A stretch of DNA of 61,610 nt from Bacteroidaceae bacterium (GTDB lineage Bacteria > Bacteroidota > Bacteroidia > Bacteroidales > Bacteroidaceae): positions 1 to 61,610 of the forward strand of contig JAFWAX010000012.1 of assembly GCA_017507385.1 (NCBI GenBank), written 5' to 3'. Position 1 is the first letter of the stretch, and the number at the start of each line of letters is the position of its first letter. Shown here piece after piece: positions 1-61,610 of this stretch. The position numbers were made by a program, and so were the translations under genes. A model generated the notes under the pieces. It was not told where the DNA came from, did not search any database, and worked only from the letters and a program-made list of their open reading frames with translations.

Positions 1-919
1 CGATGAGGTTCTGTACACCGACTTTCACCTTAGTGATGTTATTCGTCTTGACGATTACGCAGATGTTGCTCTTGGTCATGCAGTACTTCTCGGCAGCTTC
101 AGTGGTAGTGTAATAGGCATTACTCGCCTTCAGGTCGGGACGGAAGATGGCATCAAGATGTTTCTTTGAATAATAGGTCTTGCCATATTCTCGCTTGGTG
201 GGAATATGGCGGCGGTAGGCTTGGGTGCGCAAGGATTCCTTGGTCGTGGAATAGAGGGATTCTGCCTCATCCGTTGTCAGCCATTCGGTCAAGGCTTCAA
301 CCTCGGCAGTCACTCCGAAGAGCGCATCCATGTGCTTTCGGCTATAGTAGTTCTTGCCGGCTATCTTACACATGGGTATGTTGTTCCTCTTGGCTGAAAC
401 ATAGAGCCACGACTTCTTAACCTTGTAGATAGCCATAACGTCCTCGCCAGAGATGTATTCAAGTGGTTCTGATGACCGCATATCAATTTCTGGTATGTAG
501 TTCTTGTCTTTCCTCGACGAAAGGGAAGAAGACAAATGAGATGGTTTCTTGCTTGGTTTGTTTAACGAAGCACCAGGCAACACTCTATGATAGGGATTTC
601 CTGCAAGCATTTTCTCAATGTCTGCCTTACGGATAAATGCCATTCGGTTGCTGATTCGTGATGCAGGTAGTTTACCCTCGTTTACCAACTTGTAAACGTA
701 CTGACGGGAACATCCCATAAGGATGGCTGCCTTGGAGAATGTGAGATACTCCTGGCTGGCGATGTCTATAACTGGCTGGACTGCCTTAAGAAAGTCCTGT
801 TGCCTCTTCTTGCGCTGAGCCTTTGCCGCCTCGGCACAATGCTCTGAACAATACCTCTGCGAACCGCTGTTGCAAGTGAAATCCTTTCCGCAGAAGGCAC
901 ATTTTCTTGTCTTTCTCAT
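1..919 (-). CDS. Multi-module helix-turn-helix DNA-binding protein, 3' end off the window
   Basis: The frame is open from an ATG at 919 to base 1, giving at least 306 residues. The N-terminus has a small zinc-ribbon-like cluster (CAFC near residues 7-10, RYCSEHC near 22-28). Four similar modules of 50-70 residues follow, each opening with an aromatic/Thr pair and an excisionase-like helix-turn-helix and closing with a basic strand such as NYYSRKH or TYYSKKH. Module one contains SRQYVYKLVNEGKLPASR, the classic MerR/excisionase recognition-helix pattern. Such proteins in Bacteroidetes are usually linked to integrative elements, but no integrase is inside the window. A consensus promoter at 1168-1199 lies about 250 bp upstream, with a phased motif array between. 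Function as a transcription factor or recombination directionality factor is inference. Confidence 0.8.
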   Translation of the reverse strand, partial: MRKTRKCAFCGKDFTCNSGSQRYCSEHCAEAAKAQRKKRQQDFLKAVQPVIDIASQEYLTFSKAAILMGCSRQYVYKLVNEGKLPASRISNRMAFIRKADIEKMLAGNPYHRVLPGASLNKPSKKPSHLSSSLSSRKDKNYIPEIDMRSSEPLEYISGEDVMAIYKVKKSWLYVSAKRNNIPMCKIAGKNYYSRKHMDALFGVTAEVEALTEWLTTDEAESLYSTTKESLRTQAYRRHIPTKREYGKTYYSKKHLDAIFRPDLKASNAYYTTTEAAEKYCMTKSNICVIVKTNNITKVKVGVQNLI

Positions 920-981
920 TTGACTCCTTTTTATGTGGTTTTACAATCAATTTCATGCAAACCGCCACGGAGTGAACTTTC

Positions 982-1109
982 GTCAATCATTGACACCCAT
1001 TGTCAACTCATTCCACGATGTCACGTTCTTCAAATGAGGTCACTTCCTTGCTCCTTTCCCTCTCGTTCATCAGTCAACCTTTGTACACTCTTGTCAACCT
1101 TTGTCAACC
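982..1109. promoter_or_regulatory. Helically phased GTCAAnC array in the HTH gene leader
   Basis: Copies of GTCAA(T/C)C or GTCAACT start at 982, 1002, 1073, 1093 and 1103. The spacings are 20, 71, 20 and 10 bp, close to whole helical turns. The copy at 1002 is half of a perfect inverted repeat TTGACA-CCCAT-TGTCAA at 990-1006. The array lies between the promoter at 1168-1199 and the ATG at 919 of the multi-HTH protein. A binding array for that protein (autoregulation) is the simplest reading, but this is inference. Confidence 0.5.
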
Positions 1110-1167
1110 CTGTCCACGAGATGGCAAAATAAAAGCCCTCAAAATTCTCCGCGGTAGAAATGCGTTG

Positions 1168-1199
1168 CAAAGATAAGCGGATTTTTGAGAACCACCAAA
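1168..1199 (-). promoter_or_regulatory. Bacteroidetes-type promoter for the HTH gene
   Basis: Read on the minus strand, TTTG (1196-1199) is separated by 20 bp from TATCTTTG (1168-1175). This matches the Bacteroidetes -33/-7 consensus exactly. The predicted start near 1160 gives the HTH gene a leader of about 240 nt. The region 920-1290 holds no other gene that I can see. Confidence 0.7.
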
Positions 1200-1291
1200 A
1201 AGCAAGTCTGAAGTATTAAAATCTAAAAGTATCTGATATACAGAGGCTTATTTCTATGTATTTTTCGTTGTTTATAGTTGTTTAGAGATCT

Positions 1292-2245
1292 CTAAATACA
1301 ACCTTCGAAAGCTCTGTCCCCGATGCTGGTTACACTTGATGGGATGGTGATGGAAGTCAAGCCCTTGCAATCTTCAAAAGCATAAGCATTGATGCTTGTC
1401 GTTCCTTCCTTGATGTTCACCGATGTCTCTGTAGGCATGGTATCCTTCTTGTATTTATATTTGTACAATACTTTGCTGATGTAAATCGGTCCATCTTCTT
1501 GGTTCTCATACCAAGGAGTGCCTTCGAAAGCAGAGGCTCCGACGCTTGTAACACTCTCAGGAATGGCGACGGAAGTCAAGTTGGAACACCTCCAGAAAGC
1601 AGAGTGCTCAATGCTTACAACACCCTCAGGGATGGTGACGGAAGTCAAGCCAGAACATTGAGAGAAAGCCGACATATTGATGTGTGTCGTTCCTTCTTTG
1701 ATGTTCACCGATGTTCCAGCAGGCATGGTGCCCTTATATTCGTACAATACGTTATTGATATAAAGCAATCCATCTTCTTGGTTCTCATACCAAGGAGTGC
1801 CATTGAAAGTACCACGATGGATGCTTGTAACACTTGAAGGAATGGTGATGGAAGTCAAGCTGGAGCAATTCCCAAAAGCATCGTTGAGAATGCTTGTCAC
1901 ACCATCAAGAATGGTGACAGAAGTCAAGTTGGTGCAGTTCCTAAAAGTTTGCTGCTGGATGCTTGTAACGCTCCCTGGAATGGTGACAGAAGTCAAGCTG
2001 TAGCAATCCTCAAAAGCACCCATGTCGATGCCTGTCACACTATAAGTATTCCCCTCCACAGTTACAGAATTAGGAATAACCACATTCCCGCTGCAATCCT
2101 TTCCTGATTCAATCCATGCCGACCCTGCACCTCCTTCTGTTTTGTAAAGATTGTAATAAATCCCATCCTTCTCAAAGTCGTAGGCGGAAGTGGCGCTGCA
2201 GCATAGCACAGCTATGAGTGCAGTCAATGTTCGTAGTTTTTTCAT
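1292..2245 (-). CDS. BspA-like secreted leucine-rich repeat protein
   Basis: This 317-residue protein has a signal peptide (MKKLRTLTALIAVLCCSATSA) followed by LRR_5/BspA-type repeats of about 23 residues. The repeat pattern is AFxxCxxLTSVTIPxSVTSI, with seven or more copies. Two copies are interrupted by a near-identical insert containing GTPWYENQEDG (about residues 150-175 and 240-265). BspA-like proteins are surface or secreted adhesins and carbohydrate or host-protein binders in oral and gut Bacteroidetes. The protein stops in the middle of a repeat (RAFEGCI) without the C-terminal sorting domain often seen, so it may be truncated. A structured RNA with terminator lies just upstream (2315-2668) and may be its leader. 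Confidence 0.85.
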   Translation of the reverse strand: MKKLRTLTALIAVLCCSATSAYDFEKDGIYYNLYKTEGGAGSAWIESGKDCSGNVVIPNSVTVEGNTYSVTGIDMGAFEDCYSLTSVTIPGSVTSIQQQTFRNCTNLTSVTILDGVTSILNDAFGNCSSLTSITIPSSVTSIHRGTFNGTPWYENQEDGLLYINNVLYEYKGTMPAGTSVNIKEGTTHINMSAFSQCSGLTSVTIPEGVVSIEHSAFWRCSNLTSVAIPESVTSVGASAFEGTPWYENQEDGPIYISKVLYKYKYKKDTMPTETSVNIKEGTTSINAYAFEDCKGLTSITIPSSVTSIGDRAFEGCI

Positions 2246-2314
2246 TGTTTTTTATGATTCTTTTGCCTCCGCTTCTCCCCAACTTTAGCGATTAACAATT
2301 AAAATGTGCAGATG

Positions 2315-2668
2315 AAAAAAGACGTGGGAGAATGCTCTTGCGCTTATCCCACCTCTTAGGCCTTCGCATGCCCTTCTACCGAGATAAGCAACTTAGCCAG
2401 CCCACGCCGTCGGGTATTATAAATAACACATATCGTCAGCCAATGGTGGCTAACGGACATGCGGGTATAATACACCCCACGTGGACGCTTCGTTGCGGTA
2501 TCTTCTAATAGAATTCAAGTTGCGAAGTTGAAGAGGTCGAAGATAACGTTTGAAAACGTCCTTTTTTTTGATGCCTTTGCGCCATGCGGGCGCACCAAGA
2601 TGCGAGCACATCGCTCCAGCATCATCCATTATGTAATGACTCCGCCCTCCCTGCTGGGTGGCTAAGTC
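2315..2668 (-). ncRNA. Highly structured RNA of unknown class, possible leader of the BspA-like gene
   Basis: No protein gene occupies 2246-2879. Minus-strand sequence just after a promoter at 2673-2703 folds into a chain of hairpins: 2638-2641/2665-2668 with 2644-2646/2660-2662; 2599-2607/2613-2623; 2579-2583/2589-2593; and a nested rod 2388-2394/2517-2523, 2402-2406/2480-2484, 2414-2421/2466-2473, 2434-2441/2448-2455. It ends in stem 2324-2329/2347-2352 followed by six U (2315-2320). In the innermost stem a G-U pair on the minus strand would be A-C on the plus strand, which favours minus-strand RNA. It lacks the tRNA-like end of tmRNA. It lies 70 bp before the BspA-like ATG, so it could be an attenuating leader, a 6S-like RNA or an independent sRNA. 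Confidence 0.6.
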
Positions 2669-2672
2669 GCGG

Positions 2673-2703
2673 CAAAGTTAATAAAAGTTCTTGAAATTGT
2701 AAA
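2673..2703 (-). promoter_or_regulatory. Promoter for the structured RNA
   Basis: On the minus strand, TTTA (2700-2703) is separated by 19 bp from TAACTTTG (2673-2680). The -7 box fits TAnnTTTG and the -33 box has one mismatch. Initiation would fall at about 2666-2668, the first base of the 5' hairpin of the RNA. Confidence 0.6.
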
Positions 2704-2792
2704 AGAATGAGGAGAGATTTTGTGTGTTTGAGGAGTCAAGAAGATGCATGACGATGGAGCGGAATGGGGAACGCCAATGGACATATACCATT

Positions 2793-2815
2793 ATTGCTGC
2801 CCAGCAGGCAGCAAT
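2793..2815. terminator. Perfect hairpin downstream of ruvC
   Basis: ATTGCTGCC (2793-2801) and GGCAGCAAT (2807-2815) form a 9-bp perfect stem with a 5-nt loop, 65 bp past the ruvC stop. No clear U-run follows on the minus strand, so this is a weak terminator candidate or a processing hairpin. Confidence 0.35.
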
Positions 2816-2879
2816 AAAATATTTGCTGTTTGACTGATTTTCAGGGAGCTAAATAAAAACATGGAATCCAATCATGCTA

Positions 2880-3461
2880 TCAGCCATTGCCGTGTACTTT
2901 GTCGCTGTTCTTGTTGACAAAGTCTTTCCAAGAGCTGAAACGGTGTTCCACTTCGGGTTTGCCCATCTGGATGAAATGGCAGTAGGCGGCTCCAAGGGCA
3001 TCGGTAGCGTCGCGTTGGATGTCCATGTCGCTGGCATTGATTTTCAGCATTCGCTGGAGCATCCCTGCCACTTGCTCCTTGGAGGCAGAACCGTTGCCGG
3101 TGATGGCAACCTTAATCTTTTTGGGCTCGTATTCGGTGATGGGAATGTCGCGCATGATGGCTGCGGTGATGGCTACGCCTTGCGCACGTCCGAGCTTGAG
3201 CATCGACTGCACATTCTTGCCGTAGAAGGGTGCTTCGATAGCCATTTCGTCGGGTTTGTAGGCATCGATGATGCTGGTGATGCGCTCGAAGATTTTTCCC
3301 AGCCGGAGGTAGTGGCTCTCATATTTCTTGAGTTCGATGACACCCATGGCGATGAGCTCAGCTTTGTTGCCTATGGCGCGCAGCACTCCATAGCCCATGA
3401 CTTGGGTGCCAGGGTCAACGCCCAAAATGATTTTCTCTATGTGGGAAGTGGTTTTTGCCAT
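2880..3461 (-). CDS. ruvC: Holliday junction endodeoxyribonuclease RuvC
   Basis: The 193-residue protein has the usual RuvC length. It resolves Holliday junctions in the RuvABC recombination pathway by dual metal-dependent nicking. The RNase H-like fold is visible: GVDPG with catalytic Asp16, [11 protein letters not shown] with Glu76, and [11 protein letters not shown] with Asp151 and Asp154. An N-terminal extension of about eight residues precedes the first strand. It lies 25 bp downstream of the DUF4286 gene and probably shares a transcript with it and with tRNA-Thr from the promoter at 3945-3977. Confidence 0.97.
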
Positions 3462-3486
3462 GTTTCTTCTGCTGAAAAAAGAGAAG

Positions 3487-3792
3487 TTATTCTATGACTT
3501 CCATGATAGTGGGGAAGCCTACAACTTGATTGTTGAATAACTCTAATAGTTCGTCGTTAAGTCGTTTTCCATCAGATGAATACCATTGGTGAATTTGCGA
3601 CATTTCTTCTGCTTCGAACTGAACGGAAAAGCATTCTGACTGCTCGTCTCGGTGTGAGAGTATGCGGCTCATTCTGGCATTCTTCATGAGACCTGACTGC
3701 TGTGCTTCAGGAATGTATTTTTCGTGCAGATAGATGATGAGATTCTGAGCATCGTCGATGCTGGCTTGGAAAGTGGTATTGTAGATGAACAT
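3487..3792 (-). CDS. DUF4286 family protein
   Basis: A 101-residue protein. I chose the ATG at 3792 (MFIYNTTF) because the same open frame upstream runs through the tRNA-Thr gene and cannot be coding. DUF4286 is a small Bacteroidetes family of unknown function with a ferredoxin-like fold predicted. Its hallmarks are visible: opening strand MFIYNTTF, the [11 protein letters not shown] helix, and the closing [10 protein letters not shown]. In many Bacteroidetes the gene sits beside ruvC, as here (25 bp gap), which suggests co-transcription rather than a known joint role. Confidence 0.88.
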
Positions 3793-3824
3793 GGCAGGAA
3801 TGAAAAAAGTAATGTATTCCCTCT

Positions 3825-3900
<76 letters not shown>

Positions 3901-3944
3901 AGGCAAATGCCTTTTGTTAGTGATGCCTTTTGTGAAAAGCGATG

Positions 3945-3977
3945 CAAAGGTAATACTTTTTTTCAGATAAAGACAAA
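3945..3977 (-). promoter_or_regulatory. Promoter of the tRNA-Thr / DUF4286 / ruvC unit
   Basis: On the minus strand, TTTG (3974-3977), a 21-bp spacer and TACCTTTG (3945-3952) match the Bacteroidetes consensus. Predicted initiation is near 3938, about 38 nt before the mature tRNA. Confidence 0.75.
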
Positions 3978-3995
3978 TTTTTATAAATGTTTTCT

Positions 3996-4003
3996 TAAAT
4001 TTG
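3996..4003 (+). promoter_or_regulatory. Possible -7 box for the NUC-type nuclease gene
   Basis: TAAATTTG on the plus strand fits TAnnTTTG and lies 25 bp before the ATG at 4028. No TTTG -33 box stands at 19-21 bp. The box sits back to back with the tRNA promoter at 3945-3977. Confidence 0.35.
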
Positions 4004-4027
4004 CACATATAAAAAAATAAAAAGGAA

Positions 4028-4873
4028 ATGGGACAGAAAAAAAACTCCGTGAAGATTCTGATGACAAGCATTGCGCTTTGTGCTTTTGTGGCAGCGATGA
4101 ACTGGGTGTGGGGATGCCAGTCGGTGGATGGGGCGAAGCCTCCTGTTTCGGTGTCTCGGGCTTTGTCGAAGGACGGCTTGATTGAACAACCTGCAAAGCT
4201 GACGGGGCAGAGTGAGAGGATGCTGCCCAAGACGCAGTTTGTCATATCTTACAATGATGAGCGGAAGTGCCCTAACTATGTGTGTTGGAGCCTGACTCCG
4301 CAGCGCTTGCAGGGTCGTGTGGAGCGCACAGAGAAGTTTTATGCTGACACTACGCTCGAAGAGTCGGTGAGGGTGGATTATTATGATTACAGAAATTCGG
4401 GCTATGACAGAGGGCACATGTGTCCTGCTGCTGATAACAAGAACAGCGAGGAGGGCATGAGTGAATCGTTTCTGATGACAAACATCTGTCCGCAAGACCG
4501 CGACCTGAATGCAAATGAATGGAATGACCTGGAGCAGCGATGCCGTGCTTGGGCAAGAAAGGGAAACACGCTCTACATCTGTTGCGGACCTATTTTCGAT
4601 ACAGAGGGAGTGAAGAAGATTGGTGTGCGCAAGAATATGAAAGTGGCTGTTCCTGACCGCTTTTTCAAGGTGGTGCTCACATTGGGGGAAGAGCCTAAGG
4701 CTATAGGATTCATCTTCCCTAATCGTCCATGCGATGGAGGGCTTGATGCTTATGCGGTGTCGGTGGATGAAGTGGAAGAGGAAACAGGCATGGACTTTTT
4801 TCATATCCTTGAAGATGCCGAGGAAGATAAGCTTGAAGCGGCATTTAGCCTGAACGAGTGGGGAATGGAATGA
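4028..4873 (+). CDS. DNA/RNA non-specific endonuclease (NUC1 family), membrane-anchored or exported
   Basis: A 281-residue protein of the Endonuclease_NS family, which hydrolyses single- and double-stranded DNA and RNA with one Mg2+. The signature DRGHMCPAADN is at residues 127-137 (general base His130), and the metal-ligand region NANEWNDLE follows at about 161-169. Residues 9-29 form one hydrophobic segment ending in VWGC, so it is either a signal anchor or a lipoprotein with Cys30. Activity is expected in the periplasm or at the cell surface. It heads a same-strand series with pyrK and pyrD (44 bp gap), but a shared job is not evident. A role in nucleic-acid scavenging is inference. Confidence 0.9.
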   Translation: MGQKKNSVKILMTSIALCAFVAAMNWVWGCQSVDGAKPPVSVSRALSKDGLIEQPAKLTGQSERMLPKTQFVISYNDERKCPNYVCWSLTPQRLQGRVERTEKFYADTTLEESVRVDYYDYRNSGYDRGHMCPAADNKNSEEGMSESFLMTNICPQDRDLNANEWNDLEQRCRAWARKGNTLYICCGPIFDTEGVKKIGVRKNMKVAVPDRFFKVVLTLGEEPKAIGFIFPNRPCDGGLDAYAVSVDEVEEETGMDFFHILEDAEEDKLEAAFSLNEWGME

Positions 4874-4917
4874 ACAGAGTTTTTTGATTTAACAAAGATA
4901 TAAAAATATAATTCATC

Positions 4918-5694
4918 ATGAAAAAATATGTAAAAGACCTGACGGTGGCCGAGGTGGAGTATCCGCACGACCTTTATGTGTTGTTGAAGCTCACGGACAG
5001 TGAGCCGTTGCCAGAAACGTTTCCTGGGCAGTTTGTGGAGATAAAGGTGGAGGGAAGTCCTCAGACATTCCTGCGTCGCCCCATCTCCATCAATTATGTT
5101 GACCGTGAGAAGAATCAACTCTGGCTGCTCATCAAGAAGGTGGGTGAGGGCACACATAAGTTGGCGGAACTGAAGGCTGGCTGCAAGCTGAATCTTGTTT
5201 TCCCGTTGGGCAACGGTTTCTCTCCTGTACAGAAGCAGGGCGAGAGAGTGCTGCTTGTGGGCGGTGGCGTAGGTGTGGCTCCGCTTCTCGATTATGGAAA
5301 ATATCTGAAAGAGAATGGTGCCGCTCCATGTTTCCTGCTTGGCGCTCGTAGCAAGAGCGACTTGCTGGAGATGGAGCAGTTTTGTGCTTTGGCGCCTGTT
5401 TTTGTGACTACTGAGGATGGCTCGGAAGGAGAGAAGGGTTTTGTTACTCAGCATACGTTGCTGAATCATGAGAAGTTTGACCGCATTTCTGTGTGTGGTC
5501 CCAAACCTATGATGGTGAGTGTGGCAAAATATGCTAAGGCAACATCTACCCCTTGTGAAGTGTCGCTTGAGAACATGATGGCTTGTGGGCTTGGCGCATG
5601 CCTGTGCTGTGTGGAGAAGACTGTGAAGGGCAATGTGTGCGTGTGCAAGGAAGGTCCTGTTTTTGACATTAATGATTTAACATGGAATTTATAA
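4918..5694 (+). CDS. pyrK: Dihydroorotate dehydrogenase B electron-transfer subunit
   Basis: The 258-residue PyrK passes electrons from the class 1B PyrD flavin through FAD and a [2Fe-2S] cluster to NAD+ in pyrimidine synthesis. An N-terminal ferredoxin-reductase FAD-binding barrel carries RRPISI (53-58). The NAD-binding motif [11 protein letters not shown] spans 114-124. The C-terminal cluster has Cys223, Cys228, Cys231 and Cys243, in the family pattern CxxxxCxxC then C. The stop is 4 bp before pyrD, with translational coupling likely. The pairing with a 1B-type PyrD directly downstream confirms the assignment. Confidence 0.97.
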
Positions 5695-5698
5695 GGAT

Positions 5699-6613
5699 AT
5701 GGCAGATTTGACAACAAAGATTGCAGGGCTTACGATGAAGAACCCTGTGATGACAGCTTCGGGCACTTTTGGATATGGTATTGAATTTGCCGACTTCGTT
5801 AATTTGGAGGACATCGGCGGCATTATCGTGAAAGGAACAACGTTGAATCCCCGAGAGGGTAATGACTATCCGCGTATGGTGGAGACGGCGAGCGGAATGC
5901 TTAACTGTGTGGGCCTGCAGAACAAGGGGGTGGATTATTTCTGTACGAACATATACCCTGAAATTAAGGATATCAAGACCAATATGATTGTTAACGTGAG
6001 CGGTTCTTCGCTGGAAGACTATGCGGAATGTGCTGCACGTATCAATGAATTGGAAAATATACCAGCCATTGAACTTAACATCTCCTGTCCTAACGTGAAG
6101 CAGGGTGGCATGGCCTTTGGCGTTACAGCCGAGGGGGCAGAAGCCGTGGTGAAGGCTGTGCGTGAGGTGTACAAGAAAACGCTTATTGTCAAGTTGTCGC
6201 CTAATGTGACATCGATAGCCGACATCGCTAAAGCTGTTGAAGGTGCTGGTGCCGATTCTGTGTCGCTCATCAACACCTTGATGGGCATGGCTATCGACAT
6301 AGAGAAGCGTAAGCCTGTGCTGAGTATCGCTACGGGTGGCATGTCGGGTCCTGCGGTGAAGCCTGTTGCTGTGCGTTGCGTATGGCAGGTGGCAAAGGCT
6401 GTGAACATACCAGTTATCGGATTGGGTGGTATCATGAATGCTCATGATGCTATCGAGTTTCTGCTGGCTGGCGCTTCTGCCATTGAGATTGGTACAGCGA
6501 ACTTCGTTGACCCTGCTGTGACAGTGAAGGTGGCTAATGGCATTAGCGATTGGCTGGATCAGCATGGCTGCTCTTCTGTTGCTGAGATTGTAGGACAGCT
6601 CGAATGCGCTTGA
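5699..6613 (+). CDS. pyrD: Dihydroorotate dehydrogenase, class 1B catalytic subunit
   Basis: A 304-residue FMN enzyme that oxidises dihydroorotate to orotate in the cytosol. Class 1B is shown by the active-site cysteine in ELNISCPN (Cys130), where class 2 enzymes have serine, and by the adjacent pyrK. Other conserved parts are ASGTFGYG (20-27), the FMN-binding Lys near residue 46 (VKGTT), and GLGGI with the C-terminal [10 protein letters not shown] phosphate-binding loop. An AAGGAT Shine-Dalgarno-like stretch precedes the ATG. The next gene, a nuclease-helicase, starts 18 bp after the stop and is probably co-transcribed. Confidence 0.98.
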
Positions 6614-6631
6614 TGCGTTGAATACATCAGC

Positions 6632-9600
6632 ATGGTTTGGCAAGGCATTGTGGAAATCTTTCTCTCTGAGCAGTCGCTGAGGCGGAAGTATCATTATTTC
6701 TATGATGCGCTGCATCGTGTCTGCATCGAGAAGACCCGCGGCTTGCCCAGCGACTATAATGATTTCTTTTCTCGTCTTCAGGCCGTTTGCCGTCTGACTT
6801 CTTATCCGCTCTACAGGGTGGATACTTTCCGATGGCGGGCTCGAAGGATTGAATGTCAGGATTTGATGCCTGACGAGCATACTTTTCTTGTCGATGTACG
6901 TGCTTTTGCTGATGCAATGGCGCATTTTACAGGAGAACCGATTCCCTGTCAGTTGAAAGGCATGCTGCCTGATGGGGAACTTCTTCCTGTTTCCATAGAA
7001 GAGGTAAAGCGAGTTGTCCGCAAGAAAAGGCAAAGGTTTGTTGTACAGAGTGTTGAGGCTCCGTATATAGATGCGATATCGCACGAGATTCCTTCAGAGA
7101 AACCTTTTCGGATAGATGCCTCCGCCAATCAGCATACTTTGCAGGCAGTTCTTCTTTTGAAGCCAGGCATGCAGTTTAATGCTCTCTCGTTTACCATCGA
7201 TGCAGAAGGCATATACCATCCTCTGTACATTGTCGTAGAGCCTGATTTTTTGCTGGACACAACTTCTGTGACTGGTTGCGTGAAGGCATGGGGTGAATCG
7301 GCTTTCAATCATCTTTTGGCAAAATTTGAACCATCGGAAAGCACAATTTATACTTTGTTGGGAGATTTTTCCAACCAGTTTTTGGATGATGCGCTAAACT
7401 TTCCTGCTCCAAACTATCGTGCATCCATGCAGAAGGTTTTTTCTGAACGCGTGTTAGATATTTCGGCTTGTGCTGAAATAGATAAGTTTTTTTTTGAGGA
7501 GACAAGAAGGCAATTTAATCATATTCAGCAAGTTGTTCGAGAATTGAACTTGCAGCCTTTTATGCAGGAGGGCAGGGAAGAAGTGCACATTGAACCTTCT
7601 TTCTTCTGTGAAGCTCTGGGTTTGCAGGGGCGTATGGACTGTCTGATTGATATAGACGGAGGAACGCAGAAGTTTCTGATTGAGTTGAAATCGGGGAAAT
7701 GGGATGAGTTTCGCAATCGTGCAAAGGATGAGCATCTGATGCAGATGCTCTTGTATAAGGAAATTCTATATTATAATACGGGAGTAAAACAGGCTGATGT
7801 GATAGGCAATCTGCTTTATTCTAAATATCCGAAGTTGCAGGAACAGAGAAGCTTTCAGGAGATGGTGCAACGTGCCATGAATATCCGAAACAATATCGTA
7901 GCACTTGAATTAGGTCTGCTGCATGGTGAGGCAAGAACGTGGATTCCCAAGCTGACTCCGCTGGCATTAAGGCGCAATCCCGGGTGTAGCGATAAGTTTT
8001 GGCAAACGTGGTGTCTGCCTGAAATCAGTTCTGTCATTGCTGCTTTGCAAACCATGGATGCTCTCACTGCTGAATATTTCTATACGTTCTTGCAGTTTGT
8101 TGAACGTGAGCAGTTTGAAAGTAAGATGTGTGATGCTCGTCCTGATTCGACAAGGGCTTTATCTTCGCTGTGGAATGCAGATACAAATATAAAGAAAGAA
8201 AATGGAGACATCATTGTAGATTTGCAGATTACGAACTTGCGTGTCTCGGATGGCATAGATGCTGTTTGTCTGTGCATGCTTGATAAAGAATCGCTTCCCA
8301 ACTTTCGTATAGGAGATTCTGTTATTTTGTATCAGCGTCAATCTGATGCGGATTCTGCCGTCACGCAACAAGTGCTACGTTGCTGTGTGGAGAGTTGTGA
8401 AGAGGGATGTATCTGGTTGAAATTGAAGAATAAGCAGAGAAATGAAAGAGTGTTTGACAAAAATGTTAAATATGCGATTGAGCATGACCATGTAGATGCT
8501 AATTTCAAGAGTCTCTATAGGGGACTTTTCTCCCTTGTAACTTGTAGCCAGCATCGCCGTGCCCTTCTGCTGTGTCAGCGAGAACCAGATGCCGAGGAGA
8601 TTTTTCTGTTAGTTGGACCTCCTGGAACGGGAAAGACTTCTGTTGCCTTGAAACGGATGGTAGAAGGGCATCTTCAAAAGGAACATGATATTTTATTGCT
8701 TGCTTATACCAATCGGGCTGTTGATGAAATTTGTGCTATGCTCTCAACGATAGAGCCTCAGCCACAATATATACGTATTGGCCGTGAGTTCTCTTGTGCT
8801 CCAGACTATCGAGATAATCTGCTGGTAAATACGTTGGGAAAGCTTTCTAATCGTTTGGAAGTAATTGAGAAAGTAAAAGATACGCATATTTTTGTGGGTA
8901 CGGTCGCTTCGATGAACAGTCATTTGGCATTGTTTAAGCTTAAGCATTTTCAAGTGGCGATATTTGATGAAGCATCGCAAATTCTGGAACCCCATTTGTT
9001 GCCCATTTTAACTTCTTCGTCCATTGATAAGATTGTGATGATTGGTGACCATAAACAGTTGCCAGCTGTGGTGGTGCAGGATGAGAGTAAATCTGTGGTT
9101 GCGTCTCCGATGCTTCATGCGATAGGGCTTACCAATTGCAGGAATTCGCTTTTTGAGCGACTTTATGAACAATTTCGTCATCGTAAAGACATCGTGGCCA
9201 TGCTTGACCATCAAGGACGTATGCATCCTGTTATTGCAGATTTTGTATCTCGTCTTTTCTATGAGAATCGTCTTCTGCCAGTTGGGCTTCCGCATCAAAA
9301 CGAGACTCTTTTGTTTGCTAAGTACGATGAAAATGACCCGATAGAACTGCTTGTGGCTACTCGTCGCTGTGCTTTTGTTCATGTTCCTTCTCCTTCGTTT
9401 GAAGATTATATGCCGAAAGCTAATGTGCTTGAAGCACAAATGATTGCCCAGATTGTCAAGAAGATTTGTTCTGTTCATCAGAAAAACGGAATATCGTTTG
9501 ATCCTTCAAAACAGTTAGGCATCATCGTTCCTTATCGTCGTCAAATAGCAACGGTACGTACAGAAGTGGCAAAGTTGATGGGCAGCTCTGGTATGTGCGA

Positions 9601-9859
9601 TAGTTCACAGCTGCTTATTGATACTGTGGAACGTTATCAGGGTTCACAACGAGACATCATTATATACGGAACAACCATCACGCAATATTATGAACTTGAT
9701 ACTCTTTCTGAGCTTGTGATGATTGGAGACACTTTGGTTGACCGTAAGCTTAACGTAGCTGTTACTCGTGCTCGAAAGCAGTTTATTGTGTTAGGTAATG
9801 AGCAGTTGCTATCTCGCAATGTTTTATATTCCCAGCTGATAGATTTTTGCAAGCCCTGA
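6632..9859 (+). CDS. Dna2-like nuclease-helicase (PD-(D/E)XK nuclease plus superfamily 1B helicase)
   Basis: A 1075-residue protein with two enzymatic halves. The middle part has a Cas4/RecB/Dna2-type nuclease core: RMDCLIDID (Asp336) and FLIELKSGK (Glu351, Lys353). The C-terminal half is a Upf1/Dna2-like superfamily 1B helicase: Walker A VGPPGTGKT 661-669, Walker B DEAS 779-782, GDHKQLP 805-811, and motif VI LNVAVTRAR 1040-1048. About 300 N-terminal residues match nothing I recognise. I cannot pick out the four-cysteine Fe-S cluster of true Dna2/Cas4. It follows pyrD by 18 bp. A role in end-processing, replication repair or phage defence is inferred from architecture only. Confidence 0.82.
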   Translation: MVWQGIVEIFLSEQSLRRKYHYFYDALHRVCIEKTRGLPSDYNDFFSRLQAVCRLTSYPLYRVDTFRWRARRIECQDLMPDEHTFLVDVRAFADAMAHFTGEPIPCQLKGMLPDGELLPVSIEEVKRVVRKKRQRFVVQSVEAPYIDAISHEIPSEKPFRIDASANQHTLQAVLLLKPGMQFNALSFTIDAEGIYHPLYIVVEPDFLLDTTSVTGCVKAWGESAFNHLLAKFEPSESTIYTLLGDFSNQFLDDALNFPAPNYRASMQKVFSERVLDISACAEIDKFFFEETRRQFNHIQQVVRELNLQPFMQEGREEVHIEPSFFCEALGLQGRMDCLIDIDGGTQKFLIELKSGKWDEFRNRAKDEHLMQMLLYKEILYYNTGVKQADVIGNLLYSKYPKLQEQRSFQEMVQRAMNIRNNIVALELGLLHGEARTWIPKLTPLALRRNPGCSDKFWQTWCLPEISSVIAALQTMDALTAEYFYTFLQFVEREQFESKMCDARPDSTRALSSLWNADTNIKKENGDIIVDLQITNLRVSDGIDAVCLCMLDKESLPNFRIGDSVILYQRQSDADSAVTQQVLRCCVESCEEGCIWLKLKNKQRNERVFDKNVKYAIEHDHVDANFKSLYRGLFSLVTCSQHRRALLLCQREPDAEEIFLLVGPPGTGKTSVALKRMVEGHLQKEHDILLLAYTNRAVDEICAMLSTIEPQPQYIRIGREFSCAPDYRDNLLVNTLGKLSNRLEVIEKVKDTHIFVGTVASMNSHLALFKLKHFQVAIFDEASQILEPHLLPILTSSSIDKIVMIGDHKQLPAVVVQDESKSVVASPMLHAIGLTNCRNSLFERLYEQFRHRKDIVAMLDHQGRMHPVIADFVSRLFYENRLLPVGLPHQNETLLFAKYDENDPIELLVATRRCAFVHVPSPSFEDYMPKANVLEAQMIAQIVKKICSVHQKNGISFDPSKQLGIIVPYRRQIATVRTEVAKLMGSSGMCDSSQLLIDTVERYQGSQRDIIIYGTTITQYYELDTLSELVMIGDTLVDRKLNVAVTRARKQFIVLGNEQLLSRNVLYSQLIDFCKP

Positions 9860-9891
9860 TTGGTGGCAGGGTAAGAATAGGCAGGGTGAAT

Positions 9892-9925
9892 AAAAGAAAG
9901 GAGTCTCACATTTGTGAAACTCCTT
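9892..9925 (-). terminator. Terminator of tRNA-His
   Basis: On the minus strand, AAGGAGT (9919-9925) and an inner CAC/GTG pair close onto ACTCCTT (9898-9904) with a short loop. A T-rich run TCTTTTA follows. It begins 4 bp after the mature tRNA end. On the plus strand the same stem could also stop transcription of the nuclease-helicase gene. Confidence 0.65.
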
Positions 9926-9928
9926 GTG

Positions 9929-10003
9929 GGTGGGTGGTGGGACTCGAACCCACGACATTCAGAACCACAATCTGACGCTCTAACCGACTGAACTACATCC
10001 ACC
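9929..10003 (-). tRNA. tRNA-His (anticodon GTG)
   Basis: The cloverleaf is complete on the minus strand: acceptor GTGGATG/CACCCAC with one A-C mismatch, D-arm GTTC/GAGC, anticodon stem TCAGA/TCTGA around TTGTGGT, and T-arm GTGGG-TTCGAGT-CCCAC. The extra 5' G at 10003 facing C73 at 9929 is the histidine identity element. CCA is not encoded. Confidence 0.95.
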
Positions 10004-10032
10004 GTGTAGCAATCATTCCTGAATTGCGAGTG

Positions 10033-10063
10033 CAAAGGTAGGACATTTATTTGGATTGACAAA
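10033..10063 (-). promoter_or_regulatory. Promoter of tRNA-His
   Basis: On the minus strand, TTTG (10060-10063), a 19-bp spacer and TACCTTTG (10033-10040) give a perfect Bacteroidetes -33/-7 pair. Initiation would be near 10026, about 23 nt before the tRNA. Confidence 0.8.
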
Positions 10064-10086
10064 ATAATTGTCGAAGAAAATGCATT

Positions 10087-10965
10087 TTAGTCGTAAAATT
10101 CTTTGCGTCCTGCACTTAACGTGTTCTTCATGAGTGAACAAATGGTCATAGGACCAACGCCACCTGGTACAGGAGTGATGAAAGAACATTTGGGTGCTAC
10201 GTTCTCAAAGTCGACATCGCCGCAGAGTCGGAAGCCTGTTTTGCGTGTTTCATCTGGAACGCGTGTTGTGCCTACATCAACGATGACGGCACCTTCTTTA
10301 ACCATGTCTGCTGTTACGAAGTGAGGGGATCCAATTGCGGCAATGATGATGTCGGCTTGCAGGCATTCCTCCTTCAGCGTTTTTGAACGGCTGTGGCAAA
10401 CGGTTACTGTGGCATCACCATATTGTTTCTGCATCATCAGCTGTGCCATAGGCTTGCCTACGATGTTGGAACGTCCAAGGATTACACACTTCTTGCCACT
10501 TGTTTCGATGTTGTAACGCTTGAGCAATGTGATGATTCCCAATGGGGTGGCAGAGATGTAGCATGGAAGACCGATGGCCATACGGCCTACGTTGATGGGG
10601 TGGAATCCGTCCACATCCTTGCGATAGTCAATAGCTTCGATGATTTTCTGTTCTGAGATGTGCTTGGGAAGTGGAAGCTGTACGATGAAGCCATCTACAT
10701 CGGCATCTTTGTTCAGTTTATCCACTTGTTCCAGAAGAAACTCTTCTGTAATGTCATCTTCAAAGCGGAGAAGGGTAGAGGTGAATCCGCATGCCTCACA
10801 TGCCAGCACCTTGTTTTTCACATAAGTTTCGCTGCCTCCATCGTGGCCTACAAGGATGGCTGCGAGATGAGGGCGCTTGCCTCCTGCTTTCACAATGTTT
10901 CTAACTTCTTCTGCTATCTCGGCTTTGATGGCAGCTGCTGTGGCTTTTCCGTCTATCAGTTGCAT
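10087..10965 (-). CDS. folD: Bifunctional methylenetetrahydrofolate dehydrogenase / methenyltetrahydrofolate cyclohydrolase
   Basis: The 292-residue FolD interconverts 5,10-methylene-, 5,10-methenyl- and 10-formyl-tetrahydrofolate in the cytosol. Conserved features include the YVKNK catalytic segment near residue 49, [12 protein letters not shown], the Rossmann [14 protein letters not shown] near 165, and the C-terminal [18 protein letters not shown]. It follows ffh on the minus strand with a 21-bp gap, so the two are probably one transcript. Confidence 0.98.
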
Positions 10966-10986
10966 GTTTTTTTCTTTTTCGTCGTT

Positions 10987-12339
10987 TTAGAATCTTGGCA
11001 TTCCTTTCATGCCCTTCATGCGTTGCATCTGCGCCATGGCTTGAGCCATTTTAGGGCTGGTCATCTGGCGCATCATTTTACGCATTTGTTCGAACTGCTT
11101 TGTGATGCGGTTCACTTCGTCGATGGAATTGCCGGAACCTTTGGCAATACGCATTTTGCGTGACATGTTGATGCACTCTGGATGCTCGCGTTCGTAAGGA
11201 GTCATTGAGCCAATCATCGCTTCTACAGACTTGAAGGCGTTGTCGTCGATATCTACGTCTTTCAAAGCTTTGCCCATGCCAGGAATCATTGAAGCCAAAT
11301 CCTTGATGTTTCCCATCTTCTTGATTTGGTTGATTTGTCCGAGAAAATCGTTGTAGTCGAACTTGTTTTTTGCGATTTTCTTTTCCAGACGCTTCGCTTC
11401 TTCTTCGTCAAACTGCTGCTGGGCACGTTCTACGAAAGAAACAATGTCGCCCATGCCAAGGATGCGGTCGGCCATGCGTTCTGGGTGGAACACGTCGAGT
11501 GCTTCCATCTTTTCGCCTGTACCTACAAACTTGATGGGTTTTGTCACTACGGTGCGGATAGAAAGGGCTGCACCGCCACGAGTGTCGCCATCCAGCTTGG
11601 TAAGGATAACGCCATCAATCTCAAGGCGTTCGTTGAATGTCTTGGCTGTATTGACTGCATCTTGACCAGTCATGGCATCCACAACGAGAAGGGTTTCGTG
11701 CGGGTTGACAGCGGCCTTGATCTGGTCAATCTGCAGCATCAGCTCTTCGTCTATCGACTGGCGTCCTGCTGTATCGACAATTACTACATCATATCCTTTT
11801 GCTTTGGCTTCCTGAATGGCATTCTTGGCCACGGCTATAGGGTCAGTTGCACCTGGTTCCATGTAGCAGGGTACGCCAACCTGTTCTGCTAATACACGTA
11901 GCTGTTCCATTGCCGCAGGACGGAATGTGTCGCAGGCGGCAAGCAGAGGCTTCTTGTGATTCTGGCTTTTCAGACGTAATGCCAGCTTGCCCGACATGGT
12001 TGTCTTGCCGGCACCGTTCAAACCTGCCATCAGGATTACTGTTGGATGTCCTGAGAGGTTCAATTCTGTGGCTTGACCGCCCATCAATGCCGCCAGTTCG
12101 TCGTGTACGATTTTCACCATCAACTGTCCTGGCTTCACAGCTGTCAGTACGTCTTGACCCAGTGCTTTCTGCTTCACGGTGTCTGTGAAGTTCTTGGCAA
12201 CCTTATAGTTGACGTCGGCTTCGAGCAGGGCTTTGCGCACGTCTTTCAGCGTTTCAGCTACGTTGATTTCGGTGATTTTTCCTTCACCCTTCAGTATTTT
12301 AAAAGACCGTTCAAGTCTTTCGCTTAGATTTTCAAACAT
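10987..12339 (-). CDS. ffh: Signal recognition particle protein Ffh
   Basis: The 450-residue SRP54 GTPase binds SRP RNA and signal sequences for co-translational targeting. The N-domain is followed by G1 GLNGAGKTTMSGKLA (about 109-123), DTFRPAAMEQL, DTAGRQ and TKLDGDTRGGAAL. The methionine-rich M-domain ends with KMMRQMTSPKMAQAMAQMQ. The length is normal. Its RNA partner is encoded divergently 0.9 kb upstream (13195-13290). Confidence 0.98.
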   Translation of the reverse strand: MFENLSERLERSFKILKGEGKITEINVAETLKDVRKALLEADVNYKVAKNFTDTVKQKALGQDVLTAVKPGQLMVKIVHDELAALMGGQATELNLSGHPTVILMAGLNGAGKTTMSGKLALRLKSQNHKKPLLAACDTFRPAAMEQLRVLAEQVGVPCYMEPGATDPIAVAKNAIQEAKAKGYDVVIVDTAGRQSIDEELMLQIDQIKAAVNPHETLLVVDAMTGQDAVNTAKTFNERLEIDGVILTKLDGDTRGGAALSIRTVVTKPIKFVGTGEKMEALDVFHPERMADRILGMGDIVSFVERAQQQFDEEEAKRLEKKIAKNKFDYNDFLGQINQIKKMGNIKDLASMIPGMGKALKDVDIDDNAFKSVEAMIGSMTPYEREHPECINMSRKMRIAKGSGNSIDEVNRITKQFEQMRKMMRQMTSPKMAQAMAQMQRMKGMKGMPRF

Positions 12340-12429
12340 ATCTTTATTTTCGTTGTTTTTGAGGTTGGTGGGCTTGGGGCTTAAGTTGGGCTTTGAAAAA
12401 GCTGGCCTTATGACCGTGCGACCGTATCA

Positions 12430-13062
12430 CTATTTTTTTGCCCCTTTATATATAAGGTATGCGATGATGGCAATTACGATGATGATGGCTGCAATGCCGA
12501 TGATGTGCGAATAATGCGCAATGGTGTCAATCAGCTCTTGCTTGGGCATGGTGCTGTGGAAGGCGTAGCCAATAGCCACAAGGATGCAGTTCCAGAGTCC
12601 TGCACCGATGCTGGTGAACAGGATAAACTGTCCGAGATTCATCTTGGCAAGTCCCGCAGGAATGCTGATGAGCTGGCGTATGGCAGGAATCAGACGCCCG
12701 ATGAGGGTTGATACAATACCGTGCTTGTCAAAATATGCCTCGGCCTGTTGCACTTTCTCTGCATCGATCAAGCACATGTGTCCCAAACGGCTGTTGGCAA
12801 ATGTATAGACGATGGGACGCCCCAGGAAGTATGCAAGCGCATAGTTGATGAGTGCTCCGATGAGCGCGCCTGCTGTGCCCGTCAGGATAATCATCGGATA
12901 GGTCATTTCCCCTGTCTCGGCAGCCATGTAAGCCGCTGGAATCATAACAACTTCAGAAGGGAATGGGATAAAAGAGCTCTCTATTGCCATGAACAGGACA
13001 ATCCAGCCGTAGTTGAGATTGTCGAGTGCGCCATTGGTGAGATTGAGTATGATTTCTTCCAT
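12430..13062 (-). CDS. DedA family membrane protein
   Basis: A 210-residue inner-membrane protein of the DedA/SNARE-associated family, implicated in lipid flipping and envelope homeostasis. I placed the start at the ATG at 13062 (MEEIILNLTNG). The longer frame to 13110 would include the TAACTTTG promoter box at 13071-13078 and simple repeats. Visible features are ESSFIPFPSEVVMIPAAYMA near residues 26-45, a GR-containing re-entrant loop with R-P-A-x-R (GRLIPAIRQLISIPAG), and a C-terminal transmembrane helix of about 20 residues ending YLIYKGAKK. It lies 90 bp upstream of ffh on the same strand. Confidence 0.9.
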   Translation of the reverse strand: MEEIILNLTNGALDNLNYGWIVLFMAIESSFIPFPSEVVMIPAAYMAAETGEMTYPMIILTGTAGALIGALINYALAYFLGRPIVYTFANSRLGHMCLIDAEKVQQAEAYFDKHGIVSTLIGRLIPAIRQLISIPAGLAKMNLGQFILFTSIGAGLWNCILVAIGYAFHSTMPKQELIDTIAHYSHIIGIAAIIIVIAIIAYLIYKGAKK

Positions 13063-13089
13063 AATGGCTGCAAAGTTACGACTTTTTAA

Positions 13090-13117
13090 TTGATAATTGA
13101 CAATTGACAATTGATAA
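13090..13117. repeat. Four tandem 7-bp repeats TTGAYAA
   Basis: TTGATAA, TTGACAA, TTGACAA and TTGATAA run head to tail in the intergenic space between dedA and the SRP RNA promoter. Two further copies in the opposite orientation occur at 24154-24167, overlapping the end of the GH3 gene. Confidence 0.75.
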
Positions 13118-13151
13118 TTTGCGGATTGGCGCTAATTTTCTGCTTAAAAGT

Positions 13152-13182
13152 TTTGTCACTTCGCAAAAAAGGCATACCTTTG
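13152..13182 (+). promoter_or_regulatory. Promoter of SRP RNA and tRNA-Thr(TGT)
   Basis: TTTG (13152-13155), a 19-bp spacer and TACCTTTG (13175-13182) form a perfect Bacteroidetes promoter. Initiation falls a few bases before the SRP RNA. Confidence 0.8.
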
Positions 13183-13194
13183 CACCCGCAAAAT

Positions 13195-13290
13195 GGGTAA
13201 GTCCTATACGGCCAGCTCCCTCGGAATCCCCCAGGGCTTGACCGCAGCAAGGGTACTTGGTTGTAGCGGCGCGATGTAGTCAGCTTGCCC
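13195..13290 (+). ncRNA. ffs: Small bacterial signal recognition particle RNA
   Basis: About 96 nt. The ends pair (GGGTAAG at 13195 with CTTGCCC at 13284-13290). The domain IV signature CCAGG then GCAGCAAGGGTA is present at about 13231-13255, although the apical loop reads CTTGA instead of the usual GGAA tetraloop. It is the RNA partner of Ffh (10987-12339). It sits 4 bp before tRNA-Thr and shares its promoter and terminator. Confidence 0.8.
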
Positions 13291-13294
13291 ACCC

Positions 13295-13368
13295 GCCTCT
13301 TTAGCTCAGTTGGCCAGAGCACGTGATTTGTAATCTCGGGGTCGTTGGTTCGAATCCGACAAGAGGCT
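13295..13368 (+). tRNA. tRNA-Thr (anticodon TGT)
   Basis: A 74-nt cloverleaf: acceptor GCCTCTT/AAGAGGC, D-stem GCTC/GAGC, anticodon loop TTTGTAA in CGTGA/TCTCG, and T-arm GTTGG-TTCGAAT-CCGAC. CCA is not encoded. It decodes ACA and complements the CGT isoacceptor at 3825-3900. Confidence 0.95.
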
Positions 13369-13376
13369 CAAAGTAG

Positions 13377-13405
13377 GGGAGAAAGTTCATGCTTTCTCCC
13401 TTTTA
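13377..13405 (+). terminator. Rho-independent terminator after tRNA-Thr
   Basis: GGGAGAAAG (13377-13385) pairs perfectly with CTTTCTCCC (13392-13400) across a 6-nt loop, followed by TTTTA. It ends the SRP RNA/tRNA-Thr transcript 9 bp after the tRNA. The Nudix gene starts at 13428 and needs read-through or its own start. Confidence 0.8.
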
Positions 13406-13427
13406 TATACCCTATTTTATCTTATCT

Positions 13428-13994
13428 ATGAAAGAGAAAAAATCAGACATTCAGCCCTGGGAAACTGTCGATACGGAATATCTTATTCAGCGTCCTTGGC
13501 TGACGGCTCGCCGTGATACGCTGCGCATGCCCGATGGCAAGATTGTGCCAGAGTATTATGTGCTTGAATACCCAACGTGGGTCAATATCATTGCCGTTAC
13601 TGCTGACGAGAGGTTTGTTCTTGTGCGCCAATATCGCCACGCATTAGGCATTGTGGAGTACGAGCTTTGTGCTGGAACGATGGACGAAGCCGATGCCTCG
13701 CCGCTTGAGGCAGCCAAACGTGAGCTTCTTGAAGAAACGGGCTATGCTGGCGGAGAATGGACGGAATTTGCGACCCTTTCTGCCAATCCGACTTCCATGA
13801 ACAATCTCAATTATACCTTTATTGCCAAAGGAGTAGAGAAGGTGTCCGCACAGCATCTCGATGAAACAGAGGAGATTACAGTTCATCTCTTTACCAAAGA
13901 CGAGCTTCTTGATTTGCTCCGCCGTGATGAAATGAAGCAATCCCTCATGGTTGCTCCTCTTTGGCGCTATATTGCAGAGAACCATTTGCTTTGA
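13428..13994 (+). CDS. Nudix hydrolase, ADP-ribose pyrophosphatase-like
   Basis: A 188-residue protein. I chose the ATG at 13428 (MKEKKSDIQ) because the longer frame starts inside the terminator. Nudix enzymes cleave nucleoside diphosphate-X compounds. The Nudix box AAKRELLEETGYAG is clear at about residues 104-117, although the first glutamate of the box (8 before the Arg) is Ala. The upstream strand VNIIAVTADERFVLVRQYRHALG and a conserved N-Y-T region (NPTSMNNLNYTF) fit the ADP-ribose pyrophosphatase subgroup. The substrate is not proven. Confidence 0.88.
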   Translation: MKEKKSDIQPWETVDTEYLIQRPWLTARRDTLRMPDGKIVPEYYVLEYPTWVNIIAVTADERFVLVRQYRHALGIVEYELCAGTMDEADASPLEAAKRELLEETGYAGGEWTEFATLSANPTSMNNLNYTFIAKGVEKVSAQHLDETEEITVHLFTKDELLDLLRRDEMKQSLMVAPLWRYIAENHLL

Positions 13995-13996
13995 AT

Positions 13997-14059
13997 AAGG
14001 TGGGCCTTCATCGCAATTACGTTGCACTCGTCAACGTAATTGCGATGAAGGGTGTGGCG
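13997..14059. repeat. 23-bp-period array, AGGGTGT class (3 units)
   Basis: Three 17-bp units at 13997-14013, 14020-14036 and 14043-14059 are separated by 6-bp spacers CAATTA and TAATTG. The first and third are inverted relative to each other, producing a perfect 19-bp inverted repeat (14006-14024 with 14032-14050). It begins 2 bp after the Nudix stop codon. No T-run follows, so it is not a standard terminator. Confidence 0.75.
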
Positions 14060-14096
14060 TGTTCGTGGTGAAGAACGTGAAGAAATGATTGAAAAT

Positions 14097-14159
14097 CGGT
14101 GTGCCCCACACCGCTATGGCGAAGTGCCCCACATCGACACATCGGTGTGGGGCACACCG
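14097..14159. repeat. 23-bp-period array, GTGCCCCAC class (3 units)
   Basis: Units CGGTGTGCCCCACACCG (14097-14113), CGAAGTGCCCCACATCG (14120-14136) and CGGTGTGGGGCACACCG (14143-14159) stand at exact 23-bp steps. The 6-bp spacers are CTATGG and ACACAT. The first and last units are perfect 7-3-7 palindromes and reverse complements of each other. It lies 37 bp past the array at 13997-14059. Confidence 0.9.
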
Positions 14160-14273
14160 ATAATGCAGCTGTTCAAGTGTGGCGCAACCACGAATTTATA
14201 TGTGCTAATGGCGCTTGGAAAATGGGAGGAAAAGGAGTTTTGCATCCTTGTTGGCAGATTCTCTGTTTCTCTT

Positions 14274-14304
14274 TTTGATATTTTTCTTTTTTGTGCTATC
14301 TTTG
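14274..14304 (+). promoter_or_regulatory. Promoter of the small secreted protein / uvrD / nspC unit
   Basis: TTTG (14274-14277), a 19-bp spacer and TATCTTTG (14297-14304) match the Bacteroidetes consensus. A GAGGAGG ribosome-binding-like stretch and the ATG at 14338 follow. Confidence 0.8.
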
Positions 14305-14337
14305 TGCACTTAAAAATTATTCATGAGGAGGAAAAAC

Positions 14338-14751
14338 ATGATGAAGAAAATACTTTTTATGCTCAGCATGGCATTGGTGGCCATTGCGGGACATGCGCAG
14401 GAGCAGTTCGAGGGTATGTGGCAGTGTGAAGCGCTGGGTGCGACAATGGTGCTCAATCTTGCCGAAAAGAATATCTCTTTGAAAGATTTTGAAGGCGAGG
14501 ACACCTATGGATATGTGAAGGGCGACCTGAATGGCACATGGGTGATACTGAAAGTGAAAGAGGTGAAGGACAATAAGGCGCTGGTGAGAATGGTGAGCGA
14601 TATTGGCCACGATGCTCAGGACGTGGAGCTGAAGCTGACGAAGGAGGGAACACTCGAGTTGAAGCTGGTGGGTGAACAGAACATCAAGACAATAGTGAAG
14701 CAGAAGTATGTGAAACTGCCCAAGGTGTCTGTGTTCAAGAAAAATGAGTAG
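14338..14751 (+). CDS. Small secreted protein of unknown function
   Basis: A 137-residue protein. The ATG at 14338 is preceded by GAGGAGGAAAAAC. The signal peptide MMKKILFMLSMALVAIAGHAQ is followed by a mature domain that looks like a short lipocalin-type barrel: FEGMWQCEALGATMVLNLAEK, GYVKGDLNGTWVILKVKEVK and LTKEGTLELKLVGE. Many Bacteroidetes small secreted proteins begin this way, but I cannot assign a family. It lies 23 bp upstream of the uvrD-like gene and is probably co-transcribed. Confidence 0.75.
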   Translation: MMKKILFMLSMALVAIAGHAQEQFEGMWQCEALGATMVLNLAEKNISLKDFEGEDTYGYVKGDLNGTWVILKVKEVKDNKALVRMVSDIGHDAQDVELKLTKEGTLELKLVGEQNIKTIVKQKYVKLPKVSVFKKNE

Positions 14752-14774
14752 AAAGAAGTTGAAAATTTGAAGTT

Positions 14775-17129
14775 TTGGAGAGCTATTTAGATTCCTTTAA
14801 TCCCTCGCAGCGTGCCGCTGTTGAGTATTGCGAAGGACCTTTGCTGGTAATTGCCGGTGCTGGGTCGGGCAAGACGAGGGTGCTGACCTACAAGATTGCT
14901 TATTTGATGGAGCAGGGCTATCAGCCATGGTCTATTTTGGCGTTGACGTTTACGAACAAGGCTGCTGGCGAAATGAAATCGAGGATTGCGGATATTGTGG
15001 GGAAAGACTATGCAAGGATGTTGTGGATGGGAACATTTCATAGCATCTTTCTTCGTATTTTGCGTGCTGAGCATGAACGGATAGGCTTCTCGGCTAATTT
15101 TACTATCTATGATGCCGCTGACAGCAAAAGCCTGGTGAAATCTATCATTAAGGAGATGGGTCTGGATGACAAGAAGTATAAATCCGGAACAGTTTTGGGC
15201 ATCATTTCAAACGCAAAGAATCAGCTGATAACTGCTGAGCAGTATGTGTCAAACACAGCGAATGCACAAAGCGACGCCCGGCAAAACATGCCTGCGTTGG
15301 GGCAAATCTTCATGCGTTATAGCAGCAGATGCAAGCAGAGTGACGCGATGGATTTTGACGACATCCTTCTTTACACCTATCTGTTGTTTGACAAACATCC
15401 TGAGGTGTTGGAGAAGTGGGAACAGCGTTTCAGATATGTACTGGTGGATGAGTATCAGGATACAAATTTTGCCCAGCATCGCATTGTGTGGCAATTGACA
15501 AAAGCTCATCAGCGTGTATGTGTGGTAGGAGATGATGCTCAGAGCATCTATAGTTTTCGTGGCGCAAATATTGATAACATTCTGACATTCCAGAAGATAT
15601 ATGATGGTGCGAGACTGTTTAAGCTGGAGCAGAACTATCGTTCGACGCAGAATATCGTAGAGGCAGCAAACAGTCTCATCAGAAAGAATAGCCGTCAAAT
15701 ACAGAAAGATGTCTTTTCGGAGAATGACCGAGGAGAGAAGCTGCATCTGATGGATACGCATTCGGACTTGGAGGAGGCAAAGATGGTGGCAAATGCCATT
15801 CGCGGTGTGAAGAGAAGCGAACGATGCGAGTATTCAGATTTTGCAATTCTCTATCGCACCAATGCGCAGAGCCGTGTGTTTGAAGACACGATGCGCAAGG
15901 AGGGATTGCCATACCGTATTTATGGAGGTCTTTCGTTCTATCAGCGCAAGGAAATTAAGGATGTGATAGCTTATTTCCGATTAGCAGTTAATCCGAATGA
16001 CGAGGAAGCTTTCAAGCGTGTCATCAATTATCCGGCGCGAGGTATCGGCCAGACGACTGTGGCGAAAATTCTTGCTGTTGCGACTGCGCACGAGGTAAGC
16101 CTTTGGAGTGTTATTAGCAGCCCTGAAGCATACGAGTTGGGAGTGAACAAGGGAACGCTTGCAAAGATTGCGACGTTTCGTGAGATGATAGCTTCGTTTA
16201 TTGAACAAGCGCAGAAACTGCCAGCTAATCAGGTGGGAGCGGCAATCGTGAAACAGAGCGGTATTGTTAGCGACATCTATCAGGATGCCACGCCAGAGAA
16301 TTTGTCAAGGCAAGAGAATGTTGAAGAACTGATGAATGGCATGCAGGACTTCTGCGAAACGAGATTGGAGGAGGGTGATGAGAATATTGCGCTGAGCGAC
16401 TATCTGTCGGAAGTGTCGCTGATGAGCGATGTCGATGCCGACCAGGGGGATGACGAGCACAGGGTGACGTTGATGACGATTCACTCGGCTAAAGGACTGG
16501 AGTTTGGCACAGTATTTGTAGTAGGTCTTGAGGAAGGGCTTTTCCCGAATCAGATGGTATCAGGCAATCTGCGTGAGATGGAGGAGGAACGCCGTCTTTT
16601 CTATGTGGCGATGACAAGAGCAAAGAAACGTTGCTATCTCTCTTATGCGCAATGCCGTTTTCGCTATGGGCAGATGGAATTTTCTGCACCAAGCCGCTTC
16701 TTGCAAGATATTGACCCGAGGTATCTGGAAAGGAAACAAGGCATGTTCTCTTCTCGAAAGAACATAGATGATGAGGTGGAACTGCCATGGAAACGGAGAG
16801 GAGGATTGTTCGCTAACAGGGAAAGTCAGGAGACTTCGCGTCCATTCCGCCCGACGATGCCATCATCTGTTAAGCCTATGCCTGTTGCCAACCCTGTTGC
16901 AGCTTCACGTCCTGCATCGTTCGCAGATTCCACTCCTCCTGTTCTGCATTCGGCTCAAGCTTCATCCTCGCTTTCTGTCGGTAAGCACATTGTTCACAAT
17001 CGTTTCGGGCGTGGAGAGGTTCTTCGTATAGAAGGAACAGGCGATAGCACAAAAGCTACGGTGCAATTTGAGAATGTAGGAACGAAACAGCTGTTGTTGA
17101 AATTTGCCAAATTTGAAGTAATTGATTGA
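14775..17129 (+). CDS. UvrD/PcrA-type superfamily 1A DNA helicase
   Basis: A 784-residue 3'-5' helicase for nucleotide excision and mismatch repair and clearance of stalled forks. The start is TTG at 14775 (MESYLDSFNPSQ), because an in-frame stop at 14760-14762 rules out anything earlier. Conserved pieces are the Q-motif LNPSQ-like FNPSQRAAV, Walker A GAGSGKT 28-34, LTFTNKAAGEMKSRI, VDEYQDTN near 223-230, and VALMTIHSAKGLEF-like VTLMTIHSAKGLEF. The C-terminal PcrA Tudor-like domain (HNRFGRGEVLRIEG) binds RNA polymerase in the known family. The stop lies 17 bp before the nspC start. PcrA and UvrD names are both used in Bacteroidetes. Confidence 0.96.
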   Translation: MESYLDSFNPSQRAAVEYCEGPLLVIAGAGSGKTRVLTYKIAYLMEQGYQPWSILALTFTNKAAGEMKSRIADIVGKDYARMLWMGTFHSIFLRILRAEHERIGFSANFTIYDAADSKSLVKSIIKEMGLDDKKYKSGTVLGIISNAKNQLITAEQYVSNTANAQSDARQNMPALGQIFMRYSSRCKQSDAMDFDDILLYTYLLFDKHPEVLEKWEQRFRYVLVDEYQDTNFAQHRIVWQLTKAHQRVCVVGDDAQSIYSFRGANIDNILTFQKIYDGARLFKLEQNYRSTQNIVEAANSLIRKNSRQIQKDVFSENDRGEKLHLMDTHSDLEEAKMVANAIRGVKRSERCEYSDFAILYRTNAQSRVFEDTMRKEGLPYRIYGGLSFYQRKEIKDVIAYFRLAVNPNDEEAFKRVINYPARGIGQTTVAKILAVATAHEVSLWSVISSPEAYELGVNKGTLAKIATFREMIASFIEQAQKLPANQVGAAIVKQSGIVSDIYQDATPENLSRQENVEELMNGMQDFCETRLEEGDENIALSDYLSEVSLMSDVDADQGDDEHRVTLMTIHSAKGLEFGTVFVVGLEEGLFPNQMVSGNLREMEEERRLFYVAMTRAKKRCYLSYAQCRFRYGQMEFSAPSRFLQDIDPRYLERKQGMFSSRKNIDDEVELPWKRRGGLFANRESQETSRPFRPTMPSSVKPMPVANPVAASRPASFADSTPPVLHSAQASSSLSVGKHIVHNRFGRGEVLRIEGTGDSTKATVQFENVGTKQLLLKFAKFEVID

Positions 17130-17146
17130 ATGAAAAGAAAGAAGAT

Positions 17147-18313
17147 ATGACTTTGCTTGAAAGCAACATAGACAAAATTCCATCGCCATGCTATGTGCTG
17201 GAAGAAAAATTGCTGCGAAGAAATTTGACGTTGATTCGCAGTGTGGCTCAACGTGCCAATGTGGAGATTATTCTGGCATTCAAGGCTTTTGCCTTGTGGA
17301 AAAGTTTCCCGATTTTTAGAGAGTATATCAGTCAAACGACAGCATCTTCATTGTTTGAAGCCCGATTGGCGAAAGAGGAATTTGGCAGCAAGGCTCATAC
17401 ATATTCGCCTGCTTATACCGAGAATGAGTTTGAGGAAATAGTGGAATGCTCAAGCCATATCACGTTCAATTCATTGAGTCAATATGAACGATTTGCGTCT
17501 ATGGCGAAAGATAAGGCTTCTGTAGGGTTGCGCGTGAATCCCGAGTACAGCGAGATAGAAACTGAGTTGTATAATCCTTGTGCTCAAGGAACAAGGTTCG
17601 GTATATTAGCAAAAGATTTGCCAGAACAGTTGCCAGAACAAATAAAGGGCTTCCACATTCATTGCCATTGTGAGTCAGGCAGCGATGTTTTTGTGCGTAC
17701 ATTGAAGCACATAGAAGAGAAATTTTCGCCTTGGTTTTCTCAGTTGAAGTGGATAAATTTTGGAGGTGGTCATTTGATGACTCGACAGGATTATGATGTG
17801 GAATTGCTGATAGAGACTTTGCAGGGATTCCATGCTCGGTATCCGCATCTGAAAGTGATTCTCGAACCTGGGAGTGCTTTTGCTTGGCAAACAGGGCCGC
17901 TTGTGGCAAAAGTGGTGGACATCGTTGAGAATAGTGGTGTGAAGACCGCTATCATTAATGCCAGCTTTACCTGTCACATGCCAGATTGTTTGGAGATGCC
18001 TTATAAGCCCGCTGTGCGTCATGCCGTAACGCTTGAAGAGGAAGACCTTGAGACAGCAAGAAATACACCACATACTTATCGTATTGGTGGCAATTCCTGC
18101 TTGTCAGGTGACTTTATGGGATTGTGGCAATTTGACCATGACCTTCGAATAGGTGAGATGCTTATCTTTGAAGACATGATTCATTATACAACTGTGAAAA
18201 CCAATATGTTCAATGGTATAGGCCATCCTTCCATTGGCATGTTGTATGAGAATGGGGCGTTTGAACTTTTTAGACGATATGTTTATGAAGACTATCGTGA
18301 CAGGATGTGTTGA
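17147..18313 (+). CDS. nspC: Carboxynorspermidine/carboxyspermidine decarboxylase
   Basis: A 388-residue fold-type III PLP enzyme that decarboxylates carboxyspermidine or carboxynorspermidine in the alternative polyamine pathway of gut Bacteroidetes. I chose the ATG at 17147 after AAAGAAAGAAG; a TTG at 17126 overlapping the uvrD stop is the longer option. The PLP lysine is in ILAFKAFALW (Lys46). The specificity features FHIHCHCESG, GGGHLMTRQDYD, ILEPGSAFAW and NASFTCHMPDCLEMPYKP match NspC rather than LysA. Its usual partner, carboxyspermidine dehydrogenase, is not in the window. It overlaps the uvrD transcript. Confidence 0.93.
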   Translation: MTLLESNIDKIPSPCYVLEEKLLRRNLTLIRSVAQRANVEIILAFKAFALWKSFPIFREYISQTTASSLFEARLAKEEFGSKAHTYSPAYTENEFEEIVECSSHITFNSLSQYERFASMAKDKASVGLRVNPEYSEIETELYNPCAQGTRFGILAKDLPEQLPEQIKGFHIHCHCESGSDVFVRTLKHIEEKFSPWFSQLKWINFGGGHLMTRQDYDVELLIETLQGFHARYPHLKVILEPGSAFAWQTGPLVAKVVDIVENSGVKTAIINASFTCHMPDCLEMPYKPAVRHAVTLEEEDLETARNTPHTYRIGGNSCLSGDFMGLWQFDHDLRIGEMLIFEDMIHYTTVKTNMFNGIGHPSIGMLYENGAFELFRRYVYEDYRDRMC

Positions 18314-18324
18314 GGACTAAATCC

Positions 18325-18903
18325 TTAATGCAAAATGAATTTGTTTTGTCCAGAGTTCCAAGCGAATGCCCGATGAGTAGGGTCTGATTTTTTTGCAGGC
18401 TTGTTGCTTCCATCTGTTTGCAGCACAAGTGGATTGCTTGTGGTGATGGTTAGCTGAAGGGTAGAGGGATTGATGGTGATTTTCCTGAAATCGTCAGATG
18501 TGGGTTCGTCAATGTAGTCAGATGCTTGCAGAGGTTGCCAATCTGTGGTGTAGAAACTGATTGAAGAGTCTGCTATGCTGTCGCTTGAAACAGTACTGAT
18601 TACCATAATTATTTGGGTACTGTCGCTTTTGGGGAGCAGCATCATTTCTTTCTCTGAATTTTGTGAGATGACAAGATGTGCGTATTGGTCGGTTAGCGTT
18701 TTCATCTCCGATATGGTCTTAAACTGGTTTCGTGTTTTCATTGGCTTTCCATTCTTCTGGTTGTCAACAATTTCCAGACGGTTATATTCGGAAAGTGATG
18801 GACATAGTTGCTGGGGCATATTAAGAAATATGTCTTTGAGCGATTGTCCATAAGAGACAAGAAATGAAACGCTAAACGCTAAAAGTACGAATATCTTCTT
18901 CAT
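18325..18903 (-). CDS. DUF3256 family secreted protein
   Basis: A 192-residue protein starting at the ATG at 18903 (MKKIFVLLAFSVSFLVSYGQ, signal peptide). DUF3256 is a Bacteroidetes family of unknown role. Typical elements are SLKDIFLNMPQQLCPSLSEYNRLEIVD, the long middle strand region with TTDWQPLQASDY, and a C-terminal repeat of beta strands. It is the last gene of the same-strand efflux series (57 bp after the permease stop). It may be an unrelated passenger in the operon. Confidence 0.8.
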   Translation of the reverse strand: MKKIFVLLAFSVSFLVSYGQSLKDIFLNMPQQLCPSLSEYNRLEIVDNQKNGKPMKTRNQFKTISEMKTLTDQYAHLVISQNSEKEMMLLPKSDSTQIIMVISTVSSDSIADSSISFYTTDWQPLQASDYIDEPTSDDFRKITINPSTLQLTITTSNPLVLQTDGSNKPAKKSDPTHRAFAWNSGQNKFILH

Positions 18904-18960
18904 TTGACTTTGGGATTCTTGCAATGAATTTGTCTTAAATGTAGATTTTATCAGGATAGC

Positions 18961-20184
18961 TTATTCATGCCTTATTGCTTCAATAGGATCCATGTTGGCT
19001 GCTTTACGTGCAGGGATGTAGCCAAAGATGATGCCAATGAGCGTACATACGGCAAAAGATACGTAGATAGACCATGCAGGGATGCTGGAGGGCATGCCAA
19101 TGAGAGGGAACAGTTGACTGATAAGGCATCCTAACAGTACTCCGATGAGTCCTCCTGTAAGAGATATAAGGACCGATTCGATGAGAAACTGTAGAGAGAT
19201 GACCATGCCGGTAGCGCCAACTGCCATGCGGAGACCAATTTCTTTCGTGCGTTCGGTGACGGACACGAGCATAATGTTCATGATGCCGATACCTGCCACG
19301 AGCAGTGAGAAAGCTGCTGCAACAACGAGGATGATAGTGACTGTGTCCATCGTAGAGGACATGGTGTCCATCATCTCTGCTTGTGAGCGGATGGTGAAGT
19401 CATCAACAGCATTTTCTTTCAATTTGTGATTGTTGCGCAAAATTTGAGTGAGTTCTTCGATGGCTGCATCGGAGAGTTCTTCGGTAAGTGCAGAACATAC
19501 AATTGATGAAAAATAGGTTTGTGCTGCAATGCGCTTCATGACACAGGTGTAAGGAGCGATGATGACATTGTCTTGGTCCATTCCCCATGAGTTGTAGCCT
19601 TTCCCTTCGAGCACACCGACGATGCGCAGAGGGATGGATTTGAAACGGATATTCTTGCCGATGGCTTCAGCCTCTTTACCTTCGCCAAACAACTCGTTTA
19701 CAATAGTTTTACCTACGACACATACTTTGGAAGCCTTGCGGATATCTTCTTCGTTGAAGTTCTGTCCTTCTTCTACTTTCCATTGCTTGATGTCAAGGTA
19801 TTCAGGTGATTCTCCATAGATGGTACTGGTTGTGTTGCTGTTGCCATAGATGACTTGACCAGATGCTGTCACTTCTGGAGATACGTAGCTGACAAATTTC
19901 TTCTCGTTGACAATACATTGGTAATCACCTATCTTGAGAGTCTGCATGGCAGAAGGGTCTTGGCGAACTCCTCCACGCATATCTGCACCAGGACGTATGG
20001 TCAGCAAGTTGGTTCCCATCGTTGATAGTTCTTGGCGTATGCTTTCTTTGGAGCCTTGTCCAATGGACATCATGATGATGATAGCAGCAACGCCTATAAT
20101 GATGCCAAGCATGGAAAGGAAGGAACGCATCTTGTTGTTTGCTACAGCGCGGATGCTGACTTTGAACAAATTCAGTATATTCAT
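18961..20184 (-). CDS. MacB-like ABC transporter permease
   Basis: A 407-residue FtsX/MacB-type permease: one N-terminal transmembrane helix (about 18-40, with IIIGVAAIIIMMSIG), a periplasmic MacB_PCD domain (about 45-255), then three C-terminal helices (about 275-400). The motif ERTKEIGLRMAVGAT is diagnostic. In E. coli MacB the ATPase and permease are fused; here the ATPase is a separate upstream gene (28 bp gap), the usual Bacteroidetes arrangement. With the adaptor and TolC genes upstream it should form a tripartite pump that expels peptides, lipids or macrolide-like compounds; the substrate is unknown. Confidence 0.92.
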   Translation of the reverse strand: MNILNLFKVSIRAVANNKMRSFLSMLGIIIGVAAIIIMMSIGQGSKESIRQELSTMGTNLLTIRPGADMRGGVRQDPSAMQTLKIGDYQCIVNEKKFVSYVSPEVTASGQVIYGNSNTTSTIYGESPEYLDIKQWKVEEGQNFNEEDIRKASKVCVVGKTIVNELFGEGKEAEAIGKNIRFKSIPLRIVGVLEGKGYNSWGMDQDNVIIAPYTCVMKRIAAQTYFSSIVCSALTEELSDAAIEELTQILRNNHKLKENAVDDFTIRSQAEMMDTMSSTMDTVTIILVVAAAFSLLVAGIGIMNIMLVSVTERTKEIGLRMAVGATGMVISLQFLIESVLISLTGGLIGVLLGCLISQLFPLIGMPSSIPAWSIYVSFAVCTLIGIIFGYIPARKAANMDPIEAIRHE

Positions 20185-20212
20185 TCTTTATGGGGCTTAA
20201 ATCTTTAATTCA

Positions 20213-20977
20213 TTAGTCGTCTTGTGGCTGTGGAAGAGCAGCCAAAGCTTCTGCGGCCGATTTTATATGAGGGTTAATAGTGTCTTCTCTAACCTTTCCG
20301 TCGCGTAGGTTGATGTTTCGTGATGCGTATTCTGCGATTTCGGGATTGTGTGTGACGAAAATGATGGTGTGTCCCTCTTGATGAAGTTTCTGGAAGAGCA
20401 CGAGCATCTCAAAAGAGGTACGTGTGTCAAGATTTCCTGTTGCTTCATCGGCAAGCAGCACGGCAGGCTTGTTGACAAGAGCACGTGCTATTGCTACACG
20501 TTGCATCTGTCCACCGGACATCTGGTTGCTTTTGTGTTCAAGGCGGTCTCCCAGTCCTACAGCTTGCAGAGCTTGTATGGCTGCTTCGCGTCGCTGTTTG
20601 GATGTGTATTTGTTGTTGTACATGAGTGGAAGCTCCACGTTTTCAACAGCAGTTGTTTTAGCCAAAAGGTTGTAATTCTGAAACACGAATCCAATCTTGC
20701 GGTTACGGAGTTTAGCACGTTGATTCTTGCTCATTTTGCGTACAGGTGTTCCGTCGAGGTAATATTCGCCTGATGTTGGAGTGTCAAGACACCCTAACTG
20801 GTTGAGCAGTGTCGATTTTCCTGATCCCGAAGTACCCATGATGGTGACAAATTCACCTTCATAAATCTTAAAGCTGACACCACGCAGAGCCTTGACTGTC
20901 TCAGAACCGACTTGGAAATAACGTTTCACATTGTCGAGTTCTATGACTACTTTTCGTTTGTCTTGCTGGGAATTCAT
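20213..20977 (-). CDS. ABC transporter ATP-binding protein (MacB/LolD type)
   Basis: A 254-residue nucleotide-binding subunit. Walker A GTSGSGKST is at 48-56, the Q-loop at VFQNYNLL, the signature MSGGQMQRVAIARAL, Walker B VLLADEATGNLD, and the H-loop IIFVTHNPEIAE. Its start overlaps the adaptor stop by 4 bp (20974-20977), implying translational coupling. It powers the permease encoded directly downstream. Confidence 0.95.
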   Translation of the reverse strand: MNSQQDKRKVVIELDNVKRYFQVGSETVKALRGVSFKIYEGEFVTIMGTSGSGKSTLLNQLGCLDTPTSGEYYLDGTPVRKMSKNQRAKLRNRKIGFVFQNYNLLAKTTAVENVELPLMYNNKYTSKQRREAAIQALQAVGLGDRLEHKSNQMSGGQMQRVAIARALVNKPAVLLADEATGNLDTRTSFEMLVLFQKLHQEGHTIIFVTHNPEIAEYASRNINLRDGKVREDTINPHIKSAAEALAALPQPQDD

Positions 20978-22149
20978 TGTTTTTGCTGGGGATTAGCGTT
21001 ATTGCGGTTATTGCGTGGGCGAGGCATGAAGGGGTTGGATGTTCCCTCTGCGGCTGGTCCTTGTGGCTTGTTGCGGATAATCTCAAAGTCAGTTAGTACT
21101 TCTGTGCCTTCTGCAACCCCTGAAAGAATCTCAGTCAGAGTGCCGTTTGTCGTTCCGATTTCCACCTTGTGAGCTTTGAAGGTGTTGCCTTCCTTTGTCC
21201 ATAGCTTGTGAGGGGAATCAATGTCGCTGATGGTCTCATCCTTCTGCAGCAAGGCTTCATTGGGAGTGAAACGGAGAGCGCGGTTTGATACGGCGAGAAC
21301 ATTGTTTTTCTCGAATGTGTAGATAGTTACGTTTGCAGTGAGGCCAGGCTTGAGCTTGAGTGCATTGTTGGGAGCAGAAATTACCACTTCGTAAGTCACC
21401 ACATTGCTTTCAGTTGTTGCTTCCTGACGCACCTGAGTCACTTCGCCTTCGAAAATGTCGTCTGGATAAGCGTCAACAGTAAATGTCACGCGCTGTCCTT
21501 CCTTCACACCGCCAATGTCTGCTTCGTCGATGTCCGCTATCACACGCATATCGGTAAGGTCTTGCGCTATGATGAAGAGGGTAGGAGTCGTCATGGCAGA
21601 AGCCACAGTTTGCCCTTCTTCCACCTCCTTTGAGAGCACGATGCCGTCAATTGGCGATGTGATGGTGGCATAGCCAAGGTTAGTCTGTGCTTTCTGTACA
21701 TTTTGCTGATGCACTTTCACTTGCTGTACAGCCTGTTCGTAAGATAGCTTGGCGTTTTCGTAGTCATTGGCAGAAACAAGTCCTTTCTCAAAGAGCGTCT
21801 TGTAACGGTTATAGTTTGAAGTCTGATAAGTCAGTGACGACTGGGCATTGGCGAGGTTGCTTTGTGTCGAAGCCAATTCCGACAGCAGATTCGTCTTGTC
21901 CAATTCGGCAATGACTTGCCCCTTTTGCACGATAGAGTTGTAATCTACATAGATGCGGTCGATAATGCCCGATACCTGTGTACCGACTTCCACCTCTGTA
22001 ACAGGTTCGATTGTACCCGTGGCTGTAATGCTTGTCGTGATGTTCTGTTTTTCTACAGGAGAAGTTGAATAAGTTACCTTAGGTCCTTTGTCACAGGCAG
22101 TGAGAGCCGCCATGATGAAAAGTGCGGAGAATATATTAGAAGCTTTCAT
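20974..22149 (-). CDS. MacA-like periplasmic adaptor lipoprotein
   Basis: A 391-residue membrane-fusion protein. MKASNIFSALFIMAALTAC gives a lipobox with Cys19. A lipoyl/barrel-sandwich half (VEVGTQVSGIIDRIYVDYNSIVQKGQ) leads to an alpha-hairpin of about residues 90-165 rich in Q, N and heptads. The second lipoyl half follows (GYATITSPIDGIVLS), then beta-barrel and membrane-proximal domains. The Gly/Asn-rich tail (PRNNRNNANPQQ) is low complexity. It bridges the permease and the TolC-like channel encoded on either side. Confidence 0.93.
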   Translation of the reverse strand: MKASNIFSALFIMAALTACDKGPKVTYSTSPVEKQNITTSITATGTIEPVTEVEVGTQVSGIIDRIYVDYNSIVQKGQVIAELDKTNLLSELASTQSNLANAQSSLTYQTSNYNRYKTLFEKGLVSANDYENAKLSYEQAVQQVKVHQQNVQKAQTNLGYATITSPIDGIVLSKEVEEGQTVASAMTTPTLFIIAQDLTDMRVIADIDEADIGGVKEGQRVTFTVDAYPDDIFEGEVTQVRQEATTESNVVTYEVVISAPNNALKLKPGLTANVTIYTFEKNNVLAVSNRALRFTPNEALLQKDETISDIDSPHKLWTKEGNTFKAHKVEIGTTNGTLTEILSGVAEGTEVLTDFEIIRNKPQGPAAEGTSNPFMPRPRNNRNNANPQQKQ

Positions 22150-22191
22150 TATTTTTTTTCTGATTTATTATTTCTTAAATTTTTGAATTAT

Positions 22192-23547
22192 TTATAGTTC
22201 TATGTTTTCCCCTGCATAGAACTTGAGCATAGCATAGTTGAGTATAGCGGTGTATTTGGTCTGAAGCAGTTGCTGTTCTGCCTGCAACAGGTTGTTCTTC
22301 CCTGTTGTCAGCTCAACAATGTTTTTCAGTCCGAGGTTAAACTGTTCGCTGACCAAGTCGTAGCTTTCTTGCATGCTTTCCACGTTAGCCTTTGCCGACA
22401 GGAATTGGCGTAGTGACGTTGTGGCGTTGAGCCAGCAGTTCTCGATCGTAGAGTAGAGCTGCTTCTGCTGGCTTTGAAAGTTCAGCACATTCGTCTGGTG
22501 TGTGTATTTAGCCTTGCGGATATTGGTGCGAGTCTGAAAATTGTCGAAGATAGGCATCGACACTGTCAGTCCCACCGAATTGCTCAGGTTCTTTTTGATT
22601 TGCTCCGTAAAGGCAGTATGCTGTCCCGAAGAGTTATTGCTGCCCATGCCCACCGTCAACGACACTGTTGGCATGTATCCTGCCCGAGCATTGGCTATTG
22701 CAATTTCAGACGAAGCTACATTCAGCTTGCTGGATTGGATTTCCGGACGATTGGCAAGAGCGGCATGATACACAGACTGCTCATCGGGAATGATGCTGAA
22801 CATCTCCTCTTCTGGCAGGTTGGGCACAACAATATCAAAATCCTCGTTGTCATGAATCTCCAGCAGCTGCTTAAGCTGGAGCTTATAGCTTGCCAGCTGC
22901 GATTCTGCTTGCGCCAGCGAATAGTGGTCTTGGCTCACTTGTGCTTCAAGCTGCACCAAATCAACTCGCGCCAGACTTCCGAGTTCCACCATCTTCTGAG
23001 CACGGTCGCGCTGCATCTCGCTCGACTTGATGATTTCCTCGCATACCTTCACCGCCTCCGTCTCATAGAGCACCTGCACATACAGCTGCGCTATCTGCTC
23101 CTGTATGCTGTTAGCCTGCTGCTCCACATCCAGCTGCGCAATTATCTCGTTCAGTTTGCCCTGCTTGATGTTATTGATGTTGCGGTTGCCATTCCACACC
23201 GTCCAGTTGGCATTGATGCCATAAGAACCATTGTACGAAACCGTGTTCCTGTTCGTGGTCATAGAACCATTAGTCAGGTTGATGGTGCTTTCGGCAAAGG
23301 GACGCCAAGATACATTCTGATTCGTGTTGAATGACAGCGAAGGAAACAAGGCAGATTTGCTCTGCAGCACGTCCTCATGGCTGGAAGCCGCAGCAATCTT
23401 CTTCTGTTGTAGCTGAATGTTGTTCTCCAGCGCATACTCCAGACATTCTTGCAATGTCCATAGCCTGTTGTTCGCAGCCTCTTGCCCGTTCACAGCATGG
23501 CAGGCCAGCACCATGGAAATTGCAGTCAGTAAGTGTTTATTTTTCAT
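22192..23547 (-). CDS. TolC family outer-membrane efflux channel
   Basis: A 451-residue outer-membrane protein starting at the ATG at 23547 (MKNKHLLTAISMVLACHAVNGQ, signal peptide). The two tandem OEP repeats are visible. Each has a long coiled-coil helix pair (for example QEQIAQLYVQVLYETEAVKVCEE and AKANVESMQESYDLVSEQFNLG) and ends in the family phrase GLKNIVELTTGKNNLLQAEQ. It begins the pump operon tolC-like, macA-like, ATPase, permease, with 42 bp to the adaptor. Confidence 0.93.
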   Translation of the reverse strand: MKNKHLLTAISMVLACHAVNGQEAANNRLWTLQECLEYALENNIQLQQKKIAAASSHEDVLQSKSALFPSLSFNTNQNVSWRPFAESTINLTNGSMTTNRNTVSYNGSYGINANWTVWNGNRNINNIKQGKLNEIIAQLDVEQQANSIQEQIAQLYVQVLYETEAVKVCEEIIKSSEMQRDRAQKMVELGSLARVDLVQLEAQVSQDHYSLAQAESQLASYKLQLKQLLEIHDNEDFDIVVPNLPEEEMFSIIPDEQSVYHAALANRPEIQSSKLNVASSEIAIANARAGYMPTVSLTVGMGSNNSSGQHTAFTEQIKKNLSNSVGLTVSMPIFDNFQTRTNIRKAKYTHQTNVLNFQSQQKQLYSTIENCWLNATTSLRQFLSAKANVESMQESYDLVSEQFNLGLKNIVELTTGKNNLLQAEQQLLQTKYTAILNYAMLKFYAGENIEL

Positions 23548-23620
23548 TTTTTTCTGCTTTTTATCTGTAGTCAATGACCATTCAAAACTCAAAAAGTTTA
23601 AAATAAAGAATGAAAATAAA

Positions 23621-24060
23621 AAAGCAGTCGGACTATAAGCCGGGTTTTGTGCGCACCATCCAACGAAAGGGATGTGTTCCCCATTTCGCAGTGCGTGCCT
23701 GTCATTTATCTACTCCATGAGTCACCCCATGGCTCAAGCGTTCTACCCTCCACCGAACAATCGGGCGGGCAACCCTCGTGGCGGTGGTTTACATGAACTT
23801 GCAGCTCCCAAGATGCACAGCCGACATGTCGCCATGCCGCTGGTGAGCCCTTACCTCACCTTCTCACCATTTCAGCCGTGGCAGCATCGCTCATTCCAAA
23901 GGATTGGGCGCTAAAGCCGCGTCTGTTGTTATTTTCTTCTGCATTACTCAGCCCTCGCGGACTGCTTCTATATTAGGAAGTGGGATGCCCTGTGCTGCCC
24001 GGACTTTCCTCTTTCAGCACCTTAGAGATGCTGCCAGCGACAGACCGTCCGACTGCTTTC
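23621..24060 (-). ncRNA. rnpB: RNase P RNA (bacterial type A)
   Basis: About 440 nt on the minus strand. The ends pair over 13 bp (GTCGGAC region at 24047-24060 with 23621-23633). The conserved GAGGAAAGTCCGGGC of P4 lies at about 24015-24001, and the 3' half ends with ACCCGGCTTATAGTCCGAC. A U-run follows the 3' end. A TACCTTTG box at 24067-24074 places initiation at the 5' end. It processes 5' leaders of tRNAs such as those in this window. Confidence 0.96.
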
Positions 24061-24156
24061 AAGCTACAAAGGTAAATATTTTTCCTCAAAAAAAAGAGAG
24101 TATAGCACAACAAGGTACATTTTCACCATCTTTTTCCACCTGTCAGCCACACATTA

Positions 24157-26343
24157 TCAATTATCAAAGAGGTTCACAGTCACCTTTCCGAAGATGTCGT
24201 TCACGCTTGTGCCAACATGGAAAGTGTAGTTGCCCGTAAGGAGAGCCCAGTCATGCTGAGACTCGTTGAAATAACGCAGTTCCTCTGTTGGGATGAGAAT
24301 GCTGAGGGTTTGGCTTTCTCCAGGCTGGAGAAGCTTTGTCTTGGCAAATCCCTTGAGCTCCTTGATGGGGCGTGGAAGCTCGCCTTGAGGAGATTGTGCA
24401 TAGACTTGCACGACTTCCTTTCCAGCCGTTGCTCCAGTGTTGCAGACAGTAACGGTGATGGTGATTTCGTTGTCCGATTTCGCTGCCGTTGGCTGGCTGT
24501 AGCTGAAGGTTGTGTAGCTGAGTCCGAAGCCGAAGGGGAAGCGTGGTGTGACATTGTTTGTGGCGAAGTGTCGATAGCCGACGAAAATATCTTCCTTGTA
24601 ATATACTTGCTTGTTGACGCCGGGGTAGGCCTCTGGTCCGTACTTGACATAGGGGAAGTCCTCATATTTTTCAGCGAAGGTGATAGGCAGTTTTCCGCTG
24701 GGGCAGACTTTTCCGCTGAGCACGTTCACCAGTGCCGTGCCTGATTCGCTGCCCAGATACCAGCAGTGGGTTAGTGCGCTGACCTGCTTCAGCCAAGGCA
24801 TGGCATAAGGGTTGCCGCCAAATATGACCACGATGGTGTTTTTCTGTATTTCGGCAAGTTCGGCAATGAGTTCATTTTGTCCATAAGAAAGGTCGTAGGA
24901 CTCACGGTCGCCATTTTCGCAGTCTTGACGGTGATTCTTGTTCAATCCTCCGATGAAGATGACAAGGTCCGCTTCTTTTGCTTTGGCAAGCGCTTCCTCC
25001 TTCAACGCCTGTTGCTTGTCAGGGTCAATGGGGTCAACTCTGTCGTAGAGTGCGCGTCCGGCATAGTATCCCTGTGCATAGTCAATTTTGTCTCCGTAGG
25101 TTGCCAGAAATGCTTCGAGTGGCGTGATGTCGCGGAGCGACTTGAGTTCAGACGAACCTCCGCCTTTGGTCAGTGAGCGTGTAGCATTGTCGCCTACGAT
25201 GAGGATTTTCTTGTATTTTGCAGCATTGATAGGCAGGATGTTTTTCTGGTTCTTCAGCATGACGATGCCTTCTTCTGCAATCTGCCGGCAGGTTTCGTAG
25301 TGAGCTTCAGAGCATTGGCTTCCGATGACTTTATTGGGATTCATGGCTGTGCGGAAGATGGTGCGCAGCACGCGGCTTGCTTTGTCGTCAAGCACAGACA
25401 TGGGCACTTTGCCTTCCTTGAGAAGCTTCTCGAAAGGGTTGGCAAGATAATAGTGCTCGTAGCCAAATTCGCTCTCTCTCAGTTTGCCATCGGTGTAGGT
25501 GCCCATTTCGATGTCGAGACCTCCCATGGCAGCTTCCCATGTGTTGGTGGTGCCTCCCCAGTCGCTGATGAGTGCGCCATCCCAGTTCCAATCTTTTTTC
25601 AGAATCCCATTCAGCAATTCGTCGTTGTGGCAGCAATGCACATTCTTCCAGAGGTTGTACGAACCCATGATGGTCCATACGTTGGCTTTTTCGACTGCTC
25701 TCTTGAAGGGTGCCAGATAGATTTCGTGCAATGCTCTTTCGGAAACATTGACGTTGACGGTGAATCGGTCTATCTCCTGGTCGTTCAGCACAAAGTGCTT
25801 CAGGCAGCATGCCACACCGTTGGCTTGCGCAGCCTTGATGTATGGTACCAGCATCTCTCCGGCCAGATAGGGGTCTTCGCCCATATATTCAAAAGCGCGG
25901 CCATTGAGCGGGGTGCGTGCAATGTTTGCTCCAGGGCCCAGCATAATGTCTTTGCCGCGGAAGGCGAACTCTTCGCTGACAGCATCTCCGTATGCCTCTG
26001 ACATCTCTCTGTTCCATGTGGATGCGAGGCAGGTAAGGGATGGGAATGCCACGATGGAGTCGTTTGTCCATCTGGCAGGGCTCCATGTGTTCCACTCCAG
26101 CTCCTCGCGCACACCATGAGGTCCGTCATCCATGTTCAGCTGACGGATGCCGAGACGTGGCACGCCTGCGCTGGTGAACTTGCTCTGTGCATGGAGGATG
26201 TTTACTTTCTCGTGCAGGGTCATGCGGCTGAGCGCATCTTTTACGCGTTCTTCCAGCGGCGCATTAGGATCGAGATAGGTTTGTGCGTTTGTGGTCATTG
26301 ACATCACAGCGAACAATGATGCCAACATTAAAAACTTCTTCAT
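24157..26343 (-). CDS. Glycoside hydrolase family 3 (beta-glucosidase-like), secreted
   Basis: A 728-residue enzyme with signal peptide MKKFLMLASLFAVMSMTTNAQ. The GH3 N-terminal barrel carries KHFVLND (182-188) and the nucleophile motif ISDWGG with Asp261. The GH3_C domain holds GDNATRSLTKGGGSS, and a C-terminal fibronectin III-like domain (NTGATAGKEVVQVYAQSP) is present. GH3 enzymes release terminal beta-linked glucose, xylose or similar sugars; the substrate here is open. The last codons overlap two TTGATAA-type repeats. A TAGGTTTG box at 26384-26391 may be its promoter. No SusC/SusD pair is nearby. Confidence 0.94.
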   Translation of the reverse strand: MKKFLMLASLFAVMSMTTNAQTYLDPNAPLEERVKDALSRMTLHEKVNILHAQSKFTSAGVPRLGIRQLNMDDGPHGVREELEWNTWSPARWTNDSIVAFPSLTCLASTWNREMSEAYGDAVSEEFAFRGKDIMLGPGANIARTPLNGRAFEYMGEDPYLAGEMLVPYIKAAQANGVACCLKHFVLNDQEIDRFTVNVNVSERALHEIYLAPFKRAVEKANVWTIMGSYNLWKNVHCCHNDELLNGILKKDWNWDGALISDWGGTTNTWEAAMGGLDIEMGTYTDGKLRESEFGYEHYYLANPFEKLLKEGKVPMSVLDDKASRVLRTIFRTAMNPNKVIGSQCSEAHYETCRQIAEEGIVMLKNQKNILPINAAKYKKILIVGDNATRSLTKGGGSSELKSLRDITPLEAFLATYGDKIDYAQGYYAGRALYDRVDPIDPDKQQALKEEALAKAKEADLVIFIGGLNKNHRQDCENGDRESYDLSYGQNELIAELAEIQKNTIVVIFGGNPYAMPWLKQVSALTHCWYLGSESGTALVNVLSGKVCPSGKLPITFAEKYEDFPYVKYGPEAYPGVNKQVYYKEDIFVGYRHFATNNVTPRFPFGFGLSYTTFSYSQPTAAKSDNEITITVTVCNTGATAGKEVVQVYAQSPQGELPRPIKELKGFAKTKLLQPGESQTLSILIPTEELRYFNESQHDWALLTGNYTFHVGTSVNDIFGKVTVNLFDN

Positions 26344-26502
26344 ATTGTCAAGCGTTTTGGTAGTTGTTAGATGATTCTGATTGCAAACCTACGAAAAAAA
26401 ACTGATTTTAACATGATTTCTGCGTTTTTTTTAAAGGATATGCTGCATTCGTGGAATCATTTGTTTGACATCGGTTCTGTCTTGTCTGAAAAGCCTGTAA
26501 AT

Positions 26503-26565
26503 CGTTGTGCCCCACATCGGCGTGTCGTTGTGCCCCACACCGATGAACCGTTGTGCCCCACACCG
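26503..26565. repeat. 23-bp-period array, GTGCCCCAC class (3 units, all same direction)
   Basis: Units CGTTGTGCCCCACATCG (26503-26519), CGTTGTGCCCCACACCG (26526-26542) and the same again (26549-26565) have spacers GCGTGT and ATGAAC. The element is exactly 63 bp, between the GH3 promoter region and the hairpin at 26602-26632. Confidence 0.9.
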
Positions 26566-26601
26566 GTTTTCATGAATTTCAGAACCTCTGAAATTTAAAA
26601 T

Positions 26602-26632
26602 CCCCGCACTATCATCACTGACAATGCGAGGG
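26602..26632 (-). terminator. Possible terminator of the small secreted-protein gene
   Basis: CCCCGCA (26602-26608) pairs with TGCG-A-GGG (26625-26632) with one bulged base. On the minus strand ATTTTAAATTT follows. It lies 70 bp past the stop of the gene at 26704-27198. Confidence 0.4.
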
Positions 26633-26703
26633 TTGTGTACACTTCTGTTTTTACTAATCTTTAATTACTTAATTATATTTTAAAAGTCTGCAATAATTTA
26701 TCG

Positions 26704-27198
26704 CTATTTGAATATATATTGCTTTATCAGCTGCTGCATGTCCTCAGGTGTTTCTTTTGTCTTGCAGCAGTCAACGATAAATTGGACGAGTTCTTTGGGC
26801 ATGTTGGTCTGCTTTTTCCAAATGTCATGACGAGTGTTCCATGTGCTTTTTGTTGTAGTCTTGTCAACCCAGACAATGGCATCTTTGAGTTTTTCACGTC
26901 CCATTTCAGAATACCATCCATCTTTGAATGTGTAAGTGCCATGCTCATGAGGCATGACAGCACATTGTCCGTCAGACAGGACAAGTAGGGCGCAAGCATA
27001 TTCGCCATCAGCTCCATAATACTTGAATTGTACATAGCCGGTCTCCTTGCCACATACGATTTTGTTTTCGCCTTCCCACTGCATGGATTCCATGAGCCAT
27101 GCACCAACGATTTCCTTGTCGTCGATTTTTACGTTTTGTGCATTAGCCTGCATCGCACTCATGAGTGCCATAGCCATCACTAAAATCACTTGTTTCAT
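26704..27198 (-). CDS. Secreted protein, DUF4488-like
   Basis: A 164-residue protein with signal peptide MKQVILVMAMALMSAMQANAQ. The mature part opens with a lipocalin-like IVGAWLMESMQWEGEN, then GYVQFKYYGADGEYACALLVLSDGQCAV and HGTYTFKDGWYSEMGREK, and ends in an alpha-helical tail with MPKELVQFIVDCC. This pattern resembles Bacteroidetes DUF4488 proteins, which have no known function; the family call is from memory of the pattern and only moderate. It has its own promoter at 27241-27272. Confidence 0.7.
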   Translation of the reverse strand: MKQVILVMAMALMSAMQANAQNVKIDDKEIVGAWLMESMQWEGENKIVCGKETGYVQFKYYGADGEYACALLVLSDGQCAVMPHEHGTYTFKDGWYSEMGREKLKDAIVWVDKTTTKSTWNTRHDIWKKQTNMPKELVQFIVDCCKTKETPEDMQQLIKQYIFK

Positions 27199-27240
27199 AA
27201 TTTTACATTATTTAGGTTAGACATGTTGTGAATCATGATG

Positions 27241-27272
27241 CAAAGGTAAAGGCTTTCTGTAAATTCGTCAAG
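27241..27272 (-). promoter_or_regulatory. Promoter of the secreted-protein gene
   Basis: On the minus strand, CTTG (27269-27272), a 20-bp spacer and TACCTTTG (27241-27248) sit 43 bp before the start codon. The -33 box has one mismatch. Confidence 0.6.
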
Positions 27273-27325
27273 CTTTTATGTTTGCATCTGTTTTGCAAGT
27301 GGTTTGCAAACTGTTTGCACATCTT

Positions 27326-28343
27326 TCATGTGCCGATGGATAGGATGAAATCGTCCCATTCTTTTGTGCCGCCTTTTTTCCCGAAGACCTTCTTGTATAA
27401 TCGGCTGCGCACGGTGCTGATGGTGCTGGTGTCTCGTGCAAGGATGGAAGCAATGTCTGAAGGCGCAATTCTGAGCTTGATGAGCAGGCATACTTGAAAT
27501 TCCAGTTCTGACATCGGATAGAGGTTGCGCAGTTGGCTGATGAAGCCTGGATAGACTTTTTTGATATGGCTCTCTATGCTCTGCCATTCTTCGTCTTTCA
27601 GCCGCTGTCCTGTTGCGATGCGGCGTTGCAAGGTTTCATATTCATGAGAAACAAAAAATGCAGATTCTGCCGATTCAATGGCTTGCTTTACGGCTTGGGA
27701 ATGCTCTTCTTGCACCTCCTGAATCTGTTGCAGCTGTAGCTGAAGCCTTCACTTGGACTTGTGGTTGTCAATGGCAATCCTGACAACGGTGAACAAGATG
27801 AAAATGATGTCAATGGTTGAGTAGATAAATAGATGGATGGTATCAGCTTGCTTGCGTACTTGGGCAGAAAGCACATAATTTTGTACTTCTCTGTTGGCTT
27901 CATCTTGAAAATAATTATAAATGATGTCCCGAATCCCCCCCCCATTCGGAAGCGATGCCGTTGTCGCGACACCATGTGTAGTGATAGCCATGTTGCTGAA
28001 TGATGACGGTGGAGTCATTGAGTATTTTAAAAGGCCTGAAATCATCCTCTTCCAAATAGATGTATTCATTATTGCCTTTATTGATGACTGTTATGTCGCA
28101 TAACATGTTGGGCTTGACAATGAATGCTGATCCTGTTTGATTCAAAACGCATTGGTACAGCACGCTGTCGCCGCTGTACAGGCGTAGAGCTTTGTTGTTT
28201 TTGTCTGAAAAACTGACGACGTCTCCCCACGGCGCTTTTGCTTGTTGCAGAACCCAACCTCCTTCAAGGATATAGGAATCTTTGTCTTGAGTGCTGCATC
28301 CCCACAAAAGGCATGTAGCTAATATCGGTATCAGATGTTTCAT
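27326..28343 (-). pseudogene. Broken membrane-anchored LuxR-type HTH regulator with a G9 tract
   Basis: Three pieces fit one ancestral gene of about 340 codons. Piece one (ATG 28343) has a lipoprotein signal MKHLIPILATCLLWGC and runs to a run of nine C on the plus strand (27935-27943). There the frame is lost; eight or eleven would restore it. Piece two continues as GIRDIIYNYFQDEANREV with a transmembrane helix (HLFIYSTIDIIFILFTVV) and meets a TGA at 27749-27751. Piece three, same frame, is a coiled coil (RLQLQLQQIQEVQEEHS) and a LuxR-like HTH (MSELEFQVCLLIKLRIAPSD, STISTVRSRLYKKVFGKK) to 27326. This order is typical of Bacteroidetes membrane-bound LuxR-HTH regulators. A TAACTTTG box stands at 28358-28365. 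Confidence 0.72.
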
Positions 28344-28446
28344 TGGTGATTTTTGGACAAAGTTACAGAATCTTTAATGGAAATAAGGAAAAAGTGAGTT
28401 TGCAATTAGTTTGCATTATGTGGTGAAAGGTGCCGAAATGGGTACT

Positions 28447-31365
28447 TTACAAGCTGATTTTGATGGATTTGCCATTGTAGGTCAGCATGCTGCCCTTTGT
28501 GTCATCGAGATCCAGAGGGCGAGCCTGTTCCTTGGTGATGAGCACGATATTGAAACGGCGTTCTTTTAGCATGCCCTTGAAGTTTCCTTTTCTGGAATCG
28601 AAAGTGAGTGTGCGTGTTGCATCGTCATACCGGATGTCGATGGTGCTGTATTGTCCTTTCTCGTAGTTGTAGTTGGTTCCTTCGTCTTCGTAGAGCTGGA
28701 ACTGTGCATCTTTTCCTGCATAGACATACAGGTTGATGAGTTCGGCTGGATGCTGGTCGCTCCATTCTATGGCAGGTCCGAATGGTATGATGGAGCCTTC
28801 TGGCACATAGACAGGAATGCGTTTATATGGAGCATCAACCACGAGCTGTTGTCCGCCCTTGATATGCTGTCCTGTGTAGAGGTCGTACCAGTCGCTCTGC
28901 TCAGGAAAATAAATGCTGCGGTTTCTTGCTTTGTATGTAGATACAGGACAGGCCATTAACGACGGTCCGAACATCCATTGGTCTTTGATGTCGTAAACGT
29001 TAGGGTCTCCGTTGAAGTCCATGACAAGCGCTCGCATCATGGTGTAGTCGTGCAGATGTACCCATCCTGCCATGGAGTAGAGATAGGGCATGAGACGATA
29101 GCGGAACTGATGATACCACACGATGCTTTCATAGGCAGGATGTCCTTCTGGGGCAATGTTCCACACCTCTCGCAGAGGCCATTGTCCATGAGCGCGGTAG
29201 ATGGGGATGAAGCAGCCGAACTGGTTCCAGCGTGTTTGCAGTTCTCTCCATTCTTTCAGATCTTCATTTTCCTGCTGGGTCTGGTCGTAAAGCTGCTGTG
29301 CTCTGACATAGCGGTTTTCTACGCAAAATCCACCGATGTCCATCCCCCAGAATGGAAGTCCAGAAAGCGAGTAGTTCATGCCTGCTGTCATCTGTGCGCG
29401 CATGTCTTCCCAGCGAGTGCCGATGTCGCCGCTCCATGTGGCAGTAGAGTAGCGTTGCTCGCCTGCAAAGCCGCTGCGGGTGAGAAGGAATACGCGCTGA
29501 TTGGGATTGACGGAGCGTTGTCCTGTGTAGATGGCATCGGCATTGACGATGCTGTAGGCGTTGAAGTATTCGGTGGATGTACCCAAAGCCGTTGAACCGC
29601 ACAAGGCTTTTCGATACCACATGGGGGTACAGTCGCGTACATTGGGTTCGCTGGCATCCATCCACCAGGCATCTATACCATATTTATATTTAGAGTAGAG
29701 ATTTTTGTCCAATTGCTGCCAAAACATCTTGCGTGCTCCAGCATCGTAGGCATCGTAAAAAGACCCCACATAACCAGGACCGACCCAGTCATGGATGTCG
29801 TCTTCAACAGCTTGGCGATACATCCATCCTTTGCTGTCCAGCTCTTGATAGTTGGAAGTGTTGCAATAGAATTTGGGCCAAACGCTAATCATGAATCGCC
29901 CGTTCATGCTATGTATGCTGTCCATCATCTGCTGTGGATTGGAGAACCGTTCGGCCTCAAATTCATGGCTGCCCCATTGGTCTTCTTTCCAGTAGTTCCA
30001 GTCTTGTACGATGTTGTCGATAGGGATGTGCCAACGTCGAAATTCTGCCAATGTGCCTACAACCTCATCGGCTGTCTTGTAGCGTTCACGGCTTTGCCAG
30101 AAACCTAATGCCCATTTGGGATATACGGGTGCTTTTCCTGTTAGGGTTCGATAGCCGCTGATGACTTCATCGAGATTGTTGCCTGCAATGACGTAGTAAT
30201 CCATGTCGCGGCTCATTTCGTTCCAGATGCTCAGCTTCTCTTGTTCCTCGGTGGTGCGTGGTTCGGCTACTCGTAAGCCGCAATAACTCACGCTTCCGTC
30301 GGGCTGCCACTCGATGCGGAGCTGGGATTTCTTTCCTTTTTCGAGTGAGGTGGCGAATTTGTAAGTATTCGGATTCCATGCAGTTCTCCATCGTTCTGGA
30401 ACGACTTCTTTACCTCCTATATATACTTTGATATATCCTGCGTAGTAGAGAATGAATTGGTAGTTGCTGGTTTCAGCCGGTTCTATGAATCCTTCGTAGA
30501 CGACTTTTGAACCATCGAGTCGGAATCCTTGGGGGAGATTCTGAATGCCGCCTTTGTCTGTTTTTCCGATTTCCGACGTTTCGGGCAGGGCATACTCGAA
30601 GTATAGCGAATCTTCTTGCCGAACTAGCTGATGGCCTTGCCTATCAGTATAGGTGCCTGTGAGATGTCCGGCGTTGCCGTTCTTGTCGTAGAGGCGGAAG
30701 GCTTGGTGCAGCTGCAAATAATCGTTGGGATTACCAAAACGGCAGTAGGAGTAGCTGTCCCAAAGGAGACCGTAATTTTTGTTCGACACAACGAAAGGAA
30801 CGGACACTTTGGTGTTGTATTGGAACAGGTCTTCGTTTTTGCCTTTCAGGTTGAGCTCTTCCGACTGGTGCTGCCCCAAGCCGTAGAAGGCTTCGTCGGC
30901 AGGACTGTGGAAGGTTATGTGCCATGTCCATCCGTTGAGCTGCTGCTCGCTGGGTGTTCCGCTGCCAATCTCTCTTGGGGCTACGCGGTGGGGCTTGAAG
31001 GTCTTGCGCTCTTCGCTGAGCAGCACATCTCCTTGAGCATCGAGGAATGTGAGTGCGCCGCTGTGTCGGTTGACGGTTGCTGTCACGTTCTTGGCCTTGA
31101 CGCTGACAGCCAGAGGGCTTTCCTCTACTGTGAAGGAGGGCTTTTGTGTTTGTTCAACGATGATGAGGCTTGGTGCTTTGTGTGGCAGTTCATCTTCGCA
31201 GGTTGCCTGCACGCGGATGATGTTGTCGGTTACGACTTGCAAGCGTATCACTCGGGTTTGGCTGCTATCGGGGCGTATGGTTACGAAGGTGCCTTTTGTT
31301 TGCACGTCGGCTGCTGTGGCTGATAGGGTTGCGAGGGCTGCTAAGAGCAGATGGAGTTGTCTCAT
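28447..31365 (-). CDS. Glycoside hydrolase family 31 with PA14 insert, alpha-xylosidase-like
   Basis: A 972-residue secreted enzyme. The ATG at 31365 (MRQLHLLLAALATLSATAA) starts a signal peptide; the open frame further upstream overlaps the DUF2752 gene and is not credible. The GH31 nucleophile lies in WWMDASEPN (Asp570), with NIVQDWNYWKEDQWG upstream and GDIGTRWEDMR downstream. A PA14 domain is inserted in the N-terminal beta-sandwich at about residues 285-370 (FIEPAETSNYQFILYYAGYI). PA14-bearing GH31 enzymes act on xyloglucan oligosaccharides in characterised relatives, so alpha-xylosidase is favoured over alpha-glucosidase. It is 23 bp downstream of the DUF2752 gene. Confidence 0.93.
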   Translation of the reverse strand: MRQLHLLLAALATLSATAADVQTKGTFVTIRPDSSQTRVIRLQVVTDNIIRVQATCEDELPHKAPSLIIVEQTQKPSFTVEESPLAVSVKAKNVTATVNRHSGALTFLDAQGDVLLSEERKTFKPHRVAPREIGSGTPSEQQLNGWTWHITFHSPADEAFYGLGQHQSEELNLKGKNEDLFQYNTKVSVPFVVSNKNYGLLWDSYSYCRFGNPNDYLQLHQAFRLYDKNGNAGHLTGTYTDRQGHQLVRQEDSLYFEYALPETSEIGKTDKGGIQNLPQGFRLDGSKVVYEGFIEPAETSNYQFILYYAGYIKVYIGGKEVVPERWRTAWNPNTYKFATSLEKGKKSQLRIEWQPDGSVSYCGLRVAEPRTTEEQEKLSIWNEMSRDMDYYVIAGNNLDEVISGYRTLTGKAPVYPKWALGFWQSRERYKTADEVVGTLAEFRRWHIPIDNIVQDWNYWKEDQWGSHEFEAERFSNPQQMMDSIHSMNGRFMISVWPKFYCNTSNYQELDSKGWMYRQAVEDDIHDWVGPGYVGSFYDAYDAGARKMFWQQLDKNLYSKYKYGIDAWWMDASEPNVRDCTPMWYRKALCGSTALGTSTEYFNAYSIVNADAIYTGQRSVNPNQRVFLLTRSGFAGEQRYSTATWSGDIGTRWEDMRAQMTAGMNYSLSGLPFWGMDIGGFCVENRYVRAQQLYDQTQQENEDLKEWRELQTRWNQFGCFIPIYRAHGQWPLREVWNIAPEGHPAYESIVWYHQFRYRLMPYLYSMAGWVHLHDYTMMRALVMDFNGDPNVYDIKDQWMFGPSLMACPVSTYKARNRSIYFPEQSDWYDLYTGQHIKGGQQLVVDAPYKRIPVYVPEGSIIPFGPAIEWSDQHPAELINLYVYAGKDAQFQLYEDEGTNYNYEKGQYSTIDIRYDDATRTLTFDSRKGNFKGMLKERRFNIVLITKEQARPLDLDDTKGSMLTYNGKSIKISL

Positions 31366-31388
31366 GGTTTGTTTTTTTTGATGAATGG

Positions 31389-31859
31389 TTATAGATTCAA
31401 CAGATTGCGCAAGATTCCCCAGATGATGCACAGCACGATGTATGTCTTGATGGCGAGGGGATGCAATACCCACTTGCGGAATGTGCTGCCGCATCGGAGG
31501 TGTTTCATGCCTTCTGCGACTGTAAGGGCAATGAGGTAGGGGATGCTGATGACGAAGAAGGCGTTGTGTCTCAGCGAGAGGCTGATATTGCCATGCAGCA
31601 GCGCGTGGATGGCACGTTGCATACCACAGGCAGGGCATTCTATGCCTGTGAAGAGATATAGGGGGCATTTTAGTGTCCACAAGTGCTGAGAGGGGTCGAT
31701 GAGGGCGTAGAACAAGATGATGCCAGCGGCAAATGCTGCAATCAGCAGGATGGGGAAAATGGATGTTGTTTCCGTTGCATTTTGCGGCGCATGGACACCG
31801 CTCGTTTTGAGTGTGTCCGAGGGCTGTGGCAGTTGCTCGCTGATGTCTTTCTTTCCCAT
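31389..31859 (-). CDS. DUF2752 membrane protein
   Basis: A 156-residue protein. The ATG at 31859 is preferred because the earlier ATG at 31880 overlaps the TAACTTTG promoter box. DUF2752 proteins are small membrane proteins of unknown function with a C-P-x-C-G-x-x-R motif, seen here as IECPACGMQRAIHALLHG. Three hydrophobic helices are visible: FPILLIAAFAAGIILFYALI, HNAFFVISIPYLIALTV and IKTYIVLCIIWGILRNLL. A metal- or cofactor-binding role for the cysteine pair is speculative. Confidence 0.85.
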   Translation of the reverse strand: MGKKDISEQLPQPSDTLKTSGVHAPQNATETTSIFPILLIAAFAAGIILFYALIDPSQHLWTLKCPLYLFTGIECPACGMQRAIHALLHGNISLSLRHNAFFVISIPYLIALTVAEGMKHLRCGSTFRKWVLHPLAIKTYIVLCIIWGILRNLLNL

Positions 31860-31877
31860 ATCTTGATTCTCTTCATG

Positions 31878-31909
31878 CAAAGTTACAATAAAAAAACCAT
31901 AATGGCAAT
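31878..31909 (-). promoter_or_regulatory. Promoter of the DUF2752 / GH31 unit
   Basis: On the minus strand, ATTG (31906-31909), a 20-bp spacer and TAACTTTG (31878-31885). Initiation near 31871 supports the start codon at 31859. Confidence 0.6.
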
Positions 31910-31965
31910 AGGTGTGTGGAAAATATGGGATTTCCTGTCAAACGCCATGCTTTTGGGGAGGATTG

Positions 31966-32028
31966 CGATGCAGGGTGCAGCGTAATTACGATAGAGGGTG
32001 TAACGTAATTAGGATGCAGGGTGTAACG
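31966..32028. repeat. 23-bp-period array, AGGGTGT class (3 units)
   Basis: Units CGATGCAGGGTGCAGCG (31966-31982), CGATAGAGGGTGTAACG (31989-32005) and GGATGCAGGGTGTAACG (32012-32028) are all in one direction. Both 6-bp spacers are TAATTA. It lies in the divergent intergenic region between the DUF2752 and ModF-like genes. Confidence 0.9.
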
Positions 32029-32154
32029 AAAGTGAGGTGCAAGTGAAAACAGATGAATGTGTGGCTTGGAGCCAAAGACAAGGCTTGCGTGGAGGCATTG
32101 GGGGAGTGTGGCGTGTGAATCGATTGGGCAGTTAGAAGGATTTTTACTTTACTC

Positions 32155-32186
32155 ATTGATTATTCCGATTTATTTCCGTACCTTTG
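32155..32186 (+). promoter_or_regulatory. Promoter of the ModF-like gene
   Basis: ATTG (32155-32158), a 20-bp spacer and TACCTTTG (32179-32186) lie 19 bp before the ATG at 32205. The -33 box has one mismatch. Confidence 0.6.
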
Positions 32187-32204
32187 TGTACATTTTTTCT
32201 TATT

Positions 32205-33800
32205 ATGCAGAAAATCATAGAAATAAAAGGTGGGGTAGTGCGCCATCCGCAGTTCAGGATGAATGCGCCCATAGACTTTGAATTGCTGGCAGGAGAGCAG
32301 CTGGCCATCGTGGGCGATAATGGAAGCGGCAAGTCGCGATTGGTGGATGTGCTGACGGGAAAGTGTGCTCTGATGCCGATGAATGAAGTGAAATATGATT
32401 TCGCTCCGAGCATGGCAAAGCTGGTGAGTGACAATGTGAAGTATCTGACATTCAGGGATTCGTATGGAACAGGAGAAGGTGTGTACTACCATCAGCAGCG
32501 ATGGAATCAGAATGATATAGAAGAAACTCCGCTGGTGAGAGACTTGCTGGCTGAATCGTTTCGTATGGCAGAGGAGGGATTGATGCGCCAATCGGTTTTT
32601 GACAAGTTTCTGGTAAGAGACGAAACGCCTGAACAACGGAATGCCCGTTTGGCCGAGGAAAAAGCTGCCAAAGAACAGATGCATCAGGAGCTGGAGAAGG
32701 TGAAAGGGCATTTGTATGAGATATTCCATTTGGAAGAATTGCTGGATAAGCATATTATATTGTTGAGCAGTGGGGAATTGAGGAAGTTCCAATTGACAAA
32801 AACGCTGCTGACCAATCCAAGGGTTCTCATCATGGACAATCCTTTCATTGGATTGGATGTGAAGGCTCGAGGACAATTGGCGGAGTTCCTGACGCTCTTG
32901 ACAAAGGAAACGAATGTGTCGGTGGTGCTCGTGCTGTCGAAGACGGACGATGTGCCAGGCTTTGTTACTCATGTCGTGCCAGTAAAGAATCTGGAAGTGG
33001 GGCAGAAGATGACATTGCAAGAGTACCGAATGGCCATGGAGCCTGTTCCCGAACGGATGCTTTCGGAAGAGAAGGAGAAATCAATACTTTCGCTTCCGTA
33101 TCAAAATGAATATCATAGCGATGATGGTTCTGAATTAAAGCAAGTAATTGACTTTAGAAATGTGAATATTCGCTATGGTGAACGCGTTATCTTGAAGGAC
33201 TTGAATTTTACCGTGATGAATGGTGAACACTGGGCTTTGAGTGGCGAAAATGGTGCTGGAAAATCAACGTTGCTGAGCATTGTCTGTGCGGACAACCCGC
33301 AGAGCTATGCCAATGACATTGTGCTGTTTGGACATCAGCGTGGAAGGGGCGAGAGCATCTGGGATATAAAAAAGCATATCGGCTACATTTCTCCAGAAAT
33401 GCACCGTGCCTATATGCGTGACATCCCAGCTATTGACATTGTTGCCAGCGGATTGAATGATATGGTAGGGCTGTATAGGAAGCCTAAGCCTGAACAGAAG
33501 TCGATTTGCGAATTTTGGTTGGATGTGTTTGGCGTTAAGAAGTATGCGGATACGACATTCCTAAAATTGAGCAGTGGGGAACAGCGGCTGGTGTTGCTGG
33601 CTCGCGCTTTTGTGAAAGACCCATCGTTGCTAATTCTGGATGAGCCGTTGCATGGCCTTGACTTGAAGAACAGGAGGCTGGTGAAGGATGTTATTGAAGT
33701 GTTCTGCAAGAGGCGCAACAAGACGTTGCTGATGGTGACGCATTATCGTGAGGAGTTTCCGCGGAATATCGACCACGAAATTTACTTGAAAAAGAATTGA
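32205..33800 (+). CDS. ModF/PhrA-like tandem ABC ATPase
   Basis: A 531-residue cytosolic protein with two ABC ATPase domains and no membrane segment. Domain one has Walker A GDNGSGKS (about 37-44) and signature LLSSGELRKFQL; domain two has GENGAGKST and LSSGEQRLVLLARAF followed by LLILDEPLHGLD. This matches E. coli ModF (PhrA), whose function is not established, more closely than ABC-F ribosome factors, which have a linker of a different type. It is followed by the YqiA-like gene 29 bp downstream, suggesting one transcript. Confidence 0.85.
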   Translation: MQKIIEIKGGVVRHPQFRMNAPIDFELLAGEQLAIVGDNGSGKSRLVDVLTGKCALMPMNEVKYDFAPSMAKLVSDNVKYLTFRDSYGTGEGVYYHQQRWNQNDIEETPLVRDLLAESFRMAEEGLMRQSVFDKFLVRDETPEQRNARLAEEKAAKEQMHQELEKVKGHLYEIFHLEELLDKHIILLSSGELRKFQLTKTLLTNPRVLIMDNPFIGLDVKARGQLAEFLTLLTKETNVSVVLVLSKTDDVPGFVTHVVPVKNLEVGQKMTLQEYRMAMEPVPERMLSEEKEKSILSLPYQNEYHSDDGSELKQVIDFRNVNIRYGERVILKDLNFTVMNGEHWALSGENGAGKSTLLSIVCADNPQSYANDIVLFGHQRGRGESIWDIKKHIGYISPEMHRAYMRDIPAIDIVASGLNDMVGLYRKPKPEQKSICEFWLDVFGVKKYADTTFLKLSSGEQRLVLLARAFVKDPSLLILDEPLHGLDLKNRRLVKDVIEVFCKRRNKTLLMVTHYREEFPRNIDHEIYLKKN

Positions 33801-33829
33801 CGCAAGCAATTAAATAAAGATGTAAAAAT

Positions 33830-34414
33830 ATGAAAATCATTTATTTTCATGGGTTTGGCTCTTCTCATGCCAGCGGAACGGTGGAAATACTGCGGAGGGA
33901 GCTTGTGAATGACGAGATTATAGCTCCCGACATCCCTGTTGACCCTGTGGATGCGCTTTCTTATCTGAAGGAACTTTGCCAGACGGAACAGCCTGACCTC
34001 GTCATTGGTACAAGCATGGGAGGAATGTATGCGCAGCAGATGCGTGACTTCAAGCGCATTCTTGTGAACCCTGCTTTCACGATGTCAACCATGTCGAAAA
34101 CATTTAGGACGGGGGAGTTCCATTTTTTCAATGGACGATACGATGGCGCTAAAACGTTCAGAATAACAAAGGACATCATTCAGCATCATAATCAGATGGA
34201 ACGTCAGCAATTCAAGAACATTACAGCAGAGCAGAAAGAAACGTGCTGGTGTCTGGTGGGAATTCATGATATAGCTGTGACAAATGCAGAAGCGCTTTTC
34301 AAGAAGAACTATTTGGCTGACCATGTGCAGCGTTTTGATGGTGAACATCAACTGAATGAAAAGGTTATCAAGAAAGTGCTCATTCCACTTGTGGAGAAAT
34401 TGAGACAGGCTTGA
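33830..34414 (+). CDS. YqiA/YcfP family alpha/beta-hydrolase
   Basis: A 194-residue small esterase of the UPF0227 group. Visible are IIYFHGFGSS (oxyanion side), nucleophile GTSMGG with Ser62, the Asp in a GIHDIAVTNAEA loop and the catalytic His in DGEHQLNEK near the end. E. coli YqiA cleaves short-chain esters in vitro; the natural substrate is unknown. It is probably translated from the ModF-like transcript. Confidence 0.9.
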   Translation: MKIIYFHGFGSSHASGTVEILRRELVNDEIIAPDIPVDPVDALSYLKELCQTEQPDLVIGTSMGGMYAQQMRDFKRILVNPAFTMSTMSKTFRTGEFHFFNGRYDGAKTFRITKDIIQHHNQMERQQFKNITAEQKETCWCLVGIHDIAVTNAEALFKKNYLADHVQRFDGEHQLNEKVIKKVLIPLVEKLRQA

Positions 34415-34596
34415 TATAGCACAAGCTTGATATTGCAAAGAAAAGAAAGCGGCTGTCAGTTCATGGAGAACTTAATAGCCACCTTCCTTATGATTGTAAG
34501 GAAATCTTATGTATGGCTTTGATTAAACATGGGTTTGACGAATCCCATCACCATCCTTTGTCGCCATGATGTCAGAATAAGAGACAAATAATTGAC

Positions 34597-34659
34597 CGTA
34601 CCCCTCGGGTACGATACATCGCACCCCTCGGGTTCGCCATGGCGTACCCGAGGGGTGCG
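34597..34659. repeat. 23-bp-period array, divergent class (3 units)
   Basis: Units CGTACCCCTCGGGTACG (34597-34613), CGCACCCCTCGGGTTCG (34620-34636) and CGTACCCGAGGGGTGCG (34643-34659) have spacers ATACAT and CCATGG. The first is a perfect 7-3-7 palindrome. Geometry is identical to the GTGCCCCAC class although the bases differ. The rest of 34415-34766 shows no gene. Confidence 0.9.
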
Positions 34660-34766
34660 GTTTTATAGAAAGGCACCTTCCTTTCTTTTTTCGACATCAG
34701 TTCTACTTTTTCAACATGAGTTCCAATAGGATTTGAATATAAGCTGATTTGCCGAGCTCACGTTGT

Positions 34767-36125
34767 TTATCTGAAGCTGGAGTAGATGACTTCCATCTTG
34801 ACGCTGCCTTCTTCTCCTCCTACCAGCCGTGCGCTGCTCATGCTGAAATCGTGGTTGAGCTTAACGATATTTCCGCTGGAGTCTTCAGTTGATTCTACTG
34901 GAATAAGAAGTACTTTGTTCCAGTTTTCTGTAGCCTTCCCATCTCGTTTCTCATTGACCATTCTTGTGACGAGCCTTGCTATGTTGCTGAAGACGTAAGA
35001 ATTGGTGCTGGAATTGAATGTGGCGAGATATGACTCTTGGCTGTCATTTACATGGTAGTTCTCGAAAAATCCGTTCAAGTAGTCGTCAAGGCGAACCATC
35101 AGGATGGTTTGAGGGATGTCAAGCTTGAATGAGCTCTGTGTCAAGTCGTTGTATCTGATGAAAGTAATCTTTGCCGAATTGATGGTGTCCTGTACATTTA
35201 TCATGTCAGCAGGAATATTGGCAAGCGTAAAGATGCCTGCCGGAGTTTTCAGGTAGGTTGCGCTTTTATCGTCAAGCAATTCTTCCAGATTGGAGTTTTC
35301 AAAGCGTGTAGCTTCAACAACGGCATCTGTTGCAGCAAAAGAACTTACACCTAATGTGTCTTTCTTGTACTCTTCATCGTAGTAGTTGAAATACATGTTC
35401 ATTTGTACGATGTCGATATATGCCATTGCTCCATCGCCATATTCGAGCTTGAAATAGAGTCCTTTACTGCAAGGATTTCCACTCTTGAGCCATGATGCGG
35501 TGTTGGCAAAGTGCTCTGGGTTTTTGCGATAGTCGCGAATGATTTTTGTTCCGATGCTATTGGGAAGCGATACGCGTATGTTGTTATTGTATTCTTTTGA
35601 CCATCTTGCCGAGTCGGTAATTGTGCGGTCGTTGATGGTGAACCATTTGGTTGCTATAGGCTTAGCACTTGTGTCGTAGTAGTTTTCTGGATTAATGTTC
35701 GTGTAGTAGTCGGCATTGGGATCCAATTGCTGGTTCAGTTCATAGACACTAAGTTTGAATGATGCCAGAGAGTCGCCCGCAAAGTCTTCTATAAAGAGAC
35801 GAAGGTCAAGTTGAATACATGAGTCGTTTTCGATATGCTGTGGCAGAGCAAAACTCTCATCGCAATTGAACTGTACAAGGAAATCGCTCTTGATAGTTGT
35901 TCCTGTCTCGGGGTCGGTGAATCTCCCGAAAAAGGACTTGCTGGTGCGTGCAAGTACAGAATCCCCCACAGCGTATGACTCTGTGCTGACATCGTATGTC
36001 TGATAGTTCTTTGTGACAAGGTCGGTCGTAGGCATCATGTCAATACCTAATGTGGCGCTATCCTCATCACAAGAGGCGAACATGAGCAATGCTGCTGCCG
36101 ATGCTAAAAAATACTTTATACTCAT
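34767..36125 (-). CDS. DUF4270 family lipoprotein
   Basis: A 452-residue protein. MSIKYFLASAAALLMFASC gives a lipobox with Cys19 followed by DEDS, suggesting surface export of the lipoprotein. DUF4270 is a Bacteroidetes family without known function; its N-terminal signature ATLGIDMMPTTDLV and YAVGDSVLARTSKSFFGRFTDPETG is intact. It lies 6 bp downstream of the GlgA-like gene, an arrangement conserved in Bacteroidales. A shared function with starch or glycogen metabolism is inferred from that neighbourhood only. Confidence 0.88.
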   Translation of the reverse strand: MSIKYFLASAAALLMFASCDEDSATLGIDMMPTTDLVTKNYQTYDVSTESYAVGDSVLARTSKSFFGRFTDPETGTTIKSDFLVQFNCDESFALPQHIENDSCIQLDLRLFIEDFAGDSLASFKLSVYELNQQLDPNADYYTNINPENYYDTSAKPIATKWFTINDRTITDSARWSKEYNNNIRVSLPNSIGTKIIRDYRKNPEHFANTASWLKSGNPCSKGLYFKLEYGDGAMAYIDIVQMNMYFNYYDEEYKKDTLGVSSFAATDAVVEATRFENSNLEELLDDKSATYLKTPAGIFTLANIPADMINVQDTINSAKITFIRYNDLTQSSFKLDIPQTILMVRLDDYLNGFFENYHVNDSQESYLATFNSSTNSYVFSNIARLVTRMVNEKRDGKATENWNKVLLIPVESTEDSSGNIVKLNHDFSMSSARLVGGEEGSVKMEVIYSSFR

Positions 36126-36131
36126 TTCTTT

Positions 36132-36944
36132 TTAATCGAAAAGTGATTCGTAGAATGCGCTGTATGCTTCTTTGAAGGCATCTCCCTCTACAGGCTCAAG
36201 AATGGGTTTGTTGAGAGATTTTGCATATTCTATGATGGAAGAATCTGCATTGGAGTTTTCAATGATGACACCATCAGCAAACTTTACGCCAATCTTTAAC
36301 AGTTCCGTATGTCCGAACTCATTTTCGCAGATATCTTTAATGTCGTCATAGCTGACATCTTTATATTCCACAAATTTAGCATTCTCTGTACCGAGGTCTT
36401 GCTCGAATTCTTTTGGCGAAACTTCTATCACAACTTTTGTGTCGCGGAATGAGGGCTCCTCGTTGTATGCTTTCTTGATGTAGAGTGGGGCAAGTGCTGT
36501 CGCCCATCCATGGCAATGGATAACGTCTGGAGCCCAACGTAGCTTTTTCACTGTTTCCAATACGCCTCGTGCATAGAAGATGGCACGTTCGCAGTTGTCT
36601 GTATATTCTTTCCCGTCTTTATCAGTCAAGATGCCGCGTTTCATGAAATAGTCATCGTTGTCGATGAAATAGATTTGCATTCGTGCAGAGGGTAGAGAGG
36701 CTACTTTGATGATGAGTGGATGATCTGTGTCGTCAATGATGAGATTCATTCCTGAAAGGCGAATGACCTCATGAAGTTGATTTCGGCGCTCATTGATGTT
36801 GCCCCATTTGGGAGAGAATGTTCTGATTTCATGTCCTTGCTCTTGGATGGATTGAGGCAAGATGCGACCCTTCAGAGAACATTCATTCTCTGCTACGAAT
36901 GGCGCGATTTCTGTTGTGATAAATAGTACTTTTTGGGCTTTCAT
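36132..36944 (-). CDS. Short glycogen/starch synthase-like protein (GT5 N-terminal half)
   Basis: A 270-residue protein. I chose the ATG at 36944 (MKAQKVLFITTEIAPF); the longer frame overlaps a TATCTTTG promoter box at 36981-36988. It matches the N-terminal Rossmann domain of GT5 glycogen synthases (TTEIAPFVAENECSLKGRILPQSI, VIHCHGWATALAPLYIK) but lacks the C-terminal GT-B domain. The family KTGGL motif is absent or altered (NECSLKGRI), so catalysis as a synthase is doubtful. Such short versions beside DUF4270 are common in Bacteroidales. Confidence 0.82.
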   Translation of the reverse strand: MKAQKVLFITTEIAPFVAENECSLKGRILPQSIQEQGHEIRTFSPKWGNINERRNQLHEVIRLSGMNLIIDDTDHPLIIKVASLPSARMQIYFIDNDDYFMKRGILTDKDGKEYTDNCERAIFYARGVLETVKKLRWAPDVIHCHGWATALAPLYIKKAYNEEPSFRDTKVVIEVSPKEFEQDLGTENAKFVEYKDVSYDDIKDICENEFGHTELLKIGVKFADGVIIENSNADSSIIEYAKSLNKPILEPVEGDAFKEAYSAFYESLFD

Positions 36945-37076
36945 TTTGTGCTGCTTTTCGCTAAAGTACGAAAAGTAATGCAAAGATAGTGAAAATCCGC
37001 GAAAAATCGTGATATTTTTGTCTTAATTAAGATTTTAGCGGTTGGTTTTCATGCTCTTTTTGTCAGATTTGTCATT

Positions 37077-37883
37077 TTATGTTAGCGAGAAAGGACCTGT
37101 TGGTATTTTGCGTCGCAGCACATCGAGCTTGAAATCTACGCCTGCAATGATTCCGTAACTTCGCAGGGCGGATTCTATTGTTTTGCGGGCAAGTTCAGGA
37201 TGGTTGTTCTCTTCGCTGAGATGGCAGAGCCATACGTGACTGAGTTTCTCGTGAAAATTTTCGGCCAATGCGTGTGCTGTCTTCTTGTTGGAGAGATGCC
37301 CATGTCCGCTGGCGATACGTTCCTTTAGCATTTCTGGATATCGTCCTTGTTTCAGCATTTCTTCGTCGTAATTGGCTTCTAGTATGAGGTGTGTGCTTTG
37401 GGATATGTAACGTTTCACATTCTCTGTGACATCTCCCACATCGGTCATGACCGTAAAACGGCAGTTCCCGATTGCAATATGATAACCCATGTTCTCTGAT
37501 GCATCGTGAGGAATGGTGAAGGGCGTAATGACAAAAGGACCTACCTCAAACGATTCGCCGTCCTCAATGTTGTGGCGGTTTTCTGAAGGTATCTTTACTG
37601 TGCTTTGCCAGTTTCTGTCCATTCCTTCATGAACCAGTTTTGTAGCATAGACAGGTATGGCATACTCTTTGCTGATTTTTCCCGCAGCCTTGATGTGGTC
37701 GGCGTGATCATGGGTGACCATGATGCCTCTTACCTTGCTGATTTTTAGTCCGTATTCTGATAGGTTCTTCTTGAATCGACGGATGCTTACGCCACAATCA
37801 ATGATGATGGCGTCTGATTCTGTTGATAGATAGTAACAATTGCCGCAACTGCCGCTCCCAAGGCTGAAAAATGTTATTTCCAT
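37077..37883 (-). CDS. WalJ/YycJ-like metallo-beta-lactamase-fold hydrolase
   Basis: A 268-residue cytosolic protein with the metal motif THDHADH (His58, His60, Asp62, His63), the N-terminal SLGSGSCGNCYYL and a downstream TDVGDVTENV. This is the pattern of the YycJ/WalJ MBL-fold group, related to RNase J/PDE-like phosphodiesterases and linked to cell-division or DNA-end functions in Firmicutes. The natural substrate is unknown. It follows aspS on the same strand, with a strong hairpin between them. Confidence 0.88.
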   Translation of the reverse strand: MEITFFSLGSGSCGNCYYLSTESDAIIIDCGVSIRRFKKNLSEYGLKISKVRGIMVTHDHADHIKAAGKISKEYAIPVYATKLVHEGMDRNWQSTVKIPSENRHNIEDGESFEVGPFVITPFTIPHDASENMGYHIAIGNCRFTVMTDVGDVTENVKRYISQSTHLILEANYDEEMLKQGRYPEMLKERIASGHGHLSNKKTAHALAENFHEKLSHVWLCHLSEENNHPELARKTIESALRSYGIIAGVDFKLDVLRRKIPTGPFSLT

Positions 37884-37904
37884 GCGATTAAGTCATGACT
37901 TGAC

Positions 37905-37936
37905 GTAGCTGGGAAGTGTTCCCTCTTCCCAGCTAC
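37905..37936. terminator. Perfect 12-bp hairpin between aspS and the MBL-fold gene
   Basis: GTAGCTGGGAAG (37905-37916) pairs perfectly with CTTCCCAGCTAC (37925-37936) across an 8-nt loop, 24 bp after the aspS stop on the minus strand. No U-run follows, so it may be an mRNA-stabilising or weak terminator hairpin. Confidence 0.5.
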
Positions 37937-37959
37937 ATCTCAATGTCAGTTGCGTTATT

Positions 37960-39720
37960 TTATTCTTTAGGTAAATTAAGTGCAATAAAGTCTTCGTCAA
38001 GTTGCTTTTGGTCCACAAAAGATGGAGCGTCAAGCATCACATCGCGTCCGCTGTTGTTCTTTGGGAATGCGATGCAGTCGCGGATAGAATCAAGACCGGC
38101 AAAGATGCTGACCCATCGGTCCAGACCATAAGCCAATCCTCCGTGTGGTGGAGCGCCATACTTGAAGGCATTCATCAAGAAACCAAATTGTTCTTCGGCT
38201 TTCTCTGGTGTGAAACCAAGTATCTCAAACATTTTGGCTTGCAGCTTGGGGTCGTGGATGCGGATAGAGCCACCGCCAACTTCAACGCCGTTGCAGACCA
38301 TGTCGTATGCATCGGCACGAACAGCAGCTGGATTAGAATCAAGCAGATGGATGTCTTCGTCCATCGGATGTGTGAAAGGATGGTGCATGGCCATCAGGCG
38401 CTGCTCCTCTTCGCTCCATTCAAACATTGGGAACTCTGTAACCCACAGCAAGGCAAACTTGTTCTTGTCGCGCAAGCCAAGGCGTTCGCCCATTTCCAGA
38501 CGAAGTTCACACAGCTGCTTGCGTGTCTTCATGGCATCGTCGCCGCTGAGGATGAGGATGAGGTCGCCAGGCTGAGCTGCCATCTTTTCCTTCAGAGCCT
38601 GAAGGTCTTCCTGTGTGTAGAATTTGTCCACAGAGGATTTTACGATGCCGTCTTCCTGTACGCGGGCATACACAAGTCCTTTTGCGCCAATCTGCGGGCG
38701 TTTAACCCATTCTGTCAGCTTATCAATGTCTTTTCTTGTATATGAAGCGCATCCAGCAGCACAAATTCCGCCGATGTATGCTGCATCGTCGAATACAGCA
38801 AATGTTCCTTTCTTCAAGATGTCGTCCAGTTCAACAAATTCCATGCCGAAACGCATATCGGGCTTGTCAGAACCGAAACGCTTCATACATTCAATCCATG
38901 GAAGACGGAGGAAATCGCCCTCTATTTCTACGCCTCTCAATTCCTTGAAAAGATGCTTTGCCATGCCTTCAAAAGTGCTGATGACATCTTCTTGGGTGAC
39001 AAACGACATCTCGCAGTCAATCTGAGTGAATTCGGGCTGCCGGTCAGCTCGCAGGTCTTCATCGCGGAAACATTTCACAATCTGGAAATAGCGGTCAAAT
39101 CCTGCTACCATCAGCAGCTGCTTCAATGTCTGGGGCGATTGTGGCAATGCGTAGAATTGGCCAGGATTCATGCGAGAAGGAACGATGAAGTCTCGTGCAC
39201 CTTCAGGGGTAGAACCGATGAGCATTGGAGTCTCTACCTCGAGGAATCCGAGATTGGAGAGGTAATTGCGTACAGCGATACAGAAATGGTGGCGCAATTC
39301 AAGGTTCTGGCGAACAGGATTGCGGCGCAAGTCAAGGTATCTGTACTTCATGCGCAAGTCATCACCTCCGTCTGAATTATCCTCGATGGTGAAAGGAGGA
39401 GTGACAGACTCGTTGAGCACGGTCAGTTCAGACACTTCTATCTCGATGTCGCCAGTGGGGATGTTCTTGTTCTTGCTGTATCGTTCTGCGACAGTGCCAG
39501 TCACTTGAATGACAAACTCTCGTCCGAGCTTGTTGGCACGTTCGCACAGAGGCGCATTTGTCTCCTCATTAAACACCAGCTGCGTGATTCCGTAGCGGTC
39601 GCGCAGATCCACAAAAGTCAGCGCGCCCATCTTTCTGGTACGCTGTACCCATCCGGCAAGTGTTACCTGCTTGCCTGCATCAGAGAGTCTCAGCTCTCCA
39701 TTTGTATATGTTCTGTACAT
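37960..39720 (-). CDS. aspS: Aspartyl-tRNA synthetase
   Basis: The 586-residue class IIb synthetase charges tRNA-Asp. The N-terminal OB-fold anticodon domain ([25 protein letters not shown]) is followed by motif 2 [18 protein letters not shown] and motif 3 GLAYGLDRW. The bacterial insertion domain (GAD) is present (about 300-420). A TATCTTTG box at 39752-39759 is the likely promoter. Confidence 0.98.
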
Positions 39721-39887
39721 ATCTATATATGTGTTATGTTATTTTCTTTTGCAAAGATACGAAAATTTTGGATAAATGGGAGAAAAAGGCTGGCTTATAT
39801 TTCTCAAAGATGGAAAAAAGATTTTTAATGTATGTCAAATCCGCATTCCCGTTCCGAACAAGATTGTATGAAAATGTGCTTGAAAAA

Positions 39888-39996
39888 CGGTGTGCCCCAC
39901 AACGGCACGTTGGTGTGGGGCACACCGATGTATCGTTGTGGGGCACACCGTTTTTACGTTGCAGAATGTATCGTAATTATGCTGCAGGGTGTATCG
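39888..39996. repeat. 23-bp-period array of five units joining both sequence classes
   Basis: Three GTGCCCCAC-class units lie at 39888-39904, 39911-39927 and 39934-39950 (the first in one direction, the other two inverted). Two AGGGTGT-class units, CGTTGCAGAATGTATCG (39957-39973) and TGCTGCAGGGTGTATCG (39980-39996), continue in the same 23-bp register. The spacers are GCACGT, ATGTAT, TTTTTA and TAATTA. This locus shows that the two classes belong to one system. Confidence 0.9.
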
Positions 39997-40042
39997 GAAG
40001 CAGGGGATTTCTTTCTTTTTTTGGGGGGATTCCCAATACCTA

Positions 40043-42346
40043 TTAGAAAGGCATGCCTACGGCAAAGTGGAAAGCGAAATCTCGGTCAAAGTTTGGGTGA
40101 GTGATAGGGTAGTGCTCTCTTCCCGTATAGGCAGGATTGATGGCTTTCATGCCGGCATCGAAGCGGACGATGAAGAAATTTGCGTCCATGCGGAGACCTA
40201 TTCCATAGCTGACGGCAATTTGTTCGAGGAATGTGTTGAAATGGAATTCTCCGCCGGGCTGGTCTTTGTATTCGCGTATGGTCCAAATGTTTCCAGCATC
40301 GACAAAGGCTGCGCCGCTGAATTTCCAGAATAGCTTGGTTCGATATTCGAGGCTGAGATCCAGCTTGATGTCGCCTGACTGGTTCAGGAAGTTGATGCCT
40401 TTGTCTCTGCCGTTGTATTTTCCGGGTCCTAACGAGCGTACAGACCAACCTCTGACGCTGTTGGCTCCTCCTGCAAAATAACGCTTTTCAAACGGAAGTT
40501 GGTTGGAATTGCCATACGGGTAGGCGATGCCTAATGCGCCGTGAAATGCCACGGAATTGTTTATGTCAATGCGGATGCTCTTCGAGTATTCAAAATCTCC
40601 GCGGACATATTGCGCGAAGGCAATCCCGCAGAAGGTGTATTGACCGTTGCTGTTTCGTTTGCCGTTGGCAAGATGGGTTAAGGCATTTAAGACGTTGCCG
40701 GAAGTCTCGATGTTGAATCTTACGGTATAGGCGTTTTTGCCGAAGGTCTGCTCTCTCGCGCCGAGCGAGTTGAAAGAGTAGGTATAGCCTAATTTTGTGA
40801 TGAGCAGATTCTCATAGTTATACTTCAATATGGCGTTTGTCTTGCCAAGCGAGTCGAGATATTGCTCCTTGAATGTTTTTGAAATCCAAGGCATATATAC
40901 ATAGTTCACTTCCAGCAGGTCAAAGCGATGCTGGATGTGTTGGCTTTTGCTGCTCCATTTGTAACGCCATGCTGCTGTGAGCACTCTTCTCTGGAACTCA
41001 GGACGGTTTTGCATATTATACTGCAAGGCAATTTCAGAAGAGGCATGGTGCAGGGTGCCCCATTCTCTTTTTACATACGGAAGCAAAAAAGCAGGGAATC
41101 CTAACGTGGCCTCTGCGCCTAGCTCCACATAGTTGTTGCCGTCATAGCCTTCAAGTCCGGTGATGGCTTCGTAAGCACCTCTGATCTTGAATGTGAATGT
41201 CTCTGAGCCTTTGAAGAGATTCTTGTTCTGGTATGAAGTGGAAATCGCTGCTCCAAGGTCGCCTGCAGAGTTTGTCGCTTCTACATCAAATCCAAATGAA
41301 TGTGGCTTTGCGTGGTTTACAATGATGTTGCAGTCAATCGTGTCAGTTCCAGGACGTTCCGTGATGTTAATGCTGGAAAAGGAAATGGCTGGAAGTCGAG
41401 TGAAGTTCGTGTAAGTCCGTTTGAAATAGCTGTCGTTGTACAGATTGCCAGGCCTAATCATCGTGTTGCTGATGAGCAGCCGCTTCCTGAAGTGCAGATG
41501 GTCTTGATAAAGGAAATTGTACCCGTTGTATTGCAGGCTGTCAACAAGTGCATCTGCTGAATTTACGTCTGCCAGAAAGTTCACGCTGCCAATGGTGTAC
41601 CGTTTGTGGCTTGTTGCCGCCGTGCGTCCATCTCCTTGATGCAGCTTGACTTTAACGAGAATGTCCACTTCTGTCGAGTTGCGTGCTGTGTCTGCGCTGA
41701 AACGAACATCCTCTTTGTTGAATTTGTAGTATCCATTGTTTCTCAGATACGAAGCAATCCTGTTTCTTTCAGCATTCAGCGTGTTCACATCAAAAGGATT
41801 TCCCCGCTTCAGCAGCGAGCGAGCAGTATCTTCTACCGTTATGAAGTGCCTCAGCCCCTCATCTTCCACGGTGCGTTGGATGTGGCGGATGGTGTAGCGT
41901 TCGTTTGGGTGTACGTTGTAGAGCACTTTCACTTTTTTCCCCTTCTCAATTTTGATTTCATCCACACTTGCTTTCATGTAGCCAGCATTGCCCAGCACCT
42001 GTTTGATGTCTCCCATTGTTTTTTGGGCTTTTAAACTATCATAAAGCACAGGCGCTTCTCCCAACTTGCGGAAAAAATGGCAGATGTTCTTTGTCGTGTC
42101 TGTGCCCGATAATGCATAGATTTTCAGGGGAACCTTTGCGCCAAACCATTTCGTGTTGGTATTCTGCGTTACATAGTCTCCGAGCATGTAGGTTTTCATC
42201 ACTTCATCCTCGTCGCACATCACCTTCACGTCCGTCAGCATGTGCCTTCCCTCTGGGATATACCTGTCCACCGAACACGATGCAAACATCAAGTTCAGTA
42301 CGGTTGCAGCCATTATAATACATATATGTAGGAGCCGGAAATTCAT
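40043..42346 (-). CDS. tamL: TamL-like BamA/TamA family outer-membrane lipoprotein
   Basis: A 767-residue protein. The ATG at 42346 (MNFRLLHICIIMAATVLNLMFASC) yields a signal peptide with lipobox. POTRA-type domains (about 30-330, for example EKGKKVKVLYNVHPNERYTIRHI) precede a 16-strand-type Omp85 barrel with the conserved VRGWSVRSLGPG motif and the C-terminal FHFAVGMPF ending. Lipidated TamA homologues (TamL) are the Bacteroidetes form and partner TamB. Here tamB is separated by an esterase gene. A perfect promoter stands at 42367-42397. Confidence 0.88.
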   Translation of the reverse strand: MNFRLLHICIIMAATVLNLMFASCSVDRYIPEGRHMLTDVKVMCDEDEVMKTYMLGDYVTQNTNTKWFGAKVPLKIYALSGTDTTKNICHFFRKLGEAPVLYDSLKAQKTMGDIKQVLGNAGYMKASVDEIKIEKGKKVKVLYNVHPNERYTIRHIQRTVEDEGLRHFITVEDTARSLLKRGNPFDVNTLNAERNRIASYLRNNGYYKFNKEDVRFSADTARNSTEVDILVKVKLHQGDGRTAATSHKRYTIGSVNFLADVNSADALVDSLQYNGYNFLYQDHLHFRKRLLISNTMIRPGNLYNDSYFKRTYTNFTRLPAISFSSINITERPGTDTIDCNIIVNHAKPHSFGFDVEATNSAGDLGAAISTSYQNKNLFKGSETFTFKIRGAYEAITGLEGYDGNNYVELGAEATLGFPAFLLPYVKREWGTLHHASSEIALQYNMQNRPEFQRRVLTAAWRYKWSSKSQHIQHRFDLLEVNYVYMPWISKTFKEQYLDSLGKTNAILKYNYENLLITKLGYTYSFNSLGAREQTFGKNAYTVRFNIETSGNVLNALTHLANGKRNSNGQYTFCGIAFAQYVRGDFEYSKSIRIDINNSVAFHGALGIAYPYGNSNQLPFEKRYFAGGANSVRGWSVRSLGPGKYNGRDKGINFLNQSGDIKLDLSLEYRTKLFWKFSGAAFVDAGNIWTIREYKDQPGGEFHFNTFLEQIAVSYGIGLRMDANFFIVRFDAGMKAINPAYTGREHYPITHPNFDRDFAFHFAVGMPF

Positions 42347-42366
42347 GGTAAGTGCCAAATTGCCTG

Positions 42367-42397
42367 CAAAGGTAGTACAAATCGGAGACAGAACAAA
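42367..42397 (-). promoter_or_regulatory. Promoter of tamL
   Basis: On the minus strand, TTTG (42394-42397), a 19-bp spacer and TACCTTTG (42367-42374). This shows tamL is transcribed separately from the esterase gene. Confidence 0.8.
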
Positions 42398-42576
42398 ATA
42401 AATATATTTGTTTTTGCTGATTACATCAGTTTGATGAATGTATATTGCTATTTGTCACCACGAATTTCTATTGAAAGGTAATTCTTTACAACATTCGCAT
42501 TAGCAATAAATTGTGCGTAAACAAATTCAGCGAACTTGCGTTAGTTCAGGATTTTTCTATTTGATGGATTAGATAC

Positions 42577-42607
42577 AAAAAAGAGCCACGTCATAAAGGC
42601 GTGGCTC
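42577..42607 (-). terminator. Rho-independent terminator of the esterase gene
   Basis: On the minus strand GAGCCACG (42600-42607) pairs with CGTGGCTC (42583-42590) across a 9-nt loop, followed by six T (42577-42582). It lies 25 bp past the stop. Confidence 0.88.
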
Positions 42608-42631
42608 CGAATATTTATGAGTGAATGATGT

Positions 42632-43537
<906 letters not shown>

Positions 43538-43623
43538 TTATATAATAGTGAAATGTGTTTCGAGTGTAGAGCGTTTCTTGTTTAACCCTATCGACACATG
43601 TGACTTTTTGAAAGGCAAATGGT

Positions 43624-46600
43624 TTAATGGGATGCCTCGTTTTTTTTCTTTTTAGTCTTGATACGCTTCCGAATTGACTCAAAGTCGTGACGCCAAGATA
43701 GGCCAATTCCTTGTGTGTTGAGGGTGGCTTTCGTGAAATATCGGTCGTTGGTCTGGTTGTATGCTCTTAGATAGAGATTGCCGTTTTGACTCATGCGCCA
43801 TTTGACTTCAAAATCGCCAATAAAGTTACCTTGGTTTGTTAGGGCGTTGTCGCGGTAGCCGAAAGCTCCGTTGATGAGAAGTCTGTCGTCGAAGAGTTTA
43901 CCTTCGAGCAATCCTTCTACATCAAGGTCGTCCCATCCTTTTTCTCCAGTGGTGAGCGATGATCCGAAGTTCCAGTTTGTATCGTTGCCTATCATGCTGC
44001 TGAGCATTTGATTGATCTGTCCGCTGAGGGTAGAGGATAGGAGGGAGTTCATGGCTTGCCCTGAGTTGTTGCCGCCATTATTGCGGGCATATTCGTTGGG
44101 GTAGAAGCGTCCGAGTCCCAGCAGATAAATCATTTGTGTGTTCATTTCTTCTTCGGAGTTAATCATGGAACGGACAAGTTGACGCACTTCTTCACTTACG
44201 TTGGGAATATTCATGTCGAACTTGAAATCCATGTTGCCCAGTTTTCCTGTGATGTCAAGGATTCCGATGACTTTGACTTTGTTGTTTTGTGTGAATGCTG
44301 TCGTGGACGTGAGGTCGCTGAGTGGAACAGAATTGATGGTGTGATGGCAAATAAGGTGTATGTTGGCATCGAAAGGGTTGCCATTGAATTCTACAAGTGA
44401 ACCTGGCTGAAGGGCAAGGTCGCGGAAAATGATGTCCTGCAGATATAATCGATAGAATCCTGAATTGATGTTGTAGTTTCCAAACAGCTGGAAAGTTCCT
44501 TTGTTATACCATTGGGCAGTTAGTTTTGCATTGCCAAATGTTCTCATGTAACCATCCTCAATGTTGTCCATTCGTAGTTTTACCTCGCAATCTGGTGTCA
44601 GATTGATGTCGAAGTTGATATAAATGTCACTATTGTAATTCTTTTTCGCTTCTTTTACTATTGCAAGCGAGTCTTTCTCGGTTTCTTTTTTTGTAGAAGA
44701 ATACATGTATCCTTTGTCGGGATGAAGTGTCTGCAATGAGTCGCGGTCACGGAATTCTATGAATGAATTTCCTGTGATAGCATCGGGGGTTGCTGCATCG
44801 TAAGCGAAAACGGAACCTCTTGTTGGGGTGACGTTTGCGTTTACATATAGCGGATGTCCATCAGATCCACTGACAGTAAGCGTACCGTCGGCAAAAACGG
44901 TGGCAAGGAATTTATCGCTGTTGAATTCGTGTTCGTCGTATGCGAGCAATTCATCAAGGTCAACATGAAAGTTATACTCGAAATTTTTCATGTTGCGATG
45001 TGTAACTTTTCCGTTGAGATTGGAGCGATGTCCGAACCTGTCGTAAATGCTGATGTTTTTGAAATCAAATAGATAAGGGCGTAGATGGAGGGTGTCTCCT
45101 TCTATGTGGTAGGGTACATTCGTGGCGCGCAGACGGAGATTCATGTTAGGTACAGCATCGCCAACGATGTTGACATCGTTTAGTGGGCCAATGATGCTGA
45201 TTGGACCTGTGACATGCCCATTCACCTCTTTGAAAATTCCTCCCAAGAATCCGTGTATGAAAGAAGCGTTTGTATTGTGGGTGCCGACATTTATTTGTAT
45301 GTCATTGCGTGCAGGAGAAACCCAACCATTGACGGTTGTAATGCCAGTGATGTTTTTTTCTTTTCCCGTAAGTGCGTCTGGCACTCTATAGAGGTCAACG
45401 ATACGTCCTTCGACAGAAATGCCTTCAATTTCTTCGTCCCATTTAGCGGTGATGTTGGCATTGCCCAATGGTCCTTCTTGTATGGAAAGGTCTTCAACAG
45501 ACAAATTGGCGTGGATGTTCGGTGTTCCCCCTGATATGATATTGTTGAAGAAGGCTTGGCCAGAAGCTTTTCCCGCGAAACGTACAACATGGAAGTTTAC
45601 GAGTGTCAAGAGGTATTTGATTTCCAAGTTTTTGAGTGTTGCGACAAGCGAATCAGAAGGAGATTCTGATGCTCGTCCATCAATAGACAAAAAGCTATTT
45701 GCATTATCGTTGGCAAACATGACTTGGTCGCACTCTAAACTTTTTTGGTAAAGCGAAATGCGGGAAGGTGAAATGGTCCAAGTTGTATCGTTGATGACTG
45801 CGTTTGACTTACGCAAGACAATATCCGTTTTGGTGTTGCCTAAAGAATCGCTAAATTGGATGACGGGGAGGAGTTGCATGGTAATGTTGTTCCATCCTGT
45901 CGTGTTAATGTACATGTCACTATAAATGACATTGTTGTGTATGTCAGCTGTGAGGTCAAGTTTGGTGGAAGAGGACGGAATGTCATCGTCGTTGCTTATT
46001 TTATATGTGGCAGCAATGGCATGCACATTCATGTTGTCGGAAGTTGTGTTGCATACTAATGCGATGTTGTCGTAGTCTTTTTCATTATAGCTAATACTTG
46101 GAGCATCGATGTTGAGTGACATTTGTTCGTTGTCGGAACTCAGGTTTCCAAACACTCTGACAGGTTTGGTTAAAGCGAATTTCGTATCTGTGAAATGGTG
46201 TAGAACAGGGGCATCTTTTATTGAGATTTCGTAGGCGAAATCCGTTGCTGGTATGTTTTGTTTTTTTATAAGAATAGGCAAGTGGTGCGATAATTGATTG
46301 GTGAAGTTAGCAACGATATCGGCAAGTGATGCGTGTCCTTCAATGGATGCTGTGAGAATTTCACTATCGATACTGTACAGACTTGTTTCATCTTCTTGCT
46401 TTTGGGCATTGATGATGATATCTTTCAATGGATAGTTTTCTTCTTTTGTTTGCAGGTTGATGTTGCTGAGCTCAATGTTGCCATACAAATGCTTGAAATC
46501 TTTTCCTTTCAGCTGCGCAATGGCTTTCATTGACAATTCTTCTTCTTTGTCAGTTTTGACAAGGTTGAGATTGCCGAAGTGGATTTTATCTAAAGACAAA

Positions 46601-48129
46601 TCAAGTTGAATGTCTTTGTGTGGAGTGTCTGCATAAGTAATGTTGGCATGGGATTTTAGGTTCTCGTCATCGATGTCAACCGTGCTTTTCATGCCAGTTG
46701 AATGGCTTTGTACATCTATGCTGATGTTGTGATAAGTGTAATCATTGTAGGCTATGTTGTGGATTTTTCCTGAAGCCTTAGCCGTGGGCAATGTGTGTGA
46801 AGAAGCCGTGTTGTATGTAACATCAAAGTTGAAAGATGCTATTCCCAATCGCTTGTCGTTCAGTATCTTGCCAATGTGCAAGCTGTCTCCTGATATGATG
46901 CCGGATAGGGTCTTGTCCGTATCGTATATGATGTCGTATTCTGCCGAACCGATGGCGGTTTTGAAATGTCCGTCAGAGAGTAATTCTTTAGTGGAATTGT
47001 ATTTGATGTGTCCGGAGTATGTGAAGTCTTTGATATGATGGATTAGACTGTCTTCGTAATTGGGAATGAAGATGTTTGCTATGTTGGGAATTTCTTCGTC
47101 TTTAAGATTGAAATATGATATGTGAGAATCGATTTCTCTAAGTTTTTCATTGGTGGGATGAGATATGTTTGCATTTGCATTGAGAGTGATGTTATTGCCA
47201 GAATGGACATTGAAGTCTGGTATTGTAATTGTCTTCTCATCTCCTTTGATGCTGAAACTGAAATGAATGGGCGTGCTGAATGATTGCAATTTCTTCTCAA
47301 TAGATGCAAGGTCGTTGGGGGTGATTGTTCCTGCGATAGGGGTGCTGTGCAATGTGAAAGTGCTGTCTTTCTCTGAATGTTGGAAATCGACAATTAAAGA
47401 GTCTGTAGCTATGTGAGAATGGGGGAGTGATATGCTGAAATCGGTAAGGTGAGCTTGCTGGTTGTTCACTATTAGCTTAAAATGCGTGTCATGAAGGGAC
47501 AGACCTGAATTGAGTTCGCTGGCTTGCAGACGACGTACTGAAATGTTGAGAGAGTCTTTTGTGAAGCTGCGCAAAGCGATGTTCATGCCGCAATCATTCA
47601 GGTGTATGTGATTGACGTCTATAGCGTTAGGATGTGTTTTCTCCGATTTTATGTCATAACTGATGTCTGCATGGCGAATGATGAAAGAGCCAATTCGCAG
47701 GTTGATAGGGGTGGATTGGTCTTCCTGCTCGCTGGTGAAAGCATCGATGAGGAACTGGTAGTTGGGGGCACTTTCTGTGGTTTGTTTATAGAGGGTTGCA
47801 TGAGTGCCGAATAGCTGCGCTGTTCCTATGTCTATTTTTCCAGAAAATAATGCAAAGAGATTGATGCTGGCGGACACTCGTGCTATGCTTGCCATAGGCT
47901 TTCCGTCTGGTTCGTAAATAGCCATGTCGTTGACGATTATACGATTGAGAAAACCTAAATTGATGCTTCCAATCTTTACTTGGGTCTTTAACTCGCTGGA
48001 AAGTATATTAGCAGTCCATTTTGCCAAATTATTCTGCATAAATGGCAAACTGAATAAAAGGACAATGGCTGCATAGGTTGCGACAATTGTCCCTGTAATG
48101 TTTACTAATATTTTTTCGAGTTTTTTCAA
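43624..48129 (-). CDS. tamB: Translocation and assembly module protein TamB
   Basis: A 1501-residue AsmA-like bridging protein. One N-terminal transmembrane helix (about 12-32, NITGTIVATYAAIVLLFSLPF) is followed by a very long beta-helical region rich in alternating strands. The C-terminal TamB/DUF490 domain carries GSFIEFRDRDSLQ-like strands, QPGSLVEFNGNPFDANIHL and the closing WRHDFESIRKRIKTKKKK. TamB spans the periplasm and is thought to guide phospholipids or outer-membrane proteins with TamA/TamL. The partner gene lies beyond the esterase (1.3 kb). The longest gene in the window. Confidence 0.92.
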   Translation of the reverse strand: MKKLEKILVNITGTIVATYAAIVLLFSLPFMQNNLAKWTANILSSELKTQVKIGSINLGFLNRIIVNDMAIYEPDGKPMASIARVSASINLFALFSGKIDIGTAQLFGTHATLYKQTTESAPNYQFLIDAFTSEQEDQSTPINLRIGSFIIRHADISYDIKSEKTHPNAIDVNHIHLNDCGMNIALRSFTKDSLNISVRRLQASELNSGLSLHDTHFKLIVNNQQAHLTDFSISLPHSHIATDSLIVDFQHSEKDSTFTLHSTPIAGTITPNDLASIEKKLQSFSTPIHFSFSIKGDEKTITIPDFNVHSGNNITLNANANISHPTNEKLREIDSHISYFNLKDEEIPNIANIFIPNYEDSLIHHIKDFTYSGHIKYNSTKELLSDGHFKTAIGSAEYDIIYDTDKTLSGIISGDSLHIGKILNDKRLGIASFNFDVTYNTASSHTLPTAKASGKIHNIAYNDYTYHNISIDVQSHSTGMKSTVDIDDENLKSHANITYADTPHKDIQLDLSLDKIHFGNLNLVKTDKEEELSMKAIAQLKGKDFKHLYGNIELSNINLQTKEENYPLKDIIINAQKQEDETSLYSIDSEILTASIEGHASLADIVANFTNQLSHHLPILIKKQNIPATDFAYEISIKDAPVLHHFTDTKFALTKPVRVFGNLSSDNEQMSLNIDAPSISYNEKDYDNIALVCNTTSDNMNVHAIAATYKISNDDDIPSSSTKLDLTADIHNNVIYSDMYINTTGWNNITMQLLPVIQFSDSLGNTKTDIVLRKSNAVINDTTWTISPSRISLYQKSLECDQVMFANDNANSFLSIDGRASESPSDSLVATLKNLEIKYLLTLVNFHVVRFAGKASGQAFFNNIISGGTPNIHANLSVEDLSIQEGPLGNANITAKWDEEIEGISVEGRIVDLYRVPDALTGKEKNITGITTVNGWVSPARNDIQINVGTHNTNASFIHGFLGGIFKEVNGHVTGPISIIGPLNDVNIVGDAVPNMNLRLRATNVPYHIEGDTLHLRPYLFDFKNISIYDRFGHRSNLNGKVTHRNMKNFEYNFHVDLDELLAYDEHEFNSDKFLATVFADGTLTVSGSDGHPLYVNANVTPTRGSVFAYDAATPDAITGNSFIEFRDRDSLQTLHPDKGYMYSSTKKETEKDSLAIVKEAKKNYNSDIYINFDINLTPDCEVKLRMDNIEDGYMRTFGNAKLTAQWYNKGTFQLFGNYNINSGFYRLYLQDIIFRDLALQPGSLVEFNGNPFDANIHLICHHTINSVPLSDLTSTTAFTQNNKVKVIGILDITGKLGNMDFKFDMNIPNVSEEVRQLVRSMINSEEEMNTQMIYLLGLGRFYPNEYARNNGGNNSGQAMNSLLSSTLSGQINQMLSSMIGNDTNWNFGSSLTTGEKGWDDLDVEGLLEGKLFDDRLLINGAFGYRDNALTNQGNFIGDFEVKWRMSQNGNLYLRAYNQTNDRYFTKATLNTQGIGLSWRHDFESIRKRIKTKKKKNEASH

Positions 48130-48200
48130 GTAATTCTTATATCTTAATATATATAGAAGGATTAATTCTGCGTCGTGATGAATTGCTTGGAATTTAATGG

Positions 48201-48692
48201 TTAAAGTTCCATCTTCCGTTTGAAGTCAATCATCTTGATTGCAGTAATGGCGCATTCGTCGCCTTTGTTGCCCATGGCTCCACCTGCTCTGTCTTCTGCT
48301 TGCTGCATGTCAAGTGTTGTGATGAGTCCGTAAATGACGGGCTTTTCTTGAGTGGCATTTAGGTGCGCTAATCCGTAAGTGGTTCCTTGGCAGATGTAGC
48401 GGTCATGCGGAGTGTCTCCTCTAATGACACAGCCGATGGCGATAACTGCATCTACTTCTTTTTTCAGCATTTGGGATGCTCCGTAGATGAGTTCAAAGCT
48501 GCCGGGCACTGTCATGACAGGTATGTCGGAAGGCTTTACGCCGTGTTTCACGAGCGTTTCCTTTGCACCGTCGAGTAGTGAAGCTGTGATGTTTTCGTTC
48601 CATTCTGCCACAACGATGCCAATCTTCATGCCTGTTGCGTTTGGAACGGAGTTGATGTCGTAGTCGGAGAGATTGTGATTTTTTGTTGCCAT
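48201..48692 (-). CDS. ribH: 6,7-dimethyl-8-ribityllumazine synthase
   Basis: The 163-residue RibH condenses 5-amino-6-ribitylaminouracil with dihydroxybutanone phosphate in riboflavin synthesis. Conserved pieces are the substrate-binding WNENIT (31-36), VPGSFEL (62-68), [13 protein letters not shown] with catalytic His96, and the [14 protein letters not shown]-like [16 protein letters not shown]. An inverted repeat (48707-48774) separates it from the upstream TPR gene. No FMN riboswitch is evident. Confidence 0.97.
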
Positions 48693-48706
48693 AGTGGTAT
48701 GGATAC

Positions 48707-48774
48707 AGAATGAGGAATTAGGACTTGTCGCCAGACGTCTTCATTGCGTTGGTTCATTCCTAATTCCTCATTCT
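48707..48774. repeat. 17-bp perfect inverted repeat upstream of ribH
   Basis: AGAATGAGGAATTAGGA (48707-48723) and TCCTAATTCCTCATTCT (48758-48774) flank a 34-bp loop. It fills the gap between the TPR gene stop and the ribH start on the minus strand. No U-run follows, so it may be a terminator relic, an mRNA hairpin or a small mobile repeat. Confidence 0.6.
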
Positions 48775-48797
48775 TTGTTTTTATTGGTTGTCTCTAT

Positions 48798-49472
48798 TTA
48801 TTTTGTTGCACGTTCGATGTATTTGTCAATATCCTGCGAAATAGGGCTGCGGAAATAAACATTCTTGATTTTGTTGTAAAGCTCAACAGCCTTATCGTTC
48901 TGATTCATTGATTCATACACTTGACCAGCCTGAAGAAGGAATACAGGGCTGACAGCATCGTTGTCTGCCTTGTTTGCGGCTTCAAGCAGAGTCTTGATGC
49001 CTTTCTCGTTGTCGCCTTTTTGGATGTAAAGGTTTCCAAGAGCTGCAATGGCTGCTGGAGATACGATGTCATCATCTTGTACAGAGAAGTCTTCGAGGAA
49101 CTTGATAGCTTCATCTACGCTGTCAACCTTTGCGTAAGACAATCCTGCGTAGAGTTTTGCGATGTTTGCAGTTTTTGTTCCGCTATACTCGTTGATGATT
49201 CTGATGAAGCCAAAGCTGTTGCCATCGCCGTTGAGCGCTTGTTCGTACTGCTCCTGAGCAAATGCAACCTGAGCAATTGCAATCGCTTTCTGTGCTTCAA
49301 CTTCTTTTTCTGCCATCAGGTTCTTGTAGATATAAAAACCTGTAACAACTACGATGACAACGCCAAGGATGGCAGCAATTTTTTTCCAGTTCTTCTCAAT
49401 GAAAGCCTCGCTCTTGTTAAGCTGTACGTCAAGTGCGATTGGCTCGTCAATTTTTTGTTCTTTCTTTGCCAT
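48798..49472 (-). CDS. TPR protein with one N-terminal membrane helix (YfgM-like)
   Basis: A 224-residue protein with a short cytosolic N-terminus, a transmembrane helix at about 30-50 (IAAILGVVIVVVTGFYIYKNL), then TPR repeats facing the periplasm, such as AKLYAGLSYAKVDSVDEAIKFLEDF and AALGNLYIQKGDNEKGIKTLLEAAN. The layout matches YfgM/TPR_21 proteins, ancillary to the SecYEG translocon and chaperones in proteobacteria. The same role here is inference. A TAATTTTG box at 49512-49519 may be its -7 element. Confidence 0.85.
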   Translation of the reverse strand: MAKKEQKIDEPIALDVQLNKSEAFIEKNWKKIAAILGVVIVVVTGFYIYKNLMAEKEVEAQKAIAIAQVAFAQEQYEQALNGDGNSFGFIRIINEYSGTKTANIAKLYAGLSYAKVDSVDEAIKFLEDFSVQDDDIVSPAAIAALGNLYIQKGDNEKGIKTLLEAANKADNDAVSPVFLLQAGQVYESMNQNDKAVELYNKIKNVYFRSPISQDIDKYIERATK

Positions 49473-49686
49473 GATATGTTTATTGTTTTTTTTACTTTAA
49501 CAAAAATCATGCAAAATTAATACATTTTCCTTTAATATTAAAAGTTTTTAGGAAAAATCTTTGAGTGGATTCTTACTTTTCTTCTTATCGATGTTTTTGA
49601 TTTGTCAAAAGAAAGACGGTCAGCATCATGGAACGGAGGGGAATTTTTCGGAAAGGTCAACAAGAATTCATTTTGGCAAGTGTCAA

Positions 49687-49772
49687 GCCGCTCCTCCGTA
49701 TCGTAATCGTGTTATATCGCGCAGCGTAATTACGTCGCGCCTTGCAATGTAATTGCGATACAGGGCGTAGCC
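49687..49772. repeat. 23-bp-period array, AGGGTGT class, degenerate (4 units)
   Basis: Units at 49687-49703, 49710-49726, 49733-49749 and 49756-49772 have 6-bp spacers TAATCG, TAATTA and TAATTG. The last unit CGATACAGGGCGTAGCC keeps the class core, and the others are more diverged. It lies 119 bp before the array at 49891-49953, not in register with it. The 49473-49974 gap holds only these arrays and a possible promoter. Confidence 0.65.
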
Positions 49773-49890
49773 TAATGAAAAGTCTGCTTGCGTGAAAAAC
49801 AATAGCCTTTGTTGCGTGAACTTGATTGTATGCCTTTGTTGCAGAAAGCTGCGCATCCCATTGAAAAATGCTTCTTATGGAACCCAAAAA

Positions 49891-49953
49891 CGATGTGCCC
49901 CACACCGATTTGTCGTTGTGGGGCACATCAAGTTGTCGTTGTGGGGCACATCG
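49891..49953. repeat. 23-bp-period array, GTGCCCCAC class (3 units)
   Basis: Units CGATGTGCCCCACACCG (49891-49907), CGTTGTGGGGCACATCA (49914-49930) and CGTTGTGGGGCACATCG (49937-49953) have spacers ATTTGT and AGTTGT. The first unit is inverted relative to the other two, as at 39888. It ends 22 bp before the GH127 stop codon. Confidence 0.9.
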
Positions 49954-49974
49954 TTTTCACGATGCTACCTGTCT

Positions 49975-52900
49975 TTATTTATTTACGGTCTTTCTTGCTT
50001 CTGTGAGTCGTTTGAAAGCCTTTTCAATCAGGTCGTGTGTGCCTGAACCATCGTTAACATACTGTACCACCATGTCTGCATAATTGATGGCTTCTCTCAA
50101 TTCGGTTGTCTTGTTCGGTATGTTCTCTTTGGAATCAGTTAGCAAAGGAAGCAGCTCGTTGAGGTCTTCTGGCTCGGCGAGGTTGCCTGGACGCATGGTG
50201 TTGATGGCAACATTGAGCGCCGATGTGGCTGCGTTGATTTCCTCTTGTGTGAGTTCCTTTTTAGACTTTGCTTCCACTTTCTTTGCAATTTCCATCTGCT
50301 GGAGCAGGCGAGCGTAGCCATTAGGTGCCCATGGTGAGAACGCCGGCACTTTTACAGCGAGGGCATTCCATGCGTTCTGATTTTCTACACGTTCTTCTGC
50401 CACTTGCAATGCCTGTTCGAGGTTGGTCTTGTCTATTCCCTTCTTGCTCTTCTTCTTGGCTCCGCTTTCGATGTTGAGACGAAGGTAGTGAGTAGAGCGG
50501 TCGGTCTGGTAATAGTCTGGTGTGAACGTGATGACAGAAGCGTCTGGCTTTTCAAGCTGCAGCGTGTACAGTTTGCCGTTAGTGCCGTCGTCTACTGTTG
50601 CAGCAACAGGCTGAAGCTCATTCAGAGCGGAAGAAAGGGTGATGTCGGCATCTTTCCATTCTTTCACGTCAGATGTTGCCATGGCGAGCGGACCGTACAT
50701 GATGGTGCCAACCCATTGAGGGTCAAATGGAGTGCGTGTCTCGTTCTTTCCTGTTGCAGCAAGGTCCATCTTGTCTGGTCCCCAATTGATGTGCTTTGTG
50801 AAAGGCATGGCCACTTCAATCTTGTCGCCATCTTTCCAGTCTCTTGAAGGGATTTCCACATAGCTGCATGGCTGGTAATCTTTTGCAATAGATTTTCCAT
50901 TCAGCTTCACGTCAAATCCCTTTGTTGCCCAATAAGGAACACGGAGCTTCAACGTGAAGTTGGCATTCTTGCTTGCGTCTGTCTTTTTGACGGTTATCAC
51001 GCTGCTTTCTGCTGGCCATTCGCAGGACTGTTCGATGGTGATGCCTTTGTCTTTCCATGTTGCAAGTGTTGGAAGGTAGAGGGCTATCCACATGGTGTTG
51101 TCGCTGACGAAATAGGCAGCTTCCTGATACTTCACATGGTTTTCCGAGCCGGTACCGCCACAGCATGTGCTTTGAGGCGTGTTGTTGCCATAAGGCTTGA
51201 TAGCGTTCATGCCTACTGCATATTGATAGGTGACACCCCAGCGGCGAGGATGGACGGAGCCTACAATCTGGTTGTAGAGAATGCGCTCATAGTAGTCCAT
51301 GTATGCAGCGTTGTCAGGGTCGAAGCAGTTCAGGTCTTTGGTGAGTTTGGCAAGGTTGTATGCGCAGCATGTCTCGTTGATGTCTGGATTTGGATACATG
51401 TTGCGGTTGCGGTCGCTCATCACGCTTGTATTCATTGACAGAATCTGTGAATAAGGCTGACGGAACATCTCTCCATTTCCTACGCCACCCATAGCATACG
51501 CATAGCGTCCCTGTACAAGGCTCCAGAAGTTGTAGGCAAGGTTGTAGTAATAAGGATTTCCGTTGCTGATATATGAACGCAATGCTCCGACAATCATAGG
51601 GATGTGCTGGTTTGCGTGACGTGTGCGAATGTCGTCGATGTTCTTTGCTACAGGATTGAAGAATGCTGGAGAGTCGAAGCAGTTTGCAGCTTCAATCAGG
51701 CGCGCTTTTTCTGTTGGGTCGCTTACCATTTCAGAAAGACGTGCCAGAGATTCTGCCATTCCGCCCACTTCGCCTGCAATATACATGTTCCACATTTCGT
51801 AACGGTTTCCTGGCTTTGCCTGGCGCTCAGCCTTGTCTCCGTCTGATTTTACAAATGTGCGGTAATGCATACGGTTCCATACCCAAAGACCCATGTCTTT
51901 AGCAATGAGGAGGGCTTTATCTGCGATTTCCTTTTCATCGATATTGTTTGCGATGTCAATGAGTCCAGCCAGCTGCTTGTGGATGGTATAGTAAGGTGCC
52001 CAAACCCATTCCTCATTATTGTACGCGCGATAGCATTCAATCAGGGCAGGGTGAGCGGCAGGGATGGCATTCAGATAGCCATATCCATACTTCTTGTAAT
52101 CTTTCTTGTATTCATTGAATGCAGCCCAGTTTCCTTTCATGGCCTTCAACTCTTCCTCTGGAGCGTAGTCGCGGGCCTCCCAGTAGCGATTGAGCGTGCT
52201 GTCCCAAACGAAGGTACGTTCCTGGCATTCGCGCAATTCATTTACCATGCGGCGGATTCTTTCTCGCAGCTCATTCTTTTCTTGAGTCAAGTTGGCTTCA
52301 GGAGATGAGCATGAGGCGAATGCAAAAGCAAGTGCACTCATGTAGTGACCAGAGCCATGTCCCTTCAGCTTTGTTGTAGGTGAATCCCAGCCGTTTGCGG
52401 TTCTGTATCCTTCAGTTGGCAATCCATAGGTGTCTCTGTAATTGTAAAGCTGCTGACTGATGTCCCATGAGAGAATGGTTTTAATGGCAAGCATTTTGTT
52501 ATTTGATAACCTATTGTCGCTCATTACGTAAACATCGCTCAATGGAAGTGGTTGTGCAATAGCTTTTGGAGAAGGTATATCCCATGCTTCATCTGTTACC
52601 TTCACATTGGCAGTGATAGGATAGCCGTTGTCTGTCGTGTTGTCTCCGATGATGAAACCATTGATGGTGTACTCCTTTCCGACAGGGTAGAGTTCTGGGG
52701 TTGACTCTTGCTGCTCAATGGAAAGCGTGTGGTTTGTCCATTTTGTCTGGCGCCATTCTTGAGAGCCATCGCTGTATGTGACATAAACCTGCCAAGGAAG
52801 GCGTGGAACACTTCCTGCTGGCACTTCAACATTAATAGGCTCAACTTTTGAAATTGAGCGTTGTTTGGACTTGGATTTAGATTTGGACGGAGCCGATAGT

Positions 52901-52995
52901 GTGGTAGCTGTCATTGACGAAAACTTAGCGGAAGCTGGCATCGCCAAACAAAAGCCGATAGCACCACAAATAATAAAGTTCAAGTTTTTCTTCAT
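49975..52995 (-). CDS. Glycoside hydrolase family 127 (beta-L-arabinofuranosidase-like), secreted
   Basis: A 1006-residue protein with signal peptide MKKNLNFIICGAIGFCLAMPASA. After an N-terminal bacterial Ig-like part (about 50-135) comes the (alpha/alpha)6 barrel of GH127/DUF1680: HGSGHYMSALAFAFA, ETCCAYNLAKLTKDL and STCCGGTGSENHVKYQE. The cysteines near residue 612 correspond to the catalytic and zinc cysteines of HypBA1-type enzymes. A helical FIVAR-like tail spans about 880-1006. The family removes terminal beta-L-arabinofuranose. The exact substrate is unknown; no SusCD pair is adjacent. A TAATTTTG box lies at 53040-53047. Confidence 0.9.
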   Translation of the reverse strand: MKKNLNFIICGAIGFCLAMPASAKFSSMTATTLSAPSKSKSKSKQRSISKVEPINVEVPAGSVPRLPWQVYVTYSDGSQEWRQTKWTNHTLSIEQQESTPELYPVGKEYTINGFIIGDNTTDNGYPITANVKVTDEAWDIPSPKAIAQPLPLSDVYVMSDNRLSNNKMLAIKTILSWDISQQLYNYRDTYGLPTEGYRTANGWDSPTTKLKGHGSGHYMSALAFAFASCSSPEANLTQEKNELRERIRRMVNELRECQERTFVWDSTLNRYWEARDYAPEEELKAMKGNWAAFNEYKKDYKKYGYGYLNAIPAAHPALIECYRAYNNEEWVWAPYYTIHKQLAGLIDIANNIDEKEIADKALLIAKDMGLWVWNRMHYRTFVKSDGDKAERQAKPGNRYEMWNMYIAGEVGGMAESLARLSEMVSDPTEKARLIEAANCFDSPAFFNPVAKNIDDIRTRHANQHIPMIVGALRSYISNGNPYYYNLAYNFWSLVQGRYAYAMGGVGNGEMFRQPYSQILSMNTSVMSDRNRNMYPNPDINETCCAYNLAKLTKDLNCFDPDNAAYMDYYERILYNQIVGSVHPRRWGVTYQYAVGMNAIKPYGNNTPQSTCCGGTGSENHVKYQEAAYFVSDNTMWIALYLPTLATWKDKGITIEQSCEWPAESSVITVKKTDASKNANFTLKLRVPYWATKGFDVKLNGKSIAKDYQPCSYVEIPSRDWKDGDKIEVAMPFTKHINWGPDKMDLAATGKNETRTPFDPQWVGTIMYGPLAMATSDVKEWKDADITLSSALNELQPVAATVDDGTNGKLYTLQLEKPDASVITFTPDYYQTDRSTHYLRLNIESGAKKKSKKGIDKTNLEQALQVAEERVENQNAWNALAVKVPAFSPWAPNGYARLLQQMEIAKKVEAKSKKELTQEEINAATSALNVAINTMRPGNLAEPEDLNELLPLLTDSKENIPNKTTELREAINYADMVVQYVNDGSGTHDLIEKAFKRLTEARKTVNK

Positions 52996-53192
52996 AGGTT
53001 AATCTAACTTATTTTAAGTGAATTCGATGTAATTTTTTTCAAAATTAAGCAATAATGTTGATATGTTCATAACGAAAATATAAAAAAATATTATTTTGCT
53101 ATTTTTAACTATGCTTTTTGGATTATTTTGCCTAAATTTGCAAAGACAAAGACGGTTTTATGGGGAAATCCCTCTAAAAGATAGGTTTTTTT

Positions 53193-53225
53193 TCTGGATG
53201 TGTGAGAGAAATAAACCTACCTTTG
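53193..53225 (+). promoter_or_regulatory. Possible promoter of the aromatic-rich protein gene
   Basis: TACCTTTG (53218-53225) is a good -7 box, and TCTG (53193-53196) stands 21 bp upstream as a weak -33 box. A second TAAATTTG box at 53133-53140 could be an alternative start. The ATG at 53268 follows. Confidence 0.45.
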
Positions 53226-53267
53226 CAAAAAGAAAAATTATGTAGAATTTAGCACAGAATGAAATTA

Positions 53268-54428
53268 ATGAAAAGACTTTTGATTTATGCATTTTTGATT
53301 CTGCCGTTGTTCTGTCACGCACAGGATGATATGTATTTTGTTTCTTCAAAGAAGGCGAAAGAGGCGGAACGCAAAGCCGTGGCTGATTTACGGGCTAAAG
53401 CGGAGTCCGTAGAAAGTCCGACTGTCGTTATATATAATGACAATAGTCGTAATGAAGATGAATATAACCGTCGATATGTGGACGGGGATGATTATCAGAT
53501 TTCAGGTGGATATTCAAGCGATTCGTTGTCTGCTGATATTGATACGGTTGATGTGGCATCAGGCTCTGCTTATGAGATGGATGACCCTGAACTTGACTAC
53601 CGTTTTTCTCGTCGCATTGTACGATTCCATAATCCACGTTCTTATGCTTTGGCAAGTCCCTATTACTGGGATTTGTATTATGTATATGGTGCTTGGGATT
53701 ACCTTTACGATCCGTATGATCCATGGTATTGGCATTATGGATGGGAATATGGTTGGTCTTGGGGACCATGGGACTGCTGGTATGGAAGTATTTGGGGATG
53801 GCATCGTCCTTATGCTTGGGCATATTGGGGATGGGGACCTTGCTGGAGCACCCCCATTTATGGCATAGTCCATCAGCGGAATACCGTTCCTCGCGAACTT
53901 AATTCATCTCGTGGGCACATGTCTGCGTCTCGCAGAATCCGTACCAGCGCAACAGGCGGAACTACTTTGGGGGCACGTACCAGCGCCGCTGCAAGAAGTT
54001 CGGCAACTGCTTCACGTAGTTCGTCTCGTGGAAGTCGCACGAACGCACAAGGTGTTCGTAGTGGCAGTTCTTATACCGATTATACCAATTCGCGTACAGG
54101 TCGCACAAGTACTACGGCCAATCGTGTTCAGCAGCAAACGGGGCAGCCAAACAATCGTCGTACGAGTGCGGCACAACGCAGTACGGCAACACGAAGCAAT
54201 TCTGCAACATCGTCAGCTCGGACAAATGACAGCCGGAGCAGTAGCCGTTCAGTAGAGTCTCGTACATACGATAATACTTCTTCTCGTACTGCTACGCGCA
54301 ATTCAACACCTGCATTCAACAGCACTCCTTCTCGCAGCTCTATAGGCGGAGGCTCGTCTATGGGCGGTGCCAGTCGTGGAGGCAGTAGTGCTGGTGGCGG
54401 TAGCCGTGGTGGAGGTGGACGTCGATAA
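53268..54428 (+). CDS. Secreted Trp/Tyr-rich then Ser/Thr/Arg-rich low-complexity protein
   Basis: A 386-residue protein. The ATG at 53268 (MKRLLIYAFLILPLFCHAQ) starts a signal peptide; one at 53259 adds three residues. It has four zones: an acidic/charged region to about 110; an aromatic block at about 125-205 in which Trp, Tyr and Gly dominate (for example WHYGWEYGWSWGPWDCWYG); a Ser/Thr/Arg/Asn-rich zone at about 210-345; and a terminal Gly/Ser tail (GGGSRGGGGRR). I recognise no domain. Similar genes occur in Bacteroidetes next to outer-membrane genes. It precedes OmpP1 by 91 bp. A surface or aggregating role is conjecture. Confidence 0.8.
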   Translation: MKRLLIYAFLILPLFCHAQDDMYFVSSKKAKEAERKAVADLRAKAESVESPTVVIYNDNSRNEDEYNRRYVDGDDYQISGGYSSDSLSADIDTVDVASGSAYEMDDPELDYRFSRRIVRFHNPRSYALASPYYWDLYYVYGAWDYLYDPYDPWYWHYGWEYGWSWGPWDCWYGSIWGWHRPYAWAYWGWGPCWSTPIYGIVHQRNTVPRELNSSRGHMSASRRIRTSATGGTTLGARTSAAARSSATASRSSSRGSRTNAQGVRSGSSYTDYTNSRTGRTSTTANRVQQQTGQPNNRRTSAAQRSTATRSNSATSSARTNDSRSSSRSVESRTYDNTSSRTATRNSTPAFNSTPSRSSIGGGSSMGGASRGGSSAGGGSRGGGGRR

Positions 54429-54519
54429 ATTGTGAGGAATCGTGATTTTTTGCAAGTTCATGTCCATTTACTAAATTGCTAATCTTTTGATAATTAAATC
54501 ATTTAATATAGTATATTGT

Positions 54520-56100
54520 ATGAATATTCTCGGAAAATCTATGTTGTGTAGCGTGTTGGCTGGTACAGCATTGTTTGTGCAAGCTCAAGATAGTTATGAC
54601 GCACAGAACCTGATTAATAGTGACCTTAATGGAACATCTCGTTTCGTCGCAATGGGTGGAGCATTAGGTGCTTTGGGTGGCGACATCAGTGTGATGAGTA
54701 CAAATCCTGCAGGTACGGCTATGTACAGAAAGTCTGATGCAGCCATTAGCTTGAGTGGGGTGTTCAGTGGTAAAGGTGCAATGGATCATGATGGCGCCCG
54801 TATGTCATTGGACCAAGGCGGTGTTCTGATTGCTTTTGATATGGAAAGTCCATCTGGCGAAGGAGTGCAGTTTGTCAACTTTGGTGTCAACTTTCAGAAG
54901 AAGCGCAATTTTCTCTTTAACCAGTTGACGGATGTGCAGAATTTGGATTCTAAATATAGCCAGACTTTCCAAATAGCCAACCTCTGTGCTGATGCTTGGG
55001 CAAATGATTATTATGGTTCGCTGGCTGATATGAGTGCGTCTGTGTTTAAGGAACCTCGTCGTGATGGAATCTTGTTTGAAGATTATTACGATAAGGACGG
55101 CAATCTCTTGGGCAATTCGTTGTTTGATTATGATTATCCTGAAAATATATATCTTGACCCTAAGGATGCCGATAAGGTTGATTATGTGGAGTATCAGGGA
55201 ATAGCAGCTGATAAAGCATATTATGAGAAGGCTACTTATGGCAGCAACATACAGGCGGACATCAATCTGTCGTTTAATATTAGCGACCAGTTCTTTGTGG
55301 GTGCTTCATTGGGCATTTACAATATGGATTATACTCGCGAATCTTTCTATCAGGAGCTGGGCGTGGATGGTTACACGTATGATTTTACGAACTGGTACAG
55401 TACTGCGGCAGATGGATTTGATGTGAAGCTTGGCTTTATTTGCCGTCCTTTTGAGGATAGCCCATTCCGTCTGGGTGTGTCAGTACATTCGCCAATATGG
55501 TATCGCATGGTTGATGCGAATGGCTCCATGCTTTACCTTTATGATGAATACCTTACCGAACTGACAAATTCTGAATACGAGTATGATTTCCGTACTCCTT
55601 GGACGTTTGGCGTGAGTCTTGGCCATACTATTGGAACTAACATTGCTTTGGGTGCAGAATATGAATATCAGGATTTGAGCTCTGCTAAGTACAGTAGCAT
55701 TGATGGGTATGATGCGAGCTATTTCCGCAATGTGAACAACATAACGAAGGAAACGCTCCGTGGGCAGCATACGCTGAAGCTGGGAGCAGAATACAAGCCT
55801 GTAGAAGAAATCTCTATCCGTTTGGGTTACAACTATGTATCTTCTCCTTTCAAGAAGGGTGCATATCGTACCATTGGATATGATGGGCCTTATACAGAGA
55901 CAGATTACACCAATTGGGGAGACATTAACCGCTTCTGTTTTGGATTGGGCTATCGCTATAAAGGCGGATACATAGATTTGGCATATCAGTACCAGATGCA
56001 AAAGGGTGACTTCTATGCCTTTGATGAAATTGACCTTAAGCCGACCAAGCTCGACTGTGACCGTTCGCAGTTGATGGCTACGTTTGGTTTCCGCTTTTAA
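54520..56100 (+). CDS. OmpP1/FadL family outer-membrane protein
   Basis: A 526-residue outer-membrane beta-barrel. I chose the ATG at 54520 (MNILGKSMLCSVLAGTALFVQAQ, signal peptide); an earlier start at 54487 is poor. The FadL-type hatch region DLNGTSRFVAMGGALGALGGDISVMSTNPAGTAMYRKS is clear, followed by 14-strand-type barrel sequence ending in MATFGFRF, a typical aromatic C-terminus for BAM recognition. FadL/TodX proteins take up long-chain fatty acids or other hydrophobic molecules. The ligand is unknown here. Confidence 0.9.
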   Translation: MNILGKSMLCSVLAGTALFVQAQDSYDAQNLINSDLNGTSRFVAMGGALGALGGDISVMSTNPAGTAMYRKSDAAISLSGVFSGKGAMDHDGARMSLDQGGVLIAFDMESPSGEGVQFVNFGVNFQKKRNFLFNQLTDVQNLDSKYSQTFQIANLCADAWANDYYGSLADMSASVFKEPRRDGILFEDYYDKDGNLLGNSLFDYDYPENIYLDPKDADKVDYVEYQGIAADKAYYEKATYGSNIQADINLSFNISDQFFVGASLGIYNMDYTRESFYQELGVDGYTYDFTNWYSTAADGFDVKLGFICRPFEDSPFRLGVSVHSPIWYRMVDANGSMLYLYDEYLTELTNSEYEYDFRTPWTFGVSLGHTIGTNIALGAEYEYQDLSSAKYSSIDGYDASYFRNVNNITKETLRGQHTLKLGAEYKPVEEISIRLGYNYVSSPFKKGAYRTIGYDGPYTETDYTNWGDINRFCFGLGYRYKGGYIDLAYQYQMQKGDFYAFDEIDLKPTKLDCDRSQLMATFGFRF

Positions 56101-56217
56101 CCTAATATGCGATACACCGCCTACTGTCATAATAACGTGAGTTTGGCGAATTTAAAGCTGCATGGATTAACTTAAACAAAAATAAGATTTGCGTTAGCAT
56201 GCACCGTGCGCATAATA

Positions 56218-56261
56218 TTTAGAATACCGCCTGCAAAATATTTCGCAGGCGGTATTCTAAA
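56218..56261. repeat. 17-bp perfect inverted repeat after OmpP1
   Basis: TTTAGAATACCGCCTGC (56218-56234) and GCAGGCGGTATTCTAAA (56245-56261) are separated by 10 bp. This could be the transcription terminator of the OmpP1 gene, but no T-run follows. It directly abuts a second, larger inverted repeat at 56262. Confidence 0.65.
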
Positions 56262-56345
56262 TAGTCGTTCCTTAAAATGCCCATTTTTGTGGGATGTTGT
56301 GGAGAAACAATATTCCGCAAAAATGGGCTTTTTAAGGAACGACTA
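56262..56345. repeat. 28-bp inverted repeat at the edge of the accessory island
   Basis: The arms 56262-56289 and 56318-56345 are reverse complements with a single mismatch. Outer ends read TAGTCGTTCCTTAAAATG and CTTTTTAAGGAACGACTA. The 28-bp centre is itself partly complementary. It marks the change from core genes (OmpP1) to the island with an rtcB fragment. A decayed mobile-element end, miniature element or integration scar are options. Confidence 0.6.
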
Positions 56346-56509
56346 AATAAACAATCAGGAGCCCGAAACAAGCAGAAGCGAGTAAGCAGACTCATACAAA
56401 ATCATGTAATTATCCACAACCGAGAGAAAAAACAACTGACGCACGGACTTGTCGCATGGTTGCGAGAAGAGGCAGACGTTAGCAAAGGTTCATTCCCTTT
56501 CTTCACAGA

Positions 56510-56857
56510 TTGTTTTCTGTCATGTCGCACCGAGAAGAAGGTACAGGTGCAGGCCGCCTGTTGTCACGTGCAGATGCCAAGGAACTGATTGACCTCGACG
56601 AATACCGTGAGTCGATGAAGGGTATCTATTCTACTTCAGTTAGAACTGGTACCATTGATGAAAGTCCGATGGCCTACAAAGACCCGAAGGAGATTCTTCG
56701 CCTAATAAAGGACACGGTGGAAGTGGAATACTTCATCCGCCCTGTCATCAACTTGAAGACCACCAAGTTTTATGACTCCGGTTTGGAGATTGATGTGAGC
56801 GAAGAAGCTGATTTAGTAACGGAGGCTCGCCCCGTTCCCCCAATGGGGCGAGCCTAA
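56510..56857 (+). pseudogene. RtcB RNA ligase, C-terminal fragment
   Basis: About 115 codons match the C-terminal end of RtcB, the GTP- and Mn-dependent ligase that joins RNA 2',3'-cyclic phosphate or 3'-phosphate to 5'-OH. Visible are GTGAGRLLSRADAKE (family form HGAGR-x-SR), MKGIYSTSV, TIDESPMAYKD and TVEVEYFIRPVINLK. The N-terminal three quarters, including the metal-binding Cys and His residues, are missing. Sequence 56346-56509 shows no rtcB frame. The last codons run into the hairpin at 56823-56855. It is certainly inactive as a ligase. Confidence 0.82.
56823..56855 (+). terminator. Perfect 11-bp GC-rich hairpin at the end of the rtcB fragment
   Basis: AGGCTCGCCCC (56823-56833) pairs with GGGGCGAGCCT (56845-56855), loop of 11 nt, followed by AATAAAC. 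It overlaps the rtcB stop codon and stands just before the small basic gene. No strong T-run, so termination is uncertain. Confidence 0.45.
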
Positions 56858-56874
56858 TAAACTTTGAAAGAAAC

Positions 56875-57039
56875 ATGAAGAAGAAAACAATAACCTATCT
56901 GGATGCCATCAAGGCCATGAGGCGTGGAAATCGTGAGGCAGAACAGGAACTGTTTGGCCCAAGCATCCATTCACATAACAAGATTCACAAATCGGAAAAG
57001 ATATATACACGAAAGAAAAAACATAAAGGAGGGTGGTAG
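56875..57039 (+). CDS. Small basic conserved protein
   Basis: A 54-residue protein: MKKKTITYLDAIKAMRRGNR starts it, then a central variable part and a basic tail (IHKSEKIYTRKKKHKGGW). I recall similar short basic proteins beside rtcB-like genes in Bacteroidales, but no function is known. A GAAAG ribosome-binding-like stretch precedes the ATG. The stop is 1 bp before the ATG of the phosphatase gene, which supports real translation and coupling. Confidence 0.65.
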   Translation: MKKKTITYLDAIKAMRRGNREAEQELFGPSIHSHNKIHKSEKIYTRKKKHKGGW

Positions 57040-57040
57040 G

Positions 57041-57602
57041 ATGTTCAACATAGAAAGACTCATGCAGACTGGCATACCAGATATAGCACCAGTATATGGC
57101 GGTGTCAGTGGCAGAACGATGTCATCAAGACATCAGGCATACGCTTGGCCAGCCATTAAGGAGGCTGGAGTGAAGGCCATCATAGACCTTAGAGAGATGG
57201 ACAAGTCTGATAAACTCCCATACCTCTGCCAATATTATGGAACTGGAGTATTTCCACTATCCCTTAGACAATCACGCCAGAACAATAGCACAGATGGTGG
57301 AACTCTTCCCAAAATTCTGTGAACAGATAGACAAGGGCTATTTCTATATAGCCTGTGCTATGGGACTACATCGGACAGACATTGCTCTCTGCACATATTG
57401 GGTGTTCTATGCAGCAGATAAGGGAATTGCTCCACCTCCCATTAGAGGCTATAGACAGGAAGATGGACATAATACCAACAAAATCATGCGAGTGCTCAAT
57501 GCCTTCTATCAGCATAAGACAGAAACAGAAGGTAAAGAACCGATGCCAATAGAGGTGTTTAAGGAACGCAAGAAAGTGATTAACGAATTGAGTAAGGCAT
57601 AA
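57041..57602 (+). pseudogene. Dual-specificity-type phosphatase, frameshifted
   Basis: Frame one starts at ATG 57041 (MFNIERLMQTGIPDIAPVYGGVSGR) and is conserved to PYLCQYYG near 57240. The protein then continues in another frame as MELEYFHYPLDNHARTIAQMV to the stop at 57602. Joined, it is about 187 residues with the phosphatase loop CAMGLHRTD, a C-x5-R motif whose usual preceding His is Ala. A 5-bp loss near a TATGGAACTGG stretch would explain the shift. The general-acid Asp may be the PLDN Asp. Either a recent pseudogene, a sequencing error or recoding. Neighbours suggest a nucleotide or ADP-ribose phosphate substrate rather than protein. Confidence 0.7.
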
Positions 57603-57614
57603 TTGAATGAATAC

Positions 57615-58400
57615 ATGAAAGAGAAGGATAGCTTCTATGATTTTCCAGATGCCAAGGGTATCGTGGTGAGTGGAGATATTCATGGCGAGTTCAACCAACT
57701 CGTCTATAAGTGCTGTGTACAGTATAGAATGACGGATACGATTATCATTGTGGCTGGTGACTGTGGCTTCGGTTTTGAACAACCAGGTTACTACGAGAAT
57801 GTGTATAATCGTAACCGTGAACGCCTTTCTAAGTCGAATAACAGGATTGTGTTTGTAAGGGGAAATCATGATAACCCAGCTTACTTTAATGATTATCCAA
57901 TCAAACATCGTCGCTGGATGACCATACCAGACTATTCTATAGTAAGGGCTTGTGGGCATAACATCCTCTGTGTCGGTGGTGCCATATCTGTTGACAGGTC
58001 GTATCGTATAAGCGACCCTCACTACCATGTGTCGAAACAAGACGAGTCATTGGCACGTAATATCTATTGGGCTAATGAATACCCAGTATTCGTAGTCGAG
58101 AAACTTGATGCCATCAGCGAAAAATGTGAAATTGATGCCATCGTTACGCATACAGCTCCCTCTTTTTGTGAACTGACATCAAAGACAGGAATAGCAAACA
58201 TGGCCATACGTGACGAAGATTTAACGGCTCATGTGAAATACGAGCGTCAGGTAATGGATAAAATACTCAATTATCTGAAGACGAAGAACCATCCGTTACA
58301 TCACTGGTTCTATGGACACTTTCATCAAAGCTGGCATCAGGGAATAGATGGTGTGCAATATAATATGCTTGACATCATGGAATTGATAGAATTGCGATAG
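57615..58400 (+). CDS. Calcineurin-like metallophosphoesterase
   Basis: A 261-residue protein. I chose the ATG at 57615 over a TTG at 57603. All metal motifs are intact: SGDIHGEFNQ (about 20-29), GDCGFGF, RGNHDNP, THTAPS and YGHFHQS. This is a binuclear metal phosphoesterase; substrates of the family range from phosphoproteins to cyclic nucleotides and 2',3'-cyclic or capped RNA ends. It follows the phosphatase by 12 bp and precedes the NADAR fusion. The context favours a nucleotide or RNA-end substrate, which is inference. Confidence 0.9.
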   Translation: MKEKDSFYDFPDAKGIVVSGDIHGEFNQLVYKCCVQYRMTDTIIIVAGDCGFGFEQPGYYENVYNRNRERLSKSNNRIVFVRGNHDNPAYFNDYPIKHRRWMTIPDYSIVRACGHNILCVGGAISVDRSYRISDPHYHVSKQDESLARNIYWANEYPVFVVEKLDAISEKCEIDAIVTHTAPSFCELTSKTGIANMAIRDEDLTAHVKYERQVMDKILNYLKTKNHPLHHWFYGHFHQSWHQGIDGVQYNMLDIMELIELR

Positions 58401-58452
58401 ATTTATAACGACTTGTCACTCTCTTATTACATCAAGTTAAAAGGTATTGAAT

Positions 58453-59457
58453 ATGGAAGATTATAAGGCAACAACAAGGAATGGTCATCAGTTGATAGAT
58501 TTTTATGACCCTGACGCAAATACGCTGGATATACATTCCAATGGTTTGTACCCATCGAACGTATTGAGTAACCTGTGCAGCAACGGGTTCCGTTTTGACG
58601 GAGTGGTATGTGGCAGCATGGAAGGTTTTCTTCAGTCACTGAAACAACAGGAGAAGAGCAAGCAGTTGCAGATATGTCAGATGAAGGGCGGTAATGCAAG
58701 GAAGCATAGTGTCACTTTGTGGCAGACAAACCAGATCGTTTGGTGGAGGGGGCAAGCCTACGACCGCCAGAGTGATGAATACCAGAAGTTGATACGTCGG
58801 GCTTACCAAGCAATGTTCGACCAAAGCGAGCGGTTCCGTGCTGCTTTGATGCAGACGCGGGGTATCACTCTCATACATAGCAGTGGTGAAAGTAATCCGT
58901 TCAAGACTATCTTGACAGAAGATGAACTTTGCACGATACTCACAGAAATGCGAGACAACTATGATAGGCGAGACAAGGGTATTGTGCATAAGAAGCGGAT
59001 GTTCGTAGATATGGACAATGTGCTGGTGGATTTCGAGTCGGGGCTGGCTCAGGTCAGTGAAGAAGTAAAGCAGGAGTATGAAGGTCGCTTGGATGAGATA
59101 CCAGGACTGTTCGGACTGATGATGCCAATGCCAGGAGCTATAGAAGCAATGCACGAGTTGCAGAAGCACTATGACCTCTTTATCCTCTCGACGGCACCTT
59201 GGAAGAACCCATCTGCATGGTCGGACAAGGTAAAGTGGGTAACACAATATCTTGATGACGTTTTCCACAAGCGCATGGTCATCACCCATCGCAAGGATTT
59301 GTGTCAGGGAGACTATCTGATAGATGACCGAGGCAAGAATGGCACGAGCGACTTTGCTGGCGAATGGATAGAGTTCGGCTCAGTGAAGTTCCCTGATTGG
59401 AATAGTGTTCTGGCATATTTCGGAGTTGTTAGCCAAGAGCATCTCGACATTACCTGA
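58453..59457 (+). CDS. NADAR domain fused to a HAD 5'-nucleotidase (NT5C-like)
   Basis: A 334-residue protein; ATG at 58453 (MEDYKATTRNG). The N-terminal half is a NADAR/YbiA-like domain: VLSNLCSNGFRFDG, SMEGFLQSLK with Glu57, WWRGQAYDRQ, and RFRAALMQTRGITLIHSSGESNPF. Characterised NADAR proteins remove ADP-ribose from guanine or act on related N-glycosides. The C-terminal half begins KRMFVDMDNVLVDFESG, with HAD nucleophile Asp186 and acid Asp188, then LSTAPWKNPSAWSDKVKWV and DDRGKNG, as in deoxyribonucleotidases. The fusion suggests release of a nucleotide or ADP-ribose product followed by dephosphorylation. Confidence 0.85.
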   Translation: MEDYKATTRNGHQLIDFYDPDANTLDIHSNGLYPSNVLSNLCSNGFRFDGVVCGSMEGFLQSLKQQEKSKQLQICQMKGGNARKHSVTLWQTNQIVWWRGQAYDRQSDEYQKLIRRAYQAMFDQSERFRAALMQTRGITLIHSSGESNPFKTILTEDELCTILTEMRDNYDRRDKGIVHKKRMFVDMDNVLVDFESGLAQVSEEVKQEYEGRLDEIPGLFGLMMPMPGAIEAMHELQKHYDLFILSTAPWKNPSAWSDKVKWVTQYLDDVFHKRMVITHRKDLCQGDYLIDDRGKNGTSDFAGEWIEFGSVKFPDWNSVLAYFGVVSQEHLDIT

Positions 59458-59503
59458 TTTTTCAAAAAACATTAACAAGAACAAACCGATTAAGTAAATA
59501 ACT

Positions 59504-60262
59504 ATGTTTAGAAGATTAATTACAAAGTTGTTGGCATGTCAAGGAAAGCCAAAAGAGAATATGCTCAATTCTTCAAAGTCCCATGATGTAGAAACTAATG
59601 AAGGCAATACACTTATTGAAGTCAGCACACCCCAAGATATGGTGGCAAAGTTAGAGGAACTAATAGAGAAAGGCAACTATGCCGCATGCTTTGATTTGGG
59701 ACAACTATACTATCTTGGAGACAAAGGCGTTCAGAAAGACATACATCGTGCAATGTCATATTTCAAGGAAGCCGCTAATAACGGTATTGCAATGGCAGCA
59801 TATCAAATGGGACGAATATATGAAACTGGATGCGCGGAAGATCTTCCTGCCGACCAATTCCAGTCGTTTAAATGGTATGCTCGTGCAGCGAAAGAGGGAC
59901 TTCCTGAAGCAGAGAACAACCTTGGTTCTTGCTATTTCTTCGGACGCGGTGTATATGTTGATTATGAAAAAGCCTTTCTGCTATACAAATCTTCTGCCGA
60001 AAAAGGCAATAATGAGGCAGAAATGAATGTGGGTATTTGCTATGCCGCAGGTAAAGGAGTAAAACAAGATTACGCCCTTGCATACACATGGTGGAAGAAA
60101 GCTGCAGAACAAGGGCATGTTAAAGCGATGGTAAACCTTGCCACATGTTATGAAATGGGTGTAGGTACTAACCAAGATGTGTCTGAGGCATACTGCTGGT
60201 ATGGGAAAGCCGCTGAACATGGTGACACATTTGCAGCAAGAAAACTTGAATCTTTAAAATAA
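59504..60262 (+). CDS. Sel1-repeat protein
   Basis: A 252-residue protein with about five Sel1-like repeats from residue 60 onward: CFDLGQLYYLGDKGVQKDIHRA, AYQMGRIYETG, AENNLGSCYFFGRGVYVDYEKA, EMNVGICYAAGKGVKQDYALA and MVNLATCYEMGVGTNQDVSEA. Sel1 repeats form alpha-solenoids for protein-protein contact. There is no signal peptide; the first 55 residues are low-conservation. It lies between the NADAR fusion and the ADP-ribosylglycohydrolase on the same strand and may be a scaffold or sensor of the cassette. Confidence 0.9.
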   Translation: MFRRLITKLLACQGKPKENMLNSSKSHDVETNEGNTLIEVSTPQDMVAKLEELIEKGNYAACFDLGQLYYLGDKGVQKDIHRAMSYFKEAANNGIAMAAYQMGRIYETGCAEDLPADQFQSFKWYARAAKEGLPEAENNLGSCYFFGRGVYVDYEKAFLLYKSSAEKGNNEAEMNVGICYAAGKGVKQDYALAYTWWKKAAEQGHVKAMVNLATCYEMGVGTNQDVSEAYCWYGKAAEHGDTFAARKLESLK

Positions 60263-60282
60263 CATCAAGATTATTTGGAACA

Positions 60283-61347
60283 ATGAATACGTTACAAGAC
60301 AGGATACGCGGTTCGCTGATTGGTGGTGCCATCGGTGACGCATTGGGTTATCCAGTGGAGTTTATCTACTCCTTCGAGGAGATACAGAAACATTATGGAG
60401 AGCGTGGTATCACGCGATTGGACACAAAACAGCATTGGCTGGAAGATGCAGAGCAAGCTGGAAAAGCCGTAGTGTCAGATGACACACAAATGACGCTCTT
60501 CACAGCAAATGGGCTATTGAATGCCAAACGGCAAAAGTCAAACATGAAATATAGTATTTGTAGAGCTTACATTGAATGGTATCTGACTCAAGTCGGAAAG
60601 TGGTCAAACAAATACAAGGATTGCTGGATTGCCCGTATTCCGGAACTCAACAAAAGACGTGCTCCTGGCAACACCTGTATGTCTTCACTCTATGCTATCT
60701 ACAGTGGCAGGGAACCAATGAATAATAGCAAAGGATGTGGTGGTGTGATGCGTATTGCTCCAATTCCTCTTTATGCAGTTGTAGATAACCGTATGGACAT
60801 TATAGATGCTGACAAATTGGCAGGTGATGCCGCAGAGATAACCCATCAACATCCGTTGGGATTCATCTCTGCAGCACTGATGTCACATGTTATCTATCGA
60901 CTTGCCTGTGACGATGAGCCAACCAGGGACGGGATGAAAGACTACATCCAGGAAGGGATTATTGAAATCCGCAGACTATATGACGGTTATCATAATGATG
61001 TGGAGCGTATGGCTGAGTTGGTAGAACAAGCCATCTTCCTGCTCAACAACGGAAAGACAGATTTGGAGAATATCGGTCAGCTTGGCGAAGGCTGGACGGG
61101 TGAAGAAGCTTTGGCTATCGCACTCTTCTGTGCCTTGAAGCACTTTGACAGTTTTGAGGATGCAATGATTGCAGCCGTAAATCATGGTGGTGACAGTGAT
61201 AGTACAGGAGCCGTGACTGGCAATATCCTTGGTGCTGTCGTCGGCTATGGGGCTATCCCTCAATTCTACAAGGATGACTTGGAGATGCACGACTTGATTC
61301 TCCATATGGCAGATGACCTCTATCGAGGTGAAGTAGCTAAGATGTAA
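60283..61347 (+). CDS. ADP-ribosylglycohydrolase (DraG/ARH family)
   Basis: A 354-residue enzyme that hydrolyses ADP-ribose from protein or nucleic-acid acceptors with two Mg2+. Metal-site motifs are intact: GGAIGDALGYPVE (about 14-26), VSDDTQMTLF (67-76) and the C-terminal HGGDSDSTGAVTGNILGA. The middle shows SKGCGGVMRIAP and ITHQHPLG. It is the last gene of the cassette, 20 bp after the Sel1 gene, followed by a strong terminator. It complements the NADAR domain in ADP-ribose removal. Confidence 0.93.
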   Translation: MNTLQDRIRGSLIGGAIGDALGYPVEFIYSFEEIQKHYGERGITRLDTKQHWLEDAEQAGKAVVSDDTQMTLFTANGLLNAKRQKSNMKYSICRAYIEWYLTQVGKWSNKYKDCWIARIPELNKRRAPGNTCMSSLYAIYSGREPMNNSKGCGGVMRIAPIPLYAVVDNRMDIIDADKLAGDAAEITHQHPLGFISAALMSHVIYRLACDDEPTRDGMKDYIQEGIIEIRRLYDGYHNDVERMAELVEQAIFLLNNGKTDLENIGQLGEGWTGEEALAIALFCALKHFDSFEDAMIAAVNHGGDSDSTGAVTGNILGAVVGYGAIPQFYKDDLEMHDLILHMADDLYRGEVAKM

Positions 61348-61378
61348 ATTATTACTGTCCGCTAAACATGACACCACT

Positions 61379-61417
61379 CTCCCAACTCTCTGAAAACGAA
61401 GAGTTGGGAGATTTTTT
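61379..61417 (+). terminator. Rho-independent terminator closing the ADP-ribose cassette
   Basis: CTCCCAACTCT (61379-61389) pairs perfectly with AGAGTTGGGAG (61400-61410) across a 10-nt loop, followed by ATTTTTT. It lies 31 bp after the ADP-ribosylglycohydrolase stop. Confidence 0.9.
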
Positions 61418-61610
61418 GTCATGGACAAGCCCCCTCTATGCATTGCCTGTCTCCTTTGGCGGCGGTTCTGCGGTAGTGTTTCCTTTAGTGTGTCTAGAGT
61501 AGTTGCTCCAAGCCTGTAAACTTTGGATGTGTCTGCAAAGTTAGTTAATAAAATTTATTGTTGGCATAATATCTCTTTGTTTTCTGTATTATTGTTCTTG
61601 TCATATCTCA
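61418..61610. other. Non-coding tail of the window
   Basis: No convincing gene. A minus-strand TAACTTTG box (61536-61543) has no matching -33 element. The sequence turns AT-rich after 61530, as at a promoter region for a gene outside the window. Confidence 0.4.

Follow-up and report, generated by a model that had tools for sequence, protein, structure and literature searches.

Dispersed arrays of 17-bp palindromic units at a fixed 23-bp step, widespread in one genus of Bacteroidaceae

Introduction

The described systems nearest to the arrays that are the subject of the present work, which are built from 17-bp units separated by linkers of 6 bp, are the REP, BrickBuilt and STAR elements and the Rickettsia palindromic elements, each of which differs from the arrays in a feature that was tested. 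REP elements with RAYT (Y1) transposases are tagged by GTAG or CGTC, and their CGTC families have stems of 8-9 bp and loops of 4-5 bp, according to the excerpt of the source used here (PMC3733652). The arrays are like the REP and BIME sequences of that excerpt (PMC3733652) in being short, abundant palindromes that lie mostly between genes and close to 3' ends, in clusters of alternating orientation, and that occur patchily among species; they are unlike REP elements in having 7-bp arms, a 3-bp centre and fixed 6-bp linkers, and in that no Y1 transposase was found in the host or in seven array-rich genomes.

The BrickBuilt MITE of Porphyromonas gingivalis, with the consensus AGAYCATARTATCCTCTCRTRTG, consists of 23-nt repeats in tandem without spacers in the extract of its description (PMC4596501). 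It shares with the arrays an occurrence in the Bacteroidales, a 23-nt period, intergenic placement and perhaps inverted-repeat ends, but the array units, compared by eye, show no resemblance to the published consensus (PMC4596501). Rickettsia palindromic elements, which the partial account gives as about 150 bp long and often inside genes (PMC10969869), are palindromic repeats as well, and one of the arrays lies in frame within an enzyme gene; the arrays differ from them, however, in occurring in one known gene and otherwise nearly always outside genes, and in the rigid spacing of their units. The STAR elements of staphylococci resemble the arrays as interspersed, intergenic, GC-rich motifs whose loci vary among species and whose way of spread is not known, but in the excerpted source (PMC3532100) they consist of 14-bp direct repeats spaced by 40 bp or more, whereas the arrays are 17-bp dyads with 6-bp linkers. 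Unlike CRISPR arrays, with their unique spacers of roughly repeat length, the arrays have spacers of 6 bp and mostly three units per cluster.

An earlier note on this DNA had named no described element with this architecture, and none was found in the literature on such elements, in the titles and the openings of abstracts among the matches listed. The arrays are real, widespread in the genus and unusual, and they look like an undescribed family of spreading DNA repeats that are read by a protein. Their combination of a conserved geometry with a sequence that is swapped in concert allows one to ask what keeps the dispersed repeats of bacteria uniform.

Results

Arrays in the window

The window, by which is meant the whole stretch of 61,610 nucleotides that was analysed, contains eight stretches which, on re-reading of the sequence, each split into 17-bp units and 6-bp linkers; both their positions and this division bear out the earlier note. 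Three sequence types are present: type A, with the unit CGNTGTG-SSS-CACANCG; type B, with degenerate units and TAATTA-like linkers; and type C, with the unit CGTACCCCTCGGGTACG. Type A is represented by the three-unit array at 14097-14159 (plus strand, order FFR), in which unit 1 is the exact reverse complement of unit 3; by the array at 26503-26565 (FFF), which lies between the genes at 24157-26343 and 26704-27198, both on the minus strand; by the minus-strand array at 39888-39950, which reads FRR on the plus strand, is flanked by AAAAA and TTTTT and again has units 1 and 3 as exact reverse complements; and by the minus-strand array at 49891-49953, also FRR on the plus strand, which is 21 bp from the 3' end of the minus-strand gene at 49975. 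Type B comprises an array of three degenerate units with caatta and taattg linkers at 13997-14059, located 2 bp beyond the stop codon of a gene with a NUDIX domain (13389-13994, plus strand); an array with taatta linkers at 31966-32028, with divergent genes on either side; two units at 39957-39996 (39957-39973 and 39980-39996), which share the 23-bp register of the type A array preceding them; and a degenerate tract of four units at 49687-49772 with taatcg, taatta and taattg linkers. The single type C array, at 34597-34659, has convergent genes on either side. The FFR, FFF and FRR unit orders reported previously are all present.

When the window was scanned for 7-3-7 palindromes having at least 6 of 7 pairs, two of them stood 23 bp apart eight times and 46 bp apart five times, while every other distance from 8 to 119 bp occurred at most twice. 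A strict test for triples, requiring 18 of 21 pairs and covering steps of 17 to 39 bp, was passed by four of the eight stretches (those at 14097, 26503, 34597 and 39888), at step 23 only, and by nothing in 50 windows generated from a Markov model. The other four stretches are less palindromic and more degenerate members of the family. The CG that had been given as usual at unit ends has exceptions: the array at 13997 starts with AAGG, unit 3 of the array at 31966 with GG and unit 2 of the array at 39888 with TG.

Copies in the host genome and their placement

The host genome (G000; 2.38 Mb in 84 contigs, 78% complete) was searched with a covariance model trained on eight 63-bp segments of the window, which, with 150 of its 392 candidates scored, gave at least 126 strand-matches having E values of 0.01 or less. 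The 69 host rows, which include the window array at 34597 added by hand, merge where they overlap into at least 66 separate tracts; further copies with conserved spacing are thus present genome-wide, and relatives in the genus carry more. Type A accounts for 46 of the 63 full-length rows, most of which have AAAAT, ATTTT or similar runs at their flanks, and its unit orders are FFR in 19, FRR in 18, FFF in 3, RRF and FRF in 2 each, and RRR and RFF in 1 each; FFR and FRR are a single element read from opposite sides. Type B often adjoins type A, in a common 23-bp register at three places (39888-39996 in the window, and on contigs C81 and C5). A region of contig C34 (about 7754-7866), near a type B array, is 82% like the type C region of window 34597 by blastn.

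Placement was determined with a home-made gene caller. The 69 host rows fall between tandem genes in 36 cases, between convergent genes in 21 and between divergent genes in 9, with 2 overlapping called genes and 1 at an edge. The 56 arrays of the relative G013 are divided into 30 tandem, 6 convergent, 12 divergent, 2 gene-overlapping and 6 edge cases, and the 31 of G007 into 15, 8, 4, 2 and 2. The bias of array placement towards non-coding DNA is accordingly strong, and frequent insertion into genes is not seen (2/69, 2/56 and 2/31). The median distance to 3' as against 5' gene ends is 77 against 252.5 bp in G013 and 46 against 277 bp in G007. The earlier statement that all copies are intergenic holds in the window, where no array is inside a called gene, but one copy in the host genome is in frame within a gene for glycerate kinase. 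One array-overlapped gene is common to G000, G013 and G007.

Distribution among relatives and search for a linked gene

A genus model made from 37 arrays of seven genomes, applied at E up to 0.001 with up to 109 candidates scored per genome, has matches in 24 of 45 genomes of the genus, a count which may miss other core types, and in 13 of the 14 whose completeness is 90% or more and whose contamination is 5% or less. The number of strand-matches per congener ranges from 0 to at least 109. An order-wide search with 12 candidates scored per genome found matches in 2 of 393 genomes, namely the host and a genome from another family of the order (G204), whose weak hit lies at about 857-897 of locus L235. 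This hit is two isolated 17-bp palindromes with 6 bp between them, followed by a T run, and looks like an ordinary terminator. The exact two-unit pattern of type A was not found among named genomes, a set that may leave out records near the host, and the queries used detected no array-related sequence in collections of plasmids, phages and viral contigs.

The search for a gene linked to the arrays was directed at the Y1 transposase (PF01797) and found no link. No PF01797 match was obtained in the host, at 78% completeness, or in the array-rich genomes G007, G010, G011, G013, G014, G044 and G060. Near full-length hits occur in eight genomes, among which G019 is the only one with array matches; in G003 and G047, which bear arrays, the hits above the cut-off are partial. 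The GTAG and CGTC tags are at the ends of neither type A nor type C units in the host; the type B unit at 49733 happens to begin with CGTC, and CGTC also occurs within arms in other species. An origin of the arrays as REP/RAYT elements was rejected on these two grounds, the absence of a Y1 transposase from the host and the seven array-rich genomes and the lack of a consistent tag.

Constant spacing, changing cores and linkers

The starts of neighbouring units are 23 bp apart in 96 of 96 pairs in G000, 60 of 61 in G007 and 73 of 75 in G013, and three units make up 46 of 50, 19 of 27 and 33 of 36 multi-unit clusters in these genomes. These counts, which leave out clusters of a single unit (22, 41 and 56, with chance hits among them), are partly ascertained, because most of the loci came from a three-unit model that favours them; the palindrome scan of the window is the one analysis free of this effect. 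A 17+7 version of the geometry occurs in 17 of the 56 scanned G013 arrays and at single loci in G023 and G041.

The sequence placed on this geometry differs among species. The core types include TGCCCCA, TCCCCGA, TCGTCGA, TGACTCA and CCCGACGGG; the unit CGACGTGCCCCACGTCG and its variants are found in G003, G007 and G047, CGAYGTCCCCGAYGTCG in G013 and G014, TCGTCGA cores in G016 and GAGTC cores in G057. All 56 scanned G013 arrays have a single core type, against 16.5 expected from independent units, while in genomes with one dominant core the same comparison has no power (44 of 46 against 44.0 in G000, 28 of 31 against 25.4 in G007). Of the 92 linkers of 6 bp in the host, 77 are distinct, and in G013 GTCGAC and its relatives predominate.

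Five G007 loci (L162, L167, L170, L171 and L232) contain four to six units at the 23-bp step, mostly in one orientation and with similar linkers. G013 locus L187 has, at 1506-1637, a head-to-tail pair of arrays that differ in core and keep a common 23-bp register. The pair lies immediately 3' of a gene whose product we take to be a XerC/XerD-like protein.

The glycerate kinase site

In G000, G007 and G013 an array lies in frame at the same position in a gene presumed from its sequence motifs to encode glycerate kinase. A protein search matched 34 of the 45 genus genomes, and of the 30 loci that were fetched, 13 have an array at this same site and 17 have none that the scan could find. The cores at the site are TGCCCCA in G000 and G007, TCCCCGA in G013 and G014, TCGTCGA in eight genomes and CCCGACGGG in G057. 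The array has thus been retained at one site within a gene with four core types in one frame, so that the encoded peptide varies while the geometry of the DNA is constant.

Trees of the parts of the gene before and after the array each require 5 core changes, where the least possible number is 3. The starred branches force TCGTCGA (type D) at least two times in both part-gene trees, TGCCCCA two times in the upstream tree and TCCCCGA two times in the downstream tree. The repeated changes of core are based on both half-gene trees and not on a whole-gene tree alone, because the gene is a mosaic: the G003 gene (L328) groups with G055 upstream (87/95) and with G014 downstream (100/99), its nearest relative switching at or near the array. 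Because of this mosaic structure, arrays may arrive together with exchanged pieces of the gene, and exchange between species or copies does contribute at this site.

The G059 and G017 arrays have 4 mismatches in 63 bases, compared with a divergence at third codon positions of 45% upstream and 42% downstream; for G003 and G017 it is 1 mismatch in 63, compared with 28% upstream and 47% downstream. In G011 and G013, all 12 linker bases are identical and the cores differ in all three units. These comparisons argue for maintenance of the glycerate kinase arrays at the level of the DNA, by selection or by conversion, and the similarity of arrays across species may reflect exchange rather than selection. 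With 13 aligned copies in a coding frame, the site is one at which recombination, selection and co-evolution with a protein could be told apart.

Flanks, junctions and empty sites

About three further 23-bp repeats (GAGGNNGTGGAAG...) stand on either side of the three units in G013, and outer arms of this form are not seen in the host. Copies on two G013 contigs are alike over 170 bp at 95.9%, and the flanks that copies have in common stop at differing points (about 24-35, 75 and 150 bp). Putative terminal inverted repeats of about 18 bp adjoin the core in G013 and of about 5 bp in the host, with no constant outer ends. No target-site duplication could be shown and no exact empty site was found. 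A G013 array is missing from the same gene pair in G044, the sole relative that keeps both neighbours close.

The junction between a gene for an aspartyl-tRNA-synthetase-like protein and an Omp85-domain gene holds a type A array in G000 and, near the Omp85 stop, a type C array in G002, G019 and G047. The former protein is presumably the aspS product, the domains supporting the class; among named records, the top hit of the window's copy belongs to rumen isolate RUG242, which is labelled Prevotellaceae. Among 30 fetched junction loci, several of which lack the whole junction, the scan found no further junction array; one array lies elsewhere in the fetched locus of G023.

Discussion

The reading preferred here, which is considered about as likely to be right as wrong, is that the arrays are copies of a dispersed DNA repeat that is non-autonomous, is recognised at its dyads by a putative sequence-specific protein, and is spread and overwritten by recombination. 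Each 17-bp unit would be a dyad that a dimer of such a protein recognises in double-stranded DNA, and an element would usually comprise three of these sites in a fixed 23-bp phase. The element would spread to many intergenic sites, mostly 3'-proximal, and existing arrays would be overwritten with other cores when dispersed or exchanged copies recombine or undergo conversion; as a result, the geometry would stay constant while the dominant sequence came to differ between genomes. The comparisons above show the dispersal, the constant spacing, the uniform core of each array in the genome where this can be tested, the differing sequences of species and the persistence of an array, with four core types, at a site in one gene. 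What we infer from them is the binding protein, which could be either a host factor or the enzyme that spreads the repeat, and conversion as the way in which arrays are overwritten. The earlier suggestion of sites for a multimeric DNA-binding protein is still plausible, although no such protein was found; if one exists, it would belong to a chromosome-wide DNA-binding system that changes its specificity in a gut lineage. A bolder and improbable proposal is that a trans-acting system writes the current core onto all three units genome-wide and leaves the linkers untouched, by a homing-like or guided rewriting, in which case the core type would be an inherited and invading identity.

The main rival to a spreading repeat is a host system of operator or architectural sites, in which a chromosomal protein binds three cooperating dimers per array and organises or regulates the locus; the arrays would then not be selfish, and their cores would change because the protein shifts its specificity or has paralogues. 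Such a system, which is doubtful but deserves serious weight, would account for the rigid spacing seen in the host alongside free linkers, for the glycerate kinase arrays that are more alike than the gene around them in pairs such as G059 and G017, and for the identical linkers of G011 and G013 beside three differing cores. It does not sit well with the small number of near-matching orthologous array places (1 between G000 and G013, 4 between G000 and G007, and 3 between G007 and G013) or with the spread of strand-match numbers among congeners. Rapid simultaneous change at dozens of sites is, moreover, unusual for a regulon, and this was counted against it. It is improbable that the arrays are instead a passive repeat, a 23-bp minisatellite combined with quasi-palindromes that were dispersed by chance recombination and perfected by template switching with no trans factor, although the clusters of four to six units in G007 are of the kind it would produce and the pairing of host units is favourable to it: in 37 host FFR and FRR arrays, units 1 and 3 are identical as reverse complements in 11 cases against 3.0 in shuffled data, and units 2 and 3 in 5 against 1.0, while same-oriented units are identical in none of the 37. 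Template switching between the arms of inverted repeats would give such identity, as the consulted part of a published account indicates (PMC8604942), and could be the source of the excess in the host. The excess is nevertheless absent in G013 and G007, with pairing of units 2 and 3 in the step-23 arrays of G013 falling below that of shuffles, and chance does not readily explain the uniform cores, the modal number of three units, the kept units with drifting linkers or the gene site common to 13 loci.

A string of RNA hairpins, the other role that the earlier note had envisaged, is not supported by the strand and context tests, on which hairpins or terminators were set aside as the main reading. 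That the arrays act in RNA, as bidirectional intrinsic terminators or as hairpin strings in mRNA at gene ends, is very unlikely, even though AAAAT...ATTTT flanks are frequent and the arrays of G013 and G007 are nearer to 3' than to 5' gene ends. The strand that tolerates G.T pairs does not track transcription, being the mRNA strand in 11 of 18 informative arrays in G000, 10 of 21 in G013 and 6 of 13 in G007, and the polarity of the wobble strand is significant in the step-23 arrays of G013 only. The arms inside one unit do not covary in the host, and self-hairpins were rejected as the coupled structure there because the coupling joins units of opposite orientation and not the arms of a unit. 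Divergent genes surround 9 of 69 host rows and 12 of 56 G013 arrays, and the array in 13 glycerate kinase loci lies in the middle of an open gene, where translation could, however, mask hairpins. No array in the window matched Rfam at the gathering score, and in 18 loci of relatives the matches were all below gathering scores.

Other features of the window

Tandem repeats with a 69-bp step occupy positions 1322-2066, within the called gene at 1292-2245 on the minus strand. The Rfam matches above gathering scores are the RNase P RNA at 23620-24056 (minus strand) and the Bacteroidales small SRP RNA at 13188-13294 (plus strand), and there are three tRNAs, at 3828, 9929 and 13295.
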